This document shows positions 1 through 64,000 of a DNA stretch of 64,000 bases, piece by piece (position 1 is the first letter of the stretch; the number at the start of each line of letters is the position of its first letter). The translations under genes and the position numbers were made by a program. This stretch comes from Hyphomicrobium sp. CS1BSMeth3. Its GTDB lineage: Bacteria > Pseudomonadota > Alphaproteobacteria > Rhizobiales > Hyphomicrobiaceae. The DNA lies in assembly GCF_900117415.1 (NCBI RefSeq), contig NZ_FPEI01000006.1, forward strand, positions 2,294,001 through 2,358,000, given 5' to 3'. Below the pieces are notes generated by a model that worked only from the letters and a program-made list of their open reading frames with translations, did no database searches and was not told the DNA's origin.

Positions 1-589
1 CGGGCGGCAGCACGCCCTTCTTAATGGCCGCCGAATAAATGCCGACGCCGATCGGCTTGGTCAGAATGAGCGCATCGCCCGCCTTGGCATCGGCATTGCG
101 GCGCACCTGCTCGGGCCGGGCGACGCCGATCACGGCGAGGCCGTACACCGGCTCGGGACAGTCGATGGAATGGCCGCCCGCAACGGGAATGCCGGCCTTG
201 GCGCACACGCTCGCGCCGCCCTTCAGGATCTCGCGCACCATCTCGATGGGGATCTTGTCGACCGGCATGCCCAGCACGGCGAGCGCCATGACCGGCTTGC
301 CGCCCATGGCATAGACGTCCGAGATCGCGTTGGTCGCCGCGATGCGCCCGAAGTCGAAAGGATCATCGACCATGGGCATGAAGAAGTCGGTCGTCGCGAT
401 GATGCAGGTGTTCTCGTCGTGCTGCCAGACGGCGGCGTCATCAGCCGTATCCGTGCCGACGAGGAGCTGCTTGTAGGCCGCCATGGCCGGCTGATCGGCG
501 AGCAACTGCTGCAGCACATTGGGCGCGAGCTTGCAGCCGCAGCCGCCGCCATGCGCAAGACTGGTGAGACGTACCTGTGGGGCGTTCAT
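1..589 (-). CDS. selD: Selenide, water dikinase (selenophosphate synthetase), 3' end cut by window
   Basis: Makes selenophosphate from selenide and ATP, the selenium donor for selenocysteine and 2-selenouridine tRNA. The first 196 residues are visible, of roughly 350 expected. The N-terminus reads [14 protein letters not shown], matching the SelD active-site loop, with Cys17 (TGC) at the catalytic position rather than selenocysteine, followed by Lys20. Further family signatures are [20 protein letters not shown] and [16 protein letters not shown]. The start at 589 is the only ATG just before the conserved N-terminus. The gene leaves the left edge of the window, so its C-terminal half and downstream partner (possibly selU/ybbB) are not seen. 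Confidence 0.95.
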
Positions 590-689
590 CGGATTTCCTT
601 CCCTGCCTCGTAACTCGAGAGCCCTGGCGCCTAGTGCCGCCAGTTACACCCGGATACTGGACAGAAGGAGGAGCGATGACAAGCAGCGT

Positions 690-800
690 CGGGCATCCCC
701 CTCCCCCTTGTGGGGAGGGGTCAGGGGTGGGGGGAATCCTTACTGCCAGCGTTCTGCGATCCCCCCCTCCTAACCTCCCCCACAAGGGGGGGAGGAACGA
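690..800. repeat. Pair of inverted REP-like palindromes
   Basis: Two GC-rich palindromes lie in the selD-pyrF intergenic region. The first has perfect 9-base arms CCCCTCCCC (698-706) and GGGGAGGGG (712-720) around CTTGT. The second (774-795) is CCTCCCC(C)ACAAGGGGGGGAGG. Read on the minus strand, the second begins like the first (CCTCCCCC..TTGTGGGG.GAGG, then AGG and a G run), so the two are inverted copies of one element. Such clusters are common in alphaproteobacterial intergenic regions. They could act as a bidirectional terminator or mRNA stabiliser for the pyrF and selD transcripts. Confidence 0.75.
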
Positions 801-817
801 GTGCGGCGCAGCCGAGG

Positions 818-1534
818 CTAGCTCTTGAGCGCCGCCTCGATCTCGGCGACGAAGGCGGCCGCGGCGGCGCGCGGATCAGCAGCTTCCGTGATGGGGCGTC
901 CGACCACGAGGCAATCCGCGCCGGCGGCAATGGCCTTGCCCGGCGTCATGACGCGCACCTGATCGCCCGCCGCACCACCCGCAAGACGAATGCCCGGCGT
1001 CACGATCAGCACATCCGGGCCGACCGCGGCGCGGATCATCGTCGCTTCCTGCGCCGATGCGACAATGCCATCGACGCCGGCGTCCTTGGCGAGGCGCGCG
1101 CGGTGCACGACGAGATCGGCAGGTGACATGCCCTTGATGCCCTGCTGCTCGATGTCCGCCTGTTCGAGGCTCGTGAGCACGGTCACGGCAAGCAGCTTGA
1201 GCGTACTCGCGCCGCGCCCGCGCACGGCGGCTTCGACGGTCTTCGTGTCCGTGCCGTGGATGGTCAGATAATCGAGCCCGAGGCTCGCGATGTTCGCCGC
1301 TGCCTTCTCGACGGTGTTGGCGATGTCGAGGAGCTTCATGTCGAGGAACACGGTCTTGCCGGCCGCCTTGAGGCCCTGCGCGAACTCGAGCCCGCCGCCG
1401 AACAGCAGCTCGAGCCCGACCTTGTAGCAGGAGACCGTATCGCCGAGCTCCGTCACCAGCACGCGCGCACGATCGACGCTCGCGACATCGAGGGCGACGA
1501 AGAGGCGCTCGCGCGCGGCAAGGCTTCGGCTCAT
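818..1534 (-). CDS. pyrF: Orotidine 5'-phosphate decarboxylase
   Basis: Last step of de novo UMP synthesis: decarboxylates OMP in the cytoplasm. It is 238 residues, normal for the bacterial family. The beta-strand 1 motif FVALDV (Asp16), Lys38, and the catalytic D-x-K-x-x-D stretch FLDMKLLDI (Asp65, Lys67, Asp70) are intact. So are the phosphate-binding VTPGIR and VVGRPIT motifs near the C-terminus. Its ATG (1534) overlaps the TGA of the upstream FMN reductase gene by 4 bases, so the two are translationally coupled. The REP-like pair lies directly downstream. Confidence 0.97.
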   Translation of the reverse strand: MSRSLAARERLFVALDVASVDRARVLVTELGDTVSCYKVGLELLFGGGLEFAQGLKAAGKTVFLDMKLLDIANTVEKAAANIASLGLDYLTIHGTDTKTVEAAVRGRGASTLKLLAVTVLTSLEQADIEQQGIKGMSPADLVVHRARLAKDAGVDGIVASAQEATMIRAAVGPDVLIVTPGIRLAGGAAGDQVRVMTPGKAIAAGADCLVVGRPITEAADPRAAAAAFVAEIEAALKS

Positions 1535-2133
1535 GATCTGGCAAACTCCCCGCGCATGATGAGCGCCGCCCGAGCTAGTTTCTCGATCGTGCTCTTGTAG
1601 AGCTCCATGGACTTCTTGTCCGAGAGATGCCCGTTCTCGGCAAAAGCCTTGTCCGCACGCGATACTGAAAACTGATCGGGCAGTACGAGCGCGCCGGTGC
1701 CGATCTCCAGCGTCTGGCGCAGCACCGTGAGACCGCGACTGCCGCCGTACATGCCCGGCGAGGCCGAGCCGATCGCGAAGACGCGCGTCTTGTACACCGC
1801 GAGCGGCGGCTCGTCGCGATCGCGGATTCGGCTCACCCAGTCAAGGGCGTTCTTGAGCAGCGGCGGGATCGAGGCGTTGTACTCGGGCGAGATGATGAAA
1901 ATGCCGTGGTGGACCTCGAACAGCGCCTTGAGCTTGCGCGCGTTCTCCGGCGGGCCTTCCGCGGCTTCGAGGTCGCCATCGTAGATGGGCATGGGGTAGT
2001 CGCCGAGGTCGGCGAAGGCCGAGTGGATGCCGTTCGCATTGGCGATCTCGGCACCGAGCCGCGCGAGGCGCTTGTTGTAGGAGCCGGCACGTGCGGCACC
2101 GGCGACGAACAGCAGTCTCGTGGTATGAGCCAT
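1531..2133 (-). CDS. NAD(P)H-dependent FMN reductase family protein
   Basis: Small flavodoxin-fold reductase of about 200 residues (ArsH/ChrR/azoreductase-like superfamily), predicted to reduce FMN, quinones or other acceptors with NAD(P)H in the cytoplasm. Supporting signatures are the N-terminal phosphate loop RAGSYNKRLARL and the family-defining SPEYNASIPPLLKNALDW. The start at 2133 (MAHTTRLL) is preferred to an ATG 10 codons upstream because it begins right at the first beta strand. It is co-transcribed with pyrF through a 4-base overlap. The physiological substrate cannot be told from sequence. Confidence 0.85.
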   Translation of the reverse strand: MAHTTRLLFVAGAARAGSYNKRLARLGAEIANANGIHSAFADLGDYPMPIYDGDLEAAEGPPENARKLKALFEVHHGIFIISPEYNASIPPLLKNALDWVSRIRDRDEPPLAVYKTRVFAIGSASPGMYGGSRGLTVLRQTLEIGTGALVLPDQFSVSRADKAFAENGHLSDKKSMELYKSTIEKLARAALIMRGEFARS

Positions 2134-2264
2134 GTGCAGGGCCCCTTGAACTTGCCGATGCACCCTGCCTTAGACCACTCCGCCCGGCGATGCCAGAGGT
2201 GCTTACCCCGAAGATGCCAGGCCCCACTACTGCGCGGGCGGGCAACCGCGCACGGCGCGCGCCG

Positions 2265-3446
2265 TCAGCGCATGGGTGCCGATGTGGGCTTGTGCCGCGA
2301 GGTGGCCTCGGCGGTGAGATGCGAGAGCAGCGGCGCCGTCGCGAGCCCCGTCACCGGCAGCCCGCGTGCCCTCTCGTACGCAACGATGCCGGCCTTGAGC
2401 ACGGGGCCATAGTCCCCGTCCGCACGGCCGCTATAGAAGCCGAGCGCCGACAGATGCTCCTGGAGCTGGCGGATCGGGTTGCCGGCGCGCAGGATCGCCG
2501 CCTGCTGGAAGCCCGCGATGTGCTCCGCGAAGACACGCGCATTGACCGCCGTGTTGGCAATCGTCTCGGTCTGCTGGCGGGAGGGGGCGCGGCCCTGCTG
2601 CGTGATCATGCGCGACTGCACGTATGTGCCGACGTTCATCGCGACGACGACCGGCCCCTCCGGCGTCTCGGCGAGGATCGGCGAGCCCGAGGAGGCACCG
2701 CCCGTGTCGCAGGTATGCAGGACGATCTCGTCGGGGCTTTCGAAGTCCGGCGCGATGGTCTTCCAGGAGCTGGCGCCGAAGTCGCGCGCCGCATGGCAGG
2801 GCCCTGAGTACGTCGGCGTCCAGCTCGGCAGATCGCGATGATAGGAGACGGAGAAGAGGCGTCCGGCCTCGGCCATGGCCAGAATGTCCTCGCTCGATGC
2901 CGGCCTGACAGGAATGCCGCCCTGACGGCAGACGGGCCGCTCGAGGCGCACGAGTGCCCAATCACGTGCGGCATCGATGGGCGGGCGGACATTGAGGCGG
3001 AACTCGCCGGTGTAGATGTGCTGGGCCGCGGCGCCGGTGGAAAAGCCCTCGATGCGCACGTAATCACGCTCGCGATCGTAGGCGCGGGCAAAGAGGAAGT
3101 CGGCCGGTCGCAGCCGCGCGCCCTGCGGCGAGGCAACTGCGACGCAGTGGGCGGCTGTGGCAATGATCGCGGGCGCGACGCAGAAGGCCGAGCAGACCGT
3201 CCGCGCCGGATTGTTGAAGAGAACGCCCATGCGCGCGGCCATGCTCGCCAGCCGCTCGGGGAGTGCCACGCGGTCGTCCCGCCCGAAGACGGCGACGGGG
3301 CGAATGACGCCGCCCGGTTCGGCAGGGCGGGCGTTTGGCGGGCCCGCCATGGCTGGCCCGGCCGATGAAAGCCCCGAGACCGAGATGGAGAGCCCGAGAA
3401 TGGCCCGGACCGCCCATTCCCGTACGCGTCGGTACTTTACAACCAT
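2265..3446 (-). CDS. Secreted trypsin-like serine protease with C-terminal peptidoglycan-binding domain
   Basis: 393 residues from the chosen start MVVKYRRVRE. A signal peptide with a hydrophobic core ends near AMAGP (about residue 35). The S1-family triad is visible: His100 in IIATAAHC, Asp162 in RDWALVRLERP and Ser253 in DTGGASSGSP. C-terminal residues from about 318 to 375 (IRQLQEHLSALGFYSGRADG onwards) match the PG_binding_1 fold, so the enzyme is probably retained at the cell wall. An ATG 10 codons upstream is possible, but GAGGGTA just before 3446 and the signal peptide favour this start. It is divergent from degP, which may share the promoter region. Confidence 0.85.
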   Translation of the reverse strand: MVVKYRRVREWAVRAILGLSISVSGLSSAGPAMAGPPNARPAEPGGVIRPVAVFGRDDRVALPERLASMAARMGVLFNNPARTVCSAFCVAPAIIATAAHCVAVASPQGARLRPADFLFARAYDRERDYVRIEGFSTGAAAQHIYTGEFRLNVRPPIDAARDWALVRLERPVCRQGGIPVRPASSEDILAMAEAGRLFSVSYHRDLPSWTPTYSGPCHAARDFGASSWKTIAPDFESPDEIVLHTCDTGGASSGSPILAETPEGPVVVAMNVGTYVQSRMITQQGRAPSRQQTETIANTAVNARVFAEHIAGFQQAAILRAGNPIRQLQEHLSALGFYSGRADGDYGPVLKAGIVAYERARGLPVTGLATAPLLSHLTAEATSRHKPTSAPMR

Positions 3447-3576
3447 TACCCTCACCCCGCCCCCAAGGGCCGGCACATTACCAAAGTTTCATGCAGTAGA
3501 AAGATCGCCGTAAGGCGCACCAACCTATCTCCATGTGCACGATATTCAGCGCAGCCCGACGACGAGAGAGGAAAAC

Positions 3577-5184
3577 ATGCTTAAGCTTGCGCCCGTCAAG
3601 TCCAGTGCATCCAGCCGAACGCGGGCTCTCGCCGGGGTGGCCGTCGCTGCTGCGCTCGGTGGCGCCCTGGTGGCGGCTCCCCAGCTCGAGGTTCATGCCC
3701 AGCAGCGGAGCGACGCCCAGACCGTCCAGACGCCCTTCGGCCGCGCGCCGCTGACCTTCGCCGACATCGTCGAGAAGGTTAAGCCCGCCGTGGTCAGCAT
3801 CCATGTCACGAACGGCGGCGAGCGCACGGCGCGGCGCCTGCCGCGCCAGGGTGCGCCCAACACCCCCAACGCCCCAACCCCTCCGGGCGGCCGCGTCCTC
3901 CCGGACCTCCCCGACGACCACCCGCTCAACGAGTTCTTCCGCAATCTGCCGCGTGAGTTCGGCAATCGCGGCGGCACGCCGAACGCGCCGACGCCGCGTC
4001 CCTCGCTCGCGCAGGGCTCGGGCTTCGTGATCTCGGCGGATGGCTACGTGGTCACCAACAATCACGTGATCGACGGCGCCTCCAAGATCTCGGTGAGCTT
4101 CGACCGCGACAACAAGTTCGATGCCGAGCTCATCGGCACCGACCCGCGCACCGACGTCGCGCTCCTGAAGATCAAGCCCAGCAAGCCCGACCAGAAGTTC
4201 GACCACGTCCGCTTCGCGGCCAAGGAAGCCCGCGTCGGCGACTGGGTGATCGCGGTCGGCAATCCGTTCGGCCTCGGCGGCACGGTGACCGCAGGCATCG
4301 TCTCGGCCTCGGGCCGCGACATCGGCTCCGGTCCTTATGACTACATCCAGATCGACGCGGCGGTGAACCGCGGCAACTCGGGCGGCCCGACCTTCAACCT
4401 CGACGGCGAGGTGATCGGCGTCAACACGGCGATCTACAGCCCGTCCGGCGGCAACGTCGGCATCGCCTTCGCGATCCCCGCCAAGACCGCCGACGAGGTC
4501 GTCTCGCAGCTCCGCTCGAAGGGCACGGTGAGCCGCGGCTGGCTCGGTGTGAAGATCGAGAACGTCAACGAGGACACGGCATCGAGCCTCGGTCTCGCCA
4601 ACGCACGCGGTGCGCTGGTCAGCGAGATCACGGCCGGCGGTCCCGCTGCCGCTTCCCAGCTCCGCGCCGGTGATGCCATCGTCTCGGTCAATGGCGTCGA
4701 GATCCGCGACAGCCGCGACCTCGCCCGCAAGATCGCCGAGTTCGCCCCCGACACGACGGTCCGCATCGAGGTCATGCGCTTCGGCAAGAGCGAGACCGTC
4801 CCGGTCAAGCTCGGCACCTTCCCGGCGAACCCCGATGTCGCCATGCAGTCGCAGAAGCCGACGGCCAAGCCCGAGGCCACGCCGACCCCGACCGTCACCG
4901 AGCTCGATCAGCTCGGGCTCTCCCTGACGACGGTGACGGCCAAGGCCGGCGAGACGGTCGAGGGCGTCGCGATCTCGGACGTCAAGGCCGGCTCGGATGC
5001 CGCCGGCAAGGGCCTCAAGAGCGGCGACGTGATCCTCGAGGTGCAGGGCCAGAAGGTCGCCAATGCGGCCGACGTCGAAGCCGGCGTGAAGAAGGCCAAG
5101 AGCGATGGCCGCCGCGCCGTCCTGCTCCGCGTGAAGTCCGGTGATGTGCTTCGCTTCATCGCCGTTCAGCTTAAGGCTGGCTGA
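3577..5184 (+). CDS. degP: DegP/HtrA-type periplasmic serine protease (Do family)
   Basis: Envelope protein quality-control protease and chaperone, 535 residues. It has an N-terminal signal sequence ending near VHAQQ and a proline-rich linker. The trypsin-like domain carries triad residues His163 (TNNHVIDG), Asp193 (RTDVALLKI) and Ser268 (NRGNSGGP). Two PDZ domains follow (about residues 320-410 and 440-535; the second carries GLKSGDVILEVQGQKV). GAGAGG eight bases upstream supports the ATG at 3577 over one 14 codons earlier. A terminator and the response regulator gene follow, an arrangement suggesting a linked envelope-stress unit. Confidence 0.95.
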   Translation: MLKLAPVKSSASSRTRALAGVAVAAALGGALVAAPQLEVHAQQRSDAQTVQTPFGRAPLTFADIVEKVKPAVVSIHVTNGGERTARRLPRQGAPNTPNAPTPPGGRVLPDLPDDHPLNEFFRNLPREFGNRGGTPNAPTPRPSLAQGSGFVISADGYVVTNNHVIDGASKISVSFDRDNKFDAELIGTDPRTDVALLKIKPSKPDQKFDHVRFAAKEARVGDWVIAVGNPFGLGGTVTAGIVSASGRDIGSGPYDYIQIDAAVNRGNSGGPTFNLDGEVIGVNTAIYSPSGGNVGIAFAIPAKTADEVVSQLRSKGTVSRGWLGVKIENVNEDTASSLGLANARGALVSEITAGGPAAASQLRAGDAIVSVNGVEIRDSRDLARKIAEFAPDTTVRIEVMRFGKSETVPVKLGTFPANPDVAMQSQKPTAKPEATPTPTVTELDQLGLSLTTVTAKAGETVEGVAISDVKAGSDAAGKGLKSGDVILEVQGQKVANAADVEAGVKKAKSDGRRAVLLRVKSGDVLRFIAVQLKAG

Positions 5185-5258
5185 GGGGCTGACAGACAGC
5201 CGACGGCCGACATTGACGGCGTTCCCCCCGCGCCTTCAAGGTTAGGTCGTAAAGTGAG

Positions 5259-5287
5259 CGTGCCGGGTCCCCCGCCCGGCACGTTTC
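5259..5287 (+). terminator. Rho-independent terminator after degP
   Basis: Perfect 9-bp stem CGTGCCGGG (5259-5267) and CCCGGCACG (5275-5283) with a 7-base loop, followed by TTTC. It lies between degP and the response regulator gene, so it probably ends or attenuates the degP transcript before the regulator. Confidence 0.75.
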
Positions 5288-5312
5288 ACTGCATTCGAGG
5301 AGTACATGCGCC

Positions 5313-5993
5313 ATGCGCGTGCTCGTCATCGAGGACAATCGTGAGACCGCCCAGTTCGTGCAACGCGGACTGCGCGAGGCGAGCCATGTGGCCGAGATCG
5401 CCGAGGACGGCGAGGTTGGCCTCGAGCTCGCGCGCGCCGGCGGCTACGACGTGCTCATCGTCGATCGGATGCTGCCGCTCCGCGACGGGCTGAGCCTCAT
5501 TCAGATGCTCCGCGCCGAGGGCGATCGCACGCCGGTGCTCATCCTCTCCGCCATGAGCCACGTCGATGATCGCGTGAAAGGCCTGCGTGCCGGCGGCGAC
5601 GACTACCTCACAAAGCCCTTCGCACTCGCCGAGCTGATCGCCCGCGTCGAGGTGCTGGCGCGCCGCCGCCAGCCGGAGGAGCAAGCGACGCGCTACGTCG
5701 TCGGCGATCTCGTTCTCGACCGTCTGACCCACAAGGTCACGCGCGGCAGCGAGTCGATCATCCTGCAGCCGCGCGAGTTCCGCCTTCTCGAATACCTCAT
5801 GCGCAATGCCGGGCAGGTGGTCACCCGCACGATGCTGCTCGAGAACGTGTGGGACTATCACTTCGATCCGCAGACCAACGTCATCGACGTCCACATTTCA
5901 CGCCTCAGAGGAAAGATCGACCGGAACTTCGATCGACCGCTCCTGCACACGGTGCGCGGAGCCGGCTACATGATGCGCGACGGCGGCGAATAG
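5313..5993 (+). CDS. OmpR/PhoB-family response regulator
   Basis: 226 residues. The receiver domain (about 1-115) has acidic residues Glu7-Asp8, phosphoacceptor Asp51 (VLIVDRMLP) and conserved Lys in DDYLTKPF. The C-terminal winged-helix DNA-binding domain includes LQPREFRLLEYLMRNAG and VRGAGYMM. GAGGAG lies before the ATG. The cognate kinase starts 4 bases after its stop. Position behind degP suggests control of envelope functions; the actual regulon is unknown. Confidence 0.93.
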   Translation: MRVLVIEDNRETAQFVQRGLREASHVAEIAEDGEVGLELARAGGYDVLIVDRMLPLRDGLSLIQMLRAEGDRTPVLILSAMSHVDDRVKGLRAGGDDYLTKPFALAELIARVEVLARRRQPEEQATRYVVGDLVLDRLTHKVTRGSESIILQPREFRLLEYLMRNAGQVVTRTMLLENVWDYHFDPQTNVIDVHISRLRGKIDRNFDRPLLHTVRGAGYMMRDGGE

Positions 5994-5997
5994 GCCG

Positions 5998-7518
5998 ATG
6001 AACCGCGCCGCGCCACCGCCCCCCTCGGCCGCGCGCCCGCCGCGCTTCTGGGACACGACATCCTTCCGCGCGGCTGCCGTTGCGACCCTCGCGCTCGCCG
6101 TCAGCGCGATACTGGTCGTTGCCTTCGTGACGCGCTCGACGAACGACGCCATGAGCCGCGCAACGATCGAAGCCCTCGATCGCGAAGGCGCAGCGCTCAA
6201 CCGCATCTACGCGCAAGGCAAGCTCGACCAGCTCACGCGCGCCATCCAGGAGCGCATTGCCGCTGGCGACATGCATCTCTATCGCCTGACGGACGCGACG
6301 CAGCGCGTCGTTGCCGGCAATCTCCACGAGAGCCCGGCCCTCCCCGCGGAGTCGAGCGGCGGCGGCACGTTCCGCTACAATCCCCAAACTGAAGGCGCAG
6401 CCGCGCCCTCGCGTCTTGCTGCAGCGCGCGTGTTCTCGCTCGCCAATGGTCTCACGCTGATCGTGGGACGCGACATCGAGCAACAACGGAGCTATCTCGC
6501 CGCCACCAATCGCACGCTCGGCATCGGCATTGCACTGCTCGCGCTCGTCGGGCTTGCCGCGGGCGTCTTGCTGAGCCGCCATATCCTGAAGCGCGTCGAT
6601 GCCATGACTGCCGCAAGCCGCTCGATCATGGCCGGCAACCTCACCCAGCGTCTGCCGCGCACGGGGACTGACGACGAGCTCGATCGTCTTGCCACGAGCC
6701 TCAACACCATGCTCGACCGCATCGAGCTGCTCATGGCCGGCATGAAGGAGGTCTCCGACAACATTGCCCACGACCTGAAGACCCCGCTCAATCGTCTCCG
6801 CAATCGCGCCGAGGCCGCTCTCGCGGATCAGCGCGGCAGCCCGGCGTGGCGTGCCGGCCTCGAACACGCGATCGAGGATGCCGACGAGCTGATGAAGACC
6901 TTCAACGCACTGCTGCTCATCGCGCGTCTCGAAGCCGGCGCAATCGACGACACCATGGGCCCCGTCGAGGTCGCCGCCATGGTCGAGGATCTGGCCGAGC
7001 TCTATGAACCCGCCGCCGAGGAAGCCGGGCTCGGTCTCACGTGGCACAATGCTGCGCGCGCACCCGTGCACGTCCGCGCCAACCGCCAGCTTCTCGGGCA
7101 GGCGATCGCCAATCTCATCGAGAACGCGATCAAGTACGCGGCACCAGCCAACGGGATGCCGCTGATGGGCACACCGTCGGCCGTCGCCGTCTCGCTCGCC
7201 CTCGCGGACGACCATGTCGAGATCACCGTTGCCGATCGCGGGCCCGGCATTGCCGAGGAGGACCGCGAGCGCGCCATACGCCGCTTCGTGCGCCTCGAGG
7301 CAAGCCGGACAAAGCCGGGCACCGGGCTCGGCCTGAGCCTTGTCGCCGCGGTCGCGCGCCTCCACGATGGAATGCTCAGGCTCGAGGACAACAAGCCGGG
7401 CTTGCGCGCCGTGCTCTCGCTGCCGATGATGGCCGCCGCCGCAGGGGGTGACGCTGCAGACAGCGAGCCGCAGCAGAAGAAGGACGAGCGTGCATGGCAG
7501 AAGGCGCGGGCCAACTGA
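5998..7518 (+). CDS. Sensor histidine kinase (HAMP, HisKA, HATPase_c)
   Basis: 506 residues. The first membrane segment (about residues 25-45, FRAAAVATLALAVSAILVV) and the second (about 170-190, ALLALVGLAAGVLLS) frame a periplasmic sensing loop. A HAMP domain follows, then the dimerisation domain with phosphorylated His258 in NIAHDLKTPLNRL. The ATPase domain has the N box NLIENAIKYA, G1 box DRGPGIAEED and G2 box GTGLGLSLV. Partner of the response regulator just upstream. Its 3' end overlaps glnE by 25 bases, tying the two-component system to nitrogen regulation by co-transcription. Confidence 0.93.
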   Translation: MNRAAPPPPSAARPPRFWDTTSFRAAAVATLALAVSAILVVAFVTRSTNDAMSRATIEALDREGAALNRIYAQGKLDQLTRAIQERIAAGDMHLYRLTDATQRVVAGNLHESPALPAESSGGGTFRYNPQTEGAAAPSRLAAARVFSLANGLTLIVGRDIEQQRSYLAATNRTLGIGIALLALVGLAAGVLLSRHILKRVDAMTAASRSIMAGNLTQRLPRTGTDDELDRLATSLNTMLDRIELLMAGMKEVSDNIAHDLKTPLNRLRNRAEAALADQRGSPAWRAGLEHAIEDADELMKTFNALLLIARLEAGAIDDTMGPVEVAAMVEDLAELYEPAAEEAGLGLTWHNAARAPVHVRANRQLLGQAIANLIENAIKYAAPANGMPLMGTPSAVAVSLALADDHVEITVADRGPGIAEEDRERAIRRFVRLEASRTKPGTGLGLSLVAAVARLHDGMLRLEDNKPGLRAVLSLPMMAAAAGGDAADSEPQQKKDERAWQKARAN

Positions 7519-10427
7519 AGCCACTCTGGCGGCGGATCGCCGAGACGCCGCTCGCCTTTGATGCGCGCCTTGCAGAGGACCGGCTCGCAGAGCTCGAAGC
7601 AGCGGCGCACGCGTCGCTCGCACCGCTACTCGCCGAACCTGCCGTGCGTGATCTCCTCGCCGGCACCCTCGGAAGCTCGCCCTATCTCGCCGGCCTCATC
7701 CTGCGCGATCCCGCACGCCTCGCGCGCATTCTCGATACGGCCCCTGAGTTGCACATGACAGACCTCGGCCATGCGCTCGAGGCCGATATGCTGGCGGCCG
7801 CGACGCCCGCCGACGCCATGCGCATCCTGCGCCAGTACAAGACCGAGGTTGCGCTCCTCGTCGCCCTAGCCGATCTCGGCGGCGTCTGGCCCGTGATGAC
7901 CGTCACCGGCGCGCTCAGCGATGCCGCCGACGCGACCACCACCGCCGCCGTCCGTTTTCTCTTCAATGCCGCGATCGCCAAGGGCGACTGGCTCGCCACC
8001 GCCGGGCCGCACGCGGAAGCCAATTCCGGCTACATCGTCCTCGGCATGGGCAAGCACGGCGCGCGCGAGCTCAACTACTCGAGCGACATCGATCTCATCG
8101 TCTTCTACGAGCCGGAGCTCGTGAATCTGCGCGCCGGCCTCGAGCCGCTCGCGTTCTTCGTCCGCATGACACGCGACCTCGTCCGCTTCATGCAGGAGCG
8201 CACGGGCGACGGCTATGTTTTCCGGACAGACCTGCGCCTGCGCCCCGATCCCGGCGCCACGCAGGTCGCGATCTCGACCAATGCTGCGCTCAATTACTAC
8301 GAGAGCTTCGGCCAGAACTGGGAGCGCGCCGCCATGATCAAGGCGCGCGCCGTCGCCGGCGACATTCCCGCCGGCGTGGCGTTCGTCAAGGAGCTCGCGC
8401 CGTTCGTCTGGCGCAAGTATCTCGACTTCGCCGCGATCGCCGACATCCACGCCATGAAGCGCCAGATCCACGCCTTCAAGGGCTTTGGCGAGATCGGCGT
8501 TGCCGGCCACAACATCAAGGTCGGGCGCGGCGGCATTCGCGAGATCGAGTTCTTCGCGCAGACCCAGCAGCTCATTGCGGGCGGCCGACAGCCGGATCTC
8601 CGCGAGCCGGATACGCTCGGCGCGCTCGCTCATCTCGTCGATCGCGGCTGGATCAAGCCTGAAGTGCGCGACGACCTCACCGACAGCTATCTCTTCCTGC
8701 GCCGCATCGAGCACAGGCTGCAGATGATCGCCGACGAGCAGACACAGACACTGCCCGCCGACGCCGAGGGCCTGCTGCGCCTCTCTCGCTTCTCGGGCTT
8801 CCCGGACACTGCCGCGTTCTCCGCCGCCCTCGTCGCGCATCTCGAGCGCGTGCAGCGCCACTACGGCGCCCTCTTCGAGGACGTGCCGGAGCTCACGCGC
8901 GGCAATGCCAACATGGTCTTCGCCGGCGAGCAGGATGATCCCGGCACCGTCGAGGCGCTCACCCGCATGGGCTACAAACGGCCTTCGGATATCATCGGCG
9001 CCGTGCGCGGCTGGCACCACGGCCGCTATCAGGCCGTGCGCACGCCACGCGCCCGCGAGTTGCTCACCGAAGTGCAGCCGACCCTCATCGAGGCGCTTTC
9101 ACGCACCAGCGATCCCGATCAGGCCTTTCTCGGCTTCGATCGCTTTCTCTCGCAGCTCCCTTCGGGCGTGCAGCTCTTCTCGCTTCTGCGCAACAACCCG
9201 CGCCTTCTCCGCCTCGTCGCCGACATCATGGGCTCGGCGCCGCGTCTCGCACGCATCATGAGCCGGCGGCGCCGCGTGCTCGATGCCGTCCTCGACCCGG
9301 GCTTCTTCGGGAGCCTGCCCGATGCGGATGCGCTCGCCCGCATTGTCGATGCCGAGATCGACGCGACCGCCGACTATCAGGAAGCCCTCGACCGCGCGCG
9401 CATTGTCGGCAGCGAGCAGGCCTTCCTGATCGGCGTTCGTGTGCTCTCAGGGACGATTACGGCAGCACAAGCGGGCGGCGCTTATGCCGCGCTCGCCGAG
9501 CACCTGATCGCGGCGCTACAGCGGCAGGTCGAGCGCGAAATCGTCGCCCAGAGCGGCCATGTTGCCGGCGGCGCTGCCTCCGTGGTCGCCATGGGCAAGC
9601 TCGGCGGATGCGAGATGACGGCCGCCTCCGATCTCGACCTCATTCTCGTCTATGACTTCGATCCGGCCATCCAGCAGTCCGATGGCCCGCGGCCGCTCGC
9701 CCCGAGCCAGTACTTCACGCGCTTCACGCAGCGCCTGATCACCGCCCTCTCCTCGCCGACGGCGGAAGGTGCGCTCTATGAGGTGGACATGCGTCTGCGG
9801 CCCTCAGGCCAGAAGGGGCCCGTCGCAACGCAGCTCTCGAGCTTCGAGCACTATCAGGAGAACGAGGCCTGGACCTGGGAGCACATGGCGCTCACCCGCG
9901 CCCGCGTCATCTCGGGGCCGCCCGAGCTTCGCGCCCGTGTCGAGGCTGCCATACGCCGCGCGCTCGTCAGGCCCCGCGATCGTGCAGAGCTCGTTGCCGA
10001 CGTGCGCGATATGCGGGAGCGCATCGCCAAGGAAAAAGGCACGGAGGACATCTGGGAGCTGAAGCAGGTCCGTGGCGGCCTGGTCGACATCGAGTTCATC
10101 GCCCAGTTCCTCCAGCTCGCGCACGCCGATGCCCATCCCGAGGTGCTCGACCAGAACACCATCAATGCGCTCAAAAAGCTTGCCGCGGCAGGACTTTTGA
10201 GCACGCCTCATGCCGACATCCTGCTTCCCGCGGCGAGGCTGGTGCACAATCTGACCGAGGTGCTGCGGCTCTGCCTGGACGGCCCGTTCGACCCATCCAA
10301 GGCCCCGGACGGCCTTCGCGAGCTGCTGAGCCGGGCCGGCGACGCACCCGATTTCACGCGCCTCGAGGCGTCGCTCCGCACGACCCTCGCGGACGTCGCC
10401 GGGCTCTTTGACGAGATCGTTTCCTGA
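7494..10427 (+). CDS. glnE: Bifunctional glutamine synthetase adenylyltransferase/deadenylyltransferase
   Basis: 977 residues, typical GlnE length. Adenylylates and deadenylylates glutamine synthetase in response to PII and glutamine. Two nucleotidyltransferase domains are visible. The deadenylylating one has GMGKHGARELNYSSDIDLIV (about residues 182-201). The adenylylating one has AMGKLGGCEMTAASDLDLIL (about 698-717). Each contains the G-S-x-D-x-D-type metal-binding pair (SSDIDLI and ASDLDLI). The ATG at 7494 lies inside the kinase gene with AAGGA upstream. Long antisense open frames over this gene are codon-bias artefacts. Confidence 0.97.
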   Translation: MAEGAGQLKPLWRRIAETPLAFDARLAEDRLAELEAAAHASLAPLLAEPAVRDLLAGTLGSSPYLAGLILRDPARLARILDTAPELHMTDLGHALEADMLAAATPADAMRILRQYKTEVALLVALADLGGVWPVMTVTGALSDAADATTTAAVRFLFNAAIAKGDWLATAGPHAEANSGYIVLGMGKHGARELNYSSDIDLIVFYEPELVNLRAGLEPLAFFVRMTRDLVRFMQERTGDGYVFRTDLRLRPDPGATQVAISTNAALNYYESFGQNWERAAMIKARAVAGDIPAGVAFVKELAPFVWRKYLDFAAIADIHAMKRQIHAFKGFGEIGVAGHNIKVGRGGIREIEFFAQTQQLIAGGRQPDLREPDTLGALAHLVDRGWIKPEVRDDLTDSYLFLRRIEHRLQMIADEQTQTLPADAEGLLRLSRFSGFPDTAAFSAALVAHLERVQRHYGALFEDVPELTRGNANMVFAGEQDDPGTVEALTRMGYKRPSDIIGAVRGWHHGRYQAVRTPRARELLTEVQPTLIEALSRTSDPDQAFLGFDRFLSQLPSGVQLFSLLRNNPRLLRLVADIMGSAPRLARIMSRRRRVLDAVLDPGFFGSLPDADALARIVDAEIDATADYQEALDRARIVGSEQAFLIGVRVLSGTITAAQAGGAYAALAEHLIAALQRQVEREIVAQSGHVAGGAASVVAMGKLGGCEMTAASDLDLILVYDFDPAIQQSDGPRPLAPSQYFTRFTQRLITALSSPTAEGALYEVDMRLRPSGQKGPVATQLSSFEHYQENEAWTWEHMALTRARVISGPPELRARVEAAIRRALVRPRDRAELVADVRDMRERIAKEKGTEDIWELKQVRGGLVDIEFIAQFLQLAHADAHPEVLDQNTINALKKLAAAGLLSTPHADILLPAARLVHNLTEVLRLCLDGPFDPSKAPDGLRELLSRAGDAPDFTRLEASLRTTLADVAGLFDEIVS

Positions 10428-10484
10428 ACACTGGTCAATGGCTGACATGATACGGCGACGGATTTCCCCGCCGTGCCGCGTTCC

Positions 10485-10515
10485 ACTCCTCGAAAGTACT
10501 TCGAACTCGAGGAGT
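10485..10515 (+). promoter_or_regulatory. 5'-UTR hairpin that sequesters the Shine-Dalgarno of the EF-hand gene
   Basis: Perfect 9-base arms ACTCCTCGA (10485-10493) and TCGAGGAGT (10507-10515) with a 13-base spacer. The ribosome-binding sequence GAGGAG (10509-10514), 8 bases before the ATG at 10523, lies entirely in the 3' arm. Folding of the mRNA would therefore hide it. A second, imperfect dyad (TCGAAAGTACTTCGA) occupies the loop region and could form an alternative pairing. Confidence 0.5.
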
Positions 10516-10522
10516 TCCCTAA

Positions 10523-11470
10523 ATGTCCAAGAAGAAGGTGCTCATCGTCGCGGCCGTGCTGGTCGCTGGCGGTGCGGCCATTGCGATCTCGGCCCCCGGC
10601 GACCGCGGGCACGGCCCAGGCGGCGGTATGGGCTGGTTCCAGGGCGAGGGTCGCCACGGCATGGGAGGCCCGTTCTCCGGCCGCTTCGGTCGTGAGCTGA
10701 CGCGCGAGGCCTTCGACGAGAAGGTGCGCGAGCAGTTCGCCCGCTTCGACCTGAACAGCGATGGCGTCATCGACGTTTCCGAGATCGAGGCCGCGCTCGC
10801 CAAGGGCAAGCATCGTGGCTTCCGCGAGCGCCGCACCGATCGTGATGGCGCCGCCAAGGGCGAAACCCGCGCCGACCGCTCCGTCACCAAGTCCGAGTAC
10901 CTCGACGAGGTGCGCCGCCGCTTTGCCCAGCTCGACCTCGACAACGACGGACGCATCACCGACGCCGACCTGCCCCCGCCGATGCGTGGCCGCGGTGTCC
11001 TCTCGCGCCTCGCGAGCGAGCAAGGGCCTGGCATGATGCGCGGCCAGCGTCAGGGTCCGCGTCTCGGCTTCCTGCGCGGCGCACAGGTCGACAAGGACGG
11101 CGGCATCCCGCTCGATGAGGTGATCAAGGTCGCCGGCGAGCGCTTCGACCGCATGGACCGCAACAAGGACGGCAAGCTCGACCGCGCGGACCGTGACGCC
11201 GCCCGCAAGGAGATGACCGACTACCGCGTGAAGCGCGTTCTCCACCGCTTCGGCGCCACCGACGGCAAGATCACCCGCGAGCAGGCGTTCAAGGTGGCGG
11301 GCGACATGTTCGAGCGGCTCGACCGCAACAAGGACGGCGTCATCTCGCGTGACGAGCGCCCGCGGGGCTGGGGCCGCCATCACGGCCAGCACGGCGAGCG
11401 CTTCTGGCGCGGACGCGACCGGGATCGGGGCGATGAGCGCGCCCCGGGCGGCGAAACGAAGAAGATATAG
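10523..11470 (+). CDS. Exported multi-EF-hand calcium-binding protein
   Basis: 315 residues with an N-terminal hydrophobic segment (about residues 6-24) acting as signal or anchor, so the protein is probably periplasmic. Four canonical 12-residue EF-hand loops are seen: 76-87 (DLNSDGVIDVSE), 138-149 (DLDNDGRITDAD), 212-223 (DRNKDGKLDRAD) and 267-278 (DRNKDGVISRDE). A degenerate loop lies near 190-198. Linkers and C-terminus are rich in Gly, Arg and His. It precedes the ECF sigma module with only 68 bases between, suggesting a role in calcium or metal signalling. Function beyond cation binding is inferred. Confidence 0.85.
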   Translation: MSKKKVLIVAAVLVAGGAAIAISAPGDRGHGPGGGMGWFQGEGRHGMGGPFSGRFGRELTREAFDEKVREQFARFDLNSDGVIDVSEIEAALAKGKHRGFRERRTDRDGAAKGETRADRSVTKSEYLDEVRRRFAQLDLDNDGRITDADLPPPMRGRGVLSRLASEQGPGMMRGQRQGPRLGFLRGAQVDKDGGIPLDEVIKVAGERFDRMDRNKDGKLDRADRDAARKEMTDYRVKRVLHRFGATDGKITREQAFKVAGDMFERLDRNKDGVISRDERPRGWGRHHGQHGERFWRGRDRDRGDERAPGGETKKI

Positions 11471-11485
11471 CAGTCGTCCCCCTAT

Positions 11486-11518
11486 TCCCGATCCCGGTGT
11501 CGCAGTCCGGGATCGGGA
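11486..11518 (+). terminator. Perfect 12-bp inter-cistronic hairpin
   Basis: TCCCGATCCCGG (11486-11497) pairs perfectly with CCGGGATCGGGA (11507-11518) across a 9-base loop. It sits between the EF-hand stop and the sigma-factor start. No T-run follows, so it may be an attenuator or mRNA-stabilising hairpin rather than a full intrinsic terminator. Confidence 0.6.
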
Positions 11519-11538
11519 CACGAAAAGGCGAGGCACAC

Positions 11539-12213
11539 ATGCGCGCGCTGAGCTACACTCCGATGGTTGGGACGACCGCGGGGAGCCGTTGCGTGACGCG
11601 CGCGCACGATAGCGGTCCGGGACCGGGAGACCGGCATGGACCGGGGGCGGGGACGGCAGCCGAGGAGGCGGCCGTTCTCGCACGCATTCGCGATGGCGAT
11701 GGCACCGCCTTCCGCGAGCTGATCGACCGCCACGTGGGCAGCCTGCTCGCGGTTGCGCGGCGCATGCTCAAGGTCGATGGCGATGCCGAGGACATCGTGC
11801 AGGAGGCGCTCGTGCGTGTCTGGCACAATGCCGGCACGCTCGAGCTCGGTCCCGGCGGTCTCAGGCCCTGGCTGCGGCGTGTGGTCACGAACCTCTGCCT
11901 CGACCACCTGCGCCGCCATCGGCTGACCAGCGTCGTCGCGGACGTACCCGAGACGCCCGAGCCCCCTGAGCAGGGCCGGGGCCTCGAGGAGGCGGATCTC
12001 GCGAAGCGCGTCGAAGCGGCGCTCTCCGCGCTCCCCGAGCGCCAGCGTGTCGCGTTGACGCTTTTCCACTACGAGGGCTTGAGCCAGATCGAGGTGGGAG
12101 AGGCGCTCGGGATATCGGATGAGGCGGTCGAGTCGCTGCTGGCCCGTGCCCGGCGCTCGCTCAAGGCGGCATTGAAGGACGAGTGGCGGCAACTGCTGCC
12201 CGACGGCGAGTAA
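11539..12213 (+). CDS. ECF-type RNA polymerase sigma factor
   Basis: About 224 residues. Region 2 includes FRELIDRHVGSLLAVARRML and DAEDIVQEALVRVWHNA. Region 4 includes LPERQRVALTLFHYEGLSQI and the helix-turn-helix LGISDEAVESLLARARRSL. The start at 11539 has GGCGAGG upstream; a GTG 14 codons earlier and an ATG 8 codons later (11563) remain possible because the first 40 residues are low-complexity. It is followed by a membrane protein and a metal-sensor-like protein, the usual order sigma, anti-sigma, periplasmic sensor. Probably held inactive by the next gene's product. Confidence 0.88.
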   Translation: MRALSYTPMVGTTAGSRCVTRAHDSGPGPGDRHGPGAGTAAEEAAVLARIRDGDGTAFRELIDRHVGSLLAVARRMLKVDGDAEDIVQEALVRVWHNAGTLELGPGGLRPWLRRVVTNLCLDHLRRHRLTSVVADVPETPEPPEQGRGLEEADLAKRVEAALSALPERQRVALTLFHYEGLSQIEVGEALGISDEAVESLLARARRSLKAALKDEWRQLLPDGE

Positions 12214-12243
12214 GAACTGACTGGAAGAGGCGGAGCGCGACAT

Positions 12244-12885
12244 GTGCTTCGAAGGATGATGACGAGCGAGAAAAGGCTTGCCGAGCTTACGGCTTTCGAG
12301 AACGTGCTCGACACGTTCGGTGGAAACTCCGCGCGCTGGCCCGCTGAGAAGCGGGAGCGGCTGATGAGCCTTGCCGCCTCCGATGCCGAGGCCGGACGGC
12401 TGCTGCGCGAAGCCAAGGCGCTCGACACTGTCCTCGCCCATGCCGCCGGCCCCCCGGTCGGCGAAACGAAGGCGCTCGCCGACCGCATTGCCGCGGCAGT
12501 CGCAAATACGGCTCCCGGTCAATCGCCGGGCAAGACCGCGCACGCCGAGCGGCAGACGGGCGGCAGCACGCCCTCGTCGGAGAATACCTCGGGCGTCGTC
12601 ATCGCCTGGCCGCGCGGCGCGGGCGAGAACCCGCGCGTGGCGGCGCAGGCCGGAGCACTTACGGGATCCGTGCCGCAGCGTGAGCGCTTTTCGAGCGGCT
12701 GGCGGACGGCGGCATTGCTCGCCGCTTCGCTGGTGGCAGGCATCTTCGTCGGCGTCGCGGATCTCGTGCCGTCCGAGGTCACGCAGATCGTCGCCAGCGC
12801 CACGACGGGCACCGAAACACCTCAGGCGCTTGCCTTCCTCAGTGGTGAGGGTCTCCTCGAGATCATCGAGGAGGAGTTCCTATGA
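12244..12885 (+). CDS. Single-pass membrane protein, candidate anti-sigma factor
   Basis: 213 residues from a GTG start preceded by GGCGGAG at good spacing. The N-terminal cytoplasmic part is helical (FENVLDTFGGNSARWPAEKR, about 19-38), as in alphaproteobacterial anti-sigma partners. One membrane helix lies at about 154-172 (RTAALLAASLVAGIFVGVA), with a short acidic periplasmic tail. No zinc-binding H-x3-C-x2-C motif is seen. Its role is inferred from position 30 bases after the ECF sigma gene. The stop overlaps the next ATG by 4 bases. Confidence 0.6.
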   Translation: MLRRMMTSEKRLAELTAFENVLDTFGGNSARWPAEKRERLMSLAASDAEAGRLLREAKALDTVLAHAAGPPVGETKALADRIAAAVANTAPGQSPGKTAHAERQTGGSTPSSENTSGVVIAWPRGAGENPRVAAQAGALTGSVPQRERFSSGWRTAALLAASLVAGIFVGVADLVPSEVTQIVASATTGTETPQALAFLSGEGLLEIIEEEFL

Positions 12886-13454
12886 TCCTGCGGCCGAGAG
12901 AGACGCGGGTCGTTCGGCGCATACCGAAGTGGCTGCTCGTCGTGCTCGTCGTCTCCCTGCTCCTCAATGGTCTTGTCGTCGGTGCCATCGCCTCGCGGTG
13001 GCACGCGATGCATGCCATGCCGCCGGCCCTCGGCTCCTCGTCCAATGCCCACCTCTTCGGCTTTGCCGTCACGTTGCCGGCCGAGCGGCGCCTCGAGGTC
13101 TGGAGCTCCGTCGAGAAGGATCGCGCCGCCATCCGGCCGCTGCGCCAGGCCGTGCATGACGCGCGCGATGCGACCCGCAAGGCCCTGCTCGCCGAGCCCT
13201 TTGACCCCGCGCAGTATGCAGCAGCGCAGAAGCGCCTGTTCGACGCCGAGCAGGAAATGCGCCTCCGTGGCCTCGATGTCGTCCAAGCCATTGCCCAGCG
13301 CCTGACACCGGCCGAGCGGGCCGCATTCGCCCGCTGGGAGGACGAGGATCGCTCCCGGCGCCGGGCTTTCTGGCGTCGGATGCGGGGCGGAGAGGAGGAG
13401 CGGCCCAACCGGCCCAGTGAGCGTGGCGCTCGCACCGAGCAGATCAAGAACTGA
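12882..13454 (+). CDS. Periplasmic heavy-metal-sensor-like protein (Metal_resist/CnrX-like)
   Basis: 190 residues. One N-terminal membrane helix (about 17-39, WLLVVLVVSLLLNGLVVGAI) is followed by a periplasmic helical domain with LTPAERAAFARWEDEDRSRR, typical of the Metal_resist/Spy/CnrX group of four-helix hairpins. It is Arg/Glu-rich at the C-terminus and coupled to the preceding candidate anti-sigma gene by an ATGA overlap. By analogy with CnrYXH it may sense periplasmic metal and release the sigma factor. The His-Met pair WHAMHAMPP just after the helix could be a metal ligand. Confidence 0.65.
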   Translation: MILRPRETRVVRRIPKWLLVVLVVSLLLNGLVVGAIASRWHAMHAMPPALGSSSNAHLFGFAVTLPAERRLEVWSSVEKDRAAIRPLRQAVHDARDATRKALLAEPFDPAQYAAAQKRLFDAEQEMRLRGLDVVQAIAQRLTPAERAAFARWEDEDRSRRRAFWRRMRGGEEERPNRPSERGARTEQIKN

Positions 13455-13576
13455 AGAGGTTCCCCTCCGGCGATTTCTTAAGAGTCCGTAAAGACCATCA
13501 CGCGCTCCATTCAGCGAAACTAAAGCAATAGTCGCCATAGTTCCCCACACCTGCGTCCAGGGGAGTGAGTGGCGTT

Positions 13577-15874
13577 ATGGAATACGTTGCCGGTCAAATC
13601 GCGCGGCTGCGCCAGTCATGGACCGCCGGCGATACGCGCCTCGTTCTTTGGACATTCACGGCGACGCTCTTTCTTTCCGCCGTCCTCCTCTTTTCCGTCC
13701 AGCCGATGTTCGCGAAGATGGTGCTGCCCAAGCTCGGCGGCTCGCCATCGGTCTGGGCCGTCTCGATGTGCTTCTTCCAGGCCATGCTGCTGGCCGGCTA
13801 CTGCTACGCGCATCTGCTGAACCGCTACCTGCCGCAGCGCCTCATTCCGATTGCCCATATGGCGGTGCTCGCGCTCGCCATGTTCGCGCTCCCAATCGGC
13901 CTCTCGGAGAGCCGTGCCGAGCCGCCGGCCGGAGATGCCTACGGCTGGCTGATAGTGACCCTCGCCCTGGGCGTCGGCCTGCCGTTCTTCGCCGTCTCAG
14001 CCAATGCGCCGCTTCTTCAGTCCTGGTTCGCGCGTACGGGGCACCCCCACGCCGGCGATCCCTATTTCCTGTATGGCGCATCCAATCTCGGCAGCCTTGC
14101 CGCGCTTCTCGCCTACCCGATCCTCATCGAGCCCTTCAGCGGACTGGCGCATCAGGCCGCGCTCTGGGCCGTGGGTTTCCTGGCTCTGGCGATGATGATC
14201 GCGCTCTGCGGGATGATGATGGTCACTGCGGCAAGCACGAATGGAGCACACGGCAGCTCCCTTGCGGCAGAAGCCCCCTCGCACCTCGATGCCCGCCAGC
14301 CGACCGTGGCACAGCGCGCAGGCTGGGTCGCGCTCGCATTCGTCCCCTCGGGCCTTCTCGTCGCCTTCACGAGCTACGTCACGACCGACATCGCGTCGGC
14401 GCCCTTCCTCTGGGTGCTCCCGCTCGCGATGTTTCTCGCGACCTTCATCCTCGTGTTCCGCGACAAGCCCTATATCCCGCATCGCTGGATGCTCGTGCTC
14501 CAGCCGATCGCGACGATCGTGGTGCTGCTTGGCATATCGCTCGTCGGAAATCGCGGATGGCAGGTCGCCTCGATGGGCGGCACCTTGGCCTTCTTCGTCG
14601 CCACCATGGTGTGCCACCGCGAGCTTTTCGAGCGGCGCCCCGCGAGCCGGTATCTGACCGAGTTCTATTTGTGGATGTCGCTTGGTGGCGTGCTCGGGGG
14701 CATGTTCGCCGCTCTCATCGCACCCCAAATCTTCAGCACCATCTGGGAGTATCCGCTGCTGCTCGTGCTCGCCATGGCGTGCCGCCCCGGCATGAGTGCG
14801 CGCATTTCCGGCAGCGAAGCGCGCGAGCTTGCGGTGGTTTGCGCGGCAGGCGTCGCGGCCATGACGTTGCTGGCGTTTCTGCAAGGACGTGGCCTTCTGC
14901 TCGTGCCGAACGCCGTGCTGAGCCTCCTCGTTCTGCTCGGTTTCGGCTCGCTCTGCGTCCTGCAGCGCGACAAGGCACTGCGCCAGTTCGCCTATGCGGT
15001 CATGACCGCGCTCACGCTCGTCATTCTGCCATCCCAGATCAGCCGTGGTGAGGCAGAGCGCAGCTTCTTTGGCACGCATCGCGTCACGACGACGGGCGAC
15101 GGCAAGGTGCGCATGCTCCTTCATGGCACGACGCTGCACGGTGCCGATCGCCTCATTGCTGAGGACGGCTCTCCCGTACAGCAGCCCGTGCCGATGACCT
15201 ACTACCACCCCGAGAGCCCGATGGCGCTCGGCGCTGAAGTCATGCGCAATGGCAAGAGCTCGGCAGGCCCTGTCCGCGTCGGCATCGTCGGCCTCGGCTC
15301 AGGCGCGATGGCCTGCAATGCGCGCGCCGGCGAACAATGGCGCTTCTACGAGATCGACCCCGTCGTCGTGCGCATTGCGAGAGATGCGACGCGCTTTCGC
15401 TACCTGTCGTCCTGCCAGCCGGAGGCCGACATCGTTCTCGGCGATGCACGGCTCACCCTCGCGAAGGAGCCGTCAGCGCGGTTCGACTATCTGGTCATCG
15501 ACGCATTCTCGTCGGACGCCGTTCCGGTCCATCTGCTGACGGTCGAAGCGCTCAATCTCTATCTCGACAAGCTCTCGCCTGACGGCCTGCTCGCGCTGCA
15601 CGTATCCAATCGCCACCTGGATCTTGTCTCGGTCGCGACCGCCGTCACCAGCGCCGTGCCCGGCCTGCACACCGCTGTTGCTACCGACAAGCAAACAGGT
15701 CAGGGGTTCGACCGCACGAGCTCCCAAGTCGTCCTGGTCAGCAGATCACCGGCCACGATCGAACGCGTCCTTGCCTTGCCGTTCGCCAAGCCCACGAAGC
15801 CGTCAGCCCTGCGCCCCTGGACGGACGACTACTCGGACATCCTGGGTGCGATCTGGCAGAGGTACGGGCGATAG
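13577..15874 (+). CDS. Polytopic membrane protein fused to a spermidine-synthase-like domain
   Basis: 765 residues. The first 480 or so contain about a dozen hydrophobic helices (for example LWTFTATLFLSAVLLFSVQP and TLALGVGLPFFAVSANAPL). The C-terminal part is a Rossmann methyltransferase/polyamine-synthase fold: VRVGIVGLGSGAMACNARAG, YEIDPVVVRIAR and VLGDARLTLAKE followed by DYLVIDAFSSDAVPVHLLT. Fusions of this type are widespread and annotated as fused spermidine synthases; true polyamine activity is unproven. The ATG at 13577 is 11 bases after GGGGAG; a GTG four codons earlier is possible. Confidence 0.85.
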   Translation: MEYVAGQIARLRQSWTAGDTRLVLWTFTATLFLSAVLLFSVQPMFAKMVLPKLGGSPSVWAVSMCFFQAMLLAGYCYAHLLNRYLPQRLIPIAHMAVLALAMFALPIGLSESRAEPPAGDAYGWLIVTLALGVGLPFFAVSANAPLLQSWFARTGHPHAGDPYFLYGASNLGSLAALLAYPILIEPFSGLAHQAALWAVGFLALAMMIALCGMMMVTAASTNGAHGSSLAAEAPSHLDARQPTVAQRAGWVALAFVPSGLLVAFTSYVTTDIASAPFLWVLPLAMFLATFILVFRDKPYIPHRWMLVLQPIATIVVLLGISLVGNRGWQVASMGGTLAFFVATMVCHRELFERRPASRYLTEFYLWMSLGGVLGGMFAALIAPQIFSTIWEYPLLLVLAMACRPGMSARISGSEARELAVVCAAGVAAMTLLAFLQGRGLLLVPNAVLSLLVLLGFGSLCVLQRDKALRQFAYAVMTALTLVILPSQISRGEAERSFFGTHRVTTTGDGKVRMLLHGTTLHGADRLIAEDGSPVQQPVPMTYYHPESPMALGAEVMRNGKSSAGPVRVGIVGLGSGAMACNARAGEQWRFYEIDPVVVRIARDATRFRYLSSCQPEADIVLGDARLTLAKEPSARFDYLVIDAFSSDAVPVHLLTVEALNLYLDKLSPDGLLALHVSNRHLDLVSVATAVTSAVPGLHTAVATDKQTGQGFDRTSSQVVLVSRSPATIERVLALPFAKPTKPSALRPWTDDYSDILGAIWQRYGR

Positions 15875-15938
15875 GTGTGCTACGGGCGCCAGGCACTGGC
15901 GCTCATCAACCAGCAGCACGCGCGGTGCTCGCGAGAGC

Positions 15939-15982
15939 GTTGCTTGACAAGTCCTCTCCTGCGGCCCACCGAGGAAGCAACG
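15939..15982 (+). promoter_or_regulatory. Long interrupted hairpin upstream of HAD gene
   Basis: CGTTGCTT (15939-15946) is complementary to AAGCAACG (15975-15982), and inside it TCCTC (15952-15956) pairs with GAGGA (15971-15975). The result is a long stem with a six-base bulge and a GC-rich loop. It ends 35 bases before the GTG of the next gene. It could be a terminator for the preceding gene or a leader element. Confidence 0.35.
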
Positions 15983-16017
15983 CCCGGATTTCTCCGGCGA
16001 TCGCTTGGGAGAGCAAC

Positions 16018-16743
16018 GTGAAACTCTCTGACTTCAAGGTCCTGACGTTCGACTGCTACGGCACGCTCATCGACTGGGAGAGCGGCATGATCGCCGCGCT
16101 TACGCCGCTGACCGAGCGCCTGCAGCCCGCCCCCACGCGCAATGAAATTCTCGAGGCCCATAGCCGCATCGAGGCCATGCAGCAGCTCACCACGCCGGCC
16201 ATGCCTTATGCCGAGCTTCTCGCCGTGGTCTACAAACGGCTTGCCGAGCACTGGCGTCTTTCGGTGAGCTGGCAGGAATGCCTTACCTACGGACGATCGA
16301 TTGCCAACTGGCCGGCATTCCCCGACTCAGGTGAAGCCCTTCGCTACCTGAAGCAGCACTTCGCGCTCGTGATCCTGTCCAACGTCGACAACGAAAGCTT
16401 CGCGCATTCCAATGCCCGTCTCGGCGTGGCCTTCGACGCGGTCTACACGGCCGCGGACATCGGATCGTACAAGCCGGCGATCCGTAATTTCGAGTACATG
16501 CTCGCCGACCTTGCTCAGCAGGGTGTCGCGCGTGGCGACATTCTCCATGTCGCGGAAAGCCTGTTCCACGACCACGTGCCGGCAAACAGCCTCGGCCTTG
16601 CCTCGTGCTGGATCCATCGCCGCCACGGCGACGAGGGTTTCGGCGCCACCCGCCCCCCAGGGACCATGCCCAAGCTCGATTTCCGTTTCGAGAGCATGGC
16701 GGCACTGGCTGCGGCACATGCCGCCGAGGTCGGGGCAGACTAA
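16018..16743 (+). CDS. HAD-superfamily hydrolase (haloacid dehalogenase type II-like)
   Basis: 241 residues from a GTG preceded by GGGAGAG. The HAD nucleophile motif is VLTFDCYGTLIDW (Asp12 nucleophile); Tyr14 in the +2 position is typical of the haloacid dehalogenase-like subgroup rather than classic phosphatases. Motif II is VILSNVDN. The conserved Lys lies in DIGSYKPAIRNF. Motif III is weak (ILHVAESLFHDHVPA). Reading the frame further upstream would add 47 low-complexity residues, so the GTG is preferred. Substrate unknown: 2-haloacid or small phosphate ester. Confidence 0.8.
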   Translation: MKLSDFKVLTFDCYGTLIDWESGMIAALTPLTERLQPAPTRNEILEAHSRIEAMQQLTTPAMPYAELLAVVYKRLAEHWRLSVSWQECLTYGRSIANWPAFPDSGEALRYLKQHFALVILSNVDNESFAHSNARLGVAFDAVYTAADIGSYKPAIRNFEYMLADLAQQGVARGDILHVAESLFHDHVPANSLGLASCWIHRRHGDEGFGATRPPGTMPKLDFRFESMAALAAAHAAEVGAD

Positions 16744-16745
16744 AG

Positions 16746-16776
16746 AGCCTTCCCGGCACAGGAGGCCGGAAAGGCT
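16746..16776 (+). terminator. Hairpin downstream of HAD gene
   Basis: AGCCTT-c-CCGG and CCGG-a-AAGGCT form a stem of 6+4 pairs around CACAGGAGG, starting 3 bases after the HAD stop codon. It lacks a clear T-run. Confidence 0.45.
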
Positions 16777-16927
16777 GCGTCACCGCAAAGTCTGGGAGGC
16801 ATTCCGGCGCAACTACCTCCTCGCCCGGTCTGCGAGCCACATCGGCCCGGTGACCGGCAAAGGAGATGTATGGGTCACATGGCGCAGGCGGCGGTATCCG
16901 CTACCAGCGCCACCGGCAGGGATCTGC

Positions 16928-17104
16928 CTAGTGACTCCTCTTGGTGCTCAGTCTGCTTATTTCGTCCTTGAGTTTTAGTTTTTCGAGCTTCAGCCGGGTG
17001 ATCTCCACGTCATTGGAGCCCGGTCGGCTCATCTCTTCCTCGATCCGGCGGTCGAGAAGCTTGTGCTTCTCAGAAAGCTCTGCGAGATGTGCGTGTAGCG
17101 ACAT
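16928..17104 (-). CDS. YdcH-like small coiled-coil protein (DUF465)
   Basis: 58-residue protein beginning MSLHAHLAELSEKHKLLDRR and ending LSTKRSH. The pattern is the YdcH/DUF465 signature: an N-terminal L-x2-L-x2-KH-x2-L-D-x2-I-x-E-E segment, a short loop with a Pro (RPGSNDVE), then a Lys/Leu helix (ITRLKLEKLKLKDEI). It is highly helical and probably forms a hairpin coiled coil. Function is not established for the family. It is monocistronic and antisense to its neighbours. Confidence 0.85.
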   Translation of the reverse strand: MSLHAHLAELSEKHKLLDRRIEEEMSRPGSNDVEITRLKLEKLKLKDEISRLSTKRSH

Positions 17105-17234
17105 CAGGCCCTCCGTGTACGAGTTGACAGTTGAAAGTCTGCCACGGAACGGCTGCGCTGTCCAACCGGCTCGGCATCAACTGGTGTAAAACAAGCCGAC
17201 GTCCACGCATTAACGCTGACTGATCACGCCTCAA

Positions 17235-17300
17235 TCGGTTAGATACTTTCTACAAACTATACAAAATCTTGCGTCAGCGAACTCACGGAACCGATCGGTC
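17235..17300 (+). promoter_or_regulatory. AT-rich candidate promoter region of rnd
   Basis: The only markedly AT-rich stretch in this GC-rich part (TTAGATACTTTCTACAAACTATACAAAATC, 17238-17267) lies just upstream of rnd and contains TATACA, resembling a -10 element. No clean -35 partner is seen. Confidence 0.35.
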
Positions 17301-17921
17301 ATGACGGCACACCAGATCTTCCTTCACCGCGGCGACCTCCCCGCCGGCCTCGCCTTTACCGGCGCCGTGGCCGTCGACACCGAGACGCTCGGGCTGAAAC
17401 CGCATCGCGACCGCCTCTGTCTCGTGCAGCTCTCGGCCGGCGATGGCGCCGCCCACCTCGTCCAGCTCGACGGCACCGACTGGTCCGCCCCGCGGCTCAA
17501 GGCGTTGCTCACCGATCCGGGGATCACCAAGATCTTTCACTTCGCCCGCTTCGACGTCGCGGTGCTGGAGCAGTATCTCGGGGTCGTCACCGCGCCGATC
17601 TACTGCACGAAGATCGCCTCCAAGCTCGTACGGACGTACACCGACCGGCACGGCCTCAAGGACCTCTGCCATGAGCTGCTGGGCGTCGAACTCTCGAAGC
17701 AGCAGCAGAGCTCCGACTGGGCTGCCACCACACTGTCCCAGCAGCAGCTCGCCTATGCCGCCTCGGACGTCCTGCACCTGCACGCGCTGAAAACCGCCCT
17801 CGACGCCATGCTCGCCCGCCAGGACCGCACGGCGCTCGCCGAGGCCTGCTTCCGATTCGTTTCCCAGCGGGCCAAGCTGGACCTCGCCGGCTTCGAGGAC
17901 ATGGATATCTTCAGCCACTGA
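17301..17921 (+). CDS. rnd: Short-form ribonuclease D (DEDDy 3'-5' exonuclease)
   Basis: 206 residues, the short form found in alphaproteobacteria without the C-terminal HRDC domains. Catalytic DEDDy residues are all present: Asp26 and Glu28 (AVDTETLGL), Asp85 (FHFARFDVAVL), Tyr152 and Asp156 (LAYAASDVLHL). Expected to trim 3' ends of stable RNAs such as tRNA precursors in the cytoplasm. It precedes the LPS-export genes, with 131 bases to the start chosen there. Confidence 0.92.
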   Translation: MTAHQIFLHRGDLPAGLAFTGAVAVDTETLGLKPHRDRLCLVQLSAGDGAAHLVQLDGTDWSAPRLKALLTDPGITKIFHFARFDVAVLEQYLGVVTAPIYCTKIASKLVRTYTDRHGLKDLCHELLGVELSKQQQSSDWAATTLSQQQLAYAASDVLHLHALKTALDAMLARQDRTALAEACFRFVSQRAKLDLAGFEDMDIFSH

Positions 17922-18052
17922 AAGAGGCTGTGGGTTATTCCGTTTTCGCCGTAACAGCTTGCAGGGTGTCCCAATATCTCCCAAATTCGCCTTCAGTGAA
18001 TGGGGAGGAGCCCGGCTCCGACAGGCCCGAAAGGGCGCATCAGCGGGCAAGC

Positions 18053-20095
18053 ATGGCGACAGCGATCGATTCACGCCGGCTGCGGGACCGGCCGGGTGGC
18101 TTTGTTCCGAGCGGAACGGGCCATGCGGCGGGCGATGATCGCGTGCGCGCTTTCGCAGCCGCCCGCCGCCATAGCTGGATGGTCCGCACACTGCGCCTTG
18201 CCCTTCCGCTCCTTGCTGTCGGGATGCTCGGGATTTACGGGGCAACGACCTGGCGCATTGCCACGCTGAGAGCCAGCGGGGTGACGCTCGAGGAGGTCCG
18301 CCTCTCCAACGACCTCCTCGTGATGGCCAATCCGAAGTACGCCGGCAGCGGCAAGGACGGCTCGCGCCACGCCGTCCGCGCGCGCTCGGCCGAAACCGAT
18401 CTGCTGACCCAGAAGCTGGTCAAGCTCACCGCCATCGAGGGCGATATCACGCAGCTCAGCGGCAACAAGATCGATCTCACCGCGACGCGCGGCACCTACG
18501 ATCAGGAAACGGGCGTGCTCGAGCTTCACGAGCAGATCGACGTGCGCTCGACCGACGGCATGACCGCCAAGCTGACGGCCGCGACGGTGATGACCAAGGA
18601 GAACCGGATCATCTCCAACGAGCCGATCACCGCGGCGACGGCAACGAGCCGCATTCGTGCCCTCAGAATGGAAATGGCCACGCAGAGCAGGCTCGCGACC
18701 TTTACGGGCGACGTCGCCGTGCGAATGACGCCACCTCCCACGGATAGCACCGCGCCGAAGAAAGAAAAGCCGGCGGCCACCGCGCTCGGGCCGAGCTTCT
18801 CCTCTGGTGAGCCCGTCGATGTGACGTCCGATCGCCTCGTCGTCGACGATGGCAAGCACACGGCCATGTTCCGCGCCAATGTCATCGCCCGTCAGGGGAC
18901 GTCGACGCTCGCGGCCCCCGAGCTCGATGTATTCTACGCAGGCCGCTCTGCATTGCCCGGCGCTGCCGCGAGCGAGTCGGCAGCCGATCCGGCGGCCTCG
19001 CGCCTGACGAAGCTCGAAGCGCGCGGCGGTGTGCTCATGACGCGCGATACGGATCGTGCGACAGCAACGACGCTGCACCACGATGCGGAAGCGCAGCGCA
19101 CGACACTTTCGGGCCCCGTGGATATGACCTCCGGTATCGACCGCCGTGCGACCAGCGCGATGGCCGAGATCGACCACAAGGCAGACCGCATCATGCTCGA
19201 TGGCGCTGTCGTGCTCTACCAAGGCCGCAACATCCTGCGGGGCGAGCGCCTTGCGATCGATCGCGCGAATGGCCGTGCACGCCTCGATAGCCCCCCGGAT
19301 GCAGCGCGCAGCCCCGGCCGCATCAGCGTGCTCCTGTACCGGACCGAGCAGCCCGCCCGCTCGCGGCCCTCGGCGCCGGCAGCGGATACGGGCGAGAATG
19401 GCGTTATCGGCGCCTTCCGGACCGATCCGAACCAACCGATCGATATCGACGCGGCGGTGCTGGATTTCGATGAGGCGCGCCGCAATGCGCACTTCACCGG
19501 CAATGTCGTCGCCAAACAGGGTGAGTTCGTGATGCGCACGCCGAGCCTCACCGCGTATTTCCAGGGACAGACCTCGCTTCTGTCGGCGGCGCCGAAGGGC
19601 GGCGATGCCGCATCGGCCTCGAGCCTCAAGAAGATCGAGGCGAGAAACGGTGTGGTGATCACGGGCAAGGACGGGCAGAAGGTGACGGGCGACTCGGCCG
19701 ATTTCGATCCGGCCGCCAACTTCGCGACCGTCACCGGCCGGGTGATCGTCCATCAGGGCAAGAATGTGGTCGAGGGCTCGAAGCTCATCATGGACCTGAC
19801 CTCGGGGCGCACCCGCTTTGAGACCGATGGCGCCCAGACCGCGACGGCGAGGCCCGCGCCGGAGAGCTCGCTGCCGTGCGTCGCCGGCCAGACGTGCACC
19901 TCCAAGCCGCGCGTCCGCGCTGTTTTCTATCCCAAGGATGCAAAGCGCCCGCCTGCGACCCGCAATGCGCCCGGCTCGACCACACGCCAGGGCTCCGATC
20001 AGGCCCCGACGCCGCGCGGCACCGGCCAGTCCTCCTGGCAGTCTTCGACCACGCCATCGACCACACCGGCACCCGACGCGGGGGCTTTCCGATGA
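18053..20095 (+). CDS. lptC: LptC-LptA fusion protein, LPS export periplasmic bridge
   Basis: 680 residues. A cytoplasmic N-terminus leads to one membrane helix (about 47-66, LRLALPLLAVGMLGIYGATT). An LptC-like jellyroll follows to about residue 205. At least two OstA/LptA-type beta repeats come next: one begins near residue 251 (PVDVTSDRLVVDDG, then ANVIARQG), the other near 461 (PIDIDAAVLDFDEA, then GNVVAKQG). A further GRVIVHQGKNVVEGSKLIMD lies near 555. The tail is Pro/Thr-rich. In most bacteria LptC and LptA are separate proteins; here the frame is continuous. A GTG at 17996 is an alternative start. lptB follows 22 bases later. Confidence 0.85.
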   Translation: MATAIDSRRLRDRPGGFVPSGTGHAAGDDRVRAFAAARRHSWMVRTLRLALPLLAVGMLGIYGATTWRIATLRASGVTLEEVRLSNDLLVMANPKYAGSGKDGSRHAVRARSAETDLLTQKLVKLTAIEGDITQLSGNKIDLTATRGTYDQETGVLELHEQIDVRSTDGMTAKLTAATVMTKENRIISNEPITAATATSRIRALRMEMATQSRLATFTGDVAVRMTPPPTDSTAPKKEKPAATALGPSFSSGEPVDVTSDRLVVDDGKHTAMFRANVIARQGTSTLAAPELDVFYAGRSALPGAAASESAADPAASRLTKLEARGGVLMTRDTDRATATTLHHDAEAQRTTLSGPVDMTSGIDRRATSAMAEIDHKADRIMLDGAVVLYQGRNILRGERLAIDRANGRARLDSPPDAARSPGRISVLLYRTEQPARSRPSAPAADTGENGVIGAFRTDPNQPIDIDAAVLDFDEARRNAHFTGNVVAKQGEFVMRTPSLTAYFQGQTSLLSAAPKGGDAASASSLKKIEARNGVVITGKDGQKVTGDSADFDPAANFATVTGRVIVHQGKNVVEGSKLIMDLTSGRTRFETDGAQTATARPAPESSLPCVAGQTCTSKPRVRAVFYPKDAKRPPATRNAPGSTTRQGSDQAPTPRGTGQSSWQSSTTPSTTPAPDAGAFR

Positions 20096-20117
20096 CCTGC
20101 CGCCCGGGGATGCCTTC

Positions 20118-20957
20118 ATGAGCCAGAACGGCTGGATGCAGCGGCTCGGCTTCGGTCGCCGCCAATCGCACAATGGCGCGCACCATGAGGAGGAGGCGGA
20201 GCCCTACGACTATGCCGATCATGGTCACGGCAGCCACGAGGGCTGGCTGACGGCGGTCGGCGTGCGCAAGTCGTACAAGCGCCGCCTCGTCGTGCGCGGC
20301 GTGGATCTGGCCGTCCGCCGCGGCGAGGCCGTGGGTCTTCTCGGCCCCAATGGCGCGGGCAAGACGACCGTCTTCTACATGATCACCGGCCTCGTTCCCG
20401 CCGATGCCGGCCACATCACGATCAATGGCCAGGACGTCACCCGCCTTCCCATGTACCGGCGGGCCCGCCTCGGCATTGGCTACCTCCCGCAGGAAGCCTC
20501 TATCTTCCGAGGTCTGACCGTCGAGCAGAATATCATGGCCGTGCTGGAGCTGGTCGAGCCCAACAGGCGGCGGCGGCGCGAGCAGCTCGACGAGCTTCTC
20601 GAGGAGTTCCGCATCACCCGCCTCAGGAAGAGCCCCTCGATCGCGCTTTCCGGCGGCGAACGGCGGCGCTGCGAGATTGCCCGGGCGCTCGCCTCCCGCC
20701 CGGTCTTCATGTTGCTGGACGAACCGTTCGCCGGCATCGATCCTATTGCGGTGGGTGAAATTCAGCAGCTCGTACGCCACCTTACGCAGCGCGGGCTCGG
20801 TGTATTGATCACCGATCACAACGTCCGCGAGACGCTGAGCCTCGTGGATCGCGCCTATGTTATTGCCGACGGCCAGGTCCTGACCCAGGGCAGCCCGTCG
20901 GAAATCATTGCCAATGAGGATGTCCGCCGGGTGTATCTTGGCGACATGTTCGGTTAA
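20118..20957 (+). CDS. lptB: LPS export ABC transporter ATP-binding protein
   Basis: 279 residues. Cytoplasmic ATPase powering LPS extraction by LptFG. Walker A GPNGAGKT (76-83), Q-loop YLPQEAS, signature ALSGGERRRCEIARAL, Walker B VFMLLDEPFAG and switch His in ITDHNVRET are intact. An N-terminal extension of about 40 residues rich in His, Glu and Asp (AHHEEEAEPYDYADHGHGSH) precedes the normal LptB start and is common in alphaproteobacteria. The start ATG at 20118 follows the fusion gene closely. rpoN is downstream, the standard order. Confidence 0.95.
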   Translation: MSQNGWMQRLGFGRRQSHNGAHHEEEAEPYDYADHGHGSHEGWLTAVGVRKSYKRRLVVRGVDLAVRRGEAVGLLGPNGAGKTTVFYMITGLVPADAGHITINGQDVTRLPMYRRARLGIGYLPQEASIFRGLTVEQNIMAVLELVEPNRRRRREQLDELLEEFRITRLRKSPSIALSGGERRRCEIARALASRPVFMLLDEPFAGIDPIAVGEIQQLVRHLTQRGLGVLITDHNVRETLSLVDRAYVIADGQVLTQGSPSEIIANEDVRRVYLGDMFG

Positions 20958-21141
20958 GCGCTGCCCCAAATCAGGGCATGTCTTTTGGCGGAACCGGCAC
21001 TCGGCACGCAATGCTGTTTACGATTCTGGGCTAGAGTGCCCCACTAGTTGCAGCACGCGGCCGACCATGAAGGCTGCTGGCATTCGAGTGGTATCCTGCG
21101 CGGTGTAGGGCATCGCGGGGCAGCGGTTGGGGATAGTAAGT

Positions 21142-22710
21142 ATGGCGATTACGACGAAGCTCGAGCTCCGCCAGAGCCAGCAGCTCGTCATGACGCCGCA
21201 GCTGCAGCAGGCGATCAAGCTCCTGCAGCTCTCCAACCTGGAGCTCAACGAGTTCGTCGATGCCGAGCTCGAGCGCAACCCTCTGCTCGAGCGCGACGAT
21301 GAACAGTACCCGGCATCCGGCCCCACGGAGAGCGCTCCCGAGAAGGAGAGCGGCGCGGAGGACGACTTCGGCGGCGACGACGGTGACTACAGCAATGGCG
21401 ACGAGCCGTCGGCCGCGCAGGACATGGTCGCCGACGCGACGAAGCTGGCCAGCGACCTCGATGTCGACCGCGATGTTGCCTTCGCCGAGGAAAGCCCGCA
21501 GGACATTGCCGCATTGCTCGCCGGCAGCACCTGGTCGGGCGCCCGCCAGTCCGGCTCGCTGGACAGCGAGGAGACCGATCTCGAGTCGATCCTGACCAGC
21601 GACGTCTCGCTCCGCGAGCATCTGTCAAACCAGCTCCAGCTCGCCGTCAGCGATCCCGTGGAGCGCATGATCGGCGGCTATCTGATCGATCTCGTCGATG
21701 ACGCCGGCTACCTCCGCGCGGACCTCGACGAGCTGGCCGACCGCCTCGGCGCTGCCCCTGCCCAGGTCAGGGCCGTGCTCGCCAAGCTGCAGACGTTCGA
21801 TCCGCCCGGCGTGATGGCGACATCGCTCAAGGAATGCCTCGCACTCCAGCTCAAGGAGCGCGGCCGCTACGACCCCATGATCGCGAAGTTCCTCGATCAT
21901 CTCGAATTGCTGGCCGCGCACGACCTGCGCCAGCTCAAGCGCATTCTCGGCACCGACATGGAGGACATCACCGACATGATCGCCGAGATCCGCTCGCTCA
22001 ATCCCAAGCCCGGCAATGCCTTCGACGGCCCGCCGGTGCAGACCGTGATCCCCGATGTGCTCGTGCGCCCGGCGAACGATGGGAGCTGGCACGTCGAGCT
22101 CAACAGCGAGACCCTGCCCCGCGTGCTCGTCAATCGCGCCTACTACACGCGCGTATCACGCAACATGCCGGCGCAATCGCGCGACAAGGAATTCCTGGTC
22201 GACTGTCTGAACACGGCCAACTGGCTCGTGAAGAGCCTTGACCAGCGGGCGCGCACGATCCTGCGCGTTGCCGAGGAGATCGTGCGTCAGCAGGATGCCT
22301 TCCTCGTGCACGGTGTGCAGCATCTGAGGCCGCTCAATCTCAAGACGGTCGCCGATGCCATCAAGATGCACGAATCGACGGTAAGCCGCGTCACATCATC
22401 GAAGTACATGGCCACGAACCGCGGCATCTTCGAGATGAAGTACTTCTTCAACTCGGCCATTGCCTCGGTCGACAACGGCGTTGCCCACTCCTCCGTGTCG
22501 GTCCGCCATCGCATCAAGCTGCTGATCGATGCCGAGGCCGCGAGCGCCGTGCTTTCGGATGATCAGATCGTCGACATCCTCCAGCGCGAGGGGATCGACA
22601 TCGCGCGCCGGACGGTCGCCAAGTACCGGGAGGCCATGGGGATCGCCTCGTCCGTCCAGCGCCGCCGCGAAAAACGCGCCCATGCCCAGACAGCCCGAGT
22701 GGCCGGCTAG
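21142..22710 (+). CDS. rpoN: RNA polymerase sigma-54 factor
   Basis: 522 residues. Region I is Gln/Leu-rich (LELRQSQQLVMTPQLQQAIK) and binds enhancer-activator proteins. An acidic linker follows (about 55-110). The core-binding and HTH regions are intact, and the C-terminal RpoN box reads ARRTVAKYREAMG. ATG at 21142 is preferred to a TTG five codons upstream. The usual neighbours hpf and ptsN do not follow; a tRNA gene and a rearranged region come instead. Confidence 0.97.
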   Translation: MAITTKLELRQSQQLVMTPQLQQAIKLLQLSNLELNEFVDAELERNPLLERDDEQYPASGPTESAPEKESGAEDDFGGDDGDYSNGDEPSAAQDMVADATKLASDLDVDRDVAFAEESPQDIAALLAGSTWSGARQSGSLDSEETDLESILTSDVSLREHLSNQLQLAVSDPVERMIGGYLIDLVDDAGYLRADLDELADRLGAAPAQVRAVLAKLQTFDPPGVMATSLKECLALQLKERGRYDPMIAKFLDHLELLAAHDLRQLKRILGTDMEDITDMIAEIRSLNPKPGNAFDGPPVQTVIPDVLVRPANDGSWHVELNSETLPRVLVNRAYYTRVSRNMPAQSRDKEFLVDCLNTANWLVKSLDQRARTILRVAEEIVRQQDAFLVHGVQHLRPLNLKTVADAIKMHESTVSRVTSSKYMATNRGIFEMKYFFNSAIASVDNGVAHSSVSVRHRIKLLIDAEAASAVLSDDQIVDILQREGIDIARRTVAKYREAMGIASSVQRRREKRAHAQTARVAG

Positions 22711-22802
22711 GCAGCCGCGGGCACAATCGGGGCCAGGAGCGGGGCTCAGGCGTTGCTATCCCGGGCAAAGCCCTGTAATCACGGCGCCTGAGCCTGATCG
22801 TT

Positions 22803-22831
22803 CCAGAGGGGGCCCCGCGCCCCCCGTCTGG
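22803..22831 (+). terminator. GC-rich hairpin after rpoN
   Basis: CCAGAGGGGGC pairs with GCCCCC(CG)TCTGG around CCCGC, a strong stem 93 bases past the rpoN stop and before tRNA-Lys. No T-tract, so terminator activity is uncertain. Confidence 0.45.
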
Positions 22832-22920
22832 GGTCTGGATCATGCTCCCATCCTAGGCTTGGAATGTGATTGCCTTTGATGAGCCCGCGACGCCGGTTTT
22901 GGCCGGCAATCGCACTCAGG

Positions 22921-22995
22921 GGGCGGGTAGCTCAGTGGTAGAGCATCTGACTTTTAATCAGATGGTCGTGGGTTCGATCCCCACCCCGCTCACCA
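22921..22995 (+). tRNA. tRNA-Lys (anticodon TTT)
   Basis: Complete cloverleaf. The acceptor stem GGGCGGG pairs with CCCGCTC (one G-U), and the D-arm is AGCTCAGTGGTAGAGC. Anticodon stem TCTGA/TCAGA encloses loop CTTTTAA with anticodon TTT. T-arm GTGGG-TTCGATC-CCCAC, discriminator A and encoded CCA complete it. It lies at the left border of the accessory region and is a plausible ancestral integration site. Confidence 0.97.
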
Positions 22996-23062
22996 GTGAA
23001 ATCAACGCGATAGGTTTTCAGCCGCCCGCGGGCGCCCATGAAAGCGCCCACGTAAGGCGAGA

Positions 23063-23299
23063 GGCGAGCGGAACCGCCGATCAGCTCTCGACGGGGCTCT
23101 CTTCGCTCTTCTCGACGAAGGCAACGAGCGTTCCGACCTCAGCAATAGATACGTACTCGTGATCGACGGAGACGCCGAGATTGCGCAGCCGGCCGATCGC
23201 GCGCAAGAAACTCTCGGGCTTCATGCCGAGGCGATTGGCGATCAGCGCCTTCTCGTAGGGCAGAACGACCACGCAGGAACCGCCGCGGCGTCTGCAGTG
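23063..23299. repeat. Left copy of direct repeat flanking the island (partial crp copy)
   Basis: Near-identical to 52631-52858 in the same orientation. Over the core (23063-23283 against 52631-52842) I count about six substitutions and one 9-base in-frame insertion. Homology starts 18 bases past the Crp stop codon and, less exactly, runs up to the stop codon of the multicopper oxidase gene, where it ends abruptly. Sequences to the left of the two copies are unrelated. Confidence 0.85.
23081..23299 (-). pseudogene. Truncated Crp/Fnr-family regulator: C-terminal HTH remnant
   Basis: Encodes the last 63 or so residues of a Crp-type regulator (VVLPYEKALIANRLGMKPES onwards), including the helix-turn-helix. 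It is almost identical to the C-terminus of the full gene at 52649-53338 apart from an SEESP/S difference near the end. Upstream coding homology (codons for H-C-R-R-R-G-G-S-C) stops directly at the TAG of the multicopper oxidase gene, so the cAMP-domain half is missing. An internal ATG could yield a 63-residue HTH peptide, but more likely this is debris of a recombination event. Confidence 0.85.
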
Positions 23300-24811
23300 C
23301 TATGAAACCTGCACCTCGGTCATCATGCCTGTCGCCATGTGATAAAGATGATGGCAGTGCAGGAACCAGGAACCCCTGTGAGCTGCATCAAAGGCGATCG
23401 TAACGGGCGCGTGAGCCGGCACGATGACCGTATCTCGGATAGGGCCTGAGAACCGACGGCCACCAACGCCAACCACCTGGAAATGATGTCCGTGCAGATG
23501 CATGGGATGCATCATCGAGGTCGGGTTCATGAACGTGATCTCGGCACGATCACCCTGCCGAACCTTGAAGGGCTCGTGCTCACCGTGGACACTGCCGTTG
23601 ATGGTCCAGCGATAGCCGGCCTCCTCGCCAAGCATGGCGACGAACGATGCCTGCGGCCGCATGGTCGGGAGCGGGGTGGCCGCTCGAAGGACGGCCTCGA
23701 ACGCGAGATCGAGGAGCTCTGCCTTTTGTGTGGCCATCGCGGGACGTCGCGCAATATCGGCGCCCGGAGTCGCGAGGACAATGCCAGTGAGGAACGTCGC
23801 GTCCTCGACCTGCGCCAGCACTGAGAACGCGCCGCCTTCACGAGGGATTTCAACCGCAAGGTCGATCCGCTGACCCTGCGCAAGCGGGTAGCTCGCTTGC
23901 TGCACGGGTTGGCAGGAGACGCCATCGACCGCTGTGGCGCGACTGGCGAGCCCGGGCGTCGATACGAAGAAGGCCGTCGCCGTGCCACCATTGATGATGC
24001 GCAGGCGCACACGTCCTCCCTTCTCGACCTTGACGATCTGAGGGTCGTCGAGCGTGCGTTCGTTGGCCAGGTAGGCATCGTAGCGAACATCATTGGCATG
24101 CGTCATGCTCATCATATGTCCGCCATGCCCCCGCATATGCCCGCCCATGCCGTGCATGGCGTGCCCACCTCCGGGCCCATGTTGCATCGGGGCAGACGCG
24201 CGACGCGCCGGACCAGGCATTGGCCCCCGTCCTGCTCCATGGCCCCCATGGGCATCTGTTCCGCCAAGCTCGGCCAGAATCTCCAGCGGTGACCGGAAAG
24301 CAAAATCATGGAGCATGACGACGACGTCCTGCACGTCCCCGGCATCTCGCTCCCGCGTCACCATGGGCGCAGCAAGGAGGCGTTGCTCCGAAAGAGTGTG
24401 GGAGTGCATCCAATGTGTGCCGGGCGTGAGCTCGAAATCATGCATGTCGGAAAGATCGGGAGCCAACGCGCCGCCGCCGGGGCGCGCACGGTCCTGATCG
24501 GCGGGCGCCTTCACCTGCCCGTGCCAGTGCATCTGAAGCGGCTCGCCCGAGGCATTGAGTAGCGCGCCGGAAAGACGGTCGCCCTCACGGGCCATCAAAC
24601 CGTTCGTCCCTCCTGGGCCCTCGATATGGAAGACTTTCGCGGGCTTTCCGTTCACCTCGATCGTGCGCGTGCCGACCTTGAGCGTCGGACTCGCCGCGTG
24701 AACTGGTACCCAAGGGACGCCCGCAATCAAAGCGCCGCCCGCGGCGGCGGATGACTTGAGAAAAGTGCGGCGGTCCAGAAGCGGCACCTTCTGATTTCGG
24801 CAATGGCTCAT
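23300..24811 (-). CDS. Multicopper oxidase, CopA/PcoA-like copper resistance protein
   Basis: 503 residues with a Tat-type signal (LDRRTFLKSSAAAGGALIAG). Copper ligands of the four conserved motifs are present: LQMHWHGQ, HWMHSH, HPMHLHGHHFQ and WFLHCHHLYHMATGMM. A Met/His/Gly-rich insert (about residues 200-245, with HAMHGMGGHMRGHGGHMM) is typical of cuprous-oxidising enzymes. Periplasmic oxidation of Cu(I) to Cu(II) is the expected role. It is the last gene of the metal block. Its stop codon abuts the truncated crp fragment with no intervening bases. Confidence 0.9.
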   Translation of the reverse strand: MSHCRNQKVPLLDRRTFLKSSAAAGGALIAGVPWVPVHAASPTLKVGTRTIEVNGKPAKVFHIEGPGGTNGLMAREGDRLSGALLNASGEPLQMHWHGQVKAPADQDRARPGGGALAPDLSDMHDFELTPGTHWMHSHTLSEQRLLAAPMVTRERDAGDVQDVVVMLHDFAFRSPLEILAELGGTDAHGGHGAGRGPMPGPARRASAPMQHGPGGGHAMHGMGGHMRGHGGHMMSMTHANDVRYDAYLANERTLDDPQIVKVEKGGRVRLRIINGGTATAFFVSTPGLASRATAVDGVSCQPVQQASYPLAQGQRIDLAVEIPREGGAFSVLAQVEDATFLTGIVLATPGADIARRPAMATQKAELLDLAFEAVLRAATPLPTMRPQASFVAMLGEEAGYRWTINGSVHGEHEPFKVRQGDRAEITFMNPTSMMHPMHLHGHHFQVVGVGGRRFSGPIRDTVIVPAHAPVTIAFDAAHRGSWFLHCHHLYHMATGMMTEVQVS

Positions 24812-24840
24812 GATCGTATCCTTGATGCTGATGGTGCTCG

Positions 24841-25221
24841 TCAGAATTTGCCCTGCGCAGAGGAGCCATCCGGGGCCGTGAGCTGTACGACGCCCTTCAC
24901 GCCGCGCTTGATCGGCGCCGGTGCAGTTCCAACCAGCTTTGAGCCTTCAACAGGAGCAAGAGCAAAGCGCTGTGATTTGCCATCGATGATGAAGATCGCC
25001 GTTCCTTTGAAACCCGCCGCAGGGATCGGCTTGTCATCGGCGTCGCTGAGATAGACCACCACGTTGGACGAGCCGTCGACGACAAGCTCCGTGTGATACT
25101 TTCCTGCATCCACGCGCCACCCACCATGCCGACCCTTTGCAGCGTCATGAGCGAGAGCGAAGGTCGGCGCGAGAAGCGCCACACTGAGGGCGATTGTTGA
25201 CATGAGACGATAGGCGGACAC
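24841..25221 (-). CDS. Small periplasmic protein of the metal-efflux operon
   Basis: 126 residues from a GTG preceded by AAAGGAG at 8-base spacing. Signal peptide MSAYRLMSTIALSVALLAPT ends near ALAHD. The mature part reads HDAAKGRHGGWRVDAGKYHT and is predicted as a small beta-rich domain, with His residues near the N-terminus that could bind metal. The frame stays open far upstream over the RND gene, but that part is not coding. Position between pump and oxidase suggests a periplasmic metal chaperone-like role; no firm family assignment. Confidence 0.7.
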   Translation of the reverse strand: MSAYRLMSTIALSVALLAPTFALAHDAAKGRHGGWRVDAGKYHTELVVDGSSNVVVYLSDADDKPIPAAGFKGTAIFIIDGKSQRFALAPVEGSKLVGTAPAPIKRGVKGVVQLTAPDGSSAQGKF

Positions 25222-25244
25222 GGCGCAGACTCCTTTGCTCTGTA

Positions 25245-28200
25245 TCAATAGGCCTGAGAGGGACGAGGTCCGGCGTCGACCTCGGAGACGGATTGCTCTT
25301 CTCCGCGCGCCTGGGCGATAAGCCGAGCGAGTGGCTTTTCGCCATAGCGCAGGAACAGGACGGGCGTGAGCAGGGCATCGAGAAGGGTGGCGCTTACGAG
25401 ACCGCCGAAGATGGTGATCGCGACGGGGTAGAGGATCTCCTTGCCGGGCGCATGGGCATCGATCATGAGGGGAACGAGCGCCACGCTGGCCGACAATGCC
25501 GTCATCAGAACTGGCGTCATGCGCTCGAGGCTCCCGCGCATCACGAGATCCGGGCCGAAGGACATGCGGTCGTGGATCGCGAGGTTGATGTAGTGGCTGA
25601 TCTTCAGGATGCCGTTGCGGGTCGCGATTCCGGTGAGTGTGATGAAGCCGATCATGCTCGCGACGGAGAGCGGCTGCCCGACCCACCAGAGCGCGACCAC
25701 CGATCCGATCAGTGCCAGAGGCACGCTGCCCATGATGATCAGGACGAACAGGATCGAGCGATAGCGGCTGTAGAGCAGCGTGAAGACCATCGCGAGAGAG
25801 ATGAGCGAAAGCACGCCGATCGTGCGCATGCTTTCCTCCTGCGCTCGAAACGTGCCCTCCAGGCTGACAAAGAAGCCCGAGGGCAAGCTGGCAGCCGCGA
25901 TCTCGCGCCGGATATCGGCAACAATCGCCGCCATGTCTCGGGCGCCGTCGGAGTTGGCGAGAACGACAATCCGGCGTTTGGTGTTCTCGCGGAGAATCTG
26001 GTTCGGCCCGTCCGCCTCCTTCACCTCGGCGACCTGCCGGAGCGGCACCCAGCCCGAGGGCGTCTCGATGAGCAGATCGGCGAGGCCCTGCGTGGTGCGG
26101 GCGCGATCATTCAGGCGCACAACCAGATCGAAGCGCTTGTTGCCATCCACGAGACGCGAGACGAGCCGCCCATTGGATAAGCGTTTGAGCTGCTCGGTGA
26201 TCTGTGCGGGCTGCAGGCCGTAGAGCGCGGCCTTGCGATAGTCCACGCTGATCTCAAGCTGAGGAATGCGTACCTGACGCTCGACCTGGAGATCGACGAG
26301 GCCCGGAACCGTGGCCAGCCTCGCGCGCAGTGCCTCGGCCAGGCTGCGCAGCGTGTCGAGATCCTCGCCGAAGAGCTTGAGTGCGATCTCGGCGCGAACG
26401 CCTGAGAGCATGTGGTCCAGGCGGTGCGATATGGGCTGGCCGACATTGGTTGCGGCCGGCAGCACTGCGAGACGCGCACGAATATCGTTGATGATCTCGC
26501 TTTTCGTGCGGCCCGAGGGCTTCAGGTCCACCTCGATCTCCGAGGAATGCACGCCTTCAGCGTGCTCGTCGAGCTCGGCACGCCCAGTGCGTCGTGCCGC
26601 GAGTTTGACCTCTGGCACTTCGAGGATGAGCTTCTCTGCAATGAAGCCGACGCGATGGCTCTCCGCGAGAGAGATACCAGGCTGGAAGAGCAGATTGATC
26701 GTCAGCGTTCCTTCGTTGAAGGGTGGCAGGAACGCGCGCGGGAGGCCCGCTGCGGCGACCATAGCGAGGACAACAGCCATGCCCGACGCTGCCATCAACA
26801 TCCGCGCGTGGCCGAACGCCCAGGTGAGCGCGCGCCGGTTCGCACGCTTCAGGGTGCGCACGAGCGGGCTCTCGTGCTCATCGAGCCGCTTCAGGCTCGG
26901 CAGCAGGTAGTAGGCCATCACCGGCGTCAGCGTGATCGAGACGAGCAGGCTGACCAGGATCGAGGTGATGTACGCTTGACCAAGCGGCGCGAAGAGGCGC
27001 CCCTCGATCCCCGACAAGGCAAAGAGCGGCACGAAGACGAGCACGATGATCATCGTCGCGTAGACAATGCCGGAGCGGACTTCCTGGCTCGCGGCCACGA
27101 TCACATCGAAGGTGGAGCGCGGATTGCCGAGCTCCCGGTTCTCCCGAAGACGACGAAAGATGTTCTCGACGTCGACCACGGCATCGTCGACGAGCTCGCC
27201 GATCGCGATCGCGATGCCGCCGAGGGTCATCGTGTTGATGGAGAGGCCGAAGAGGTGGAAGACGATAGCCGTTGCCAGGATGGAGACGGGGATGGCTGTC
27301 AGCGAAATGAAGGTCGTGCGGAAATTGAGCAGGAACAGGAACAGGACGATCGCGACGGCGCCGATGGCCTCGAGCAGGACCTTCTGGACGTTCCCGATGG
27401 ACGTTTCGATGAAGTTGGCCTGGCGGAAGACAACCGTGTCGACCTTGATGCCCTGCGGCATGGTCTGATTGAGCTCTTTCATGGCTCTCTCGACCTCCGC
27501 GGAGAGCTTGACGGTATCGACCGCCGGCTGCTTTTCGACGGACACGATGACGGCGGGGCGGCCCATGAATCCGGCATCTCCGCGCTTCAGCCGGGCGCCG
27601 TAGCTCACTTCGGCAATTTGGTGGAGGTAGACGGAGCGCCCGCCCTCGGCGCGCACCACAACGTCCTTGAGATCCGCGAGCTTGAGCGTGCGGCCGATAT
27701 TGCGGATCAGAAATTCGCGACTGTACTGATCGGTGAAGCCGCCACCGGTGTTCGTGCCGAATTGCTGAAGCGCGCGCTCCAGATCGGCGAGCGAGACGCC
27801 GAGGGCACGCATCGCCGGCGGATTTGGCGCGACCCGATATTGGCGCACCTCGCCGCCCATCGGTATGACCTGGGCAACGCCGGGTATGGTCAGGAGCCGC
27901 GGCCGCACGACGAAGTCAGCGATCTCGCGCAGCTCCATCGGGCTTGCCGTCTCCGAGGTCAGCGCGAACATCAGGATCTGGCCCATGATCGAGTTGATGG
28001 GCCCCATCTGCGGCGTGACATTCGTCGGGAGCTGATCCCGGACCAGCCCCAGGCGTTCGGCAATCTGCTGGCGATTGCGATAGATGTCCGTGCCCCACTC
28101 GAACTCGACGTAGATGATCGAAAGCCCTATCCCTGAGACGGAGCGCACCCGCGAGACGCCGGGGAGCCCGTTCATCTGCGTTTCAATGGGAAAGGTGACG

Positions 28201-28391
28201 AGCTGCTCGACCTCGTTCGGCGCGAGCCCCTCGGCCTCCGTCATGATGGTGACGGTCGGTCTGTTGAGGTCGGGGAACACATCGACCGGCAGACGATGCA
28301 GAGTGAACGCGCCGTAGATCACGAGCACGACTGACAGCGTGATCACCAGCAGCCGATTGCGGAGGGACTGAGTGACGAGGAAGGTGAACAT
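25245..28391 (-). CDS. Heavy-metal efflux RND transporter, inner-membrane pump (CusA/CzcA family)
   Basis: 1048 residues, standard HME-RND length. N-terminal helix followed by [20 protein letters not shown], first periplasmic loop, then TM helices 2-6. In TM4 the proton-relay motif reads [16 protein letters not shown], a variant seen in one HME subgroup, with the paired Asp residues and Glu. The second periplasmic loop and C-terminal helices end with [20 protein letters not shown]. Cation specificity (Cu/Ag versus Zn/Co/Cd) cannot be fixed; linkage with a multicopper oxidase favours copper. The adaptor gene lies 8 bases upstream. No outer-membrane CusC gene is present nearby. Confidence 0.92.
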
Positions 28392-28399
28392 TGCTGGTC

Positions 28400-30067
28400 T
28401 CAGCGGATCTGGTTCAGCAGCTCGGCACCCTGCGTAACGATGCGGCGCCCGGCCTCGATGCCTGCCACGGCGAGCAGATGTGCGCCGTCGAGCGGCTCGA
28501 CGCGAACCTCGCGAATGACGAAGCGCTCCGCATTCGTGTGGTCGTAGACAATGCTCTGGCCGTTCGCGCCGCGCAGTACCGCCTCGCGCGGCAGCGCGAT
28601 CCCCCGACGCTCCTCTGCCGTCGACGCGACGACCGTGACGAACTGTCCTGCACGGAGGCCCGCGGTGCTTCCCTTGATGGCAAACTGATGAGGAACGGCC
28701 TGATTGCGGTCAGCGAAGCCCGTGCCGAGGTATTCGAGCTCGAGCGTCCGGCCGTCGGCCAGAAGGCCTTTGGCCGAACCGTTTGTCGTGTGCGCTTCGT
28801 AGCTCAGCGCTTCGATCCAGAGCACGCTGGGATCGATGATCTGGAAGATGACGGCATTCGGCTCGGCCATCTGTCCGGCAACCGCACTGGCAGCGGCGAT
28901 GATGCCGTCGACCGGAGCGACCAGCGCCTCGGCCTCGCGTTGTACGCGGTCAAGATTGGCGCGCCGCGTGCGCAATCCCCGCAGTTCCAGCTCGGCATCC
29001 TCGAGCTGGCTTTTCGCGATAACTTGCTCGATCGTCCGCAGCCGCTCGACCTTCCGCGCGACAATGGAGATTTGCTGGTCGAGCTCGCGCGCCTGCTGCT
29101 GCTGGACGGTCGCATCGGCGAGCGGCAGCGGTGGCCGGACATAGGCAAGGACGTCGCCTGCCTTCACGGCAGTGCCGAGCGGCTTGAAACCGCCTTCGGG
29201 AGGTGACAGCCGGCCACCGACCGAGGCTTGCACAAGGCCACTGGCATTCGGGCTCGGGATGATACGACCAGGCAGCTCGATCGAGCGACGGTGAGTGCGC
29301 TGCTCGGTGAGTTGCGTCCGAATAGCGAGAATGTGCTGCGTGGGCTTTGGCACGAACAGCGCGCCATCGGCGAACCGCTGGGCAATATCCCGCGGAGCGG
29401 CGACAGCCACTGTATCAGCACGCACGGGACTTCCATGCAGTGAGCCGCCCCCAAGAGCAGCAATGACGATCATACCTGCTGCCGTTCGACCGCGAACGCG
29501 CCACGTGACGAGCGCTCCGGCCGCGAAGCCCACGAAGAGCGCCAGCCAGAGCGAGCCCGCAGCATCGCCAAGGCGCTCCCGGAACTCCTGCGCAAATGCG
29601 CTGTTGAAGATCCATGAAGCGCTGCGCGTAGCTGCCGGATTGAGCACGTCCGCGGGAATTTTCAGCGTCGCAGCGAGAATATCGACAGTATCCTGAGCCG
29701 TCACGATAATGGCGAGATCATAGGAACCCGGCGTCGTCAGGAACGGCGCATCGGCCGCGTACACGCCGTTCCCCTTGTCGACCGGGACGAGCTGGCCGGA
29801 GGAAGTATCGATCTCGATCGAGGCGCCGGTGACCGGCGCATTGGTGCGAAACTGATCGAGATGGATCATCAGCTCGCCACCGCGCGCAATGAGGACCATC
29901 TCGAAATCCGACGAGGATGCCTCAGCGCGAGGGGCTATGGTGTTCGAGACGGGCGGCGGCGGCGCACCGTGGTCGTGGCCCTCGTGAGCGTTGCCAGCGC
30001 CAGCTCCCGCACCAAGTGCGATGGCCAGGAGTGCCGCCTTGCAGAGCCTTGCATTGAAGCGACCCAT
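28400..30067 (-). CDS. RND efflux periplasmic adaptor (CusB/HlyD family) with N-terminal extension
   Basis: About 555 residues, longer than usual CusB-type adaptors. The signal peptide is followed by His-rich [15 protein letters not shown] beta-sandwich-like domain comes next (about 50-135, [20 protein letters not shown]), then a membrane helix (about 170-190, [17 protein letters not shown]). The true membrane-fusion core follows: [20 protein letters not shown], an alpha-hairpin with [16 protein letters not shown], and the lipoyl half [18 protein letters not shown]. Start at 30067 has GAGGA upstream. It couples the RND pump to an outer-membrane channel encoded elsewhere. Confidence 0.88.
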
Positions 30068-30136
30068 AGTGTCCTCGCGCCCCGGGAAAACTCGCACCTG
30101 AGTAGCCGGAGCTGCGTGACGCCGCGTTGCGCCTTC

Positions 30137-30152
30137 GTAACAAATTGTTTCA
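30137..30152 (-). promoter_or_regulatory. Candidate response-regulator operator upstream of the adaptor-pump genes
   Basis: On the minus strand reads TGAAACAATTTGTTAC: TGAAAC and a related TGTTAC ten bases apart, 70-85 bases before the adaptor start. It matches the site at 32391-32406 in 13 of 16 positions. It also contains the dyad AACAA-A-TTGTT. Spacing of one helical turn fits direct-repeat sites of OmpR-family regulators. Confidence 0.55.
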
Positions 30153-30192
30153 GGACGTGGGGTGGCAGGGAATAGTTGGTACGATGGGTGCT

Positions 30193-31569
30193 CTAGGTGC
30201 CCGCTGGAGACGCCCCCGCCGGCTGCGCAGCGGAGAGAGCCGTGGAGGCTTGCCTGGCAGCAGGGCGAACCGGCAAGCGGACGATCGCACTCAGGCCGCC
30301 TTCTGCTCGATTGCGCAGCGTCAGGCTCCCGCCGTCCGCCTCGATATTGGCCTTTGCGATCGTCAAGCCCAAGCCGACGCCACCGGTTTCACTGTTGCGC
30401 GACTCTTCGAGACGGACAAATGGCTCGACGACCACGTCGATCTGGTCCTCGGGTATGCCCGGCCCGTTGTCATCGATGATCACGTAGACATCATCGCCTT
30501 CGACTTCGGTCGATACCGATACACGGGAGCCAAATCGGAGCGCATTGCCGACGAGGTTGGATAGTGCGCGCTTGAGACCAATGTGCCGTGCGTTCACGAC
30601 AACATGCGTCCGGCTGCTCAGAACCGCATCATGCCCTGCGTCGTTGGCGTCGTCGACGATCGTCTGGAGCAAAGCTCCGAGGTCTATGGCGCGCTGTGGC
30701 TCGGAGGCTTCCTCGTCTCTGAGATATGAGAGCGTCGCGTCGATCATCTGCTCCATCTCCGCGATATCTGCGGACATCGCGCGCTGCAGCTCGGGGCTGT
30801 CGATTTCATTTATGCGAAGCTTCAGGCGGGTGAGCGGCGTTCTCAGATCGTGCGAGACGGCTGCGAGAGATCGCGTGCGCCGCGACACCAGGCCTTCGAT
30901 CCTTTGGCGCATGTCGTTGAAGGCGGCCGCAAGCTGCCGCACCTCGAGGGGGCCGCGTTCGGGGACTTCGGATTTGGGATTGTCGGGAGACCACACCGTC
31001 ACCGCCCGCGCCATACTGCGCAAAGGTCGTGTCAGCCACCGCGCCATGAGCAGAGACATGAGCACGACGCCGATAGCCATGAAGCTCGTCGAGAGGAGGG
31101 TTCCATGGCGACCGCTGCCCGAGGGTGCTGCGGCAAACAAGCTCGCATTGAGCCACGTGCTGTCAGGCAGCCGGATGGAAAGTGATGCGACGTGGGCATC
31201 CGTGCTCGTGCCGACCAGGACATCATCTGCCCCGAGCTCGGGGGCCAGCTCCCGAATTCTCGATGTCAGGCTGTGCCAAGCCTCGGCCCCAGGGCCGCCG
31301 GCCGAAGCCCCCTTGACCTTGCTCCAGTGAACATCGATCGGCCCGGTCGAAAAATCGTGTGCCAACGCTTCGCGCTGCGCTTCGGGTACAAACATCACGC
31401 TGCGCTTGATGAATATCAGGCGCTCGGCCAGTCGGGACTCGTGCGCAAGTGTCAGCTCCTGATCGAGAGCGTGCTCGTAGGTCCAAAGGCTGACGATATG
31501 GACGAGCGAGATTCCGAGCACCGATACCAAAATAAGGCGCGCGACCAGCGTATCGAACAATCCGATCAT
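30193..31569 (-). CDS. Sensor histidine kinase of the metal-efflux two-component system
   Basis: 458 residues, EnvZ/CusS-like layout. TM1 (about 10-28, ARLILVSVLGISLVHIVS), periplasmic sensor loop of about 130 residues, TM2 (about 160-178, FMAIGVVLMSLLMARWL), HAMP with RSMARAVTVWSPDNP. The H-box is LAAVSHDLRTPLTRLKLR; N box LSNLVGNALRFG, G1 DDNGPGIPEDQ and G2 GGVGLGLTIAKA follow. Its ATG overlaps the response regulator stop by 4 bases. Probably senses periplasmic copper or silver for the downstream efflux genes; the metal is inferred. Confidence 0.9.
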   Translation of the reverse strand: MIGLFDTLVARLILVSVLGISLVHIVSLWTYEHALDQELTLAHESRLAERLIFIKRSVMFVPEAQREALAHDFSTGPIDVHWSKVKGASAGGPGAEAWHSLTSRIRELAPELGADDVLVGTSTDAHVASLSIRLPDSTWLNASLFAAAPSGSGRHGTLLSTSFMAIGVVLMSLLMARWLTRPLRSMARAVTVWSPDNPKSEVPERGPLEVRQLAAAFNDMRQRIEGLVSRRTRSLAAVSHDLRTPLTRLKLRINEIDSPELQRAMSADIAEMEQMIDATLSYLRDEEASEPQRAIDLGALLQTIVDDANDAGHDAVLSSRTHVVVNARHIGLKRALSNLVGNALRFGSRVSVSTEVEGDDVYVIIDDNGPGIPEDQIDVVVEPFVRLEESRNSETGGVGLGLTIAKANIEADGGSLTLRNRAEGGLSAIVRLPVRPAARQASTALSAAQPAGASPAGT

Positions 31570-32330
31570 GCCCGTGTCACGGCTGGGACGAACATATAGC
31601 CGATGCCTCGGATCGTCTTGATCATCGCCTGGCCGTCCTCGCTGGCATCGAGCTTCTTGCGCAGCCGGCTCACCTGGATGTCGATCGCGCGATCGAAGCC
31701 TGTTGCAACTCTATGCTTGGCGCTGTCCATAAGTATATCGCGGCTCAGCGCTCGTTGCGGATAGTCCAGAAATGTCAGGAGCATCTCGTACTCCCCCGTC
31801 GAGAGGTCGACGATGGCCCCTTCCGGGTTCGTAAGCTCGCGCCGTCGCGTATCGAGTGACCACCCTTCGAACCGAAGCCGATAGCCTGCACTTTGCGGAG
31901 CACCGGCAGAACCCCGTACGCGGCGGAGCACAGCGTTGATGCGGGCCAGCAGCTCGCGGGGATTGAACGGCTTTACCAGATAGTCATCGGCGCCGATCTC
32001 GAGGCCGACAATTCGATCTGTGTCGGCACCAAGCGCAGTGAGCATGATGACCGGCAGCAATGAAGTGGAACGAATCTCTCGACAGAGATCGAGACCGTTT
32101 CCCCCCGGAAGCATGATGTCGAGGATGACCAGATCGATGGTCGTGGCTGCGAGAATTTCCCGCATCTCGCGCCCATCACGAGCCATCGATACCCGATGCC
32201 CGTGCTCGCGCAGGAACTTGGCCGCAAGCTGGCGGATCTGAGCGTCGTCGTCGACGACGAGAATATGCGCCTGGGCTGCTCCCGGCGTCGGGCTGGTGCG
32301 GTGATCTGTCTTGGTCGTCATCATCGGCAT
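31566..32330 (-). CDS. OmpR-family response regulator of the metal-efflux system
   Basis: About 254 residues. Receiver domain with ILVVDDDAQIRQLAAKFL, phosphoacceptor Asp in LVILDIMLPGGNG and Lys in DDYLVKPFNPREL. The winged helix includes LSTGEYEMLLTFLDYPQRAL and IKTIRGIGYMFVP. Start at 32330 is chosen from GGAAG upstream; ATGs at 32381, 32357 and 32324 are alternatives. First gene of the minus-strand metal block. The repeat at 32391-32406 lies 61 bases upstream, suggesting autoregulation. Confidence 0.9.
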   Translation of the reverse strand: MPMMTTKTDHRTSPTPGAAQAHILVVDDDAQIRQLAAKFLREHGHRVSMARDGREMREILAATTIDLVILDIMLPGGNGLDLCREIRSTSLLPVIMLTALGADTDRIVGLEIGADDYLVKPFNPRELLARINAVLRRVRGSAGAPQSAGYRLRFEGWSLDTRRRELTNPEGAIVDLSTGEYEMLLTFLDYPQRALSRDILMDSAKHRVATGFDRAIDIQVSRLRKKLDASEDGQAMIKTIRGIGYMFVPAVTRA

Positions 32331-32390
32331 GGGGTAAGTGCGCTTCCGCCCAAGCATACGCGCTTTCCCGTATCGCGCCATTTCTGCAGT

Positions 32391-32406
32391 GTTTCAAAAT
32401 GTTTCA
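32391..32406 (-). promoter_or_regulatory. Candidate operator upstream of the metal-responsive regulator gene
   Basis: Perfect direct repeat GTTTCA-AAAT-GTTTCA on the plus strand, that is TGAAAC-N4-TGAAAC reading towards the regulator gene. The ten-base period and the similar motif upstream of the adaptor gene suggest binding of the response regulator to both promoters. Confidence 0.55.
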
Positions 32407-32896
32407 TGCTGGCCCCTGGGCCATGAGAAAATCTCGGACAGGCTCGAGAAAGGATGCCTTGCGGGCAATAGTTGAAAGGCTCTACTTCCAGCGCTTAGGC
32501 GGGGCTGCATACTGATCGTACAAGTAGACTGTCATGCATCGCCAAGCAGAACGGCCACCAGATCCTGTTTACCGGTGCTTCGGCAGCGCTTTTCAAAGGC
32601 GAGAAGATGGGCCTGGTCGGACCTAACGGCGCAGGCAACGCCGCAACGGTCGATCCCAATAGCGGAAGTCGAACAACTTGCAGTGGGCGACGCCATAAGC
32701 GCCGCCGACGATGTCCGCTTACTGGAGACCGCGTCGGCACGCGCCAGGTTCTCGGAGATTTTCCTTGTCGTCGCGCCCCTGCGCGCCTTTCAGAACCACT
32801 GCAGCGCCGAGATGTATTTGATCGCCATCGACCATAAGCTAGGATATCCCTACGCGGCGCGTCGGGGGATGCGCTGCCTGTGCGTCGGGGGCGCGC
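32407..32896. other. Non-coding stretch holding an ABC-F relic
   Basis: 490 bases between the divergent metal regulator and LuxR genes. It holds promoter-proximal sequence, the ABC-F fragment listed separately and no intact gene. An open frame from about 32575 to 32964 has no recognisable domain and overlaps the LuxR start. Confidence 0.5.
32541..32670 (+). pseudogene. Relic of an ABC-F type ATPase
   Basis: One frame reads AKQNGHQILFTGASAALFKG and then EKMGLVGPNGAGNAATVD. This is the N-terminal segment and Walker A of an ABC-F family protein, in which GPNGAGKTT has become GPNGAGNAA. Homology stops after about 45 codons, with no start codon or downstream domain. The lost Lys would abolish ATP binding. 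It is a short inactive remnant. Confidence 0.6.
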
Positions 32897-34003
32897 ATGC
32901 GGTTGGGAAGCGATTGGAGCGACCGGCTGATCGACCGGATCTACGAAGCCGGCGTGGTGCCTGAGCAGTGGCCGGCGGTCCTCGATGACCTGACCAAGCT
33001 CGCCGACGGCGCCGGCGCACTCATTCTGAGCCGCTCACGCTTCCAGGAGCATTTCATCGGCACGCCCGAGGCGGTGCGCATTTTTGCAGGGGCAGTCGCA
33101 GAAGGCTGGCAGGGCGAGCGGAATCCTCGCGCACCCCGACTCTTTGGCGCCAAGCATGCGGGCTTCCTGACCGATCTCGACGTGTTCACCCGCGAAGAGA
33201 TCGAGCGCGAACCTTATTTCACGGAGTTCTTGCGACCGCTTGGGTTAGGCTGGGGTGCGGCGACCGCCATCGAGGTACCGAGCGGCGACGTGATCGCCTT
33301 CGATGTGGAGCGGTCATTCGAGCGCGGCCCGATCGAGCGGCCAGTCGTGGAGCGGCTCGACGAACTGCGGCCGCATCTGGCGCGCGCAAGCATGCTCTCG
33401 GCCCGGCTCGCCTTTGAGCGTTCCCGCGCTGCAGCGCTGGCGCTCGAGCATGTCGGTCTGCCGGCCGCCGTGCTGGGACGCAAAATGCACATCCTTGCCG
33501 CCAACCCCTCGCTCGAAGCCATGATGCCGGGCGTGGTGCAGGACCGTAGCGCGCGCGTCGCGCTGGTAGACCACAACGCGGACGCGTTGCTGGCGGAGGC
33601 TTTGAGCCGGCTCGCGCTGTCGGATGACCTCCGCGGCGTGCGCTCCATCCCGATCCCCGCACGGCAGGAGCAGCCACCCCTGATCGTCCATCTGGTTCCG
33701 ATCCGCCTCGGCGCGAACGACGTGTTCTCCAGCGCCTCAGCCATTCTGGTGCTGACCCCGGTCGTCCCTGCCGAGGTGCCGACGGCGGACGTGTTGCAGG
33801 GCCTGTTCGATCTGACGGCAGCCGAGGCCCGGGTCGCGCGCAGCATCGCTCAGACGCAGACCATTGAGTCCATTGCGGACAATCTCGGCGTATCGCGCGA
33901 GACGGTCCGAAGCCAGCTCAAGGCGGTTCTCGCGAAGACCGGAACCGCGCGTCAGGTGGACCTCGCCGCGCTGCTCGCGGGATCCCGTATTCCACCTCAC
34001 TGA
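32897..34003 (+). CDS. LuxR-family helix-turn-helix transcriptional regulator
   Basis: 368 residues. The C-terminal HTH (about 305-360) reads LTAAEARVARSIAQTQTIES followed by IADNLGVSRETVRSQLKAVL and KTGTARQ, the LuxR/GerE pattern. The N-terminal 300 residues begin LIDRIYEAGVVPEQWPAVLD, a segment found in a family of alphaproteobacterial LuxR proteins with PAS-like sensing regions; no receiver or autoinducer-binding domain is recognised. The ATG at 32897 is the first in frame. Its targets are unknown; the flanking genes are small secreted proteins. Confidence 0.85.
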   Translation: MRLGSDWSDRLIDRIYEAGVVPEQWPAVLDDLTKLADGAGALILSRSRFQEHFIGTPEAVRIFAGAVAEGWQGERNPRAPRLFGAKHAGFLTDLDVFTREEIEREPYFTEFLRPLGLGWGAATAIEVPSGDVIAFDVERSFERGPIERPVVERLDELRPHLARASMLSARLAFERSRAAALALEHVGLPAAVLGRKMHILAANPSLEAMMPGVVQDRSARVALVDHNADALLAEALSRLALSDDLRGVRSIPIPARQEQPPLIVHLVPIRLGANDVFSSASAILVLTPVVPAEVPTADVLQGLFDLTAAEARVARSIAQTQTIESIADNLGVSRETVRSQLKAVLAKTGTARQVDLAALLAGSRIPPH

Positions 34004-34213
34004 ACCCTTCTTTCACCCGTTTGGGGGATGCGGGCTCGCGATAACGCGCCAACATTCGCGGGTCCCTGGCGTGCCTGCCGGCAACGATCGCCGGAAGAGC
34101 AACGCGCATGGCGGTTGTCAGGATGGTGCTATCGATTTGAGGAAAACAAACCAATGCCGATGGTCCTGCTGAACTATTGCTGATTGGGGCGAGAGGCATA
34201 TCGAGAAATTGAA

Positions 34214-34870
34214 ATGCTGGTTCGGAAGACTGCGAGCGTTCTCTATATCGGTGTAGCCATTATTGTCGGACTTTCATCGGTAGCCCATGCGGAAAACCTG
34301 CATCGCAAGTATCGCGATCTCGGCATCGAGAAATGGGACTGCGGCTATATCGTGATTACGGATCCTCGCTACCCCGCATGCAAGGCGTGCGAGGACAAAG
34401 GCATGGAGTACGACGACAGCGGAAGCGGATCCTGCGAGCCGGCTGAATCGCTGCGCGACCGCACACGAAGGGCCTTCGGCCTGCCCCCGCGCTCTCGCGA
34501 GCAAGCGCCATCGACGAAATCCGGCGGGACATCCCGTGCGCCCAAGGTGCGGTACCAATACGGGGCTCTTGCATACGGAAAGCTGAAAAATCCAGACGGC
34601 ACCGAAACGGGCGTCACGGGATATGCGCGCATGACGAACCAGGTTGAAGCCGATGGTGCCGCGGTATCCGCGTGCATTGGCAACGGCGGGCAAGGCTGCA
34701 GCGTCGTCGGCAGGTTCAGCGGAGGCAAGTGCGGCTACATCGTCTTGTGCACGAATCGCTCCGGCGTCAGCTATGGCGCAGCGGAAACGGACGCGGCTGC
34801 GGCCGGTAAATGCTTCGGCGGAAAATATTCAAAGCGTGATCGCGGCGTAGGAGGATGCACCGACAAGTGA
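34214..34870 (+). CDS. Secreted DUF4189-like protein
   Basis: 218 residues. ATG at 34214 preceded by GAGAAA; signal peptide with core VLYIGVAIIVGLSSVAHA. The mature N-terminus has two C-x-x-C-like pairs (DCGYIV, ACKACEDKG). The C-terminal 100 residues start YGALAYGKLKN and contain ACIGNGGQGCSVVGRFSGGK and YGAAETDAAAAGKC, resembling DUF4189 domains. Function unknown. Its base composition is lower in GC than neighbours, in keeping with transfer. Confidence 0.6.
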   Translation: MLVRKTASVLYIGVAIIVGLSSVAHAENLHRKYRDLGIEKWDCGYIVITDPRYPACKACEDKGMEYDDSGSGSCEPAESLRDRTRRAFGLPPRSREQAPSTKSGGTSRAPKVRYQYGALAYGKLKNPDGTETGVTGYARMTNQVEADGAAVSACIGNGGQGCSVVGRFSGGKCGYIVLCTNRSGVSYGAAETDAAAAGKCFGGKYSKRDRGVGGCTDK

Positions 34871-34918
34871 TGCGCGCGCCCCACTGGATCACACTGCGGC
34901 GCAATAAGGGAGAAAGGC

Positions 34919-35695
34919 ATGTTCTTCAACATTGTCTGGATCGGGGCTTTATCCGGCGCGCTGATCATCGGCGCTACGCACGATGTTGTGGCGCAGACGA
35001 AAGGCCGCTGGAGCAGTGCGCAGTGCAATGAATTCGCGCCTAAAGAGAATCGAACGAGCGAGATCGAGCGCGACGAATATGACAAGCGCATCAACTTGAA
35101 GGACGCGATCGGCAACAAATCGTGGACGCTGTTGGGCCATTACTGGTGCTCCGAAGCGAGGCTTATCGCCGAGCTTCGACGAGCCCAGATCGAGCGCCGC
35201 AAGGAGTTCGAGAGGCAGTGTCCGGCTCTCAAAAAAGACCAGCGGTGCGATTCGCGGTGCTGGGGCAAATGGCTCGCATCCGACGAGAAGGACGTGGCGA
35301 GCAAGTGCGAAAGCGTCCGTAAACAGAGCGCGAAATACCGCGCCATGCACGAGGGCCGCATGCTCTGGCATCAGGCCCGCGAGATGCAAAAAAAGGATCG
35401 AGCCAAGGCCGCGGAACTGTATAAGGCGGCCGCTGCGAAATTCACGCCTCTGCCCCTCATGCGCGGCTACGAGCACTACCCGATCATCATTACCGAAGAA
35501 ATGAATACCGGGGTCATTGCGGAAGTGGCGCGTGATCTCGAGGGCGACGTGACGCCGTCCGCGCGTGGCACGCCGCACACCGACGCTGAGACCTGCAAGA
35601 CCGCACGCCTCTTGAGCGCCATCTACAAGCGCGAAGGCGTCGCGACGGGCGACTTCGATGACCAGATCGCGCTGGAATGTGATCCTGTCCGCTGA
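34919..35695 (+). CDS. Secreted hypothetical protein, Lys/Glu-rich with several cysteines
   Basis: 258 residues. A strong ribosome-binding site (AAGGGAGAAAGGC) precedes the ATG. Signal-like N-terminus MFFNIVWIGALSGALIIGAT with cleavage probably after VVAQ. The mature part is strongly charged and helical (EARLIAELRRAQIERRKEFE) with Cys pairs at CPALKKDQRCDSRC. I do not recognise a family. It shares orientation and composition with the preceding secreted protein, 48 bases upstream, so the two are probably one transcript. Confidence 0.6.
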   Translation: MFFNIVWIGALSGALIIGATHDVVAQTKGRWSSAQCNEFAPKENRTSEIERDEYDKRINLKDAIGNKSWTLLGHYWCSEARLIAELRRAQIERRKEFERQCPALKKDQRCDSRCWGKWLASDEKDVASKCESVRKQSAKYRAMHEGRMLWHQAREMQKKDRAKAAELYKAAAAKFTPLPLMRGYEHYPIIITEEMNTGVIAEVARDLEGDVTPSARGTPHTDAETCKTARLLSAIYKREGVATGDFDDQIALECDPVR

Positions 35696-35839
35696 AAGTG
35701 TCGGCACAAACAAGAGCACAGCGTTCTCTACTGATGGAACACGAAGCCGAGGGCGGAGAAGTTGCCTGAAATCGCAGCAGTAAGCTGCGGCACCTCAGGT
35801 GGCGGTTGAGAGGCCCGAGAGCAAAACGGGAGGAAAACG

Positions 35840-36451
35840 ATGATCGCGCGAATGCTGCTGGGTGTCGCCGCGGCGACAATGCTGATGGCGACGCCGGCGT
35901 GGGCACAGCTTGCGCCGGAATGGCCATCTTGCGTCGAGCTCCGCTTCACGCCGGACGAGCGCGTACGCAGCTGCACGGTGCTGATCAAGTCGGGGCGCGA
36001 GGCGCCGAAGAACCTTGCCGCTGCCTATAGCAACCGCGGCAACGCCTATGCCGCCAAGGGCGATCTCGACCGCGCCATCGCCGACCACAGCGCGGCGATC
36101 CGGATCAACACCGATTTTGCCAATGCCTACTTGAACCGCGGGAGCGCCTATTTCCGCAAGGGCGATTTCGACCGCGCCATCGCCGACGGCAATGAGGCGA
36201 TACGGCTCGCCTCCCGTCTCGGCATGACTGGCACTCTCATCGTGGCGTACGAAAACCGCGGCATTGCATTGCGCAACAAGGGCGACCAGGACCGCGCCAT
36301 CGCCGACTTCAACAAGGCGATCAGCCTCAATCCGCGCGATGCCGTGGCCTACTTCAACCGCGGCTTGTCGCGACAGGCGAAAGGCGACAAGGCGGGCGGC
36401 GAAGCCGATATTGCCACGGCGCGCCAGTTGCACCCGGGAATCGGGCAGTGA
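35840..36451 (+). CDS. Secreted tetratricopeptide-repeat protein
   Basis: 203 residues. Perfect SD (GGGAGGAAAACG before ATG). Signal peptide MIARMLLGVAAATMLMATPA with cleavage after WAQ. At least three TPR units follow with the recurring pattern NRGNAYAAKGDLDRAIADHS, NRGSAYFRKGDFDRAIAD, NRGIALRNKGDQDRAIAD and NRGLSRQAKGD. Likely a periplasmic protein-interaction module; partner unknown. An echo of its translation start recurs downstream at 36505-36550. Confidence 0.85.
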   Translation: MIARMLLGVAAATMLMATPAWAQLAPEWPSCVELRFTPDERVRSCTVLIKSGREAPKNLAAAYSNRGNAYAAKGDLDRAIADHSAAIRINTDFANAYLNRGSAYFRKGDFDRAIADGNEAIRLASRLGMTGTLIVAYENRGIALRNKGDQDRAIADFNKAISLNPRDAVAYFNRGLSRQAKGDKAGGEADIATARQLHPGIGQ

Positions 36452-36504
36452 ACGGGGGCGGCAGCCATGCGCAGCGCGTCCGCCGCTCGCGAGCAATGCT
36501 GCGG

Positions 36505-36550
36505 AGCTGAACAGGGAGGGAAACGATGACCGCGCGAGCGCTGCTGAACG
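36505..36550 (+). pseudogene. Decayed copy of the TPR gene 5' end
   Basis: CAGGGAGGGAAACGATGACC and the following CGCGAGCGCTGCTGAAC match the SD, ATG and first codons of the gene at 35840 (ACGGGAGGAAAACGATGATC, then CGCGAATGCTGCTGGGT). The frame closes soon after (stop at 36556). This suggests tandem duplication followed by decay. Confidence 0.4.
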
Positions 36551-36556
36551 CGCCAT

Positions 36557-36640
36557 AGCGGCCACGTTATGGCCTAGGACGCGTGCAGTGCCGGACGTCG
36601 GCTGCAGCAGGCCGAGCAGCATCCGCAAGGTGGCTAAGCA
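36557..36640 (-). pseudogene. Fragment of an ABC transporter ATPase
   Basis: Minus-strand frame reads ATLRMLLGLLQPTSGTARVL and then GHNVA, the segment that follows Walker A in ABC-2-type exporter ATPases (T-T-x-R-M-L-x-G-L-x-x-P-T-S-G). The Walker A itself and all downstream motifs are missing. A relic, not a gene. Confidence 0.5.
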
Positions 36641-36816
36641 GACAACCACTTGATCGGCTTTGTCGATCGGGGTCGACAAACGACGACGTCCGCTTTCTCT
36701 GCTCCTCAACTGCCAAATCACTGACGCATCTCGCTGGTGATCCGAAACGGCCATCCGTGTGGAGATTGCGATCGCAGCTCTTCAATTGTATGGACTTCGT
36801 CCGACGAGGACAGCCC

Positions 36817-37896
36817 ATGCCGAAGCCACTCGACTTGTCCGCGCTGCGCCGCTACGCCGTGGCGCGTACGCTGTTTGCGCCGACCACGCTCCCGCGCGCC
36901 ATCGACAAGCTCGGATTCGTGCAGGCCGACCCGATCCGCGCGCCGGCGCCCGCGCAGGATTTGACGCTGCGCCACCGCGTCAAAGACTATCGTGCTGGTG
37001 ATCTGAAGCGCCGCTATACCCGGCTGGCCGTCGAGGAAGACTTCTTCATCAACCACGGCATCCTGCCGCGGGAAACGCAGCGGCTGATGCATCCACGCCG
37101 CGCACGCACGGTGTGGGGCGCCGACAAGATGCGTCAGGCACAGGCGGTATTGGATTTCGTGCGCGAGCGCGGCACGGTGCATCCGCGCGAGGTCGATGCG
37201 CAGTTTTCGCACGGCAAGGTAAGCAACTGGTTCGGTGGCACCACGAACGCGTCGACGCAACTGCTCGACGGCATGCAGTACCGAGGGATGGTGCGCATCG
37301 CTGGTCGCGCGGGTGGTGTGCGTCTGTACGCAGCAGCCCCCATCATCGAGCCGCCCGAAGACCCGCAGCAGCACATGGACGCCCTGGCCAATGTCGTGAT
37401 CCGACTCTATGCGCCTTTGCCGGAGCGCACTCTGAAGCACTTGGTCAGCCGCCTAGTCTATGCGGCACCGCAATGGATGCATCTGCGCAAGGACACGTTG
37501 AGGCGTGTTCGTACGCGGCTACAACACGCAAAGATTGACGGGCATTCTTGGTACTGGCCTGAAGGCGAGAACCCGGCGTCCAATCGCCACGAGCCCGACG
37601 ACATCGTGCGACTGCTCGCCCCCTTCGATCCGATCGTGTGGGACCGCGACCGTTTTGAGAGATTGTGGGGCTGGGCCTACCGCTTCGAGGCCTACACACC
37701 TGCGCCCAACCGCGTGCGTGGCTACTACGCGCTGCCGCTGCTATGGCGCGACCAGGTCATCGGCTGGGGCAACCTCGCGTGGCGTGACGCCAAGCTCAAG
37801 GCCGATATCGGCTACGTGGCCGGCAAGCCGCCGCGCGAGGTCGCGTTCAAGCGTGCTCTCGACGACGAATTGCATCGCATGCGGGCCTTCCTCTAG
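36817..37896 (+). CDS. AlkZ/YcaQ-family winged-helix DNA glycosylase
   Basis: 359 residues. Family of HTH_42 proteins that excise bulky alkylated bases or unhook interstrand crosslinks. The N-terminal LGFVQADPIRAPAPAQDLTL carries the conserved Q-x-D-x-I segment of the active-site helix. FFINHGILP and the C-terminal LLAPFDPIVWDRDRFERLWG are further signatures. Start at 36817 has GAGGA upstream; reading further upstream would add unrelated residues. A DNA-repair function fits an island carrying toxic-compound resistance, but that link is inference. Confidence 0.85.
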   Translation: MPKPLDLSALRRYAVARTLFAPTTLPRAIDKLGFVQADPIRAPAPAQDLTLRHRVKDYRAGDLKRRYTRLAVEEDFFINHGILPRETQRLMHPRRARTVWGADKMRQAQAVLDFVRERGTVHPREVDAQFSHGKVSNWFGGTTNASTQLLDGMQYRGMVRIAGRAGGVRLYAAAPIIEPPEDPQQHMDALANVVIRLYAPLPERTLKHLVSRLVYAAPQWMHLRKDTLRRVRTRLQHAKIDGHSWYWPEGENPASNRHEPDDIVRLLAPFDPIVWDRDRFERLWGWAYRFEAYTPAPNRVRGYYALPLLWRDQVIGWGNLAWRDAKLKADIGYVAGKPPREVAFKRALDDELHRMRAFL

Positions 37897-37918
37897 GGTG
37901 TAGCGCTTATGGCCCGCC

Positions 37919-38119
37919 ATGCCGGGAGCTCGACGAGTGGCTTCCAACCCGACCATGGCGACGCCGGAGGACGATCGGTTCAGCCCGGCTCAACGGGAGA
38001 ATATCGTGCTCCATCACAGGCTGATCGAGGTGATGGCGCGCGGTGCGATGCGCCGCGCCGCGCTGCCAGAGGTTATATCCGCGTCAGAACGACCGGAGCG
38101 ATATTACATCTTCCCATGA
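37919..38119 (+). other. Possible short ORF, no recognised product
   Basis: 66 codons between the glycosylase gene and the convergent ThDP-enzyme gene. It contains DDRFSPAQRENIVLHHRLIE followed by VMARGAMRR, which looks amphipathic and helical. It overlaps the 3' end of the convergent gene by 16 bases and has no clear ribosome-binding site. Could be a gene fragment. Confidence 0.25.
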
Positions 38120-39795
38120 CCGCGAACGACATTGCGGCGCATTGTGGGGGCAACGACTTGGTCGGAGATTTGGAAATTCCACACGCCTGCCTCTCCCTGC
38201 GCGGCGAACTCGTCAAATAATCCAGGCACCCTGGCAAGATCCCGCACCTCAGCTCCGACGAGTCCAAAGCCCTGCGCGATCGCTTCGAATGGCGGGCGCC
38301 CGAATATGGCACCTGAATCGTCTTCTCCCGTGTGTCGGAATTTGTGAATCTCGGCACCGTAGGCACCATCGTTCAACACACAAATGAGGACGCGCAGCCC
38401 GTGTCGCTTCAGCGTCTCAAGCTCTTGAATGTGCATCAGCAGGCTACCATCGCCTTCGATGAGGACCACTTTGCCGTTGCGGCCCTCCGCGCGCGCGGCG
38501 GCGACGCCGATTGCATAAGAAAGGCCATTGCCGATCGCACCGAATTCGCGAATGGCGCAGAATTTCTCGGGCGGCCGGCCGCGCATCTGCGAGTTGAAGT
38601 ATGACTGATGGCCGGAGCCGGACACGATATCCCAGTCCTTCGGAATGACATCGTCGAGCATCCGGATGACTGCGCGCGGATCGAGAAGGCCGGGGGCGAT
38701 CTCGAAATGGTGGTCATCAGGGAGCTCGGTGGCGATGCGATGGGCGAGTTCGTTCGTGCGCACCGTCGCCGCAGTAGGCTTGCCGGCACCGAGCGTCGCG
38801 TCAAGCTCGGTGAGAATTGCCTCGGCGGTGACCCTGGCGTCGGCTGTGATGAAGAAGTTGGCGGCCAGCGCCCCTTCGCTCAGTCCCCTCGGCGCTGTAT
38901 CGATCTGGGCGACGAACGCCTGCGGGAAGATATTGCCGCCGTCGACCGTGTAGTAGGACATGCGGGCGCCGAAGGCCAAGATCAGATCGGCCTCGGCCAT
39001 CACTTCGCGGCAGAGCTTTGTTGCGTAGCCCCCGCTGATGCCGAGCGAATAGGGATGGTGATCGAAGAGCCCGCGCGCGGGCAACGTCGTTGCAAGCGCT
39101 GCGCCACACCGATCGGCAACGGCTTCGACAGCAGATTTGGCTCCGGAGTGCAGGACGCCGCGACCGGCGATCACGATGGGATTCTTAGCTTCACGGATCT
39201 TAGCGACGAGCGCCGCCACAAGCTCTGGATCGGGGCGGGGCCGTCCCCCATTGGGAATATACCGGGTGGACGGCACGTATGGGCTGGTGGTCGCCGGCGC
39301 GAGCGTCTGCAAATCGTAGGGCACACCGAGAACCACTGGACGACGCTCGAGGCGCGCGACATGAAATGCCTCGCGCACATACTCGTGCATACGCGGCAAA
39401 CTGTGCGCCTGAATGTAGTGGGCACCGGTCGCCGTCACCAGCGGCAACTGTGCAATCTCCTGGTTGTAAAACTTTGCGTTGATCGGCGACTCGCCAGCAA
39501 AGACGACAAGTGGGATGCGAGCACGGACTGCCGCTGGTAGCGCGGTCGTAAGCTGCGTGAGACCAGGCCCGCACGTCACAGAAGCCGCTGCTATCTTGCC
39601 GGTCGCTACGTGGTAGCCCATCGCCGCGGCTACGGCGCAGTGCTCATGGCGATGGTGCACCGTCTTGATGCCGGGCAATTTCTGCAGGGCTGACGTCCAG
39701 TGCATGTTCCCGTCGCCCATGAGGATGAATTGGGTGTCTACTCCCTCTGCGACGAACGCCTCGGCAAGCGCCTGATAAAGCTTGAGCTTCTGCAT
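38104..39795 (-). CDS. Thiamine-diphosphate-dependent enzyme, acetolactate-synthase/decarboxylase-like
   Basis: 563 residues. The N-terminal pyrimidine-binding domain has the catalytic Glu in HHRHEHCAVAAAMGY and SVTCGPGLTQLTTALPAAV. The C-terminal domain has the ThDP/Mg motif EGDGSLLMHIQELETLKRHG ending in VLND. The central domain has IAGRGVLHSGAKSAVEAV. The start MQKLKLYQAL (39795) has AGGAAA upstream; codons further upstream do not resemble the family. The substrate, a 2-oxo acid or possibly an aldehyde ligation, cannot be assigned. It follows the flavoprotein gene on the same strand after a 447-base gap. Confidence 0.88.
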   Translation of the reverse strand: MQKLKLYQALAEAFVAEGVDTQFILMGDGNMHWTSALQKLPGIKTVHHRHEHCAVAAAMGYHVATGKIAAASVTCGPGLTQLTTALPAAVRARIPLVVFAGESPINAKFYNQEIAQLPLVTATGAHYIQAHSLPRMHEYVREAFHVARLERRPVVLGVPYDLQTLAPATTSPYVPSTRYIPNGGRPRPDPELVAALVAKIREAKNPIVIAGRGVLHSGAKSAVEAVADRCGAALATTLPARGLFDHHPYSLGISGGYATKLCREVMAEADLILAFGARMSYYTVDGGNIFPQAFVAQIDTAPRGLSEGALAANFFITADARVTAEAILTELDATLGAGKPTAATVRTNELAHRIATELPDDHHFEIAPGLLDPRAVIRMLDDVIPKDWDIVSGSGHQSYFNSQMRGRPPEKFCAIREFGAIGNGLSYAIGVAAARAEGRNGKVVLIEGDGSLLMHIQELETLKRHGLRVLICVLNDGAYGAEIHKFRHTGEDDSGAIFGRPPFEAIAQGFGLVGAEVRDLARVPGLFDEFAAQGEAGVWNFQISDQVVAPTMRRNVVRGHGKM

Positions 39796-40242
39796 TTTGG
39801 ACTGATTTCCTCGACTTCGGACAAGTTGGACGAGCAGCGTAGCGCTTCGGGAGCCGAGGCGCGATCCTTGCCTTGCGGGCGGATGAGGCATTCGGCGCCA
39901 CTCAACAAATGGCGAGCAGATAGTGTCATCCGAGATGTCGGTGTGAAAGGAGTCGCGCCGCTGGTCAGCTTCTATCGGGCCAGCGAACACGCAAATTCTG
40001 CAGGAGCGCTGAAGCCATATTGAAGAACTGCACGTCGGCTACTTCTACACTGCGCCATCCGCCGCGACGCCCGAAGCCGATCAGCTTGATGCCCCGATAG
40101 AGCATGTCTGCTTCGGGTCAGCACCAGACATCCGTTCGGTCTCCCTGGAATGCCGAACAGATTTATCCGCACCACCGTGCTCACACCCGAGACAGAGAGG
40201 GGTCCTGGTGCGGCCGGCGACCACATTCTTGCGCGCTGGCAT
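39796..40242. other. Intergenic region between ThDP-enzyme and flavoprotein genes
   Basis: 447 bases. The minus strand holds a 46-codon open frame (39965-40105; MLYRGIKLIGFGRRGGW onwards) without clear ribosome-binding site or family. The plus strand near 40026-40130 reads LHVGYFYTA and DAPIEHVCFG, faintly like a vicinal-oxygen-chelate domain. Neither is supported as a gene; the stretch may be decayed coding sequence. Confidence 0.4.
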
Positions 40243-42738
40243 TCAGAAGCGGACGCGGTCTCCCGATGGATCATACATCGGTTTGAGGCTGGCCAAAGCC
40301 GGGACTGCGCGTCCCGCGACCTCAATTTCAAACCGATGCGCTAGCAGGCGTTCCGCGCTGTCGCATTCGCGGCATGGCACGTAACCCAGCCCGATGGCAG
40401 CACCGAGCGAATGGCCGAACCCTCCCGACGTCAGATAGCCAACAATCGCACCGTTGGCGATGATCGGCTCCGAGTGATAGAGCAGCGGTTCCGGGTCATC
40501 CAGTTTGAACTGGACGAGCCGGCGCGACATGCCTTCTCGCTTTTTCGTGAGCACCGCCTCGCGACCAATGAAATCGCCGAACTTGGACCGTGGCTTGTTG
40601 GGCTTCACTGCGAAGCCGAGTCCCGCCTCGAGCACGTGATCCTCATCGGCGATGTCGTGCCCGAAATGGCGATACGCTTTCTCGAGCCTGAGCGTGTCCA
40701 TCGCGTTGACACCCACGAGCCTGAGGCCATGCGGCGCCCCGGCAGCCATGATGGCATCGAACACGTAGCGCGCGAACTCCGTCGGCATGTAGAGCTCCCA
40801 CCCCAGCTCGCCGACGTAGGTCACGCGATGCGCGCGCACCAGCGCCATGCCGAGCTCCATGGTTCGTGCCGTACCGAAGGGGAATGAAGCATTCCCGAGA
40901 TCATAGGACACAAGCGGCTGCAGCACGTCCCGGGCACGCGGCCCCATGAGGGCAAGACAAGCCTCGCCACTGCTGACGTCGAGCGTAACGCACCGGGCGC
41001 CGTCGGGTATCTGGCGCTGCAGCCACGCGAAGTCGCGGATGACGCAGGCCGCTGATGTGATCACGAGGAACGAGGACTCGCCGAGCCTCGTGATCGTCAA
41101 GTCTGCTTCGATGCCGCCCTTGTCATTGAGCCACTGCGTGTAGACGATGCGTCCGGGCTCGACCGCTACATCGTTGGCGGAGATGCGCTGCAGCACGGCT
41201 TCGGCATCCGGCCCTTCGACGCGGAACTTGCCGAACGCACTCATGTCGAGCAAGCCGACGCCGTTACGGACCGCATGGTGCTCGGCCGCTACGTGGGCAA
41301 ACCAGTCCTGCCGCCCCCAACCGTAGCGCCACTCAGGTCGCTGGCCGTTCGCGGCGGCGTCAACCGGCACGAACCAGTGAGCGCGCTCCCAGCCGGCCGT
41401 CTCGCCGAAGCAGGCGCCCGCCGCCTTCAACTGATCGTAGAACGGCGTGTGGCGGACATTGCGTGAGGTCTCGTACTGTCGAAACGGAAAGTGGTCGGCG
41501 TAAAGCAGGCCCAGCGTTTCGGTGACCCGGGTCTGGATGAACGTCCGCGTCGCCTGATAGGGCACGACGCGACGTACGTCGACGTCCCAGAGGTCGAACG
41601 GCGGCGCACCATCGACGATCCACTGCGCAAGCGCCATGCCGGCGCCCCCCGCCGACTGGATGCCAATCGAATTGAACCCGCACGCGACGTAGAATCCCGG
41701 CAGTTGCGGAGCCTCGCCGAGCAGATAGCGATCGTCATGCGTGAAACTTTCGGGACCATTGAAGAACGTGTGTATGCCGATGCGGCCGACGATCGGCACG
41801 CGCGCAGTTGCCTTCTCCAGGATCGGCGCGAAGTGGTCGAGATCCTCCGGCAACTGGTCGAAACAGAAGCCCTCGGGGATACCATTCGTCGCCCACGGCT
41901 TGGCGACGGGCTCGAACGCGCCGAGCAGGATCTTGCCGGCATCCTCCTTGTAGTAGGCGCACTCGTCGGGGACGCGCAGAACCGGCAGCTCGCGCGGGAT
42001 GTCGGGCGACGGCTCCGTTACGATATAGAAATGCTCGCACGCATGGAGCGGCAGCGGCACGCCGGCCCATCGACCGACATCGCGGGCCCACATGCCAGCG
42101 CAATTCACGACGATCTCAGCTTCGATCGCGCCGCGATCGGTGAGAACTCCGGTCACGCGACCCTTGGCCTGACTGATGCCTGTGACTTTGATGCCCTCGA
42201 CGATCCGAACGCCGCGATTGCGTGCACCCTTCGCCATTGCCAGAGCGATATTGCCGGGATCGCCTTGACCATCCTTGGGAAGGTAGACGGCGCCCGCGGC
42301 GCCAGACACATCGAGCAGCGGATGGCGAGTGGTGGCTTCACCTGCGGATATGACTTCGATGTCGACGCCATACGCCCGGGCCATCGAGGCCCCGCGCTTG
42401 AGCTCCTCCAACCGCTCGGACGTCAGTGCCAACGTGAGCGAGCCGTTGCGCTTGAACCCTGTCGCGACACCGGTCTCCGCTTCGAGCGTGCCGTACAATT
42501 CCTGGCTGTACTTTGCGAGCCGCGTCATGTTCGCTGTAGCTCGAAGCTGGGCAATCAGGCCGGCGGCGTGCCAAGTCGTGCCACAGGTGAGCTGCTTGCG
42601 CTCCAGCAGGATGACGTCGCTCCACCCCAATTTGGAGAGGTGATAGGCGACCGCGCAGCCGGCAACGCCCCCCCCGATGATGACTGCGCGCGCCTTTCGA
42701 GGCAGGGTCCCGATTGCTTCGCTGTTCATGCGGATCAA
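40243..42738 (-). CDS. FAD-dependent oxidoreductase fused to GcvT aminomethyltransferase domain (dimethylglycine/sarcosine dehydrogenase-like)
   Basis: 831 residues. The N-terminal FAD-binding DAO domain begins AVIIGGGVAGCAVAYHLSKL. CGTTWHAAGLIAQLRA holds the His that carries covalent FAD in dimethylglycine and sarcosine dehydrogenases. From about residue 440 the GcvT-like folate-binding domain and barrel follow (GLLDMSAFGKFRVEGPDAEA, VGVNAMDTLRLEKAYRHFGH). Expected to demethylate an N-methyl amine, passing the methyl group to tetrahydrofolate. The start overlaps the CobW stop by 4 bases. The divergent transporter may import its substrate. Confidence 0.9.
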   Translation of the reverse strand: MIRMNSEAIGTLPRKARAVIIGGGVAGCAVAYHLSKLGWSDVILLERKQLTCGTTWHAAGLIAQLRATANMTRLAKYSQELYGTLEAETGVATGFKRNGSLTLALTSERLEELKRGASMARAYGVDIEVISAGEATTRHPLLDVSGAAGAVYLPKDGQGDPGNIALAMAKGARNRGVRIVEGIKVTGISQAKGRVTGVLTDRGAIEAEIVVNCAGMWARDVGRWAGVPLPLHACEHFYIVTEPSPDIPRELPVLRVPDECAYYKEDAGKILLGAFEPVAKPWATNGIPEGFCFDQLPEDLDHFAPILEKATARVPIVGRIGIHTFFNGPESFTHDDRYLLGEAPQLPGFYVACGFNSIGIQSAGGAGMALAQWIVDGAPPFDLWDVDVRRVVPYQATRTFIQTRVTETLGLLYADHFPFRQYETSRNVRHTPFYDQLKAAGACFGETAGWERAHWFVPVDAAANGQRPEWRYGWGRQDWFAHVAAEHHAVRNGVGLLDMSAFGKFRVEGPDAEAVLQRISANDVAVEPGRIVYTQWLNDKGGIEADLTITRLGESSFLVITSAACVIRDFAWLQRQIPDGARCVTLDVSSGEACLALMGPRARDVLQPLVSYDLGNASFPFGTARTMELGMALVRAHRVTYVGELGWELYMPTEFARYVFDAIMAAGAPHGLRLVGVNAMDTLRLEKAYRHFGHDIADEDHVLEAGLGFAVKPNKPRSKFGDFIGREAVLTKKREGMSRRLVQFKLDDPEPLLYHSEPIIANGAIVGYLTSGGFGHSLGAAIGLGYVPCRECDSAERLLAHRFEIEVAGRAVPALASLKPMYDPSGDRVRF

Positions 42739-43742
42739 CGCGCCCCCCCATCGGCCACGGCGGCGCGGCGGGCACTACGAGTGCCACTTCGAATTGGATC
42801 GTTCAATGCTGCTTCATTTCCTGCACCCAGGGCCGCGAGCTGTAACCGAAGCGCCTCGAGATCTTTGCGATCGGTACCGATTGCCATCAACGCCTGTGGC
42901 GCGGCATCCGCGGCGTGTGGACACGGCTCGATCGAGCGCCGTGCGGCGACGCACTGGACGAGCATCGTCCGCCCGGTCGCGATATCGGTAACGAAACCTT
43001 TGACGCGATGCACGCTCGCGGGCAGATCCCCAAGGACCGTCTCGAGCTCGTCGAGATCGAGCGCTTCCTCCATCGGGACCGTTGCATTGAAAAACGTGCC
43101 CGGTCGGGCATGTGCGAGCTCGCCGTATCGTGATGCGGCGGCCTGATGCGCGCCCTGCAGAACCAACGCTGGATCGATCCGGCCCCAGGTGGATTCCACG
43201 ATCCCCGCGCCGGACGCCAAACCTGACAGCCAATCGACAACCGACGACCGTGCTTCCGCGTCGACCAGATCGGTCTTGTTGAGGATGAGAAGATCCGCGG
43301 AGCCGATCTGGCGGCGAACGACGCCGCCGACAAATTTATCCGTCGCGCGCTCGCGAATAGTCTCGACGTCGACGACACAGACCACCGCGTGCCGGCTCAA
43401 GCCAGGCCAGCTTTCGACATAGCGCAGCATGCGCGCAGGTTCCGCAACGCCGCTCGCTTCAATCAGAATGTGCTGCGGGGGCTTGTCGCGACGCAACTGC
43501 GCATCGATCGCCGCGCCGAGGTCGTCCTGGATTGTGCAGCACACACAGCCATTGCTGAGCGTGATCGTGTCTTCGGCCCGCGACGAAATCAGACTGGCAT
43601 CGATGTTGACGGCGCCGAAGTCGTTGACGAGAACCGCCACGCGCACATCGAGCGCGTGCGAAAGGACGTGATTGATCAGCGTCGTCTTGCCCGCGCCGAG
43701 GTAGCCGCCGAGAATGGTGACAGGAATGTCCACGGCCGTCAC
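42735..43742 (-). CDS. CobW/P47K-family GTP-binding metallochaperone
   Basis: 335 residues. G1 loop ILGGYLGAGKTTLINHVL, metal-binding GCVCCTIQDDLGAAI with the family C-x-C-C motif, G3-like region, and G4 motif LILNKTDLVDAE. C-terminal CobW_C domain from about 240. These GTPases deliver metal, often zinc or cobalt, to a client enzyme. Here it overlaps both neighbours by 4 bases, so the amidohydrolase is the likely client. Inference from context only. Confidence 0.9.
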   Translation of the reverse strand: MTAVDIPVTILGGYLGAGKTTLINHVLSHALDVRVAVLVNDFGAVNIDASLISSRAEDTITLSNGCVCCTIQDDLGAAIDAQLRRDKPPQHILIEASGVAEPARMLRYVESWPGLSRHAVVCVVDVETIRERATDKFVGGVVRRQIGSADLLILNKTDLVDAEARSSVVDWLSGLASGAGIVESTWGRIDPALVLQGAHQAAASRYGELAHARPGTFFNATVPMEEALDLDELETVLGDLPASVHRVKGFVTDIATGRTMLVQCVAARRSIEPCPHAADAAPQALMAIGTDRKDLEALRLQLAALGAGNEAALNDPIRSGTRSARRAAVADGGAR

Positions 43743-45385
43743 TCCAGAGGCGCCGGAACGCCCTCGAAGACCGTGCCCCAGATTGGAATGTCTTTCAGCT
43801 CCAACGGTGGCACGTCGAACGGGTCCGCCTCCAGCACGGTGAAGTCCGCCTTCTTGCCGGCGCGGATGCTGCCGACCTCATGCTCCATTCCGAGCACGTA
43901 GGCAGCGTCGATGGTGATAGCCCGCATCGCCTGTTCGACGGTAATGCATTCCTCGGGGCACACGACCGTCCCCGACTCGGCCCGCCGGTTGACGGCCACC
44001 CACGCCGAGTTCAGCGGAAGCGCCGGCGCCATCGTGAAATCCGTGTGCAGGGCCGTCGTCACGTTGTGCCGGGCGAGTGTCCCCAACCGCGACATTTGCG
44101 AGGCCCGCTCAAACCCGATACTGCGCTTCCAGTACGCTTCGCCAAGCTCGTAGACGTAGTAGGCGTTGACCGATGCGAGCGCCCCCAGATCCGCCATCCG
44201 GCGCACCTGCTCGGGCGTCGAAAGCCCAAAATGCTCGATTGTGAATCGATGATTGAACCGCGGCCGCTCAAACTGCAGCTTCTCGAGGACGTCGAGCGCC
44301 AGCTCCAGGCCGAGATCGCCGGTGCAGTGCACGTGGATCCGATATCCGTCATGCCAGTAGGGCCGGCACAATGCCTCGAATACTTCCGGCGGCATCAGCC
44401 ATTCGCCCTCGTGGCCATCGATGAACCCGGGCGGCTGCACCTGCATGAGCTCCGCGAAATACCCACCGTCCGTGAATAGCTTTACGGCCTTGCGAAACTC
44501 CAGACGATGGGTGTTGCGTTTTGGCATGCTGCGAACGCGCTCGAAATTTTCGGCTTCCTTGCCGAGCCCGCCGCCGCGTTCTACCGCACGCGCCACGAAC
44601 TGGGTGCGGAACGGCGTGTCGTCGGTATCCATGACCGCCTTGAGCGTCGACCACTCCAGCTCCAGGTTCAGCATGGGCAGTCCCATGTCGCAGATCGTGG
44701 TGTGACCGCCCGCGTGAACGGCGCGCTTGGTCAGCTCCATGCCGTGACGGAACCGCTTCGGATCGAGAATCAGCTTGCGCATGCCCCCCATGGCGACCGC
44801 GAGCCCGGTCTCGTAAAAGCGACCCTCGCCGAGATCGATCTGGTGGTGGCGCTCCATCATCGCCCGATCAGCGCCAATCCATTCGATCGCGGCGTCGTTG
44901 GCGATGACCTCGTGGAACGAGCGCTGCCAGACGATGACCGGACGTGTCGACGAGATGTTGTTCAGGACCTGCCGATCGACCTTGCCGTGCCAGATCTTAT
45001 GGTAACCCCAGGTGATCAACGGCTCGCTCGGGTCAGTGAGGCTTTCCTCGATCTGCTTGAGCCGGTCGATGTAGGCGTTGTGGCCATGAACCGGGGCGCA
45101 CACCCGATCGGGCAGCTTCCACTCGGTAGCTGTGATGAAGTGGCACGGCAGGAGAATGGCAGCGAGCGAAGGATGCAGGTGCGGATCGATGAAGCCGGGC
45201 ATCAGGACGTGATTGCGGAACGTCGTGTCGATGCGGTGAGGGTGGGCGTCCAGCCACGGCTGTAGCGTCTCGAGCGATCCAACCTCGATGATCTGTCCAT
45301 CGCGAACTGCGACCGCGGTGGCGATCGGCAGGGACCGGTTCATGGTCCGGATACGCCTCGCGGTATAGACTGTGATCTGGCTCAC
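43739..45385 (-). CDS. Amidohydrolase of the YtcJ-like (Amidohydro_3) family
   Basis: 548 residues. N-terminal beta-barrel with MSQITVYTARRIRTMNRSLP and GFIDPHLHPSLAAIL providing the first metal ligands His-x-His. Further His residues appear in IHVHCTGDLGLELALDVLEK and TIEHFGLSTP, and the metal Asp lies in LHTDFTMAPALPLNS. The C-terminus has VLGMEHEVGSIRAGKKADFT. Hydrolyses an amide, ester or related bond of unknown substrate. Follows the regulator gene by 33 bases and overlaps CobW by 4. Confidence 0.88.
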   Translation of the reverse strand: MSQITVYTARRIRTMNRSLPIATAVAVRDGQIIEVGSLETLQPWLDAHPHRIDTTFRNHVLMPGFIDPHLHPSLAAILLPCHFITATEWKLPDRVCAPVHGHNAYIDRLKQIEESLTDPSEPLITWGYHKIWHGKVDRQVLNNISSTRPVIVWQRSFHEVIANDAAIEWIGADRAMMERHHQIDLGEGRFYETGLAVAMGGMRKLILDPKRFRHGMELTKRAVHAGGHTTICDMGLPMLNLELEWSTLKAVMDTDDTPFRTQFVARAVERGGGLGKEAENFERVRSMPKRNTHRLEFRKAVKLFTDGGYFAELMQVQPPGFIDGHEGEWLMPPEVFEALCRPYWHDGYRIHVHCTGDLGLELALDVLEKLQFERPRFNHRFTIEHFGLSTPEQVRRMADLGALASVNAYYVYELGEAYWKRSIGFERASQMSRLGTLARHNVTTALHTDFTMAPALPLNSAWVAVNRRAESGTVVCPEECITVEQAMRAITIDAAYVLGMEHEVGSIRAGKKADFTVLEADPFDVPPLELKDIPIWGTVFEGVPAPLE

Positions 45386-45418
45386 GATTGCCTCCTTACG
45401 GGCGGTCTCGTTGGCGAG

Positions 45419-46042
45419 CTAGTACGAGCTCGGCGGTGTCAGGACGCACATCAGGACGGCTGGAGCGCTACCCCGGTTCTCGAAGCGATGGCGACCCTTA
45501 TGCCGCAGGGAGTAGCTGTCGCCCGACGTGAGCTTGAAGCGCTTGCCGTCGACGCACAGGTCGAGTTCACCGGACATGATGAGACCCGCTTCCTCCCCCT
45601 TCCGCAGACGGCCACCGCGACCGGTAGAGGAGCCTGGCTGGAAGGTCGTGATGATCAGCTCGAGTTGCCCCGTCAGCGTTGGCGAAAGGAGCTCCTCGAT
45701 GACACCCTTCGCACTCAAGTCGAGGATGCGACGATTGCCCTTGCGCACGACGACGTCGCGCTCTCCCGGCGGCGCCGCGGCCGGCCCCTGGAAGAACCAG
45801 TTGATACCGACGCCGAGCGCGTCGGAGATCTTCTGCAATGTCCCGATGGATATGCCCGACTGATCGCGCTCGATCTGGCTGACGTAGCCGATCGAGCGCC
45901 CGATCGCGGTCGCCAGTTCGGCAATCGTCTTGCCGCGTGCCAATCGCAAATCTCGGATCGTGGACCCGAGCGCCGATGCGGATGGGGATGCGGCAGGCTT
46001 CCGGTTGGACGAGTGCCGTGAAGTCAGGGGTTTGGAGTCCAT
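45419..46042 (-). CDS. XRE-family transcriptional regulator with C-terminal cupin (PuuR-like)
   Basis: 207 residues. Flexible N-terminus, then XRE helix-turn-helix (LRLARGKTIAELATAIGRSI, GYVSQIERDQSGISIGTLQK) and a cupin domain (PGSSTGRGGRLRKGEEAGLI, TSGDSYSLRHKGRHRFENRG). Such regulators sense a small molecule in the cupin and repress or activate catabolic genes. Start uncertain: ATG at 46051 or further upstream would include part of a 15-base tandem repeat. First gene of the amidohydrolase operon and divergent from the importer, so it probably controls both. Confidence 0.87.
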   Translation of the reverse strand: MDSKPLTSRHSSNRKPAASPSASALGSTIRDLRLARGKTIAELATAIGRSIGYVSQIERDQSGISIGTLQKISDALGVGINWFFQGPAAAPPGERDVVVRKGNRRILDLSAKGVIEELLSPTLTGQLELIITTFQPGSSTGRGGRLRKGEEAGLIMSGELDLCVDGKRFKLTSGDSYSLRHKGRHRFENRGSAPAVLMCVLTPPSSY

Positions 46043-46052
46043 GGGCCACATT

Positions 46053-46082
46053 CTTGCTTCGGAGGATCTTGCTTCGGAGGAT
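46053..46082. repeat. 15-bp tandem duplication in divergent promoter
   Basis: CTTGCTTCGGAGGAT is repeated perfectly twice (46053-46067 and 46068-46082) just upstream of the XRE regulator start. It may be a duplicated operator or a slippage product. Confidence 0.85.
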
Positions 46083-46112
46083 GAAAAACATGACGCCCAA
46101 TCTCGGCGTCGT

Positions 46113-46133
46113 GAAAATTGTATTGCATTTTTC
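46113..46133. promoter_or_regulatory. AT-rich imperfect palindrome, candidate XRE-cupin operator
   Basis: GAAAATTGTATTGCATTTTTC matches its own reverse complement at 16 of 21 positions. It lies in the only AT-rich patch between the divergent regulator and importer genes, 79 bases before the importer's first start codon. Confidence 0.45.
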
Positions 46134-46211
46134 ATTTTCTTGAACAAGTCTTCACGTGGCTTGGGCGATGCGCGGCCGCCGCGTGGGGAGAATCAAGTGG
46201 GAGGAGATGCA

Positions 46212-47786
46212 ATGCGCGCACGTAACTTTGGAGTGCTCATCGCCGCTGCAGCATTGACGCTCGGCAGCGCGGCGGCGCAGGAGCCCAAGCGAGGCGGCAC
46301 GCTGGTGATGGGCCAGAGCAGCGCAACCACGCATTTCAACAACGCTGTCGGTTCCGGCACCGGAATCATGATCCCCGGCGCGCAGCTCTTTGCGAGCCCG
46401 ATCATGCACGACGATAAGTGGAACCCTCAGCCTTACCTTGCGGAGCGGTGGGAAATCTCCACTGATGCCCTCGCGGTTACTCTCCATCTACGCAAGAACG
46501 CTATTTTCCACGACGGCCATCCGATCACCTCGGAGGACGTCGCGTTCTCGATCCTCACGATCCGGGACAACCATCCTTTCAATACCATGTTGCGTCCGGT
46601 CGAGGGCGTCGACACACCGGATCCCCACACTGCTGTCATCCGGCTGAAGCACCCGCATCCCGCCATCCTCTATGCGATGGGGCCGCCGCTGATGCCGATC
46701 CTGCCCAAGCACATCTATGGTGATGGCCATGCGATCAAGACACATCCACGCAACAATAAGGATGTCGTCGGCTCGGGCCCCTTCAAGTTCGTCTCCTTCA
46801 AGCCCGGCGATCAGGCCGTTATGGAGCGGTTCGACAAGTTCTTCCTTCCCGGCAAGCCGCTCCTCGACAGGATCATCCTGAAGCTCTATCCGGACTCGCA
46901 AACCTCGTTGCTCGAGCTGGAATCGGGCCGCCTGCACATGCAGCCGTTCTTCAATCGCGTGCTCGAGCTCGAACGCGCCAAATCCAATCCGGCCCTGACG
47001 ATCACGTCGCGCGGCTACGAGGCGATCGGCGGCATCAACTGGCTGCTTTTCAACAACAAGAAGAAGCCATTCGACGACATCCGGGTTCGCCAGGCGATCG
47101 CGCATGCGATCGATCGCGACTTCATCGGCAAGGCACTGCACAAGGGGCTGTCGCGGAAGGCGACAGGGCCGATTCACAGCGGCTTTCCGCAGCATTCGGC
47201 GGAAACGACGCAGTACGCCTTCGATCTCAAGAAAGCGGAGGCGCTGCTCGACGCGGCCGGCATCAAGCGCGGGCCCGACGGCGTCAGAATGCGGATCACG
47301 TGTGACTACTATCCCGGCGACGAGGACGGCCAGAAGCGGATCGCCGAGTACATGAAGCCTGCCCTCAAGCGGATCGGGATCGAGGTCGAGGTGCGTACGC
47401 CGGCCGATTTCGCGACGTTCGCGCGACACATGGCGAGCAAGGACTTCGACATCAGCATGGATGCGGCCTTCGCGTGGGGCGATCCGGTCATCGGGGTCCA
47501 CCGCACCTATCTGTCGACCAATATCCGACCGCTCGTATTCACGAACAACGCACAGTACGCAAATCCCAAAGTTGACGAGCTGCTGGCCACGGCCGAGCAA
47601 GAGATGGATCCCGCAAAGCGAAAGGCCCTCTACGTCGAGTTTCAGAAGATCGTAACAGCCGATGTACCGCTCGTGTGGCTGACCGAGTTGCCCTATCACA
47701 CGATTGCCAGCAAGCGCGTCCATGGCCTGCCGGCGACGATTTGGGGCGCTGCTGCGCCGCTGCTCGATACGTGGCTTGCCGACTAG
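46212..47786 (+). CDS. ABC transporter substrate-binding protein (SBP_bac_5, peptide/nickel/oligopeptide type)
   Basis: 524 residues. Signal peptide with core FGVLIAAAALTLGSAAA, cleaved near AQEPKRGG. Family signature PKRGGTLVMGQSSATTHFNN and the recurring motif VVGSGPFKFVSFKPGDQAVM; C-terminal MDPAKRKALYVEFQKIVTAD. GGGAGGAG precedes the ATG. It captures a periplasmic solute for the permeases downstream. Oligopeptides are the default family ligand, but linkage with a demethylating flavoprotein and amidohydrolase suggests another amide or N-methyl compound. Confidence 0.93.
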   Translation: MRARNFGVLIAAAALTLGSAAAQEPKRGGTLVMGQSSATTHFNNAVGSGTGIMIPGAQLFASPIMHDDKWNPQPYLAERWEISTDALAVTLHLRKNAIFHDGHPITSEDVAFSILTIRDNHPFNTMLRPVEGVDTPDPHTAVIRLKHPHPAILYAMGPPLMPILPKHIYGDGHAIKTHPRNNKDVVGSGPFKFVSFKPGDQAVMERFDKFFLPGKPLLDRIILKLYPDSQTSLLELESGRLHMQPFFNRVLELERAKSNPALTITSRGYEAIGGINWLLFNNKKKPFDDIRVRQAIAHAIDRDFIGKALHKGLSRKATGPIHSGFPQHSAETTQYAFDLKKAEALLDAAGIKRGPDGVRMRITCDYYPGDEDGQKRIAEYMKPALKRIGIEVEVRTPADFATFARHMASKDFDISMDAAFAWGDPVIGVHRTYLSTNIRPLVFTNNAQYANPKVDELLATAEQEMDPAKRKALYVEFQKIVTADVPLVWLTELPYHTIASKRVHGLPATIWGAAAPLLDTWLAD

Positions 47787-47816
47787 TTTCCGCAGTATCG
47801 AGGTGGACCGACTGTC

Positions 47817-48788
47817 ATGGCGCTCACCGCTTTCCTTCTGAAGCGCTTGAGCTACGCGGCGGTGCTCGTGCTCGCGGTGCTGGTGCTGAATTTCCTGCTG
47901 ATCCGCTTGGCGCCAGGCGATCCGATCGAGACGCTCGCCGGCCAAATGGGCGGCATGACGGAGGAAATACGTGCTGAGCTGCAGCGCGCTTATGGCTTGG
48001 ACAAGCCCTTGCCGGCCCAACTCGGCATCTACCTGTCGCGTGCTATCAGCGGCGATCTCGGCCATTCGTACTTCTTCAATCTGCCGGTAACGCAACTGAT
48101 CCTCGAGCGGGTGCCCGCCACTCTGCTTCTTGTCATGACGGCCTTGTTCCTGGCTGTGCTGGCCGGCACGACGCTGGGGGTGATGGCGTCCAGGCGCCCG
48201 AACGGTCTGCTGTCGCAGATCATCACGGTCGTCTCCGTCGTAGGCTATTCGGCGCCCGTCTTCTGGACCGGGATGCTGTTGATCATCCTGTTCGCGTCGA
48301 TCATTCCGATCCTGCCTGTATCGGGGATGAGGGCTGCAGTCGTCCGGCAAGGTGTGTTCGCTGATATGCTCGATGTGGCGCACCATCTCGTGTTGCCGAG
48401 CCTTTCCCTCGCCATCGTCTATCTGGCGCAGTATGGCCGGTTGACACGCGCCAGCATGCTCGATGTGCTGGGTGCCGACTACATCCGCACTGCGCGCGCG
48501 AAAGGACTGACGGAGAATACCGTCTATTTCCGCCATGCCCTGCGGAACGCGCTACTGCCGGTGATCACGATCGTCGGTCTGCAGTTCGGCAACATGCTGG
48601 CTGGCGCGATCGTGGTGGAGACCGTCTTCAACTGGCCCGGTCTCGGCCGTCTGGCGTTCGACTCCGTGCTCCGGCGTGACTATCCGACTTTGCTGGGGCT
48701 CCTTTTCTTTTCCTCGTTGTTGGTAATCGTGGTCAACCAGCTGACGGACATGTGCTACCGCCTCGCCGATCCAAGGATCAGGACATGA
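47817..48788 (+). CDS. ABC transporter permease (DppB-type)
   Basis: 323 residues with six predicted membrane helices; starts FLLKRLSYAAVLVLAVLVLN. Typical DppB first-loop APGDPIE, and cytoplasmic EAA-type loop YIRTARAKGLTENTVYFRHA contacting the ATPases. Ends in LTDMCYRLADPRIRT. It lies 30 bases after the binding-protein gene and overlaps the second permease by 4 bases. Confidence 0.93.
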   Translation: MALTAFLLKRLSYAAVLVLAVLVLNFLLIRLAPGDPIETLAGQMGGMTEEIRAELQRAYGLDKPLPAQLGIYLSRAISGDLGHSYFFNLPVTQLILERVPATLLLVMTALFLAVLAGTTLGVMASRRPNGLLSQIITVVSVVGYSAPVFWTGMLLIILFASIIPILPVSGMRAAVVRQGVFADMLDVAHHLVLPSLSLAIVYLAQYGRLTRASMLDVLGADYIRTARAKGLTENTVYFRHALRNALLPVITIVGLQFGNMLAGAIVVETVFNWPGLGRLAFDSVLRRDYPTLLGLLFFSSLLVIVVNQLTDMCYRLADPRIRT

Positions 48789-49657
48789 GCGCCAACTCAC
48801 GGCCTGCACACGGTGAGCATCCGACGCGGGAAGCACTGCGCATGTTTGCGCGCAGCCCGGTGGCGGTGGTCGGCTTCGCGCTTCTGGGGGCGATCGTCGC
48901 CCTGGCCTTGCTCGGCCCGATGCTGATGCCCGCCGATCCGTTCGACATCGTTGCGGCACCGCTTTCTCCGCCGAGTTTCCAGGAGGCGCTGCTCGGCACC
49001 GATCAACAAGGCCGCGATGTTTTGACGGGCATCGTGCATGGAGGACGAGCAACACTCGCAGTTGGGCTGTCGGCCGCGCTTGTCTCCGTCCTCATCGGCA
49101 TCACCGTTGGCGCCATTGCCGGTTTCTTTGGGGGCACCATCGACGAAATTCTGATGCGGGTGACAGAGTTCTTCCAGGTGCTGCCCGCACTGTTGTTCTC
49201 GATGGTTCTCGTGACGCTTTTCACGCCGACGCTGATGACGATTGCGCTCTCGATCGGCGCCGTCAGCTGGACTGCGACCGCGCGGCTCACTCGTGCCGAA
49301 TTCCTGAAACTGAAGGAGCTGGACTTCGTCGCCGCTGAGCACGTGATTGGCGCCGGAAAGGGCCGCATCATCTGGGGCGTCATCCTCCCAAATGCCTTGC
49401 CGCCCCTCATCGTATCCGCGACCTTCGCGATCGGCACAGCGATCCTGTTCGAGGCGAGCTTGTCGTTTCTCGGTTTGGGGGACCCCAATCGCATGAGCTG
49501 GGGCCTCATGATCGGCTCCAGCCGGTCCTATATCCTCAGTTCCTGGTGGGCCGTCACGTTCCCTGGATGCATGATCTTTCTCACTGTTCTCGCCGTCAGC
49601 CTGATCGGCGATGGCCTGAACGACGCGCTCAATCCCAAGCTGAGGGAGCGCCGATGA
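48785..49657 (+). CDS. ABC transporter permease (DppC-type)
   Basis: 290 residues. N-terminal helix after RSPVAVVGFALLGAIVALAL, LLGTDQQGRDVLTGIVHGGR as in DppC, and EAA-type loop FVAAEHVIGAGKGRIIWGVI. Ends GDGLNDALNPKLRERR. Start ATG 48785 overlaps the stop of the DppB-type gene; end overlaps the first ATPase gene by 4 bases. Confidence 0.93.
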   Translation: MSANSRPAHGEHPTREALRMFARSPVAVVGFALLGAIVALALLGPMLMPADPFDIVAAPLSPPSFQEALLGTDQQGRDVLTGIVHGGRATLAVGLSAALVSVLIGITVGAIAGFFGGTIDEILMRVTEFFQVLPALLFSMVLVTLFTPTLMTIALSIGAVSWTATARLTRAEFLKLKELDFVAAEHVIGAGKGRIIWGVILPNALPPLIVSATFAIGTAILFEASLSFLGLGDPNRMSWGLMIGSSRSYILSSWWAVTFPGCMIFLTVLAVSLIGDGLNDALNPKLRERR

Positions 49658-50649
49658 CCGCTGCCGGTCTGCTGCGGATCGAGGGGCTGTCGGTGGAGTT
49701 CGGCTCCGGCGACAATCTCGCGCGCGTGTTGAACGATGTCGCGTTCGAGATGAAACCTCGCGAAACGCTGGGCATCGTTGGCGAGTCCGGGTGCGGCAAG
49801 AGCATGACAGCGCTGGCGATCATGCGTCTCGTTCCCAACCCACCGGGGCGGATCAGTGCGGGTCGCATCGTGCTGGGAGGCGAGGACCTCCTGCAGGCAA
49901 CCGACGCGCGCATGCGTGACATCCGCGGCAATCGGATCGCGATGATCTTTCAGGAGCCGATGACCTCGCTCAACCCGGTTTTCACGGTGGGCAGCCAGAT
50001 TGCCGAATCGTTGACGCTTCATCTCGGTCTCAGCGGTGCGGCGGCGCGTGCCCGCGGTGTCGAGCTGCTCAAGGCGGTCGGAATTCCGTCGCCCGAGCAG
50101 CGCTTCGACGCGTATCCGCACCAGCTCTCGGGAGGTATGCGACAGCGCGTCATGATCGCCATGGCGATCGCATGCGAGCCCGAGTTGCTCATTGCCGACG
50201 AGCCGACCACGGCGCTGGATGTGACCGTCCAGGCGCAAATTTTCGATCTGCTGCGATCCATCCAGCAGGCGCGCGGCATGGGCCTGATCCTGATCACGCA
50301 CGACATGGGCGTAATCGCCGAGATGACGGATCGGGTCGTCGTCATGTACGGCGGACGCGTCGTCGAGCAGGGCGCCACGCGCGACGTGCTCGCCCGGCCC
50401 GCGCATCCCTACACTCGAGGTCTCGTTGCCTGCGTCCCCACCCTCGAGATGGACGGCGATGGCGAGCCCGCCGACCTGCCGGAAATTCCCGGCGTCGTTC
50501 CCTCGATCTGGGAGTTGCAGACCGGCTGCCCATTCGCCGATCGATGCAATGTCGTGCTGCCATGGTGTCGACAAGAGATGCCGGCGGCGACTCTCATCGG
50601 AGTGGCGCATTGGGTGGCTTGCTGGCAGCGACAGGAGGGGCGGCCATGA
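49654..50649 (+). CDS. ABC transporter ATP-binding protein (DppD-type)
   Basis: 331 residues. Walker A GIVGESGCGKSMTALAI, Q-loop MIFQEPMTSLNPVFTVG, signature LSGGMRQRVMIAMAIA, Walker B LLIADEPTTALDVTVQ, switch ITHDMGV. C-terminal oligopeptide-transporter domain with Cys-rich GCPFADRC. Both ends overlap neighbours by 4 bases. Confidence 0.95.
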   Translation: MTAAGLLRIEGLSVEFGSGDNLARVLNDVAFEMKPRETLGIVGESGCGKSMTALAIMRLVPNPPGRISAGRIVLGGEDLLQATDARMRDIRGNRIAMIFQEPMTSLNPVFTVGSQIAESLTLHLGLSGAAARARGVELLKAVGIPSPEQRFDAYPHQLSGGMRQRVMIAMAIACEPELLIADEPTTALDVTVQAQIFDLLRSIQQARGMGLILITHDMGVIAEMTDRVVVMYGGRVVEQGATRDVLARPAHPYTRGLVACVPTLEMDGDGEPADLPEIPGVVPSIWELQTGCPFADRCNVVLPWCRQEMPAATLIGVAHWVACWQRQEGRP

Positions 50650-51674
50650 CGGCGCCGATCCTGGAGATCAAGGATCTGCAGGTTCACTTTCGGCGTCGGC
50701 GGCTGAACCCCTTGGCGCAGCCTGAGGTGGTGCGCGCGGTTGACCGTGTGTCACTGACATTGAACCGAGGCCAGACCGTCGGTCTGGTGGGCGAGTCGGG
50801 GTCGGGAAAGACGACGGTGGCGCGCGCGATTTTGCGGCTGGTGCCGACCACTGCCGGCAGCATCGAACTTGATAATACACGGCTCGACGAACTTTCGGGT
50901 GGTCGGTCGCACGAGAACCGGCGGCGCATCCAGTACATATTCCAGGATCCCTACTCGTCGCTCAATCCTCGCGTGCGAGCGGGCGACATCGTGCGCAGTC
51001 CGCTCGATGTCATGAATATCGGCGATCAGGCGTCGCGCGACGCGCGCGTCTCCGAACTGTTCGAGGCGGTGGGGCTGAGACCGGAGCAGCGAGGCCTGTT
51101 TCCGCATCAATTCTCCGGCGGTCAGCGACAGCGGATCAACATCGCACGCGCCCTGGCGCCTGATCCCGATCTCATCATCTGCGACGAGCCGGTGTCCGCG
51201 CTCGATGTCGCAATCCGCGCTCAGATCCTGAACCTGCTGCAACGGTTGAAGCGCCAGCGGGCCATTACCTATCTGTTCATTTCGCATGATATGGCCGTGG
51301 TTAAGCACATGGCGGACGAGGTTGCCGTCATGTATCTGGGCCAGATCGTGGAGAAGGCGCCTCGTCGATCGTTCTTTTCGGCGCCGCTGCATCCATACAG
51401 CCAGGCGCTCCTATCGGCGGTGCCACGGGTCGGTGTCGGCACCGCCGGGTCGGCGGGTCGTATTCGCCTCAGTGGCGATCCGCCGAGCCCCATCGCTCCG
51501 CCACCAGGCTGCCGGTTTGCGCCACGATGTCCAATCGCCGAATCCCGCTGTCATCAATTGCCACCCGAGCTCCGCGAACTGGCTCCAGCTCACTCCGTTC
51601 GCTGCCATCTGATCGAAAACCGAGGCGGGGCGCCCGTGTCACCCATGTCGGAATGGGTTGCCAAACACGATTGA
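50646..51674 (+). CDS. ABC transporter ATP-binding protein (DppF-type)
   Basis: 342 residues. Walker [19 protein letters not shown]-loop [17 protein letters not shown], signature [15 protein letters not shown], Walker [16 protein letters not shown], switch ISHDMAV. C-terminal [15 protein letters not shown] completes the peptide/nickel importer ATPase. Last gene of the importer operon. Confidence 0.95.
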
Positions 51675-51891
51675 ATTTTACTTCCGCAAACAAACCGGCG
51701 TGAAAAAGCGACTCTAGTGGGATTGAGCGCCGGGTGCTCCGATCGCTACGCAGAGACGGGCCAACAAGGGGCATCGCCGCCGTTGACAATCCGCTGTCGG
51801 CGCTGGCACTGTGGAACAGTTGCAGTAGGGCGCATCGGTCGAGGCCGAAGGGGCTATGCCCACCTACGATTCGTGAACCGTAGTTGCGCCC

Positions 51892-52539
51892 ATGCCGAAC
51901 CTTGAAAACCTGAAGAAGCAGGCCAAGCAGTATCTGCGCTGGCATCGTGAGCGGTATCATCCAGTCGCCGCGGAGATCAGAGCTTCGCTACCTCGATTTC
52001 AGCACCTGGATGACTATCAGGTGTTGGAGGCGACGTTCAAGCTCAGCGACGCGCAGGAGCTTGTTGCTCGCCAATTAGGGTTCGAAGGGTGGCAGGCGCT
52101 CAAGGCAGGAGCCCTAGCCGTGAACACTCAAGTCAAGCAGGTAACGACACGTCCGATCCTCAGCAGGACGGAAGCCGTACTCTACGTCGCTGACTTCAGG
52201 GCGTCGTGCGAGTTTTTCACTTCTAAACTCGGGTTCGCAGTCGAGTTTGCCTACGGCGATCCGCCGTATTACGGCTTGGTCAAGCGCGACCATGCGCGGC
52301 TTTGCCTGCGGCTTGTCTGCGAGCCTGTCTTCATCGGAAATATTCGCCAGCGCGAGCAGTTGCTGTCGGCCTCGATCACGGTAGACTCGGCAACAGAGAT
52401 CAAGCAGCTCTTCTTGGAGTTCCAATCCGCCGGCGTGAGCTTCCACCAAGGGCTCAAGAAAGAGCCTTGGGGCGCGCGGAACTTCATCGTCCTCGACCCT
52501 GATGGCAATCTCATCTTGTTCGCGGGCCCCGCCGATTGA
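51892..52539 (+). CDS. VOC/glyoxalase-superfamily protein
   Basis: 215 residues. An N-terminal helical segment (LENLKKQAKQYLRWHRERYH) is followed from about 85 by one vicinal-oxygen-chelate module: RTEAVLYVADFRASCEFFTS, KLGFAVEFAYGDPPYYGLV and ending FIVLDPDGNLILFAGP. Members include glyoxalases, dioxygenases and bleomycin-type resistance proteins; the metal-ligand His residues are not all present (only the terminal region is canonical). Function unknown. Lone plus-strand gene between the importer and the crp copy. Confidence 0.8.
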   Translation: MPNLENLKKQAKQYLRWHRERYHPVAAEIRASLPRFQHLDDYQVLEATFKLSDAQELVARQLGFEGWQALKAGALAVNTQVKQVTTRPILSRTEAVLYVADFRASCEFFTSKLGFAVEFAYGDPPYYGLVKRDHARLCLRLVCEPVFIGNIRQREQLLSASITVDSATEIKQLFLEFQSAGVSFHQGLKKEPWGARNFIVLDPDGNLILFAGPAD

Positions 52540-52630
52540 ACACAACTCCGGGCAATGAGGCGAAGGCTGCTGCTGAACCTTCGCCTTGTTCCGCTAAGGG
52601 TCAATTCCCGCCACCGGCGTGCGACGGAGG

Positions 52631-52858
52631 GGCGAGCGGAACCGCCGATCAGCTCTCGACGGAGCTCTTCTCGACGAAGGCAACGAGCGTGGCGACGTCA
52701 GCAATAGAGACGTACTCGTGATCGACGGAGACGCCGAGATTGCGCAGCCGGCCGATCGCGCGCGAGAAACTCTCGGGCTTCATGCCGAGGCGATTGGCGA
52801 TCAGCGCCTTCTCGTAGGGCAGAACGACCACGCAGGAACCGCGGCGCGTGCGGCACTG
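52631..52858. repeat. Right copy of direct repeat (3' end of intact crp gene)
   Basis: Covers the last 70 or so codons of the Crp/Fnr gene plus 18 bases beyond its stop. Same orientation and near-identical sequence to 23063-23299. Marks the right border of the candidate island. Confidence 0.85.
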
Positions 52859-53338
52859 CTGGATCAGGAAGTCAGCGATGCGCTGCGGGGCGGACAGCAG
52901 CTTGATCTGCTCGATCTGCTCGACGAGGAACTTCAGGTGGTGGGACGCCGAGGCCAGCATGCAGAGCGCGAGGTCCGGGTTCTCGCGGATACTCTTGCGC
53001 AGGTTCTCCCCGTCAATTTTCAGCAAGCGCGACGGCGCCACCACCTCGGCATTGGCCGGATAGCGGCCGCCGAGAAACATGGCGGCCTCGGCAAAGGTCT
53101 CGCCGCGCCGGAACATGCCGACGACGGCTTCGCCGCCCTCCGAGGTGAGACGCGCGATCTTCACCCAACCCTCGAGGATGACATAGAAGGCATCGGCCGG
53201 ATCGCCTTGCTGGAAGAGCAGCGCGCCCTTCTCGTAGCACCTCGGCCCTGACGATCCCACGAGCCTCGCGGTGACATCCTTTGGAATGCGTCCAAAGAGC
53301 GGCGTCGATCGGACGAGGTGCCAATCCTCAGGCTCCAT
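52649..53338 (-). CDS. Crp/Fnr-family regulator, Dnr-like (no iron-sulfur cysteines)
   Basis: 229 residues. Cyclic-nucleotide-type sensor domain (ALLFQQGDPADAFYVILEGW), dimerisation helix and C-terminal HTH (KALIANRLGMKPESFSRAIG, with helix residues PESFSRAIGRL). The N-terminal Cys cluster of FNR is absent, pointing to the Dnr/NnrR-like branch that senses NO or redox state, though cAMP-like effectors cannot be excluded. It lies at the border of the ubiquinone cluster and divergent from nothing essential; a TTGAC-N4-GTTAA site nearby suggests it controls the ubi genes. Confidence 0.9.
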   Translation of the reverse strand: MEPEDWHLVRSTPLFGRIPKDVTARLVGSSGPRCYEKGALLFQQGDPADAFYVILEGWVKIARLTSEGGEAVVGMFRRGETFAEAAMFLGGRYPANAEVVAPSRLLKIDGENLRKSIRENPDLALCMLASASHHLKFLVEQIEQIKLLSAPQRIADFLIQQCRTRRGSCVVVLPYEKALIANRLGMKPESFSRAIGRLRNLGVSVDHEYVSIADVATLVAFVEKSSVES

Positions 53339-53420
53339 CGGCGATGCGTTGCGGATCAGTGGCCCACGCCCCTCTAGCCCGTCTGCGCCGTCCGTTACGC
53401 GACGGCGCGCGACAGAAAGC

Positions 53421-53450
53421 AGCTTGATCGATACATTTTTGTATGCTGGC
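53421..53450. promoter_or_regulatory. Possible Crp/Fnr-type palindrome upstream of crp
   Basis: ATACA-TTTT-TGTAT (53431-53444) has the 5-4-5 layout of Crp/Fnr sites and overlaps a TTGAT half-site (53424-53428). It lies about 90 bases upstream of the regulator start. Weak, could be autoregulatory. Confidence 0.3.
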
Positions 53451-53514
53451 TGTTGGACGTGGGGACTTTGACGCGGATCAAACCGCAGCCCCGCCGACTA
53501 TGTCTTCGCCGTCG

Positions 53515-54114
53515 TCATTCTCGAGAGGGCTGCTCACCAGCATGGTCCGCCCACGCGCGTGGGCGCGGCGCGCCGCGCAGGCGCAGCAGATCTATGGTGC
53601 GCAAGGCAATCTGATCCACGATATCAGACAGCCGCTCGGGCAGGAGATAGAACGCCGGCACGGGTGGCGCTATGACGGCGCCGAATTCCGTGACGGCGGT
53701 CATGGATCGCAGATGGCCGAGATGCAGCGGACTTTCGCGCGCCACCAGAATGAGCGGCCGGCGCTCCTTGAGATGCACATCGGCGGCGCGCACGATCAGG
53801 TTGTCCGCGATCCCGCTGGCAATGCCTGAAAGCGTCCTCATGGAGCACGGCGCGACGATCATCCCCGCCGTCGCAACAGAGCCGCTCGCGATTTCGGCAC
53901 CGATGTCGTCGCTCGGATGGCGCTTGGCAACACTGCGCTCGAGACGAGCGACAGCGCCCGGGCCGATCTCGATCGCCAATGTGCGCAAGGCGGCGGGCGA
54001 AATGACGAGATGTGTCTCGATCTCGGGGAGCTGAGAAAGAATCTCGGCAATGCGCACGCCAATGGCAGCACCGGATGCACCGCTGATGCCGAGAACGACA
54101 CGTTGGCGGCTCAC
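53515..54114 (-). CDS. ubiX: UbiX-type flavin prenyltransferase
   Basis: 199 residues. Makes prenylated FMN for UbiD. Signatures: RVVLGISGASGAAIGVRIAE at the N-terminus, IVAPCSMRTLSGIASGIADN, and LILVARESPLHLGHLRSMTA; the tail VPAFYLLPERLSDIVDQIA is typical. The GTG start (54114) overlaps the ubiD TGA as GTGA. It pairs with ubiD as expected for the two-component decarboxylation system. Confidence 0.93.
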   Translation of the reverse strand: MSRQRVVLGISGASGAAIGVRIAEILSQLPEIETHLVISPAALRTLAIEIGPGAVARLERSVAKRHPSDDIGAEIASGSVATAGMIVAPCSMRTLSGIASGIADNLIVRAADVHLKERRPLILVARESPLHLGHLRSMTAVTEFGAVIAPPVPAFYLLPERLSDIVDQIALRTIDLLRLRGAPRPRAWADHAGEQPSRE

Positions 54115-55643
54115 CGGTCGCCTCCATTGGCCGAGATCTTCACGCCATCCAGGCCGAGCTCTGACCACATGCGCTCCACGCGATCCACCACAGCCCGATC
54201 CATGTGCAGTGGGCGCCCCCATTCCCGACTTGTTTCGGCGCCGATCTTGTTCGTTGCGTCGATGCCGAGCTTTCCGCCAAGCCCGCTCTGCGGTGACGAA
54301 AAGTCGAGGTAGTCGATCGGTGTCCGATCGAGGATGACAAGATCGCGCCCGGGATCCATGCGCGTCGACAGCGCCCACAGGACATCACGAGGATTGCGCA
54401 CGTCGATGTCGTCATCCACGACCACGATGATCTTCGTGTAGGAGAACTGCACCATCATGCCCCAGAGCGCCATCATCACGCGGCGCGCCTGACCAGGATA
54501 GCGCTTGCGCATCGAGACGACGGCCATGCGATAGGAGCAGGCATCGGGCGGCAGCCAGCAATCGACGACCTCGGGGATCTGGCCGCGCAGGATCGGGACA
54601 AAAAGCTCATTGAGCGCTTCCCCGATGATCGAAGGCTCGTCGGGAGGACGTCCAGTGTAGGTCGAAACGTAGATGGGTGCGCGCCTGCTCGTGATGGCGG
54701 TGACCTGCATCACGGGAAAATTCTCGACCGCATTGTAGTAGCCAGTGTGATCGCCGTACGGGCCTTCGGGCGCGGTCTCATCGGGCGAAACAGTGCCCTC
54801 GATCACGATTTCGGCGTCGGCCGGCACCATCAGCGGCTGCGTCACACATCGCGCAAGGCGCGGCCGCTCGCCTCTGAGAACACCCGAGAAGCGCAGCTCG
54901 GACATGCCCTCAGGCAACGGCAGAACCGCCGAGAGCATGGTTGCCGGATCAGCACCGATGGCGATCGCAACCGGCATCCTCTGGCCCGTGGCGGACCAAA
55001 GCCGATGATGTGCTGCGCCGCCGCGATGCGCGAGCCAGCGAATGATGGCCCGATCGCGATCCAGCACCTGAACGCGATAGACGCCAGTGTTGTAGCTGGC
55101 GAGATTGTCCGAGCCTGGCGTGCGGGTAATGACGAGTGGCCAGGTGATCAGCGGCGCCGGCTCACCGGGCCAGCAGGTTTGAACCGGTAAACGCGCAAGA
55201 TCGGCGTTCCGATCGGTGCAGATTTTTTCCTGCACCGCGGGGCGGCCGACGATCGACGGCTGGGCGCTGAGCGCCGCCTTGACGAGCGGCCAGCTTTTTC
55301 GCAACCCCTTGAAGCCATCGATCGGTTCGGGCTGCCGCAGTCGCGCCAGCAGGTCTCCCAGCGCGGATATCCGCTCTCGCGGCACGCCCAAGCCCCATGC
55401 GACGCGCTCGATTGATCCAAAGAGATTGACCAGCACAGGCATTTGGGCCGCCGCACCATCTGCTGTGTGTGCATTTGTGAAGAGCAAGGCTGGCCCGCGC
55501 TGCTCGAGCACGCGCCGGTGGACTTCAGTCATCTCATGAACGGTGGAGATGGGTGCATCCACCTTCGCCAGGCGGGCCGAGGCATCGAGAAAGTGCAGAA
55601 ATGCGCGCAGGTCGCGAAAGTGCGGCAGTTCGCGAAAGGACAT
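54111..55643 (-). CDS. ubiD: UbiD-family prenyl-FMN-dependent decarboxylase
   Basis: 510 residues. Decarboxylates 3-polyprenyl-4-hydroxybenzoate in ubiquinone synthesis, or another aromatic acid. Conserved motifs: LPVQTCWPGEPAPLITWPLV, EGTVSPDETAPEGPYGDHTG (active-site Glu), and SRMDPGRDLVILD-type end. The N-terminus begins MSFRELPHFRDLRAFLHFLD. It is divergent from ubiT with a Crp/Fnr-type site in between. Co-directional and overlapping with ubiX. Confidence 0.92.
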   Translation of the reverse strand: MSFRELPHFRDLRAFLHFLDASARLAKVDAPISTVHEMTEVHRRVLEQRGPALLFTNAHTADGAAAQMPVLVNLFGSIERVAWGLGVPRERISALGDLLARLRQPEPIDGFKGLRKSWPLVKAALSAQPSIVGRPAVQEKICTDRNADLARLPVQTCWPGEPAPLITWPLVITRTPGSDNLASYNTGVYRVQVLDRDRAIIRWLAHRGGAAHHRLWSATGQRMPVAIAIGADPATMLSAVLPLPEGMSELRFSGVLRGERPRLARCVTQPLMVPADAEIVIEGTVSPDETAPEGPYGDHTGYYNAVENFPVMQVTAITSRRAPIYVSTYTGRPPDEPSIIGEALNELFVPILRGQIPEVVDCWLPPDACSYRMAVVSMRKRYPGQARRVMMALWGMMVQFSYTKIIVVVDDDIDVRNPRDVLWALSTRMDPGRDLVILDRTPIDYLDFSSPQSGLGGKLGIDATNKIGAETSREWGRPLHMDRAVVDRVERMWSELGLDGVKISANGGDR

Positions 55644-55695
55644 GGTCCCTCCCAGCAGGGGTCCACGTATCTCGGGCGGAGAACTGCACTACGCC

Positions 55696-55709
55696 TTGAC
55701 TTTGGTTAA
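55696..55709. promoter_or_regulatory. Crp/Fnr-type operator between ubiD and ubiT
   Basis: TTGAC-TTTG-GTTAA matches the 5-N4-5 palindrome TTGAC-N4-GTCAA at nine of ten positions. It lies 53 bases from the ubiD start and 70 bases from the ubiT start chosen here, placed to control both divergent transcripts. Best candidate target of the neighbouring Crp/Fnr protein. Confidence 0.6.
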
Positions 55710-55778
55710 GTGCTCCCGCCGCGACATCAGCTAGTGGAAGATGCCTCGCGTATGGCAGCGGGCGTATGTGGAGACATC

Positions 55779-56333
55779 ATGTTTACTTTGTCGTTCAGAC
55801 GTGATTTCCGCGTTCCGGATGTCGTCTCTTCGGCACTGCGCCCGCTGCCTCTGCTGCCGCTCGAGATTTTCCTGCAACAGCTCGCGAGCAATATCGTCAC
55901 GCGTCACCCCGATATCCTCACGCGTATTGGCCGTACGGATCTGCTGCGCTTCGGCATCGATCCGACCGATGTCCCATTTGCCATCGAGATCGAGCTGCGT
56001 GACGGCGTGGTGGGCGTGCATCTGCGTCGCGAGCTCGATGAGCAATCCCAGCACGCGCGTATCAGCGGAACACTGGCGGCGCTGATGCGGCTCGTCGACG
56101 GCGAGGCCGATGGCGATGCGCTGTTCTTCTCGCGAGAGATCGTCGTGACGGGCGACATTGCAGCGGTTCTGGCACTACGCAACGCCGTGGATGCTGCCGA
56201 AATCGGGATCCTGCGGGAGGCCGCCGCGCTGATCGGATTGTGGATCAGCGAACCGGGACGGTTGCTGCGAGGAATGCTCACAGATGAGCCGCGCCGGGAG
56301 CGACGGGCGCAAGATGAGCGGTTTCGACAATGA
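55779..56333 (+). CDS. ubiT: UbiT-like SCP2-domain protein, accessory to anaerobic ubiquinone synthesis
   Basis: 184 residues. SCP2 lipid-binding fold: LEIFLQQLASNIVTRHPDIL near the N-terminus and the core LRFGIDPTDVPFAIEIELRD. UbiT binds ubiquinone precursors in the O2-independent pathway. Start at 55779 has GTGGAGA upstream; starts at 55752 or a GTG at 55710 would give longer proteins. The stop overlaps ubiU by 4 bases, the usual ubiT-ubiU-ubiV order. Confidence 0.88.
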   Translation: MFTLSFRRDFRVPDVVSSALRPLPLLPLEIFLQQLASNIVTRHPDILTRIGRTDLLRFGIDPTDVPFAIEIELRDGVVGVHLRRELDEQSQHARISGTLAALMRLVDGEADGDALFFSREIVVTGDIAAVLALRNAVDAAEIGILREAAALIGLWISEPGRLLRGMLTDEPRRERRAQDERFRQ

Positions 56334-57331
56334 CATCGAGCGCGGCAAACGATCTGGAGCTCATCTGTCCAGCGGGCACGCCTCCAGCGCTGCGGGTCGC
56401 CGTCGATGCCGGCGCCCATGCCGTCTATTGCGGTTTCCAGGATGAGACCAACGCCCGCAACTTCCCCGGACTGAACTTCAGCCGTGCGGACATGGCAGCC
56501 GCCATCGACTACGCGCATCAGCGGAACTGCAAGGTCTTCATCGCGGTGAACACGTTTCCGCGGGCCGGTGACGCAGCCCTATGGCGACGCGCGATCGACG
56601 ATGCCGCGGCCCTCGGCGCGGATGCTGTTATCCTCGCAGATATCGGCCTCCTGGCCTACGCAGCCGAGCGCCAGCCCGACCTTCGTTTGCATCTTTCCGT
56701 TCAAGCGGCGGCCTCGAGCCCCGAGGCCATCCGCTTCTATACCGACACATTCGGCGTGAAGCGCGTCGTTCTGCCCCGCGTCCTGAGCGTTGCCGAGATC
56801 GCGGACATCAATGCTGCCGTCGCCTGCGAGACGGAAGTGTTCGTTTTTGGCGGCCTGTGCGTGATGGAGGAAGGGCGATGCTCGCTTTCCTCCTACGTCA
56901 CCGGCCGATCTCCCAATATGCACGGCGTGTGCTCGCCGCCGAGCCACGTCAGCTATCACGAGGCCGATGGGAGCTTCGTATCGCGCCTCGGGAATTTCAC
57001 GATCAACCGCATCCCGGCGCGGCAGCCTGCTGCCTACCCCACGCTGTGCAAGGGAGCTTTCCGGGCAGGAGGCACGGTCGGTCAGGTATTCGAGGACGCC
57101 GTCAGTCTCGACGCCAGCAAACTTCTTCCTGCTCTGTCACGCGCTGGCGTCAAGGCGCTCAAGATCGAAGGCCGACAGCGCAGCCGTGCCTATACGAGAG
57201 CTGTCGTCGGAGCGTTCCGCGCCGCATTGGATGCCATGGCGAACAACACCGAGATCCCCCTCGGCATTCTGCTGCAACTGAGTGAGGGACAGAGCGCGAC
57301 CCACGGTGCGTACGTCAAGACATGGCGTTGA
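56330..57331 (+). CDS. ubiU: UbiU, U32-family 4Fe-4S protein of O2-independent ubiquinone hydroxylation
   Basis: 333 residues. Begins ELICPAGTPPALRVAVDAGA. Four cluster-binding cysteines at 177, 184, 201 and 240 (GGLCVMEEGRC, MHGVCSPP, YPTLCKGAF) have exactly the spacing of E. coli UbiU (169, 176, 193, 232). Forms a heterodimer with UbiV that introduces ubiquinone hydroxyls without oxygen. Frame and spacing intact; ubiV follows. Confidence 0.95.
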   Translation: MTSSAANDLELICPAGTPPALRVAVDAGAHAVYCGFQDETNARNFPGLNFSRADMAAAIDYAHQRNCKVFIAVNTFPRAGDAALWRRAIDDAAALGADAVILADIGLLAYAAERQPDLRLHLSVQAAASSPEAIRFYTDTFGVKRVVLPRVLSVAEIADINAAVACETEVFVFGGLCVMEEGRCSLSSYVTGRSPNMHGVCSPPSHVSYHEADGSFVSRLGNFTINRIPARQPAAYPTLCKGAFRAGGTVGQVFEDAVSLDASKLLPALSRAGVKALKIEGRQRSRAYTRAVVGAFRAALDAMANNTEIPLGILLQLSEGQSATHGAYVKTWR

Positions 57332-57354
57332 GGCGCCGCGAAGGAGTGCATTCC

Positions 57355-58245
57355 ATGCAGAGCACCACGCTGACTCTCGGGCCTGTGCTGTTCAACTGGC
57401 CGGCTGATCGCTGGCGCGACTTCTACTTCCGGATTGCGGACGAAGCGCCGGTCGACCACGTATGCATTGGAGAGGTGGTGTGCTCCAAGCGACAGGTCTT
57501 CTTCGCCGAGGTTCTGCCGCAGGTGATCGAGCGCCTGGAACGTGGCGGCAAGGAGGTTCTGCTCAGCTCGCTCGCCTTGCCGACGCTCAAGCGCGAGACG
57601 CGGCACGACGCGGAGCTCCTCAATGGGCGCCATATGGTCGAGGTCAACGATGTCTCGCTGCTTCCGTCCGTAGCGGGGCGGCCTCATGCCATCGGCCCGT
57701 TCGTCAACATCTACAATGAAGGCACGCTCGCCTTTCTTGCCAGCCGCGGGGCGCGGCTCGTCGCGCTGCCGCCGGAGCTTCCGAGATCCTCGATCGAGGC
57801 TATTGCTTCTGCCCTGCCGGATGTCACGGTCGAGGTCTGGGCTTTCGGGCGCACGCCGCTTGCCATCTCCGCACGCTGCTATCATGCGCGCGTACATGGC
57901 CATTCGAAAGACTCATGCCAGTTCGTTTGCGATCGGGACGCGGATGGGATGACCGTAGAGACGCTCGATCACGAGCCGTTCCTGGCCGTCAACGGCGTCC
58001 AAACGCTTTCGTATGCGTTCTGCAATCTTCTGAAGGAAGCCAACGATCTGGTCGACACCGGCGTCTCGTCCCTGCGGCTGTCGCCACACACATGTGACAT
58101 GGTGGCGGTCGCGCAGCTCTTCCGCGCGGTACTGGACGGCCAGCGCGATGCCGATGAGGCCTTCGCACTCAGCCACGATGCGTGCCCGTCTGCCACCTTT
58201 GCGAACGGGTTTGTGCATGGAGCCGCGGGCGCGCTCTACGTTTGA
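57355..58245 (+). CDS. ubiV: UbiV, partner of UbiU in O2-independent ubiquinone hydroxylation
   Basis: 296 residues. U32 family; begins LTLGPVLFNWPADRWRDFYF. Cysteines 175, 188 and 192 (SARCYHARVHG, SKDSCQFVC) keep the 13/4 spacing of E. coli UbiV; the fourth ligand is Cys37 or Cys43 (HVCIGEVVC). GAAGGAG precedes ATG at 57355; an ATG 11 codons earlier is inferior. Convergent with the carboxylase operon downstream. Confidence 0.95.
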   Translation: MQSTTLTLGPVLFNWPADRWRDFYFRIADEAPVDHVCIGEVVCSKRQVFFAEVLPQVIERLERGGKEVLLSSLALPTLKRETRHDAELLNGRHMVEVNDVSLLPSVAGRPHAIGPFVNIYNEGTLAFLASRGARLVALPPELPRSSIEAIASALPDVTVEVWAFGRTPLAISARCYHARVHGHSKDSCQFVCDRDADGMTVETLDHEPFLAVNGVQTLSYAFCNLLKEANDLVDTGVSSLRLSPHTCDMVAVAQLFRAVLDGQRDADEAFALSHDACPSATFANGFVHGAAGALYV

Positions 58246-58293
58246 GGTCCTTGTCTGGCCCGATGCCTAGGGCTGCGAAAAACTGCGCGGGTG

Positions 58294-59733
58294 TCAGCTC
58301 AGGGCCAGCCCGCCCGTGGAAAAGTGCACTCTGGCGACACGCCGCCTGCTTAGCTCCTGCACGAGCCTGACCAGCGGCGCCTCGAACAGGTACTCGGTCT
58401 TCATCGCCCCCGCCGCCCGCATTTCATCGACCTGCGGGCCGGCAAACATGAAGCGCAGCAAGCGCTCGTCGTCATCGGCCTCGGGATACTGGCGGCGCAG
58501 CTTCTCGACGGCCGGTTCGAGGGGAGCCGGCTTCAATGGGATGCTGGGCGAGCCGTTGGACACGATGCGATCGAGAACGTCCGGGTCGACGGGCGCGAGC
58601 AGTTTCCCGAAATAGCCCAGGGCGTACTTCTTCACTTCGTCGGGGACGGTCCGGTAACGCTCGCCCTGCACGACATTGAGGACGGCCTGCGTGCCGACGA
58701 ACTGCGCGAAAGGCGTAATGAGGATCGGGAAGCCCAGCTCGCGCCGGACGCGCGCACATTCCTCGAGAAGCTTCTGCAGAAGGTGAGAAAGCCCCGCCTG
58801 CGCGAGCTGCGAGCGGAAGTTCGACATCATGCCGCCGGGAATCTGATGCTCGTAGTGAAAGGCGTCGTATTCCTGCGGCGTGCCGAGCGGCTTTCCCTCC
58901 TGCATCGCGACGCGGCGGAAATGCTCGCCCACTTCGTCGACGAGTGCGTCGTCGATATTCACCGTATAGCCGAGTGCCCGCAGGTTCTTGACCGTCGATT
59001 GCGTCGCGGGCTGCGCATTACCATTGGCGAGAGGCGCGATCGACGTATGCACCATATCGGCGCCGGCCTTGATGCCCTCGAGATACACGAGCGGCGCGAC
59101 GCCCGTCATGCAGTGGCTGTGTAGCTCGAGCGGAACATTGCCGATGACGGCCTTTATGGCCGGGACAAGCGTTCGAATGCGGTCGACGGTGAGCAAACCG
59201 CCGGCGTCCTTCAACCAGATCGCGTCGACCTTGCCGCGCTTGATGAGATCTTTGGCTGTCCTGATGTACAGCTCGTCGGTGTGGACCGGCGACAAGCCAT
59301 AGGAGAGGGCTCCGAACGTTTTCACGCCCAGGCGCCGAGCCACGTTGATCGTCGTGAGCATGTTGTCGACGTCGTTGAGGCCGTCGAAGGTTCCGACCTC
59401 CCGGAAGCCGTTGGCCACCAACCGCTCCACCCATAGCTCGACGATGTCGTCAGGCAGGACGTCGAAGGCGACGAGATTCTTGGAGCGCGTGAACGAGCTG
59501 AGCGGCGTTTGCGTCATGCGCTGACGCATCAACCTCATGCGCTCCCAGGGATCCTCCTTGAGATAGCGCACGCAGACGTCGAACTGGATCGTGCCGGCGA
59601 GATCTATGCGCCTGAAGCCGATACGATCCATGCGTTCTGCGATCGGCAGCATGTGGGCCGTCGTCATACGAGTCGCCCAAAGGCATTGGTGCGCATCGCG
59701 CAATGTGGTGTCAACGACGGCTATTTCGCGCAT
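58294..59733 (-). CDS. Carboxyltransferase subunit of a biotin-dependent carboxylase (pyruvate carboxylase B / OadA-like)
   Basis: 479 residues, no biotinyl domain. DRE-TIM-type barrel with DTTLRDAHQCLWATRM (metal Asp13), the lysine region IWLKDAGGLLTVDR (Lys175) and metal His205/His207 in LELHSHCMTG, as in the pyruvate/oxaloacetate carboxyltransferases. The C-terminal half keeps PGGMMSNFRSQLAQAGL. The usual KDMAG is KDAGG here, so the substrate may not be pyruvate. Start 59733 has GGAG upstream; an ATG 17 codons earlier gives a less conserved N-terminus. Biotin carboxylase and carrier are encoded at the other end of the operon. Confidence 0.88.
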   Translation of the reverse strand: MREIAVVDTTLRDAHQCLWATRMTTAHMLPIAERMDRIGFRRIDLAGTIQFDVCVRYLKEDPWERMRLMRQRMTQTPLSSFTRSKNLVAFDVLPDDIVELWVERLVANGFREVGTFDGLNDVDNMLTTINVARRLGVKTFGALSYGLSPVHTDELYIRTAKDLIKRGKVDAIWLKDAGGLLTVDRIRTLVPAIKAVIGNVPLELHSHCMTGVAPLVYLEGIKAGADMVHTSIAPLANGNAQPATQSTVKNLRALGYTVNIDDALVDEVGEHFRRVAMQEGKPLGTPQEYDAFHYEHQIPGGMMSNFRSQLAQAGLSHLLQKLLEECARVRRELGFPILITPFAQFVGTQAVLNVVQGERYRTVPDEVKKYALGYFGKLLAPVDPDVLDRIVSNGSPSIPLKPAPLEPAVEKLRRQYPEADDDERLLRFMFAGPQVDEMRAAGAMKTEYLFEAPLVRLVQELSRRRVARVHFSTGGLALS

Positions 59734-59791
59734 ATGATCTCCGAACTTCACGACGCGTTGGCGGCCGGTGGGGCCGGCCGCCAAGCTGCTC

Positions 59792-60784
59792 CTACTTCAG
59801 TGATGCCTCGGCCTTCTCGAGGAAGGAGTAGTCGAGATATTTGCCGATCCACCCATCCACGTCCTTGACGAGATCCTCGGGAATCTTGCCTTGCTGGGCG
59901 ATCGTCGTCATCCAGAGGCGCGTCGACGCCATATCCAGACGCGGTTGCGTCAGATCGACCGATTTCAAGGCGTCCAGGTTGATCGGCAGCGAACTCGGAT
60001 CATTCATCTTTTTCGAGACCAGCTCGGCGGTCTTCTGATCGCCGTTGGCCTTGATCCACTGAATCCCGCGCAATGTTGCACGCACGAACTTCTGAACCGT
60101 CTCCGGATTTTGCTTCGCGTACTCGGGCGTGAACGCGAGCTGGAGGCTCTCCGAATTCGGGATCGGCGGCATGCGCTGGATGTAGTGCAGGAGATCCGGC
60201 GCCTTCGCCACGGCGGCTGCCGACGCCGGCTCCCACCCGATGAATGCCTCCACCTCCCCCTTCTGGATCATGATGGCGACATCAGTGATCTTCGCCGGCA
60301 CGTGCTGGAACTTGATGTTCTGCGAGCGCTGTATGTAGCTCAGCACGGCATCATGAATCGTGCCGAGGCCGGGCGTGCCGACCTTCTTCCCGTCCAGCTC
60401 CTTGACCGACTTGTACTGCTTCTTGCCGATGATCGGGGCGTTGCCCTTCGTCACCGACATCACGATCCTCAGATCGCCGCCGCGCGCGACGTACTGCATG
60501 AACGGGACGATGGCCGCCATGACAGCGTCCAGGTTCTTGATGTCCAGCAGGGCCGAGGGACCGTTCGCGTATGTCTTGCGATCGATCTTTATGCCCTCTT
60601 CCTGATAGTAGCCGTTGAGCTCGGCGACCCAAACGGCCGCATAGTCGACCTCGGAGCCATTCTGATCGGCCAATCGGATCGTCTTCATCGACTGTGCCGC
60701 CGCCACGCCGGCGCCGAGTGTTACGGCGGTCGGCATGAGTGCGGTTGCTGCAATGCCTTTTAGTGTCGTGCGCCGCGTATGCAT
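59792..60784 (-). CDS. ABC transporter substrate-binding protein (NMT1/TauA/SsuA-like)
   Basis: 330 residues with Tat-like or Sec signal (MHTRRTTLKGIAATALMPTA). Mature protein: MKTIRLADQNGSEVDYAAVW, PFMQYVARGGDLRIVMSVTK, KKVGTPGLGTIHDAVLSYIQ and VEAFIGWEPASAAA, the layout of nitrate/sulfonate/taurine-type binding proteins. Ligand unknown. Lies between carboxyltransferase and ATPase genes, so it probably binds the carboxylase substrate or its precursor. Confidence 0.88.
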   Translation of the reverse strand: MHTRRTTLKGIAATALMPTAVTLGAGVAAAQSMKTIRLADQNGSEVDYAAVWVAELNGYYQEEGIKIDRKTYANGPSALLDIKNLDAVMAAIVPFMQYVARGGDLRIVMSVTKGNAPIIGKKQYKSVKELDGKKVGTPGLGTIHDAVLSYIQRSQNIKFQHVPAKITDVAIMIQKGEVEAFIGWEPASAAAVAKAPDLLHYIQRMPPIPNSESLQLAFTPEYAKQNPETVQKFVRATLRGIQWIKANGDQKTAELVSKKMNDPSSLPINLDALKSVDLTQPRLDMASTRLWMTTIAQQGKIPEDLVKDVDGWIGKYLDYSFLEKAEASLK

Positions 60785-60838
60785 CGTAGTCCTCCTTGCT
60801 CCCTGGTATCCGGACCGCTCTTTCCTCGGCCTTCTTCT

Positions 60839-61591
60839 TCAATGCGAAGCGTGCAGCCACTGCACGCACTTCGAGCGGATCTCTGTGAACTCGGTCGACA
60901 GCGGATCGCGCGGATGCTGCAGTGGAATGGGCAGCTCCGCCACGATGCGCGCAGGCTTCGCGGACAGTATGAGCACGCGGTCGGCGAGGTAGACCGCTTC
61001 CTCCAGATTGTGCGTGACAAAGATCACGGTCCGCTTCATGTGGCGCCAGATGTCGAGCACCTCACGCTGCATGTGCTCTCGCGTCGGCTGATCGAGACTG
61101 ACGAACGGCTCGTCCATGAGAATGAGATCGGCCTCGGTCGCGAAGGCCCGCGCGATGGCGACGCGCTGCTTCATGCCTCCCGATATCTGGTGCGGGTAGT
61201 AGTCCTCGAAGCCCTTGAGCCCCACGATGTCGATGATGCTCGCCACCTTCGACCGCACCTGATCCGACGGCGCCCCCTTGATGTTGAGGCCGGTCGCCAC
61301 GTTCTCGGACACGGTCAGCCAGGGAAAAGTCGACGGCTCCTGAAAGACGAAGGAGATGCTGTGCTTCTTCGGATTGGCGGGCGTTCCGTCAATGTGCACA
61401 TGACCGCTCGAGGGAACGAGAATTCCCGCGAGCATGTCCAACAGCGTGGTCTTGCCGCAGCCGGAGGGTCCGCAAATGCAGATGAACTCATTCGCAGCCA
61501 CGCTGAACTTCAGACCATCATGGACCGTCAGTGGACCGTAGCGGTGCGAAGCATCGACATCGACTTTGGCCAGTGAGATCGGAGCGTGCAT
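60839..61591 (-). CDS. ABC transporter ATP-binding protein (SsuB/TauB-like)
   Basis: 250 residues. Walker A ICGPSGCGKTTLLDMLAG, Q-loop FVFQEPSTFPWLTVSEN, signature ISGGMKQRVAIARAF, Walker B LILMDEPFVSLDQ, switch VTHNLEEAVYLADRV. The LEEAVYLADRV tail is diagnostic for the nitrate/sulfonate/taurine ATPase group. The permease gene is 10 bases upstream in transcription order. Confidence 0.93.
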   Translation of the reverse strand: MHAPISLAKVDVDASHRYGPLTVHDGLKFSVAANEFICICGPSGCGKTTLLDMLAGILVPSSGHVHIDGTPANPKKHSISFVFQEPSTFPWLTVSENVATGLNIKGAPSDQVRSKVASIIDIVGLKGFEDYYPHQISGGMKQRVAIARAFATEADLILMDEPFVSLDQPTREHMQREVLDIWRHMKRTVIFVTHNLEEAVYLADRVLILSAKPARIVAELPIPLQHPRDPLSTEFTEIRSKCVQWLHASH

Positions 61592-61601
61592 CGGTTCTCT
61601 C

Positions 61602-62429
61602 CTAGAGGCTGACTTGCCAGCGCCAACGGAAGAGACGCCTTTCGATGAGCAGAAGCACCTCGTTCATGAGAAAGCCGATGAGACCGATGAGAAGCATGCC
61701 GACAATGACGTGCGGGACCATGATCAGCTCTGCGTAGTTGATCATCATGCGGCCGAGACCCGTGGAGATGCCCCCCGCAAGCTCCGCGGCAACAATGGTC
61801 AGCCACGCCGTTCCGAGACCAACCCGCATGCCCGCCATGATGTCCGGCATCACCGTCGGGATGACGACGTGGCGGAGAATCCAGAGCTTGCTGGCGCCGT
61901 GCACGATGCCGACTTTCCGATGGATGGGCTCGACGCGCGCAACGCCGACGAGCGTGGATGTGAAGATCGGGAAGAAGGCGCCGAGGAAGATCAGGAAGGC
62001 GAAACGCGTAAGGCCCGAGAAGAAGATGATGGCGAGGGGAATCCAGGCGATGGGTGGAATGAATCGGAATGGCTCGATGACGGCGCGCGTACCTGCGTAG
62101 AGCTTGGGGTAGAGGCCCATGAGAAGGCCTAGCGGCACGGCAAAGATGACGCCGAGGCCAAAGCCGACCAGCACACGCTCAATGCTTGCCCAGGAGTGCT
62201 CCCAGAGCGAATGTCCGGTTGTATCGCCGCGCGTGGCGAGCTGAATGAACGCATCGACGATCTGCATCGGCGCGGGGAAGAACGGCGAACCTACAGCGCG
62301 CGAGGCGAGCTGCCAGATCACCAGTGCGATCGCCAGCGATAGGACGTTCCATGCGACGATCCTGATGCCCGCGCCCATGGCCTCGGGCATGTCAGATCGA
62401 CCGGCATCTCCCTTTGTTGTCGCGGCCAT
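61602..62429 (-). CDS. ABC transporter permease (SsuC/TauC-like)
   Basis: 275 residues with about six membrane helices (IVAWNVLSLAIALVIWQLAS, WIPLAIIFFSGLTRFAFLI). The EAA loop reads VIPTVMPDIMAGMRVGLGTA. GAGGAAGAGG precedes ATG. Moves the unknown solute through the inner membrane with the two preceding components. Confidence 0.92.
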   Translation of the reverse strand: MAATTKGDAGRSDMPEAMGAGIRIVAWNVLSLAIALVIWQLASRAVGSPFFPAPMQIVDAFIQLATRGDTTGHSLWEHSWASIERVLVGFGLGVIFAVPLGLLMGLYPKLYAGTRAVIEPFRFIPPIAWIPLAIIFFSGLTRFAFLIFLGAFFPIFTSTLVGVARVEPIHRKVGIVHGASKLWILRHVVIPTVMPDIMAGMRVGLGTAWLTIVAAELAGGISTGLGRMMINYAELIMVPHVIVGMLLIGLIGFLMNEVLLLIERRLFRWRWQVSL

Positions 62430-62552
62430 TTTGGCCTCTTCCTCCCATATCGATTTGTGATTTTGATGCTACCTGCCGGGAGACAGGCGTACGCGTTGGC
62501 GCTGTGCCCTCCAGGAGCCGGCAGGGATCAGCACGTGTGCAGCTTCCAAGCA

Positions 62553-63932
62553 TCAGGCCGCTCCAGCCTGCTTGAGCGATGGCAGGAAGGTCTCCTCGAC
62601 CCACCGCGTCGTCACGGCAGCACCTGCGAAGTCCCGATGCGCCAGCACTTGCTGATGAAACGGGGCCGTGGTCGGCACGCCTGAGATCTGCAGGCGCCCG
62701 AGCGCCTCCTGCATGCGCTGTACGGCTTCGTGGCGATCCCGGCCGTGCACGATGATCTTCGCCAGAAGCGAGTCGTAGTACGGCGGCACGAGATAGCCGG
62801 AGAAGCAGTGCGTATCGATCCGCACGCCCTCGCCCGCGGGAGCGACCCACGTCTGAAGGCGCCCTGGCCGCGGCGCAAAATTCGCGCTCGCATCCTCCGC
62901 GTTGATGCGGCACTCGATGGCATGACCGGAGAGCGCCACTTCCTCTTGCGTGAAGGAGATTGGCGCGCCGGCCGCCACGCGGATCTGCTCGATCACCAGA
63001 TCGCGCCCGGTCACCATCTCGGTAACGGGATGCTCGACCTGTATGCGCGTATTCATTTCCAGGAAGTACCAGCGCTGCGTGTCGTCATCGAAGACGAACT
63101 CGACCGTACCTGCACCGACATAGCCGACATGCCGGGCCAGCCGGACGGCCGCATCGGCAAGCTCCTGGCGCAACTTTGCATCTATCACCGGCGATGGCGC
63201 TTCCTCGATCAGTTTCTGATGCCGGCGCTGCGTCGAGCAATCGCGCTCGCCCAGATGCACGATGTTCCCGTGCTTGTCGCCGAGGACCTGAATTTCGATA
63301 TGCCGCGCACGCTCGATGAATTTCTCGACGTAGAGCGATGGATCGCCGAAAGCGGCCTGGGCTTCTGCCGCGGCGGCCGCAAGCTGTGAAATGAACTCCT
63401 CGTCCCGGCGCACGACGCGCATACCGCGTCCGCCGCCGCCGGCACTGGCCTTGATCAGCACCGGATAGCCGTGCGTCCGTGCGAACGCGCGCGCGCTGTC
63501 GGGATTGTCCACGCGCCCCGAGCCGGGCACGCGAGGAACACCCACTTCCTCGGCCAGCTTTACCGCGGACAGCTTGTCGCCCATGACCTCGATGGCCTCG
63601 GGCCCGGGGCCGATAAAGGTAAGGCCTGCCTCGGCGCACATGCGTGAGAACTGGGCGCGCTCGGACAGAAAGCCATATCCGGGATGAACGGCCTCGCAGC
63701 CCGTGCCGGCAGCGGCGGTCACCAGCAGCTCCGGTCGCAGGTAGCTCTGTGAGGCCGATGCCGGACCGATACACACCGCGCGGGTCGCCATGCTGGCTGC
63801 AAGGCTGTCGCGATCGGCCTCGGATACGGCAACGACGCTCTCGATGCCGAGTTGCTGGCAGGCGCGCACGACGCGAACGGCAATCTCGCCGCGGTTGGCA
63901 ATCAGGATCCTCTTGAAGGGCGCGGCCGCCAT
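62553..63932 (-). CDS. Biotin carboxylase (AccC-like) of the split carboxylase
   Basis: 459 residues. Carboxylates biotin on the carrier using ATP and bicarbonate. N-terminal FKRILIANRGEIAVRVVRAC; ATP-grasp glycine loop LIKASAGGGGRGMRVV; carbamate/biotin region YFLEMNTRIQVEHPVTEMVT. Start 63932, four bases after the carrier gene stop, so the two are coupled. It could be the housekeeping acetyl-CoA carboxylase subunit, but its operon links it to an OadA-like carboxyltransferase instead. Confidence 0.93.
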   Translation of the reverse strand: MAAAPFKRILIANRGEIAVRVVRACQQLGIESVVAVSEADRDSLAASMATRAVCIGPASASQSYLRPELLVTAAAGTGCEAVHPGYGFLSERAQFSRMCAEAGLTFIGPGPEAIEVMGDKLSAVKLAEEVGVPRVPGSGRVDNPDSARAFARTHGYPVLIKASAGGGGRGMRVVRRDEEFISQLAAAAAEAQAAFGDPSLYVEKFIERARHIEIQVLGDKHGNIVHLGERDCSTQRRHQKLIEEAPSPVIDAKLRQELADAAVRLARHVGYVGAGTVEFVFDDDTQRWYFLEMNTRIQVEHPVTEMVTGRDLVIEQIRVAAGAPISFTQEEVALSGHAIECRINAEDASANFAPRPGRLQTWVAPAGEGVRIDTHCFSGYLVPPYYDSLLAKIIVHGRDRHEAVQRMQEALGRLQISGVPTTAPFHQQVLAHRDFAGAAVTTRWVEETFLPSLKQAGAA

Positions 63933-63936
63933 GCGT

Positions 63937-64000
63937 TCAGCCCTTGCTCGGCTTGACGCAGATCAGCACCTGATCGAATTCAACGAGCCCGCTGTTCTCC
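63937..64000 (-). CDS. Biotin carboxyl carrier protein, C-terminus only (gene leaves the window)
   Basis: Only the last 21 residues are visible: ENSGLVEFDQVLICVKPSKG and stop. This matches the C-terminus of biotinyl-lipoyl domains (V-E-x-G-x-P-V-E-F-D-Q-x-L). Its stop lies 4 bases before the biotin carboxylase ATG. The biotinyl Lys (MKM) is outside the window. Confidence 0.7.
   Translation of the reverse strand, partial: ENSGLVEFDQVLICVKPSKG

Follow-up and report, generated by a model that had tools for sequence, protein, structure and literature searches.

Genomic islands associated with tRNA genes, and the insertion hot spots that form beside them, are established concepts. Homology-facilitated illegitimate recombination (PMC3240628) offers another frame, since a homologous anchor at one side combined with an illegitimate end at the other could leave a partial duplicate beside the inserted DNA. 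The genes ubiT, ubiU and ubiV are treated in PMC6747719 as genes of anaerobic ubiquinone formation, and passages of an account of Hyphomicrobium denitrificans (PMC12423496) cover the oxygen-independent steps of UbiTUV.

The locus considered here lies in Hyphomicrobium sp. CS1BSMeth3, within a stretch of 64,000 nucleotides (the window) whose coordinates are used throughout. Its own genome is denoted G000, four relatives are denoted G001 to G004, of which G004 is of the same genus, and C numbers are their contigs. The features, in order, are:

21142-22710: rpoN, neighbour of the tRNA gene
22921..22995, +: tRNA-Lys (TTT), found by ARAGORN and Rfam, adjoining rpoN and bounding the variable stretch on its left
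23059..23301, -: crp 3′ stub, likely a pseudogene, comprising the last ~72 codons and ~22 bases downstream
23300..32406, -: copper/heavy-metal block of multicopper oxidase, small protein, CusA/CzcA-type RND pump, adaptor, histidine kinase and response regulator (Pfam, NCBIfam)
32520..32707, +: gene scraps at a block joint, a ~102-base stretch and an adjoining 69-base piece
32897..36451, +: LuxR-type regulator, weakly DUF4189-like protein, protein with no Pfam match and TPR protein; compositional outlier
36743..37893, +: AlkZ-like DNA glycosylase gene (G004:C11:21660-22810, 90%)
38104..39795, -: thiamine-pyrophosphate enzyme
40243..51554, no single strand: FAD/aminomethyltransferase-type oxidoreductase, CobW GTPase, amidohydrolase, HTH-cupin regulator and oligopeptide-type ABC transporter
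51760..52600, +: glyoxalase (VOC) gene, with a gene-sized copy at G000:C5:850508-851348 (92%) and a Bosea plasmid relative (84%)
52627..53378, -: intact Crp/Fnr gene (ORF 52649-53338, 229 aa; cNMP_binding and HTH_Crp_2 domains)
53515..58245: ubiX and ubiD (minus), ubiT, ubiU and ubiV (plus), an anaerobic ubiquinone module that is crp-linked in some relatives; the UbiT, UbiU and UbiV models score above their cut-offs
58265..64000, -: carboxylase/biotin-carboxylase and NMT1-type ABC transporter block, running on to ~65.3 kb (G003:C226 at 87%)

A sequence-only reading had taken the two copies of the crp end as the borders of an accessory island of 29 kb, inserted at one time beside tRNA-Lys. That the interval is variable in the genus is borne out by G004, where rpoN and tRNA-Lys are followed by one 1.1-kb DUF2252 gene and then directly by the gene that lies at ~68.2 kb in window coordinates, beyond which the two genomes are largely collinear; the distance from tRNA-Lys to that gene is thus 1.2 kb in G004 versus ~45 kb here. 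The same border takes the variable stretch from 22996 to ~68.2 kb, so that the right-hand crp and ubiX fall inside it, the right-hand backbone begins past the end of the window, and the repeats lose their support as island borders. The arrangement in G004 need not be ancestral, because in G003 the ~68.2-kb gene has a different left neighbour (fdhE-like by eye). In both G002 and G003 the tRNA-Lys site is filled differently from the genome studied. Within this genus of Hyphomicrobiaceae the position at tRNA-Lys beside rpoN is a hot spot for insertion, and in the bacterium studied it has collected several separate gene blocks.

The ~45 kb is pieced together from operon-sized blocks, which as genome patchworks go is ordinary. 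The copper block is collinear with G004:C17:809-9952 (blastn 79.4%), a block that starts 0.8 kb from the contig end in G004, and this homology stops at window position 23299, coinciding with the boundary of the stub. The block at 40243..51554 is collinear with G003:C417 and C425 and partly with G004:C1. In G004 the blocks are scattered: copper on C17, AlkZ on C11, oxidoreductase on C1, crp-ubi on C9, hydrolase on C3 and upp on C8. Since the blocks of the interval lie apart in relatives, a single insertion of 29 kb is unlikely. At the joint between the copper block and the LuxR-type regulator, the ~102-base stretch is kept in many relatives and reads by eye as a piece of an ABC ATPase Walker-A region, and the 69-base piece (32639-32707) recurs at G000:C2:337037-337105 (97%); with these two places only in the genome, we discarded it as a repeated border element.

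The repeat itself is as it had been described. The last ~243 bases of the Crp/Fnr gene are present twice in the same orientation (23059-23301 and 52627-52860), truncated on the left and intact on the right, with 91.4% identity over 244 columns in self-comparison (E 3e-93); a repeat search resolves them into an ungapped 197-base core at 94% and a 47-base piece at 91%. The stub begins 63 bases past tRNA-Lys, and its homology ends at 23301, within the oxidase stop codon (TAG, minus strand, 23300-23302). A third, intact copy lies elsewhere in the genome (G000:C2:327314-328028), 95.7% identical over 715 bp to the intact gene of the window; the homology is gene-sized, with a weakly similar promoter region, and no larger duplication is shared with this copy.

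The codon differences order these copies. Stub and intact gene differ by 1 synonymous and 3 non-synonymous changes in 59 codons, versus 26 synonymous and 1 non-synonymous in 225 codons between the intact gene and the third copy (Fisher p 0.003); counted over those 59 codons alone, the latter pair differs by 10 and 1 (p 0.033). Having 1 synonymous difference against 10, stub and intact gene separated later than intact gene and third copy, which upholds the earlier proposal that the 3′ end was duplicated: the stub is a true scar, left when part of crp was duplicated fairly recently. It is likely free of protein constraint, a pseudogene, by a contrast that depends on 4 codons. It could be supposed instead that the stub is still used, being predicted to be translated after the oxidase as a free DNA-binding domain, as it lies in the oxidase frame behind the oxidase stop and holds an open 72-codon tail with a weak match to HTH_Crp_2 (26.2 bits, cut-off 27). 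This we consider scarcely credible, for the in-frame position has a one-in-three chance, and three of the four codon changes are non-synonymous versus one amino acid in 225 between the full paralogues.

The reading to which we give most weight, with a probability of roughly 0.57, is that of a recombination scar in a hot spot beside a tRNA gene, in which the stub would be a decaying, fairly recent partial duplicate of the crp of the ubiXDTUV module, cut where the copper block joined, within a patchwork of blocks that arrived or moved separately. How the DNA was joined, and in what order the blocks came, we infer: most likely, foreign or relocated DNA had one side anchored by homology in crp and its other side attached, by illegitimate end joining, directly past the stop codon of the oxidase, which would have produced the 3′ stub and left one whole crp. 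At this joint, AGC occurs both in the crp sequence and downstream of the oxidase TAG of G004, a 3-base microhomology that lends weak support to end joining. Alternatively, the whole patchwork may have been assembled elsewhere and have come in as one piece.

A possible though doubtful alternative is that crp-ubiXDTUV once lay directly beside tRNA-Lys in this lineage, and that a single Campbell-type crossover in crp brought in one molecule with the 29 kb already assembled, generating the 3′ stub and the intact gene. Such an integration should leave a whole copy at one end and a 5′-truncated copy at the other, in direct orientation, as is the case here, and stub and intact gene form the closest pair among the three crp copies of the genome. 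The inner ends of both repeats also abut blocks known elsewhere (the copper block and the glyoxalase gene, the latter 26 bases from the right-hand crp repeat), an arrangement which a single insertion would give and which runs against separate arrivals. However, among the best matches in 60 genomes, the own one included, neither half of the interval is matched by a piece longer than ~9 kb, and no plasmid record was found that covers 80% of either half, although the donor may be unsampled. Moreover, crp-ubi too falls inside the variable stretch, and no relative examined showed the expected empty site with crp-ubiX directly behind tRNA-Lys: no crp-like match lies in the stretches covered past tRNA-Lys in G001 to G004 (about 3, 80, 5 and 60 kb), and tRNA-Lys occurs at 0 of 48 crp loci, where related crp genes adjoin ubi or denitrification-type genes at the loci with matchable neighbours. 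A state with tRNA, crp and ubi adjoining may have existed within this lineage alone.

The blocks standing apart in G004 might also suggest that unrelated segments were joined at the crp repeat by an error of assembly, the window being judged from the assembly and not from reads. This is very unlikely: the two copies, ~9% apart with a 9-base indel counted in, do not represent a collapsed repeat; the contig is 2.7 Mb long; and the other block joints have no comparable long repeat in self-comparison.

An improbable explanation is that of a decayed integrase-type island at tRNA-Lys, from which the integrase and the attachment site on the right would have disappeared, and to which the crp repeat would be incidental. 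Relatives speak for it, as G003 has a Phage_integrase gene 2.7 kb past tRNA-Lys and a 45-base copy of the tRNA end on another contig, and G002 has two such copies (46 and 38 bases); a supposed integrase after rpoN in G001 was dismissed, the matched protein being membrane transporter-like (TRAP-type by eye). So does a GC content of ~62-65% from 23 to 72.5 kb versus ~65% or more on both sides. Against it, a pattern search found the tRNA end only once, both in the own genome with up to 2 mismatches allowed and in the window with up to 3. In keeping with the earlier reading, no integrase, resolvase or transposase domain appeared among the scanned called genes from 23.3 to 68.8 kb; the simple gene caller may have missed genes, and three called ORFs (39965-40105, 63937-64449 and 65502-65618) lay outside the scan. 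With no transposase domain among the scanned genes, and a regulator gene end as the flanking repeat, the interval does not look like a composite transposon or an IS-mediated insertion.

The composition profile, which had been proposed as a check of the borders, was set aside as a marker: GC shows no shift at the right-hand crp and stays in its lower range as far as 72.5 kb. By tetranucleotide distance, the segments at 32.4-36.7 and 40.1-51.6 kb are further from the right backbone than any of the 60 control windows; this is a weak border marker, and one that does not pick out the right-hand crp, because a segment of the left backbone, 20 kb ahead of the window, also slightly exceeds the controls (0.091 versus a largest control of 0.089).

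The crp paralogues have coding parts that are 96% identical, almost identical proteins and, by eye, far more diverged promoter regions. It is a rather speculative idea that the three near-identical copies (intact, third and stub) act as recurrent anchors of recombination, whose crossovers would help to add operon blocks beside tRNA-Lys with no dedicated recombinase.

In summary, the nearest long direct repeat is an unsafe island border, as comparison with one genome of the same genus shifted the right border by ~15 kb and gave several blocks instead of one. The tRNA-Lys beside rpoN is also marked as a variable site in the genus, and the scar at one of the joints can be dated roughly. As regards the known systems, the likeness to ubiT/ubiU/ubiV concerns the module that adjoins crp, not the crp repeat, and homology-facilitated illegitimate recombination (PMC3240628) would here be read back from the end product alone. 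Unlike tRNA-associated islands, the locus has a patchwork content, no copied tRNA end and no integrase that was found, features of which the relatives do have some (an integrase gene in G003, tRNA-end copies in G002 and G003); like them, it carries accessory genes right after the tRNA gene, with a content that varies between the species of the genus.

In the 6.0-Mb assembly, in which the window occupies positions 2294001-2358000 of contig C2, the site is marked by two neighbouring features:

21142-22710, rpoN, preceding tRNA-Lys
22921-22995, tRNA-Lys, downstream of rpoN

The sequence-only reading held that the 3′ end of a Crp/Fnr gene is present twice, and this is confirmed: the copies at 23059-23301 and 52627-52860 are 91.4% identical over 244 alignment columns, and comprise the last ~72 codons of crp, the stop and ~22 bases past it. 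The homology of the left copy, a stub beside the tRNA, ends on the inner side within the multicopper oxidase stop codon, TAG. A third, intact crp is found at C2:327314-328028 (L015, L027/L028; 95.7% identity over 715 bp). By codon comparison the closest partner of the stub among the three copies is the intact gene in the window, from which it differs over 59 codons by 1 synonymous and 3 non-synonymous changes, as against 26 and 1 between the intact and third copies over 225 codons (contrast in constraint, Fisher p 0.003), or 10 and 1 over the same 59 (p 0.033); the stub is likely a pseudogene. Since it retains nine bases missing from the intact copy, and present in similar form in the third, it derives from a recent ancestor of the intact gene and not from its present form.

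The intact and third copies encode nearly identical proteins (1 change in 225 aa), while their promoters are, by eye, much less alike, the aligned upstream regions resembling each other weakly except for a common ACTTTGACGCGGATCAAA stretch, which can be read as an Fnr-type box; gene conversion between the two is possible. The third copy lies among genes for copper oxidase-type, plastocyanin/azurin-type, COX1- and COX2-type and FGE-sulfatase-type proteins, a second Crp, an FeS-assembly protein, a DUF2249 protein, a membrane protein without Pfam match and a GMC oxidoreductase; NirK, pseudoazurin and NnrS-like are our own readings here, not model names.

The repeats had also been taken as the bounds of a 29-kb island, and this does not hold. 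In the same-genus relative G004, contig C6 carries the rpoN end, tRNA-Lys (450-524), a DUF2252 gene (626-1705) and then the orthologue of a GST gene that lies beyond the window's right end, at window coordinate 68203-68772. Over the 60 kb of the comparison this contig is for the most part collinear with the chromosome of the window, interrupted by gaps, for example at 68.9-72.5 kb. The differing stretch therefore runs from 22996 to ~68.2 kb with the intact crp inside it, and, within the limits of draft genomes, the border in G004 differs from the repeat ends. The block at 68.9-72.5 kb (L022:4855-8499), missing from G004:C6, is found at G004:C1:633483, so the rearrangement extends past 68.2 kb.

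With the same draft-genome caveats, the interval after tRNA-Lys is a patchwork, as its matches in the genus split block by block.

Matches of successive blocks (G001, G003, G004, same-genus relatives; C, contig)
23299-32406, G004:C17, 79.4%
36743-37893, G004:C11, 89.9%
40122-43181, G004:C1, 88.5 and 83.0%
40243-51554, G003:C417 and C425, 77-79%
51760-52600, own genome C5, 91.8%
51772-52539, G001:C12, 86.3%
53564-58245, G004:C9, 78.5%
53922-58241, G003:C55, 78.8%
58265-65320, G003:C226, 87.2%
66.1-67.0 kb, G004:C3
67.4-68.1 kb, G004:C8 and G003:C334

Draft contigs may in fact adjoin, and on C17 of G004 0.8 kb separates the start of the copper block from the contig end; the G004 matches on C1, C3, C8, C9 and C11 lie at least 20 kb from contig ends. 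The joint at ~32.5 kb contains scraps of other genes. At 32520-32707 a segment shared by many relatives, by eye an ABC-ATPase-like Walker-A remnant, adjoins a 69-base piece that recurs at C2:337037 (97%). The stretch 34214-35695, a compositional outlier, encodes a small protein with a weak DUF4189 match, below cut-off, and another that has no Pfam match. The glyoxalase (VOC) gene at 51760-52600 has a gene-sized copy at C5:850508-851348 (92%) and a relative on a Bosea plasmid (84%); it is perhaps a single gene moving alone.

By segment, GC stands at 65-68% to the left of the tRNA, at about 62-65% across the blocks of 23-72.5 kb and at ~65.5% further on; the glyoxalase gene has 59%, and the profile shows no step at the right-hand crp. 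A tetranucleotide measure, a weak marker here, places two blocks above all controls, and one left backbone segment too, slightly.

The route by which the blocks were joined we can only infer. Two joints would be involved: one at 23.30 kb, where the stub meets the copper block, and one at 52.60-52.63 kb, between the glyoxalase gene and the crp flank. At the former, AGC is common to the G004 bases past the oxidase stop and to the crp sequence, a faint hint of illegitimate joining. One-sided homologous anchoring in crp would yield a stub together with a whole gene, and a single crossover with a circle would account for them too; each requires crp near the tRNA beforehand, a requirement that would fall away had the stub arrived attached to the copper block.

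Within the genus the tRNA-Lys site has seemingly undergone more than one rearrangement, contrary to a simple insertion story, since the GST gene in G003 has another left neighbour and G001 has rpoN and tRNA-Lys on separate contigs, a transporter-like gene near each. By eye this gene is TRAP-type and may part the two in G001 (C154, C45; contigs broken there). Besides the window's genome, G002, G003 and G004 have rpoN adjoining tRNA-Lys; elsewhere among the genomes compared the two lie apart (by eye, among the matches listed). G003 carries a Phage_integrase gene 2.7 kb past the equivalent tRNA-Lys, with a 45-base copy of the tRNA end on another contig (C127, C371), and G002 has copies of 46 and 38 bases, 37 and 48 kb off on the same contig, which look as if arrayed (loci at C6:256250, 218920 and 207877). 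The window's genome has tRNA-Lys itself and no further tRNA-end copy.

Of 60 related crp loci, 48 were used (L158-L205) and 12 omitted (L206-L217, 20-33% identity). ubiT/U/V genes fall within the examined piece in 7 of the 48, an undercount of linkage because many pieces are short, and a NirK-type match in one; tRNA-Lys is in none of the 48, ARAGORN finding other tRNAs in 10, and most had no neighbour recognised with the query set used. UbiT, UbiU and UbiV score above curated cut-offs; the crp protein is named to the Crp/Fnr family only, because its best model, FtrB, stays below cut-off (127.6 of 211 bits). The crp-ubiXDTUV linkage (52649-58245) is kept across genera, with crp side and orientation varying (G004:C9 and, in further relatives, G010:C89 and G024:C1). 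From this survey, the association of crp with the ubi module is common to other genera, while crp sequence beside the tRNA is seen only here, and the stub is an ordinary, instructive recombination scar within a tRNA-side hot spot.
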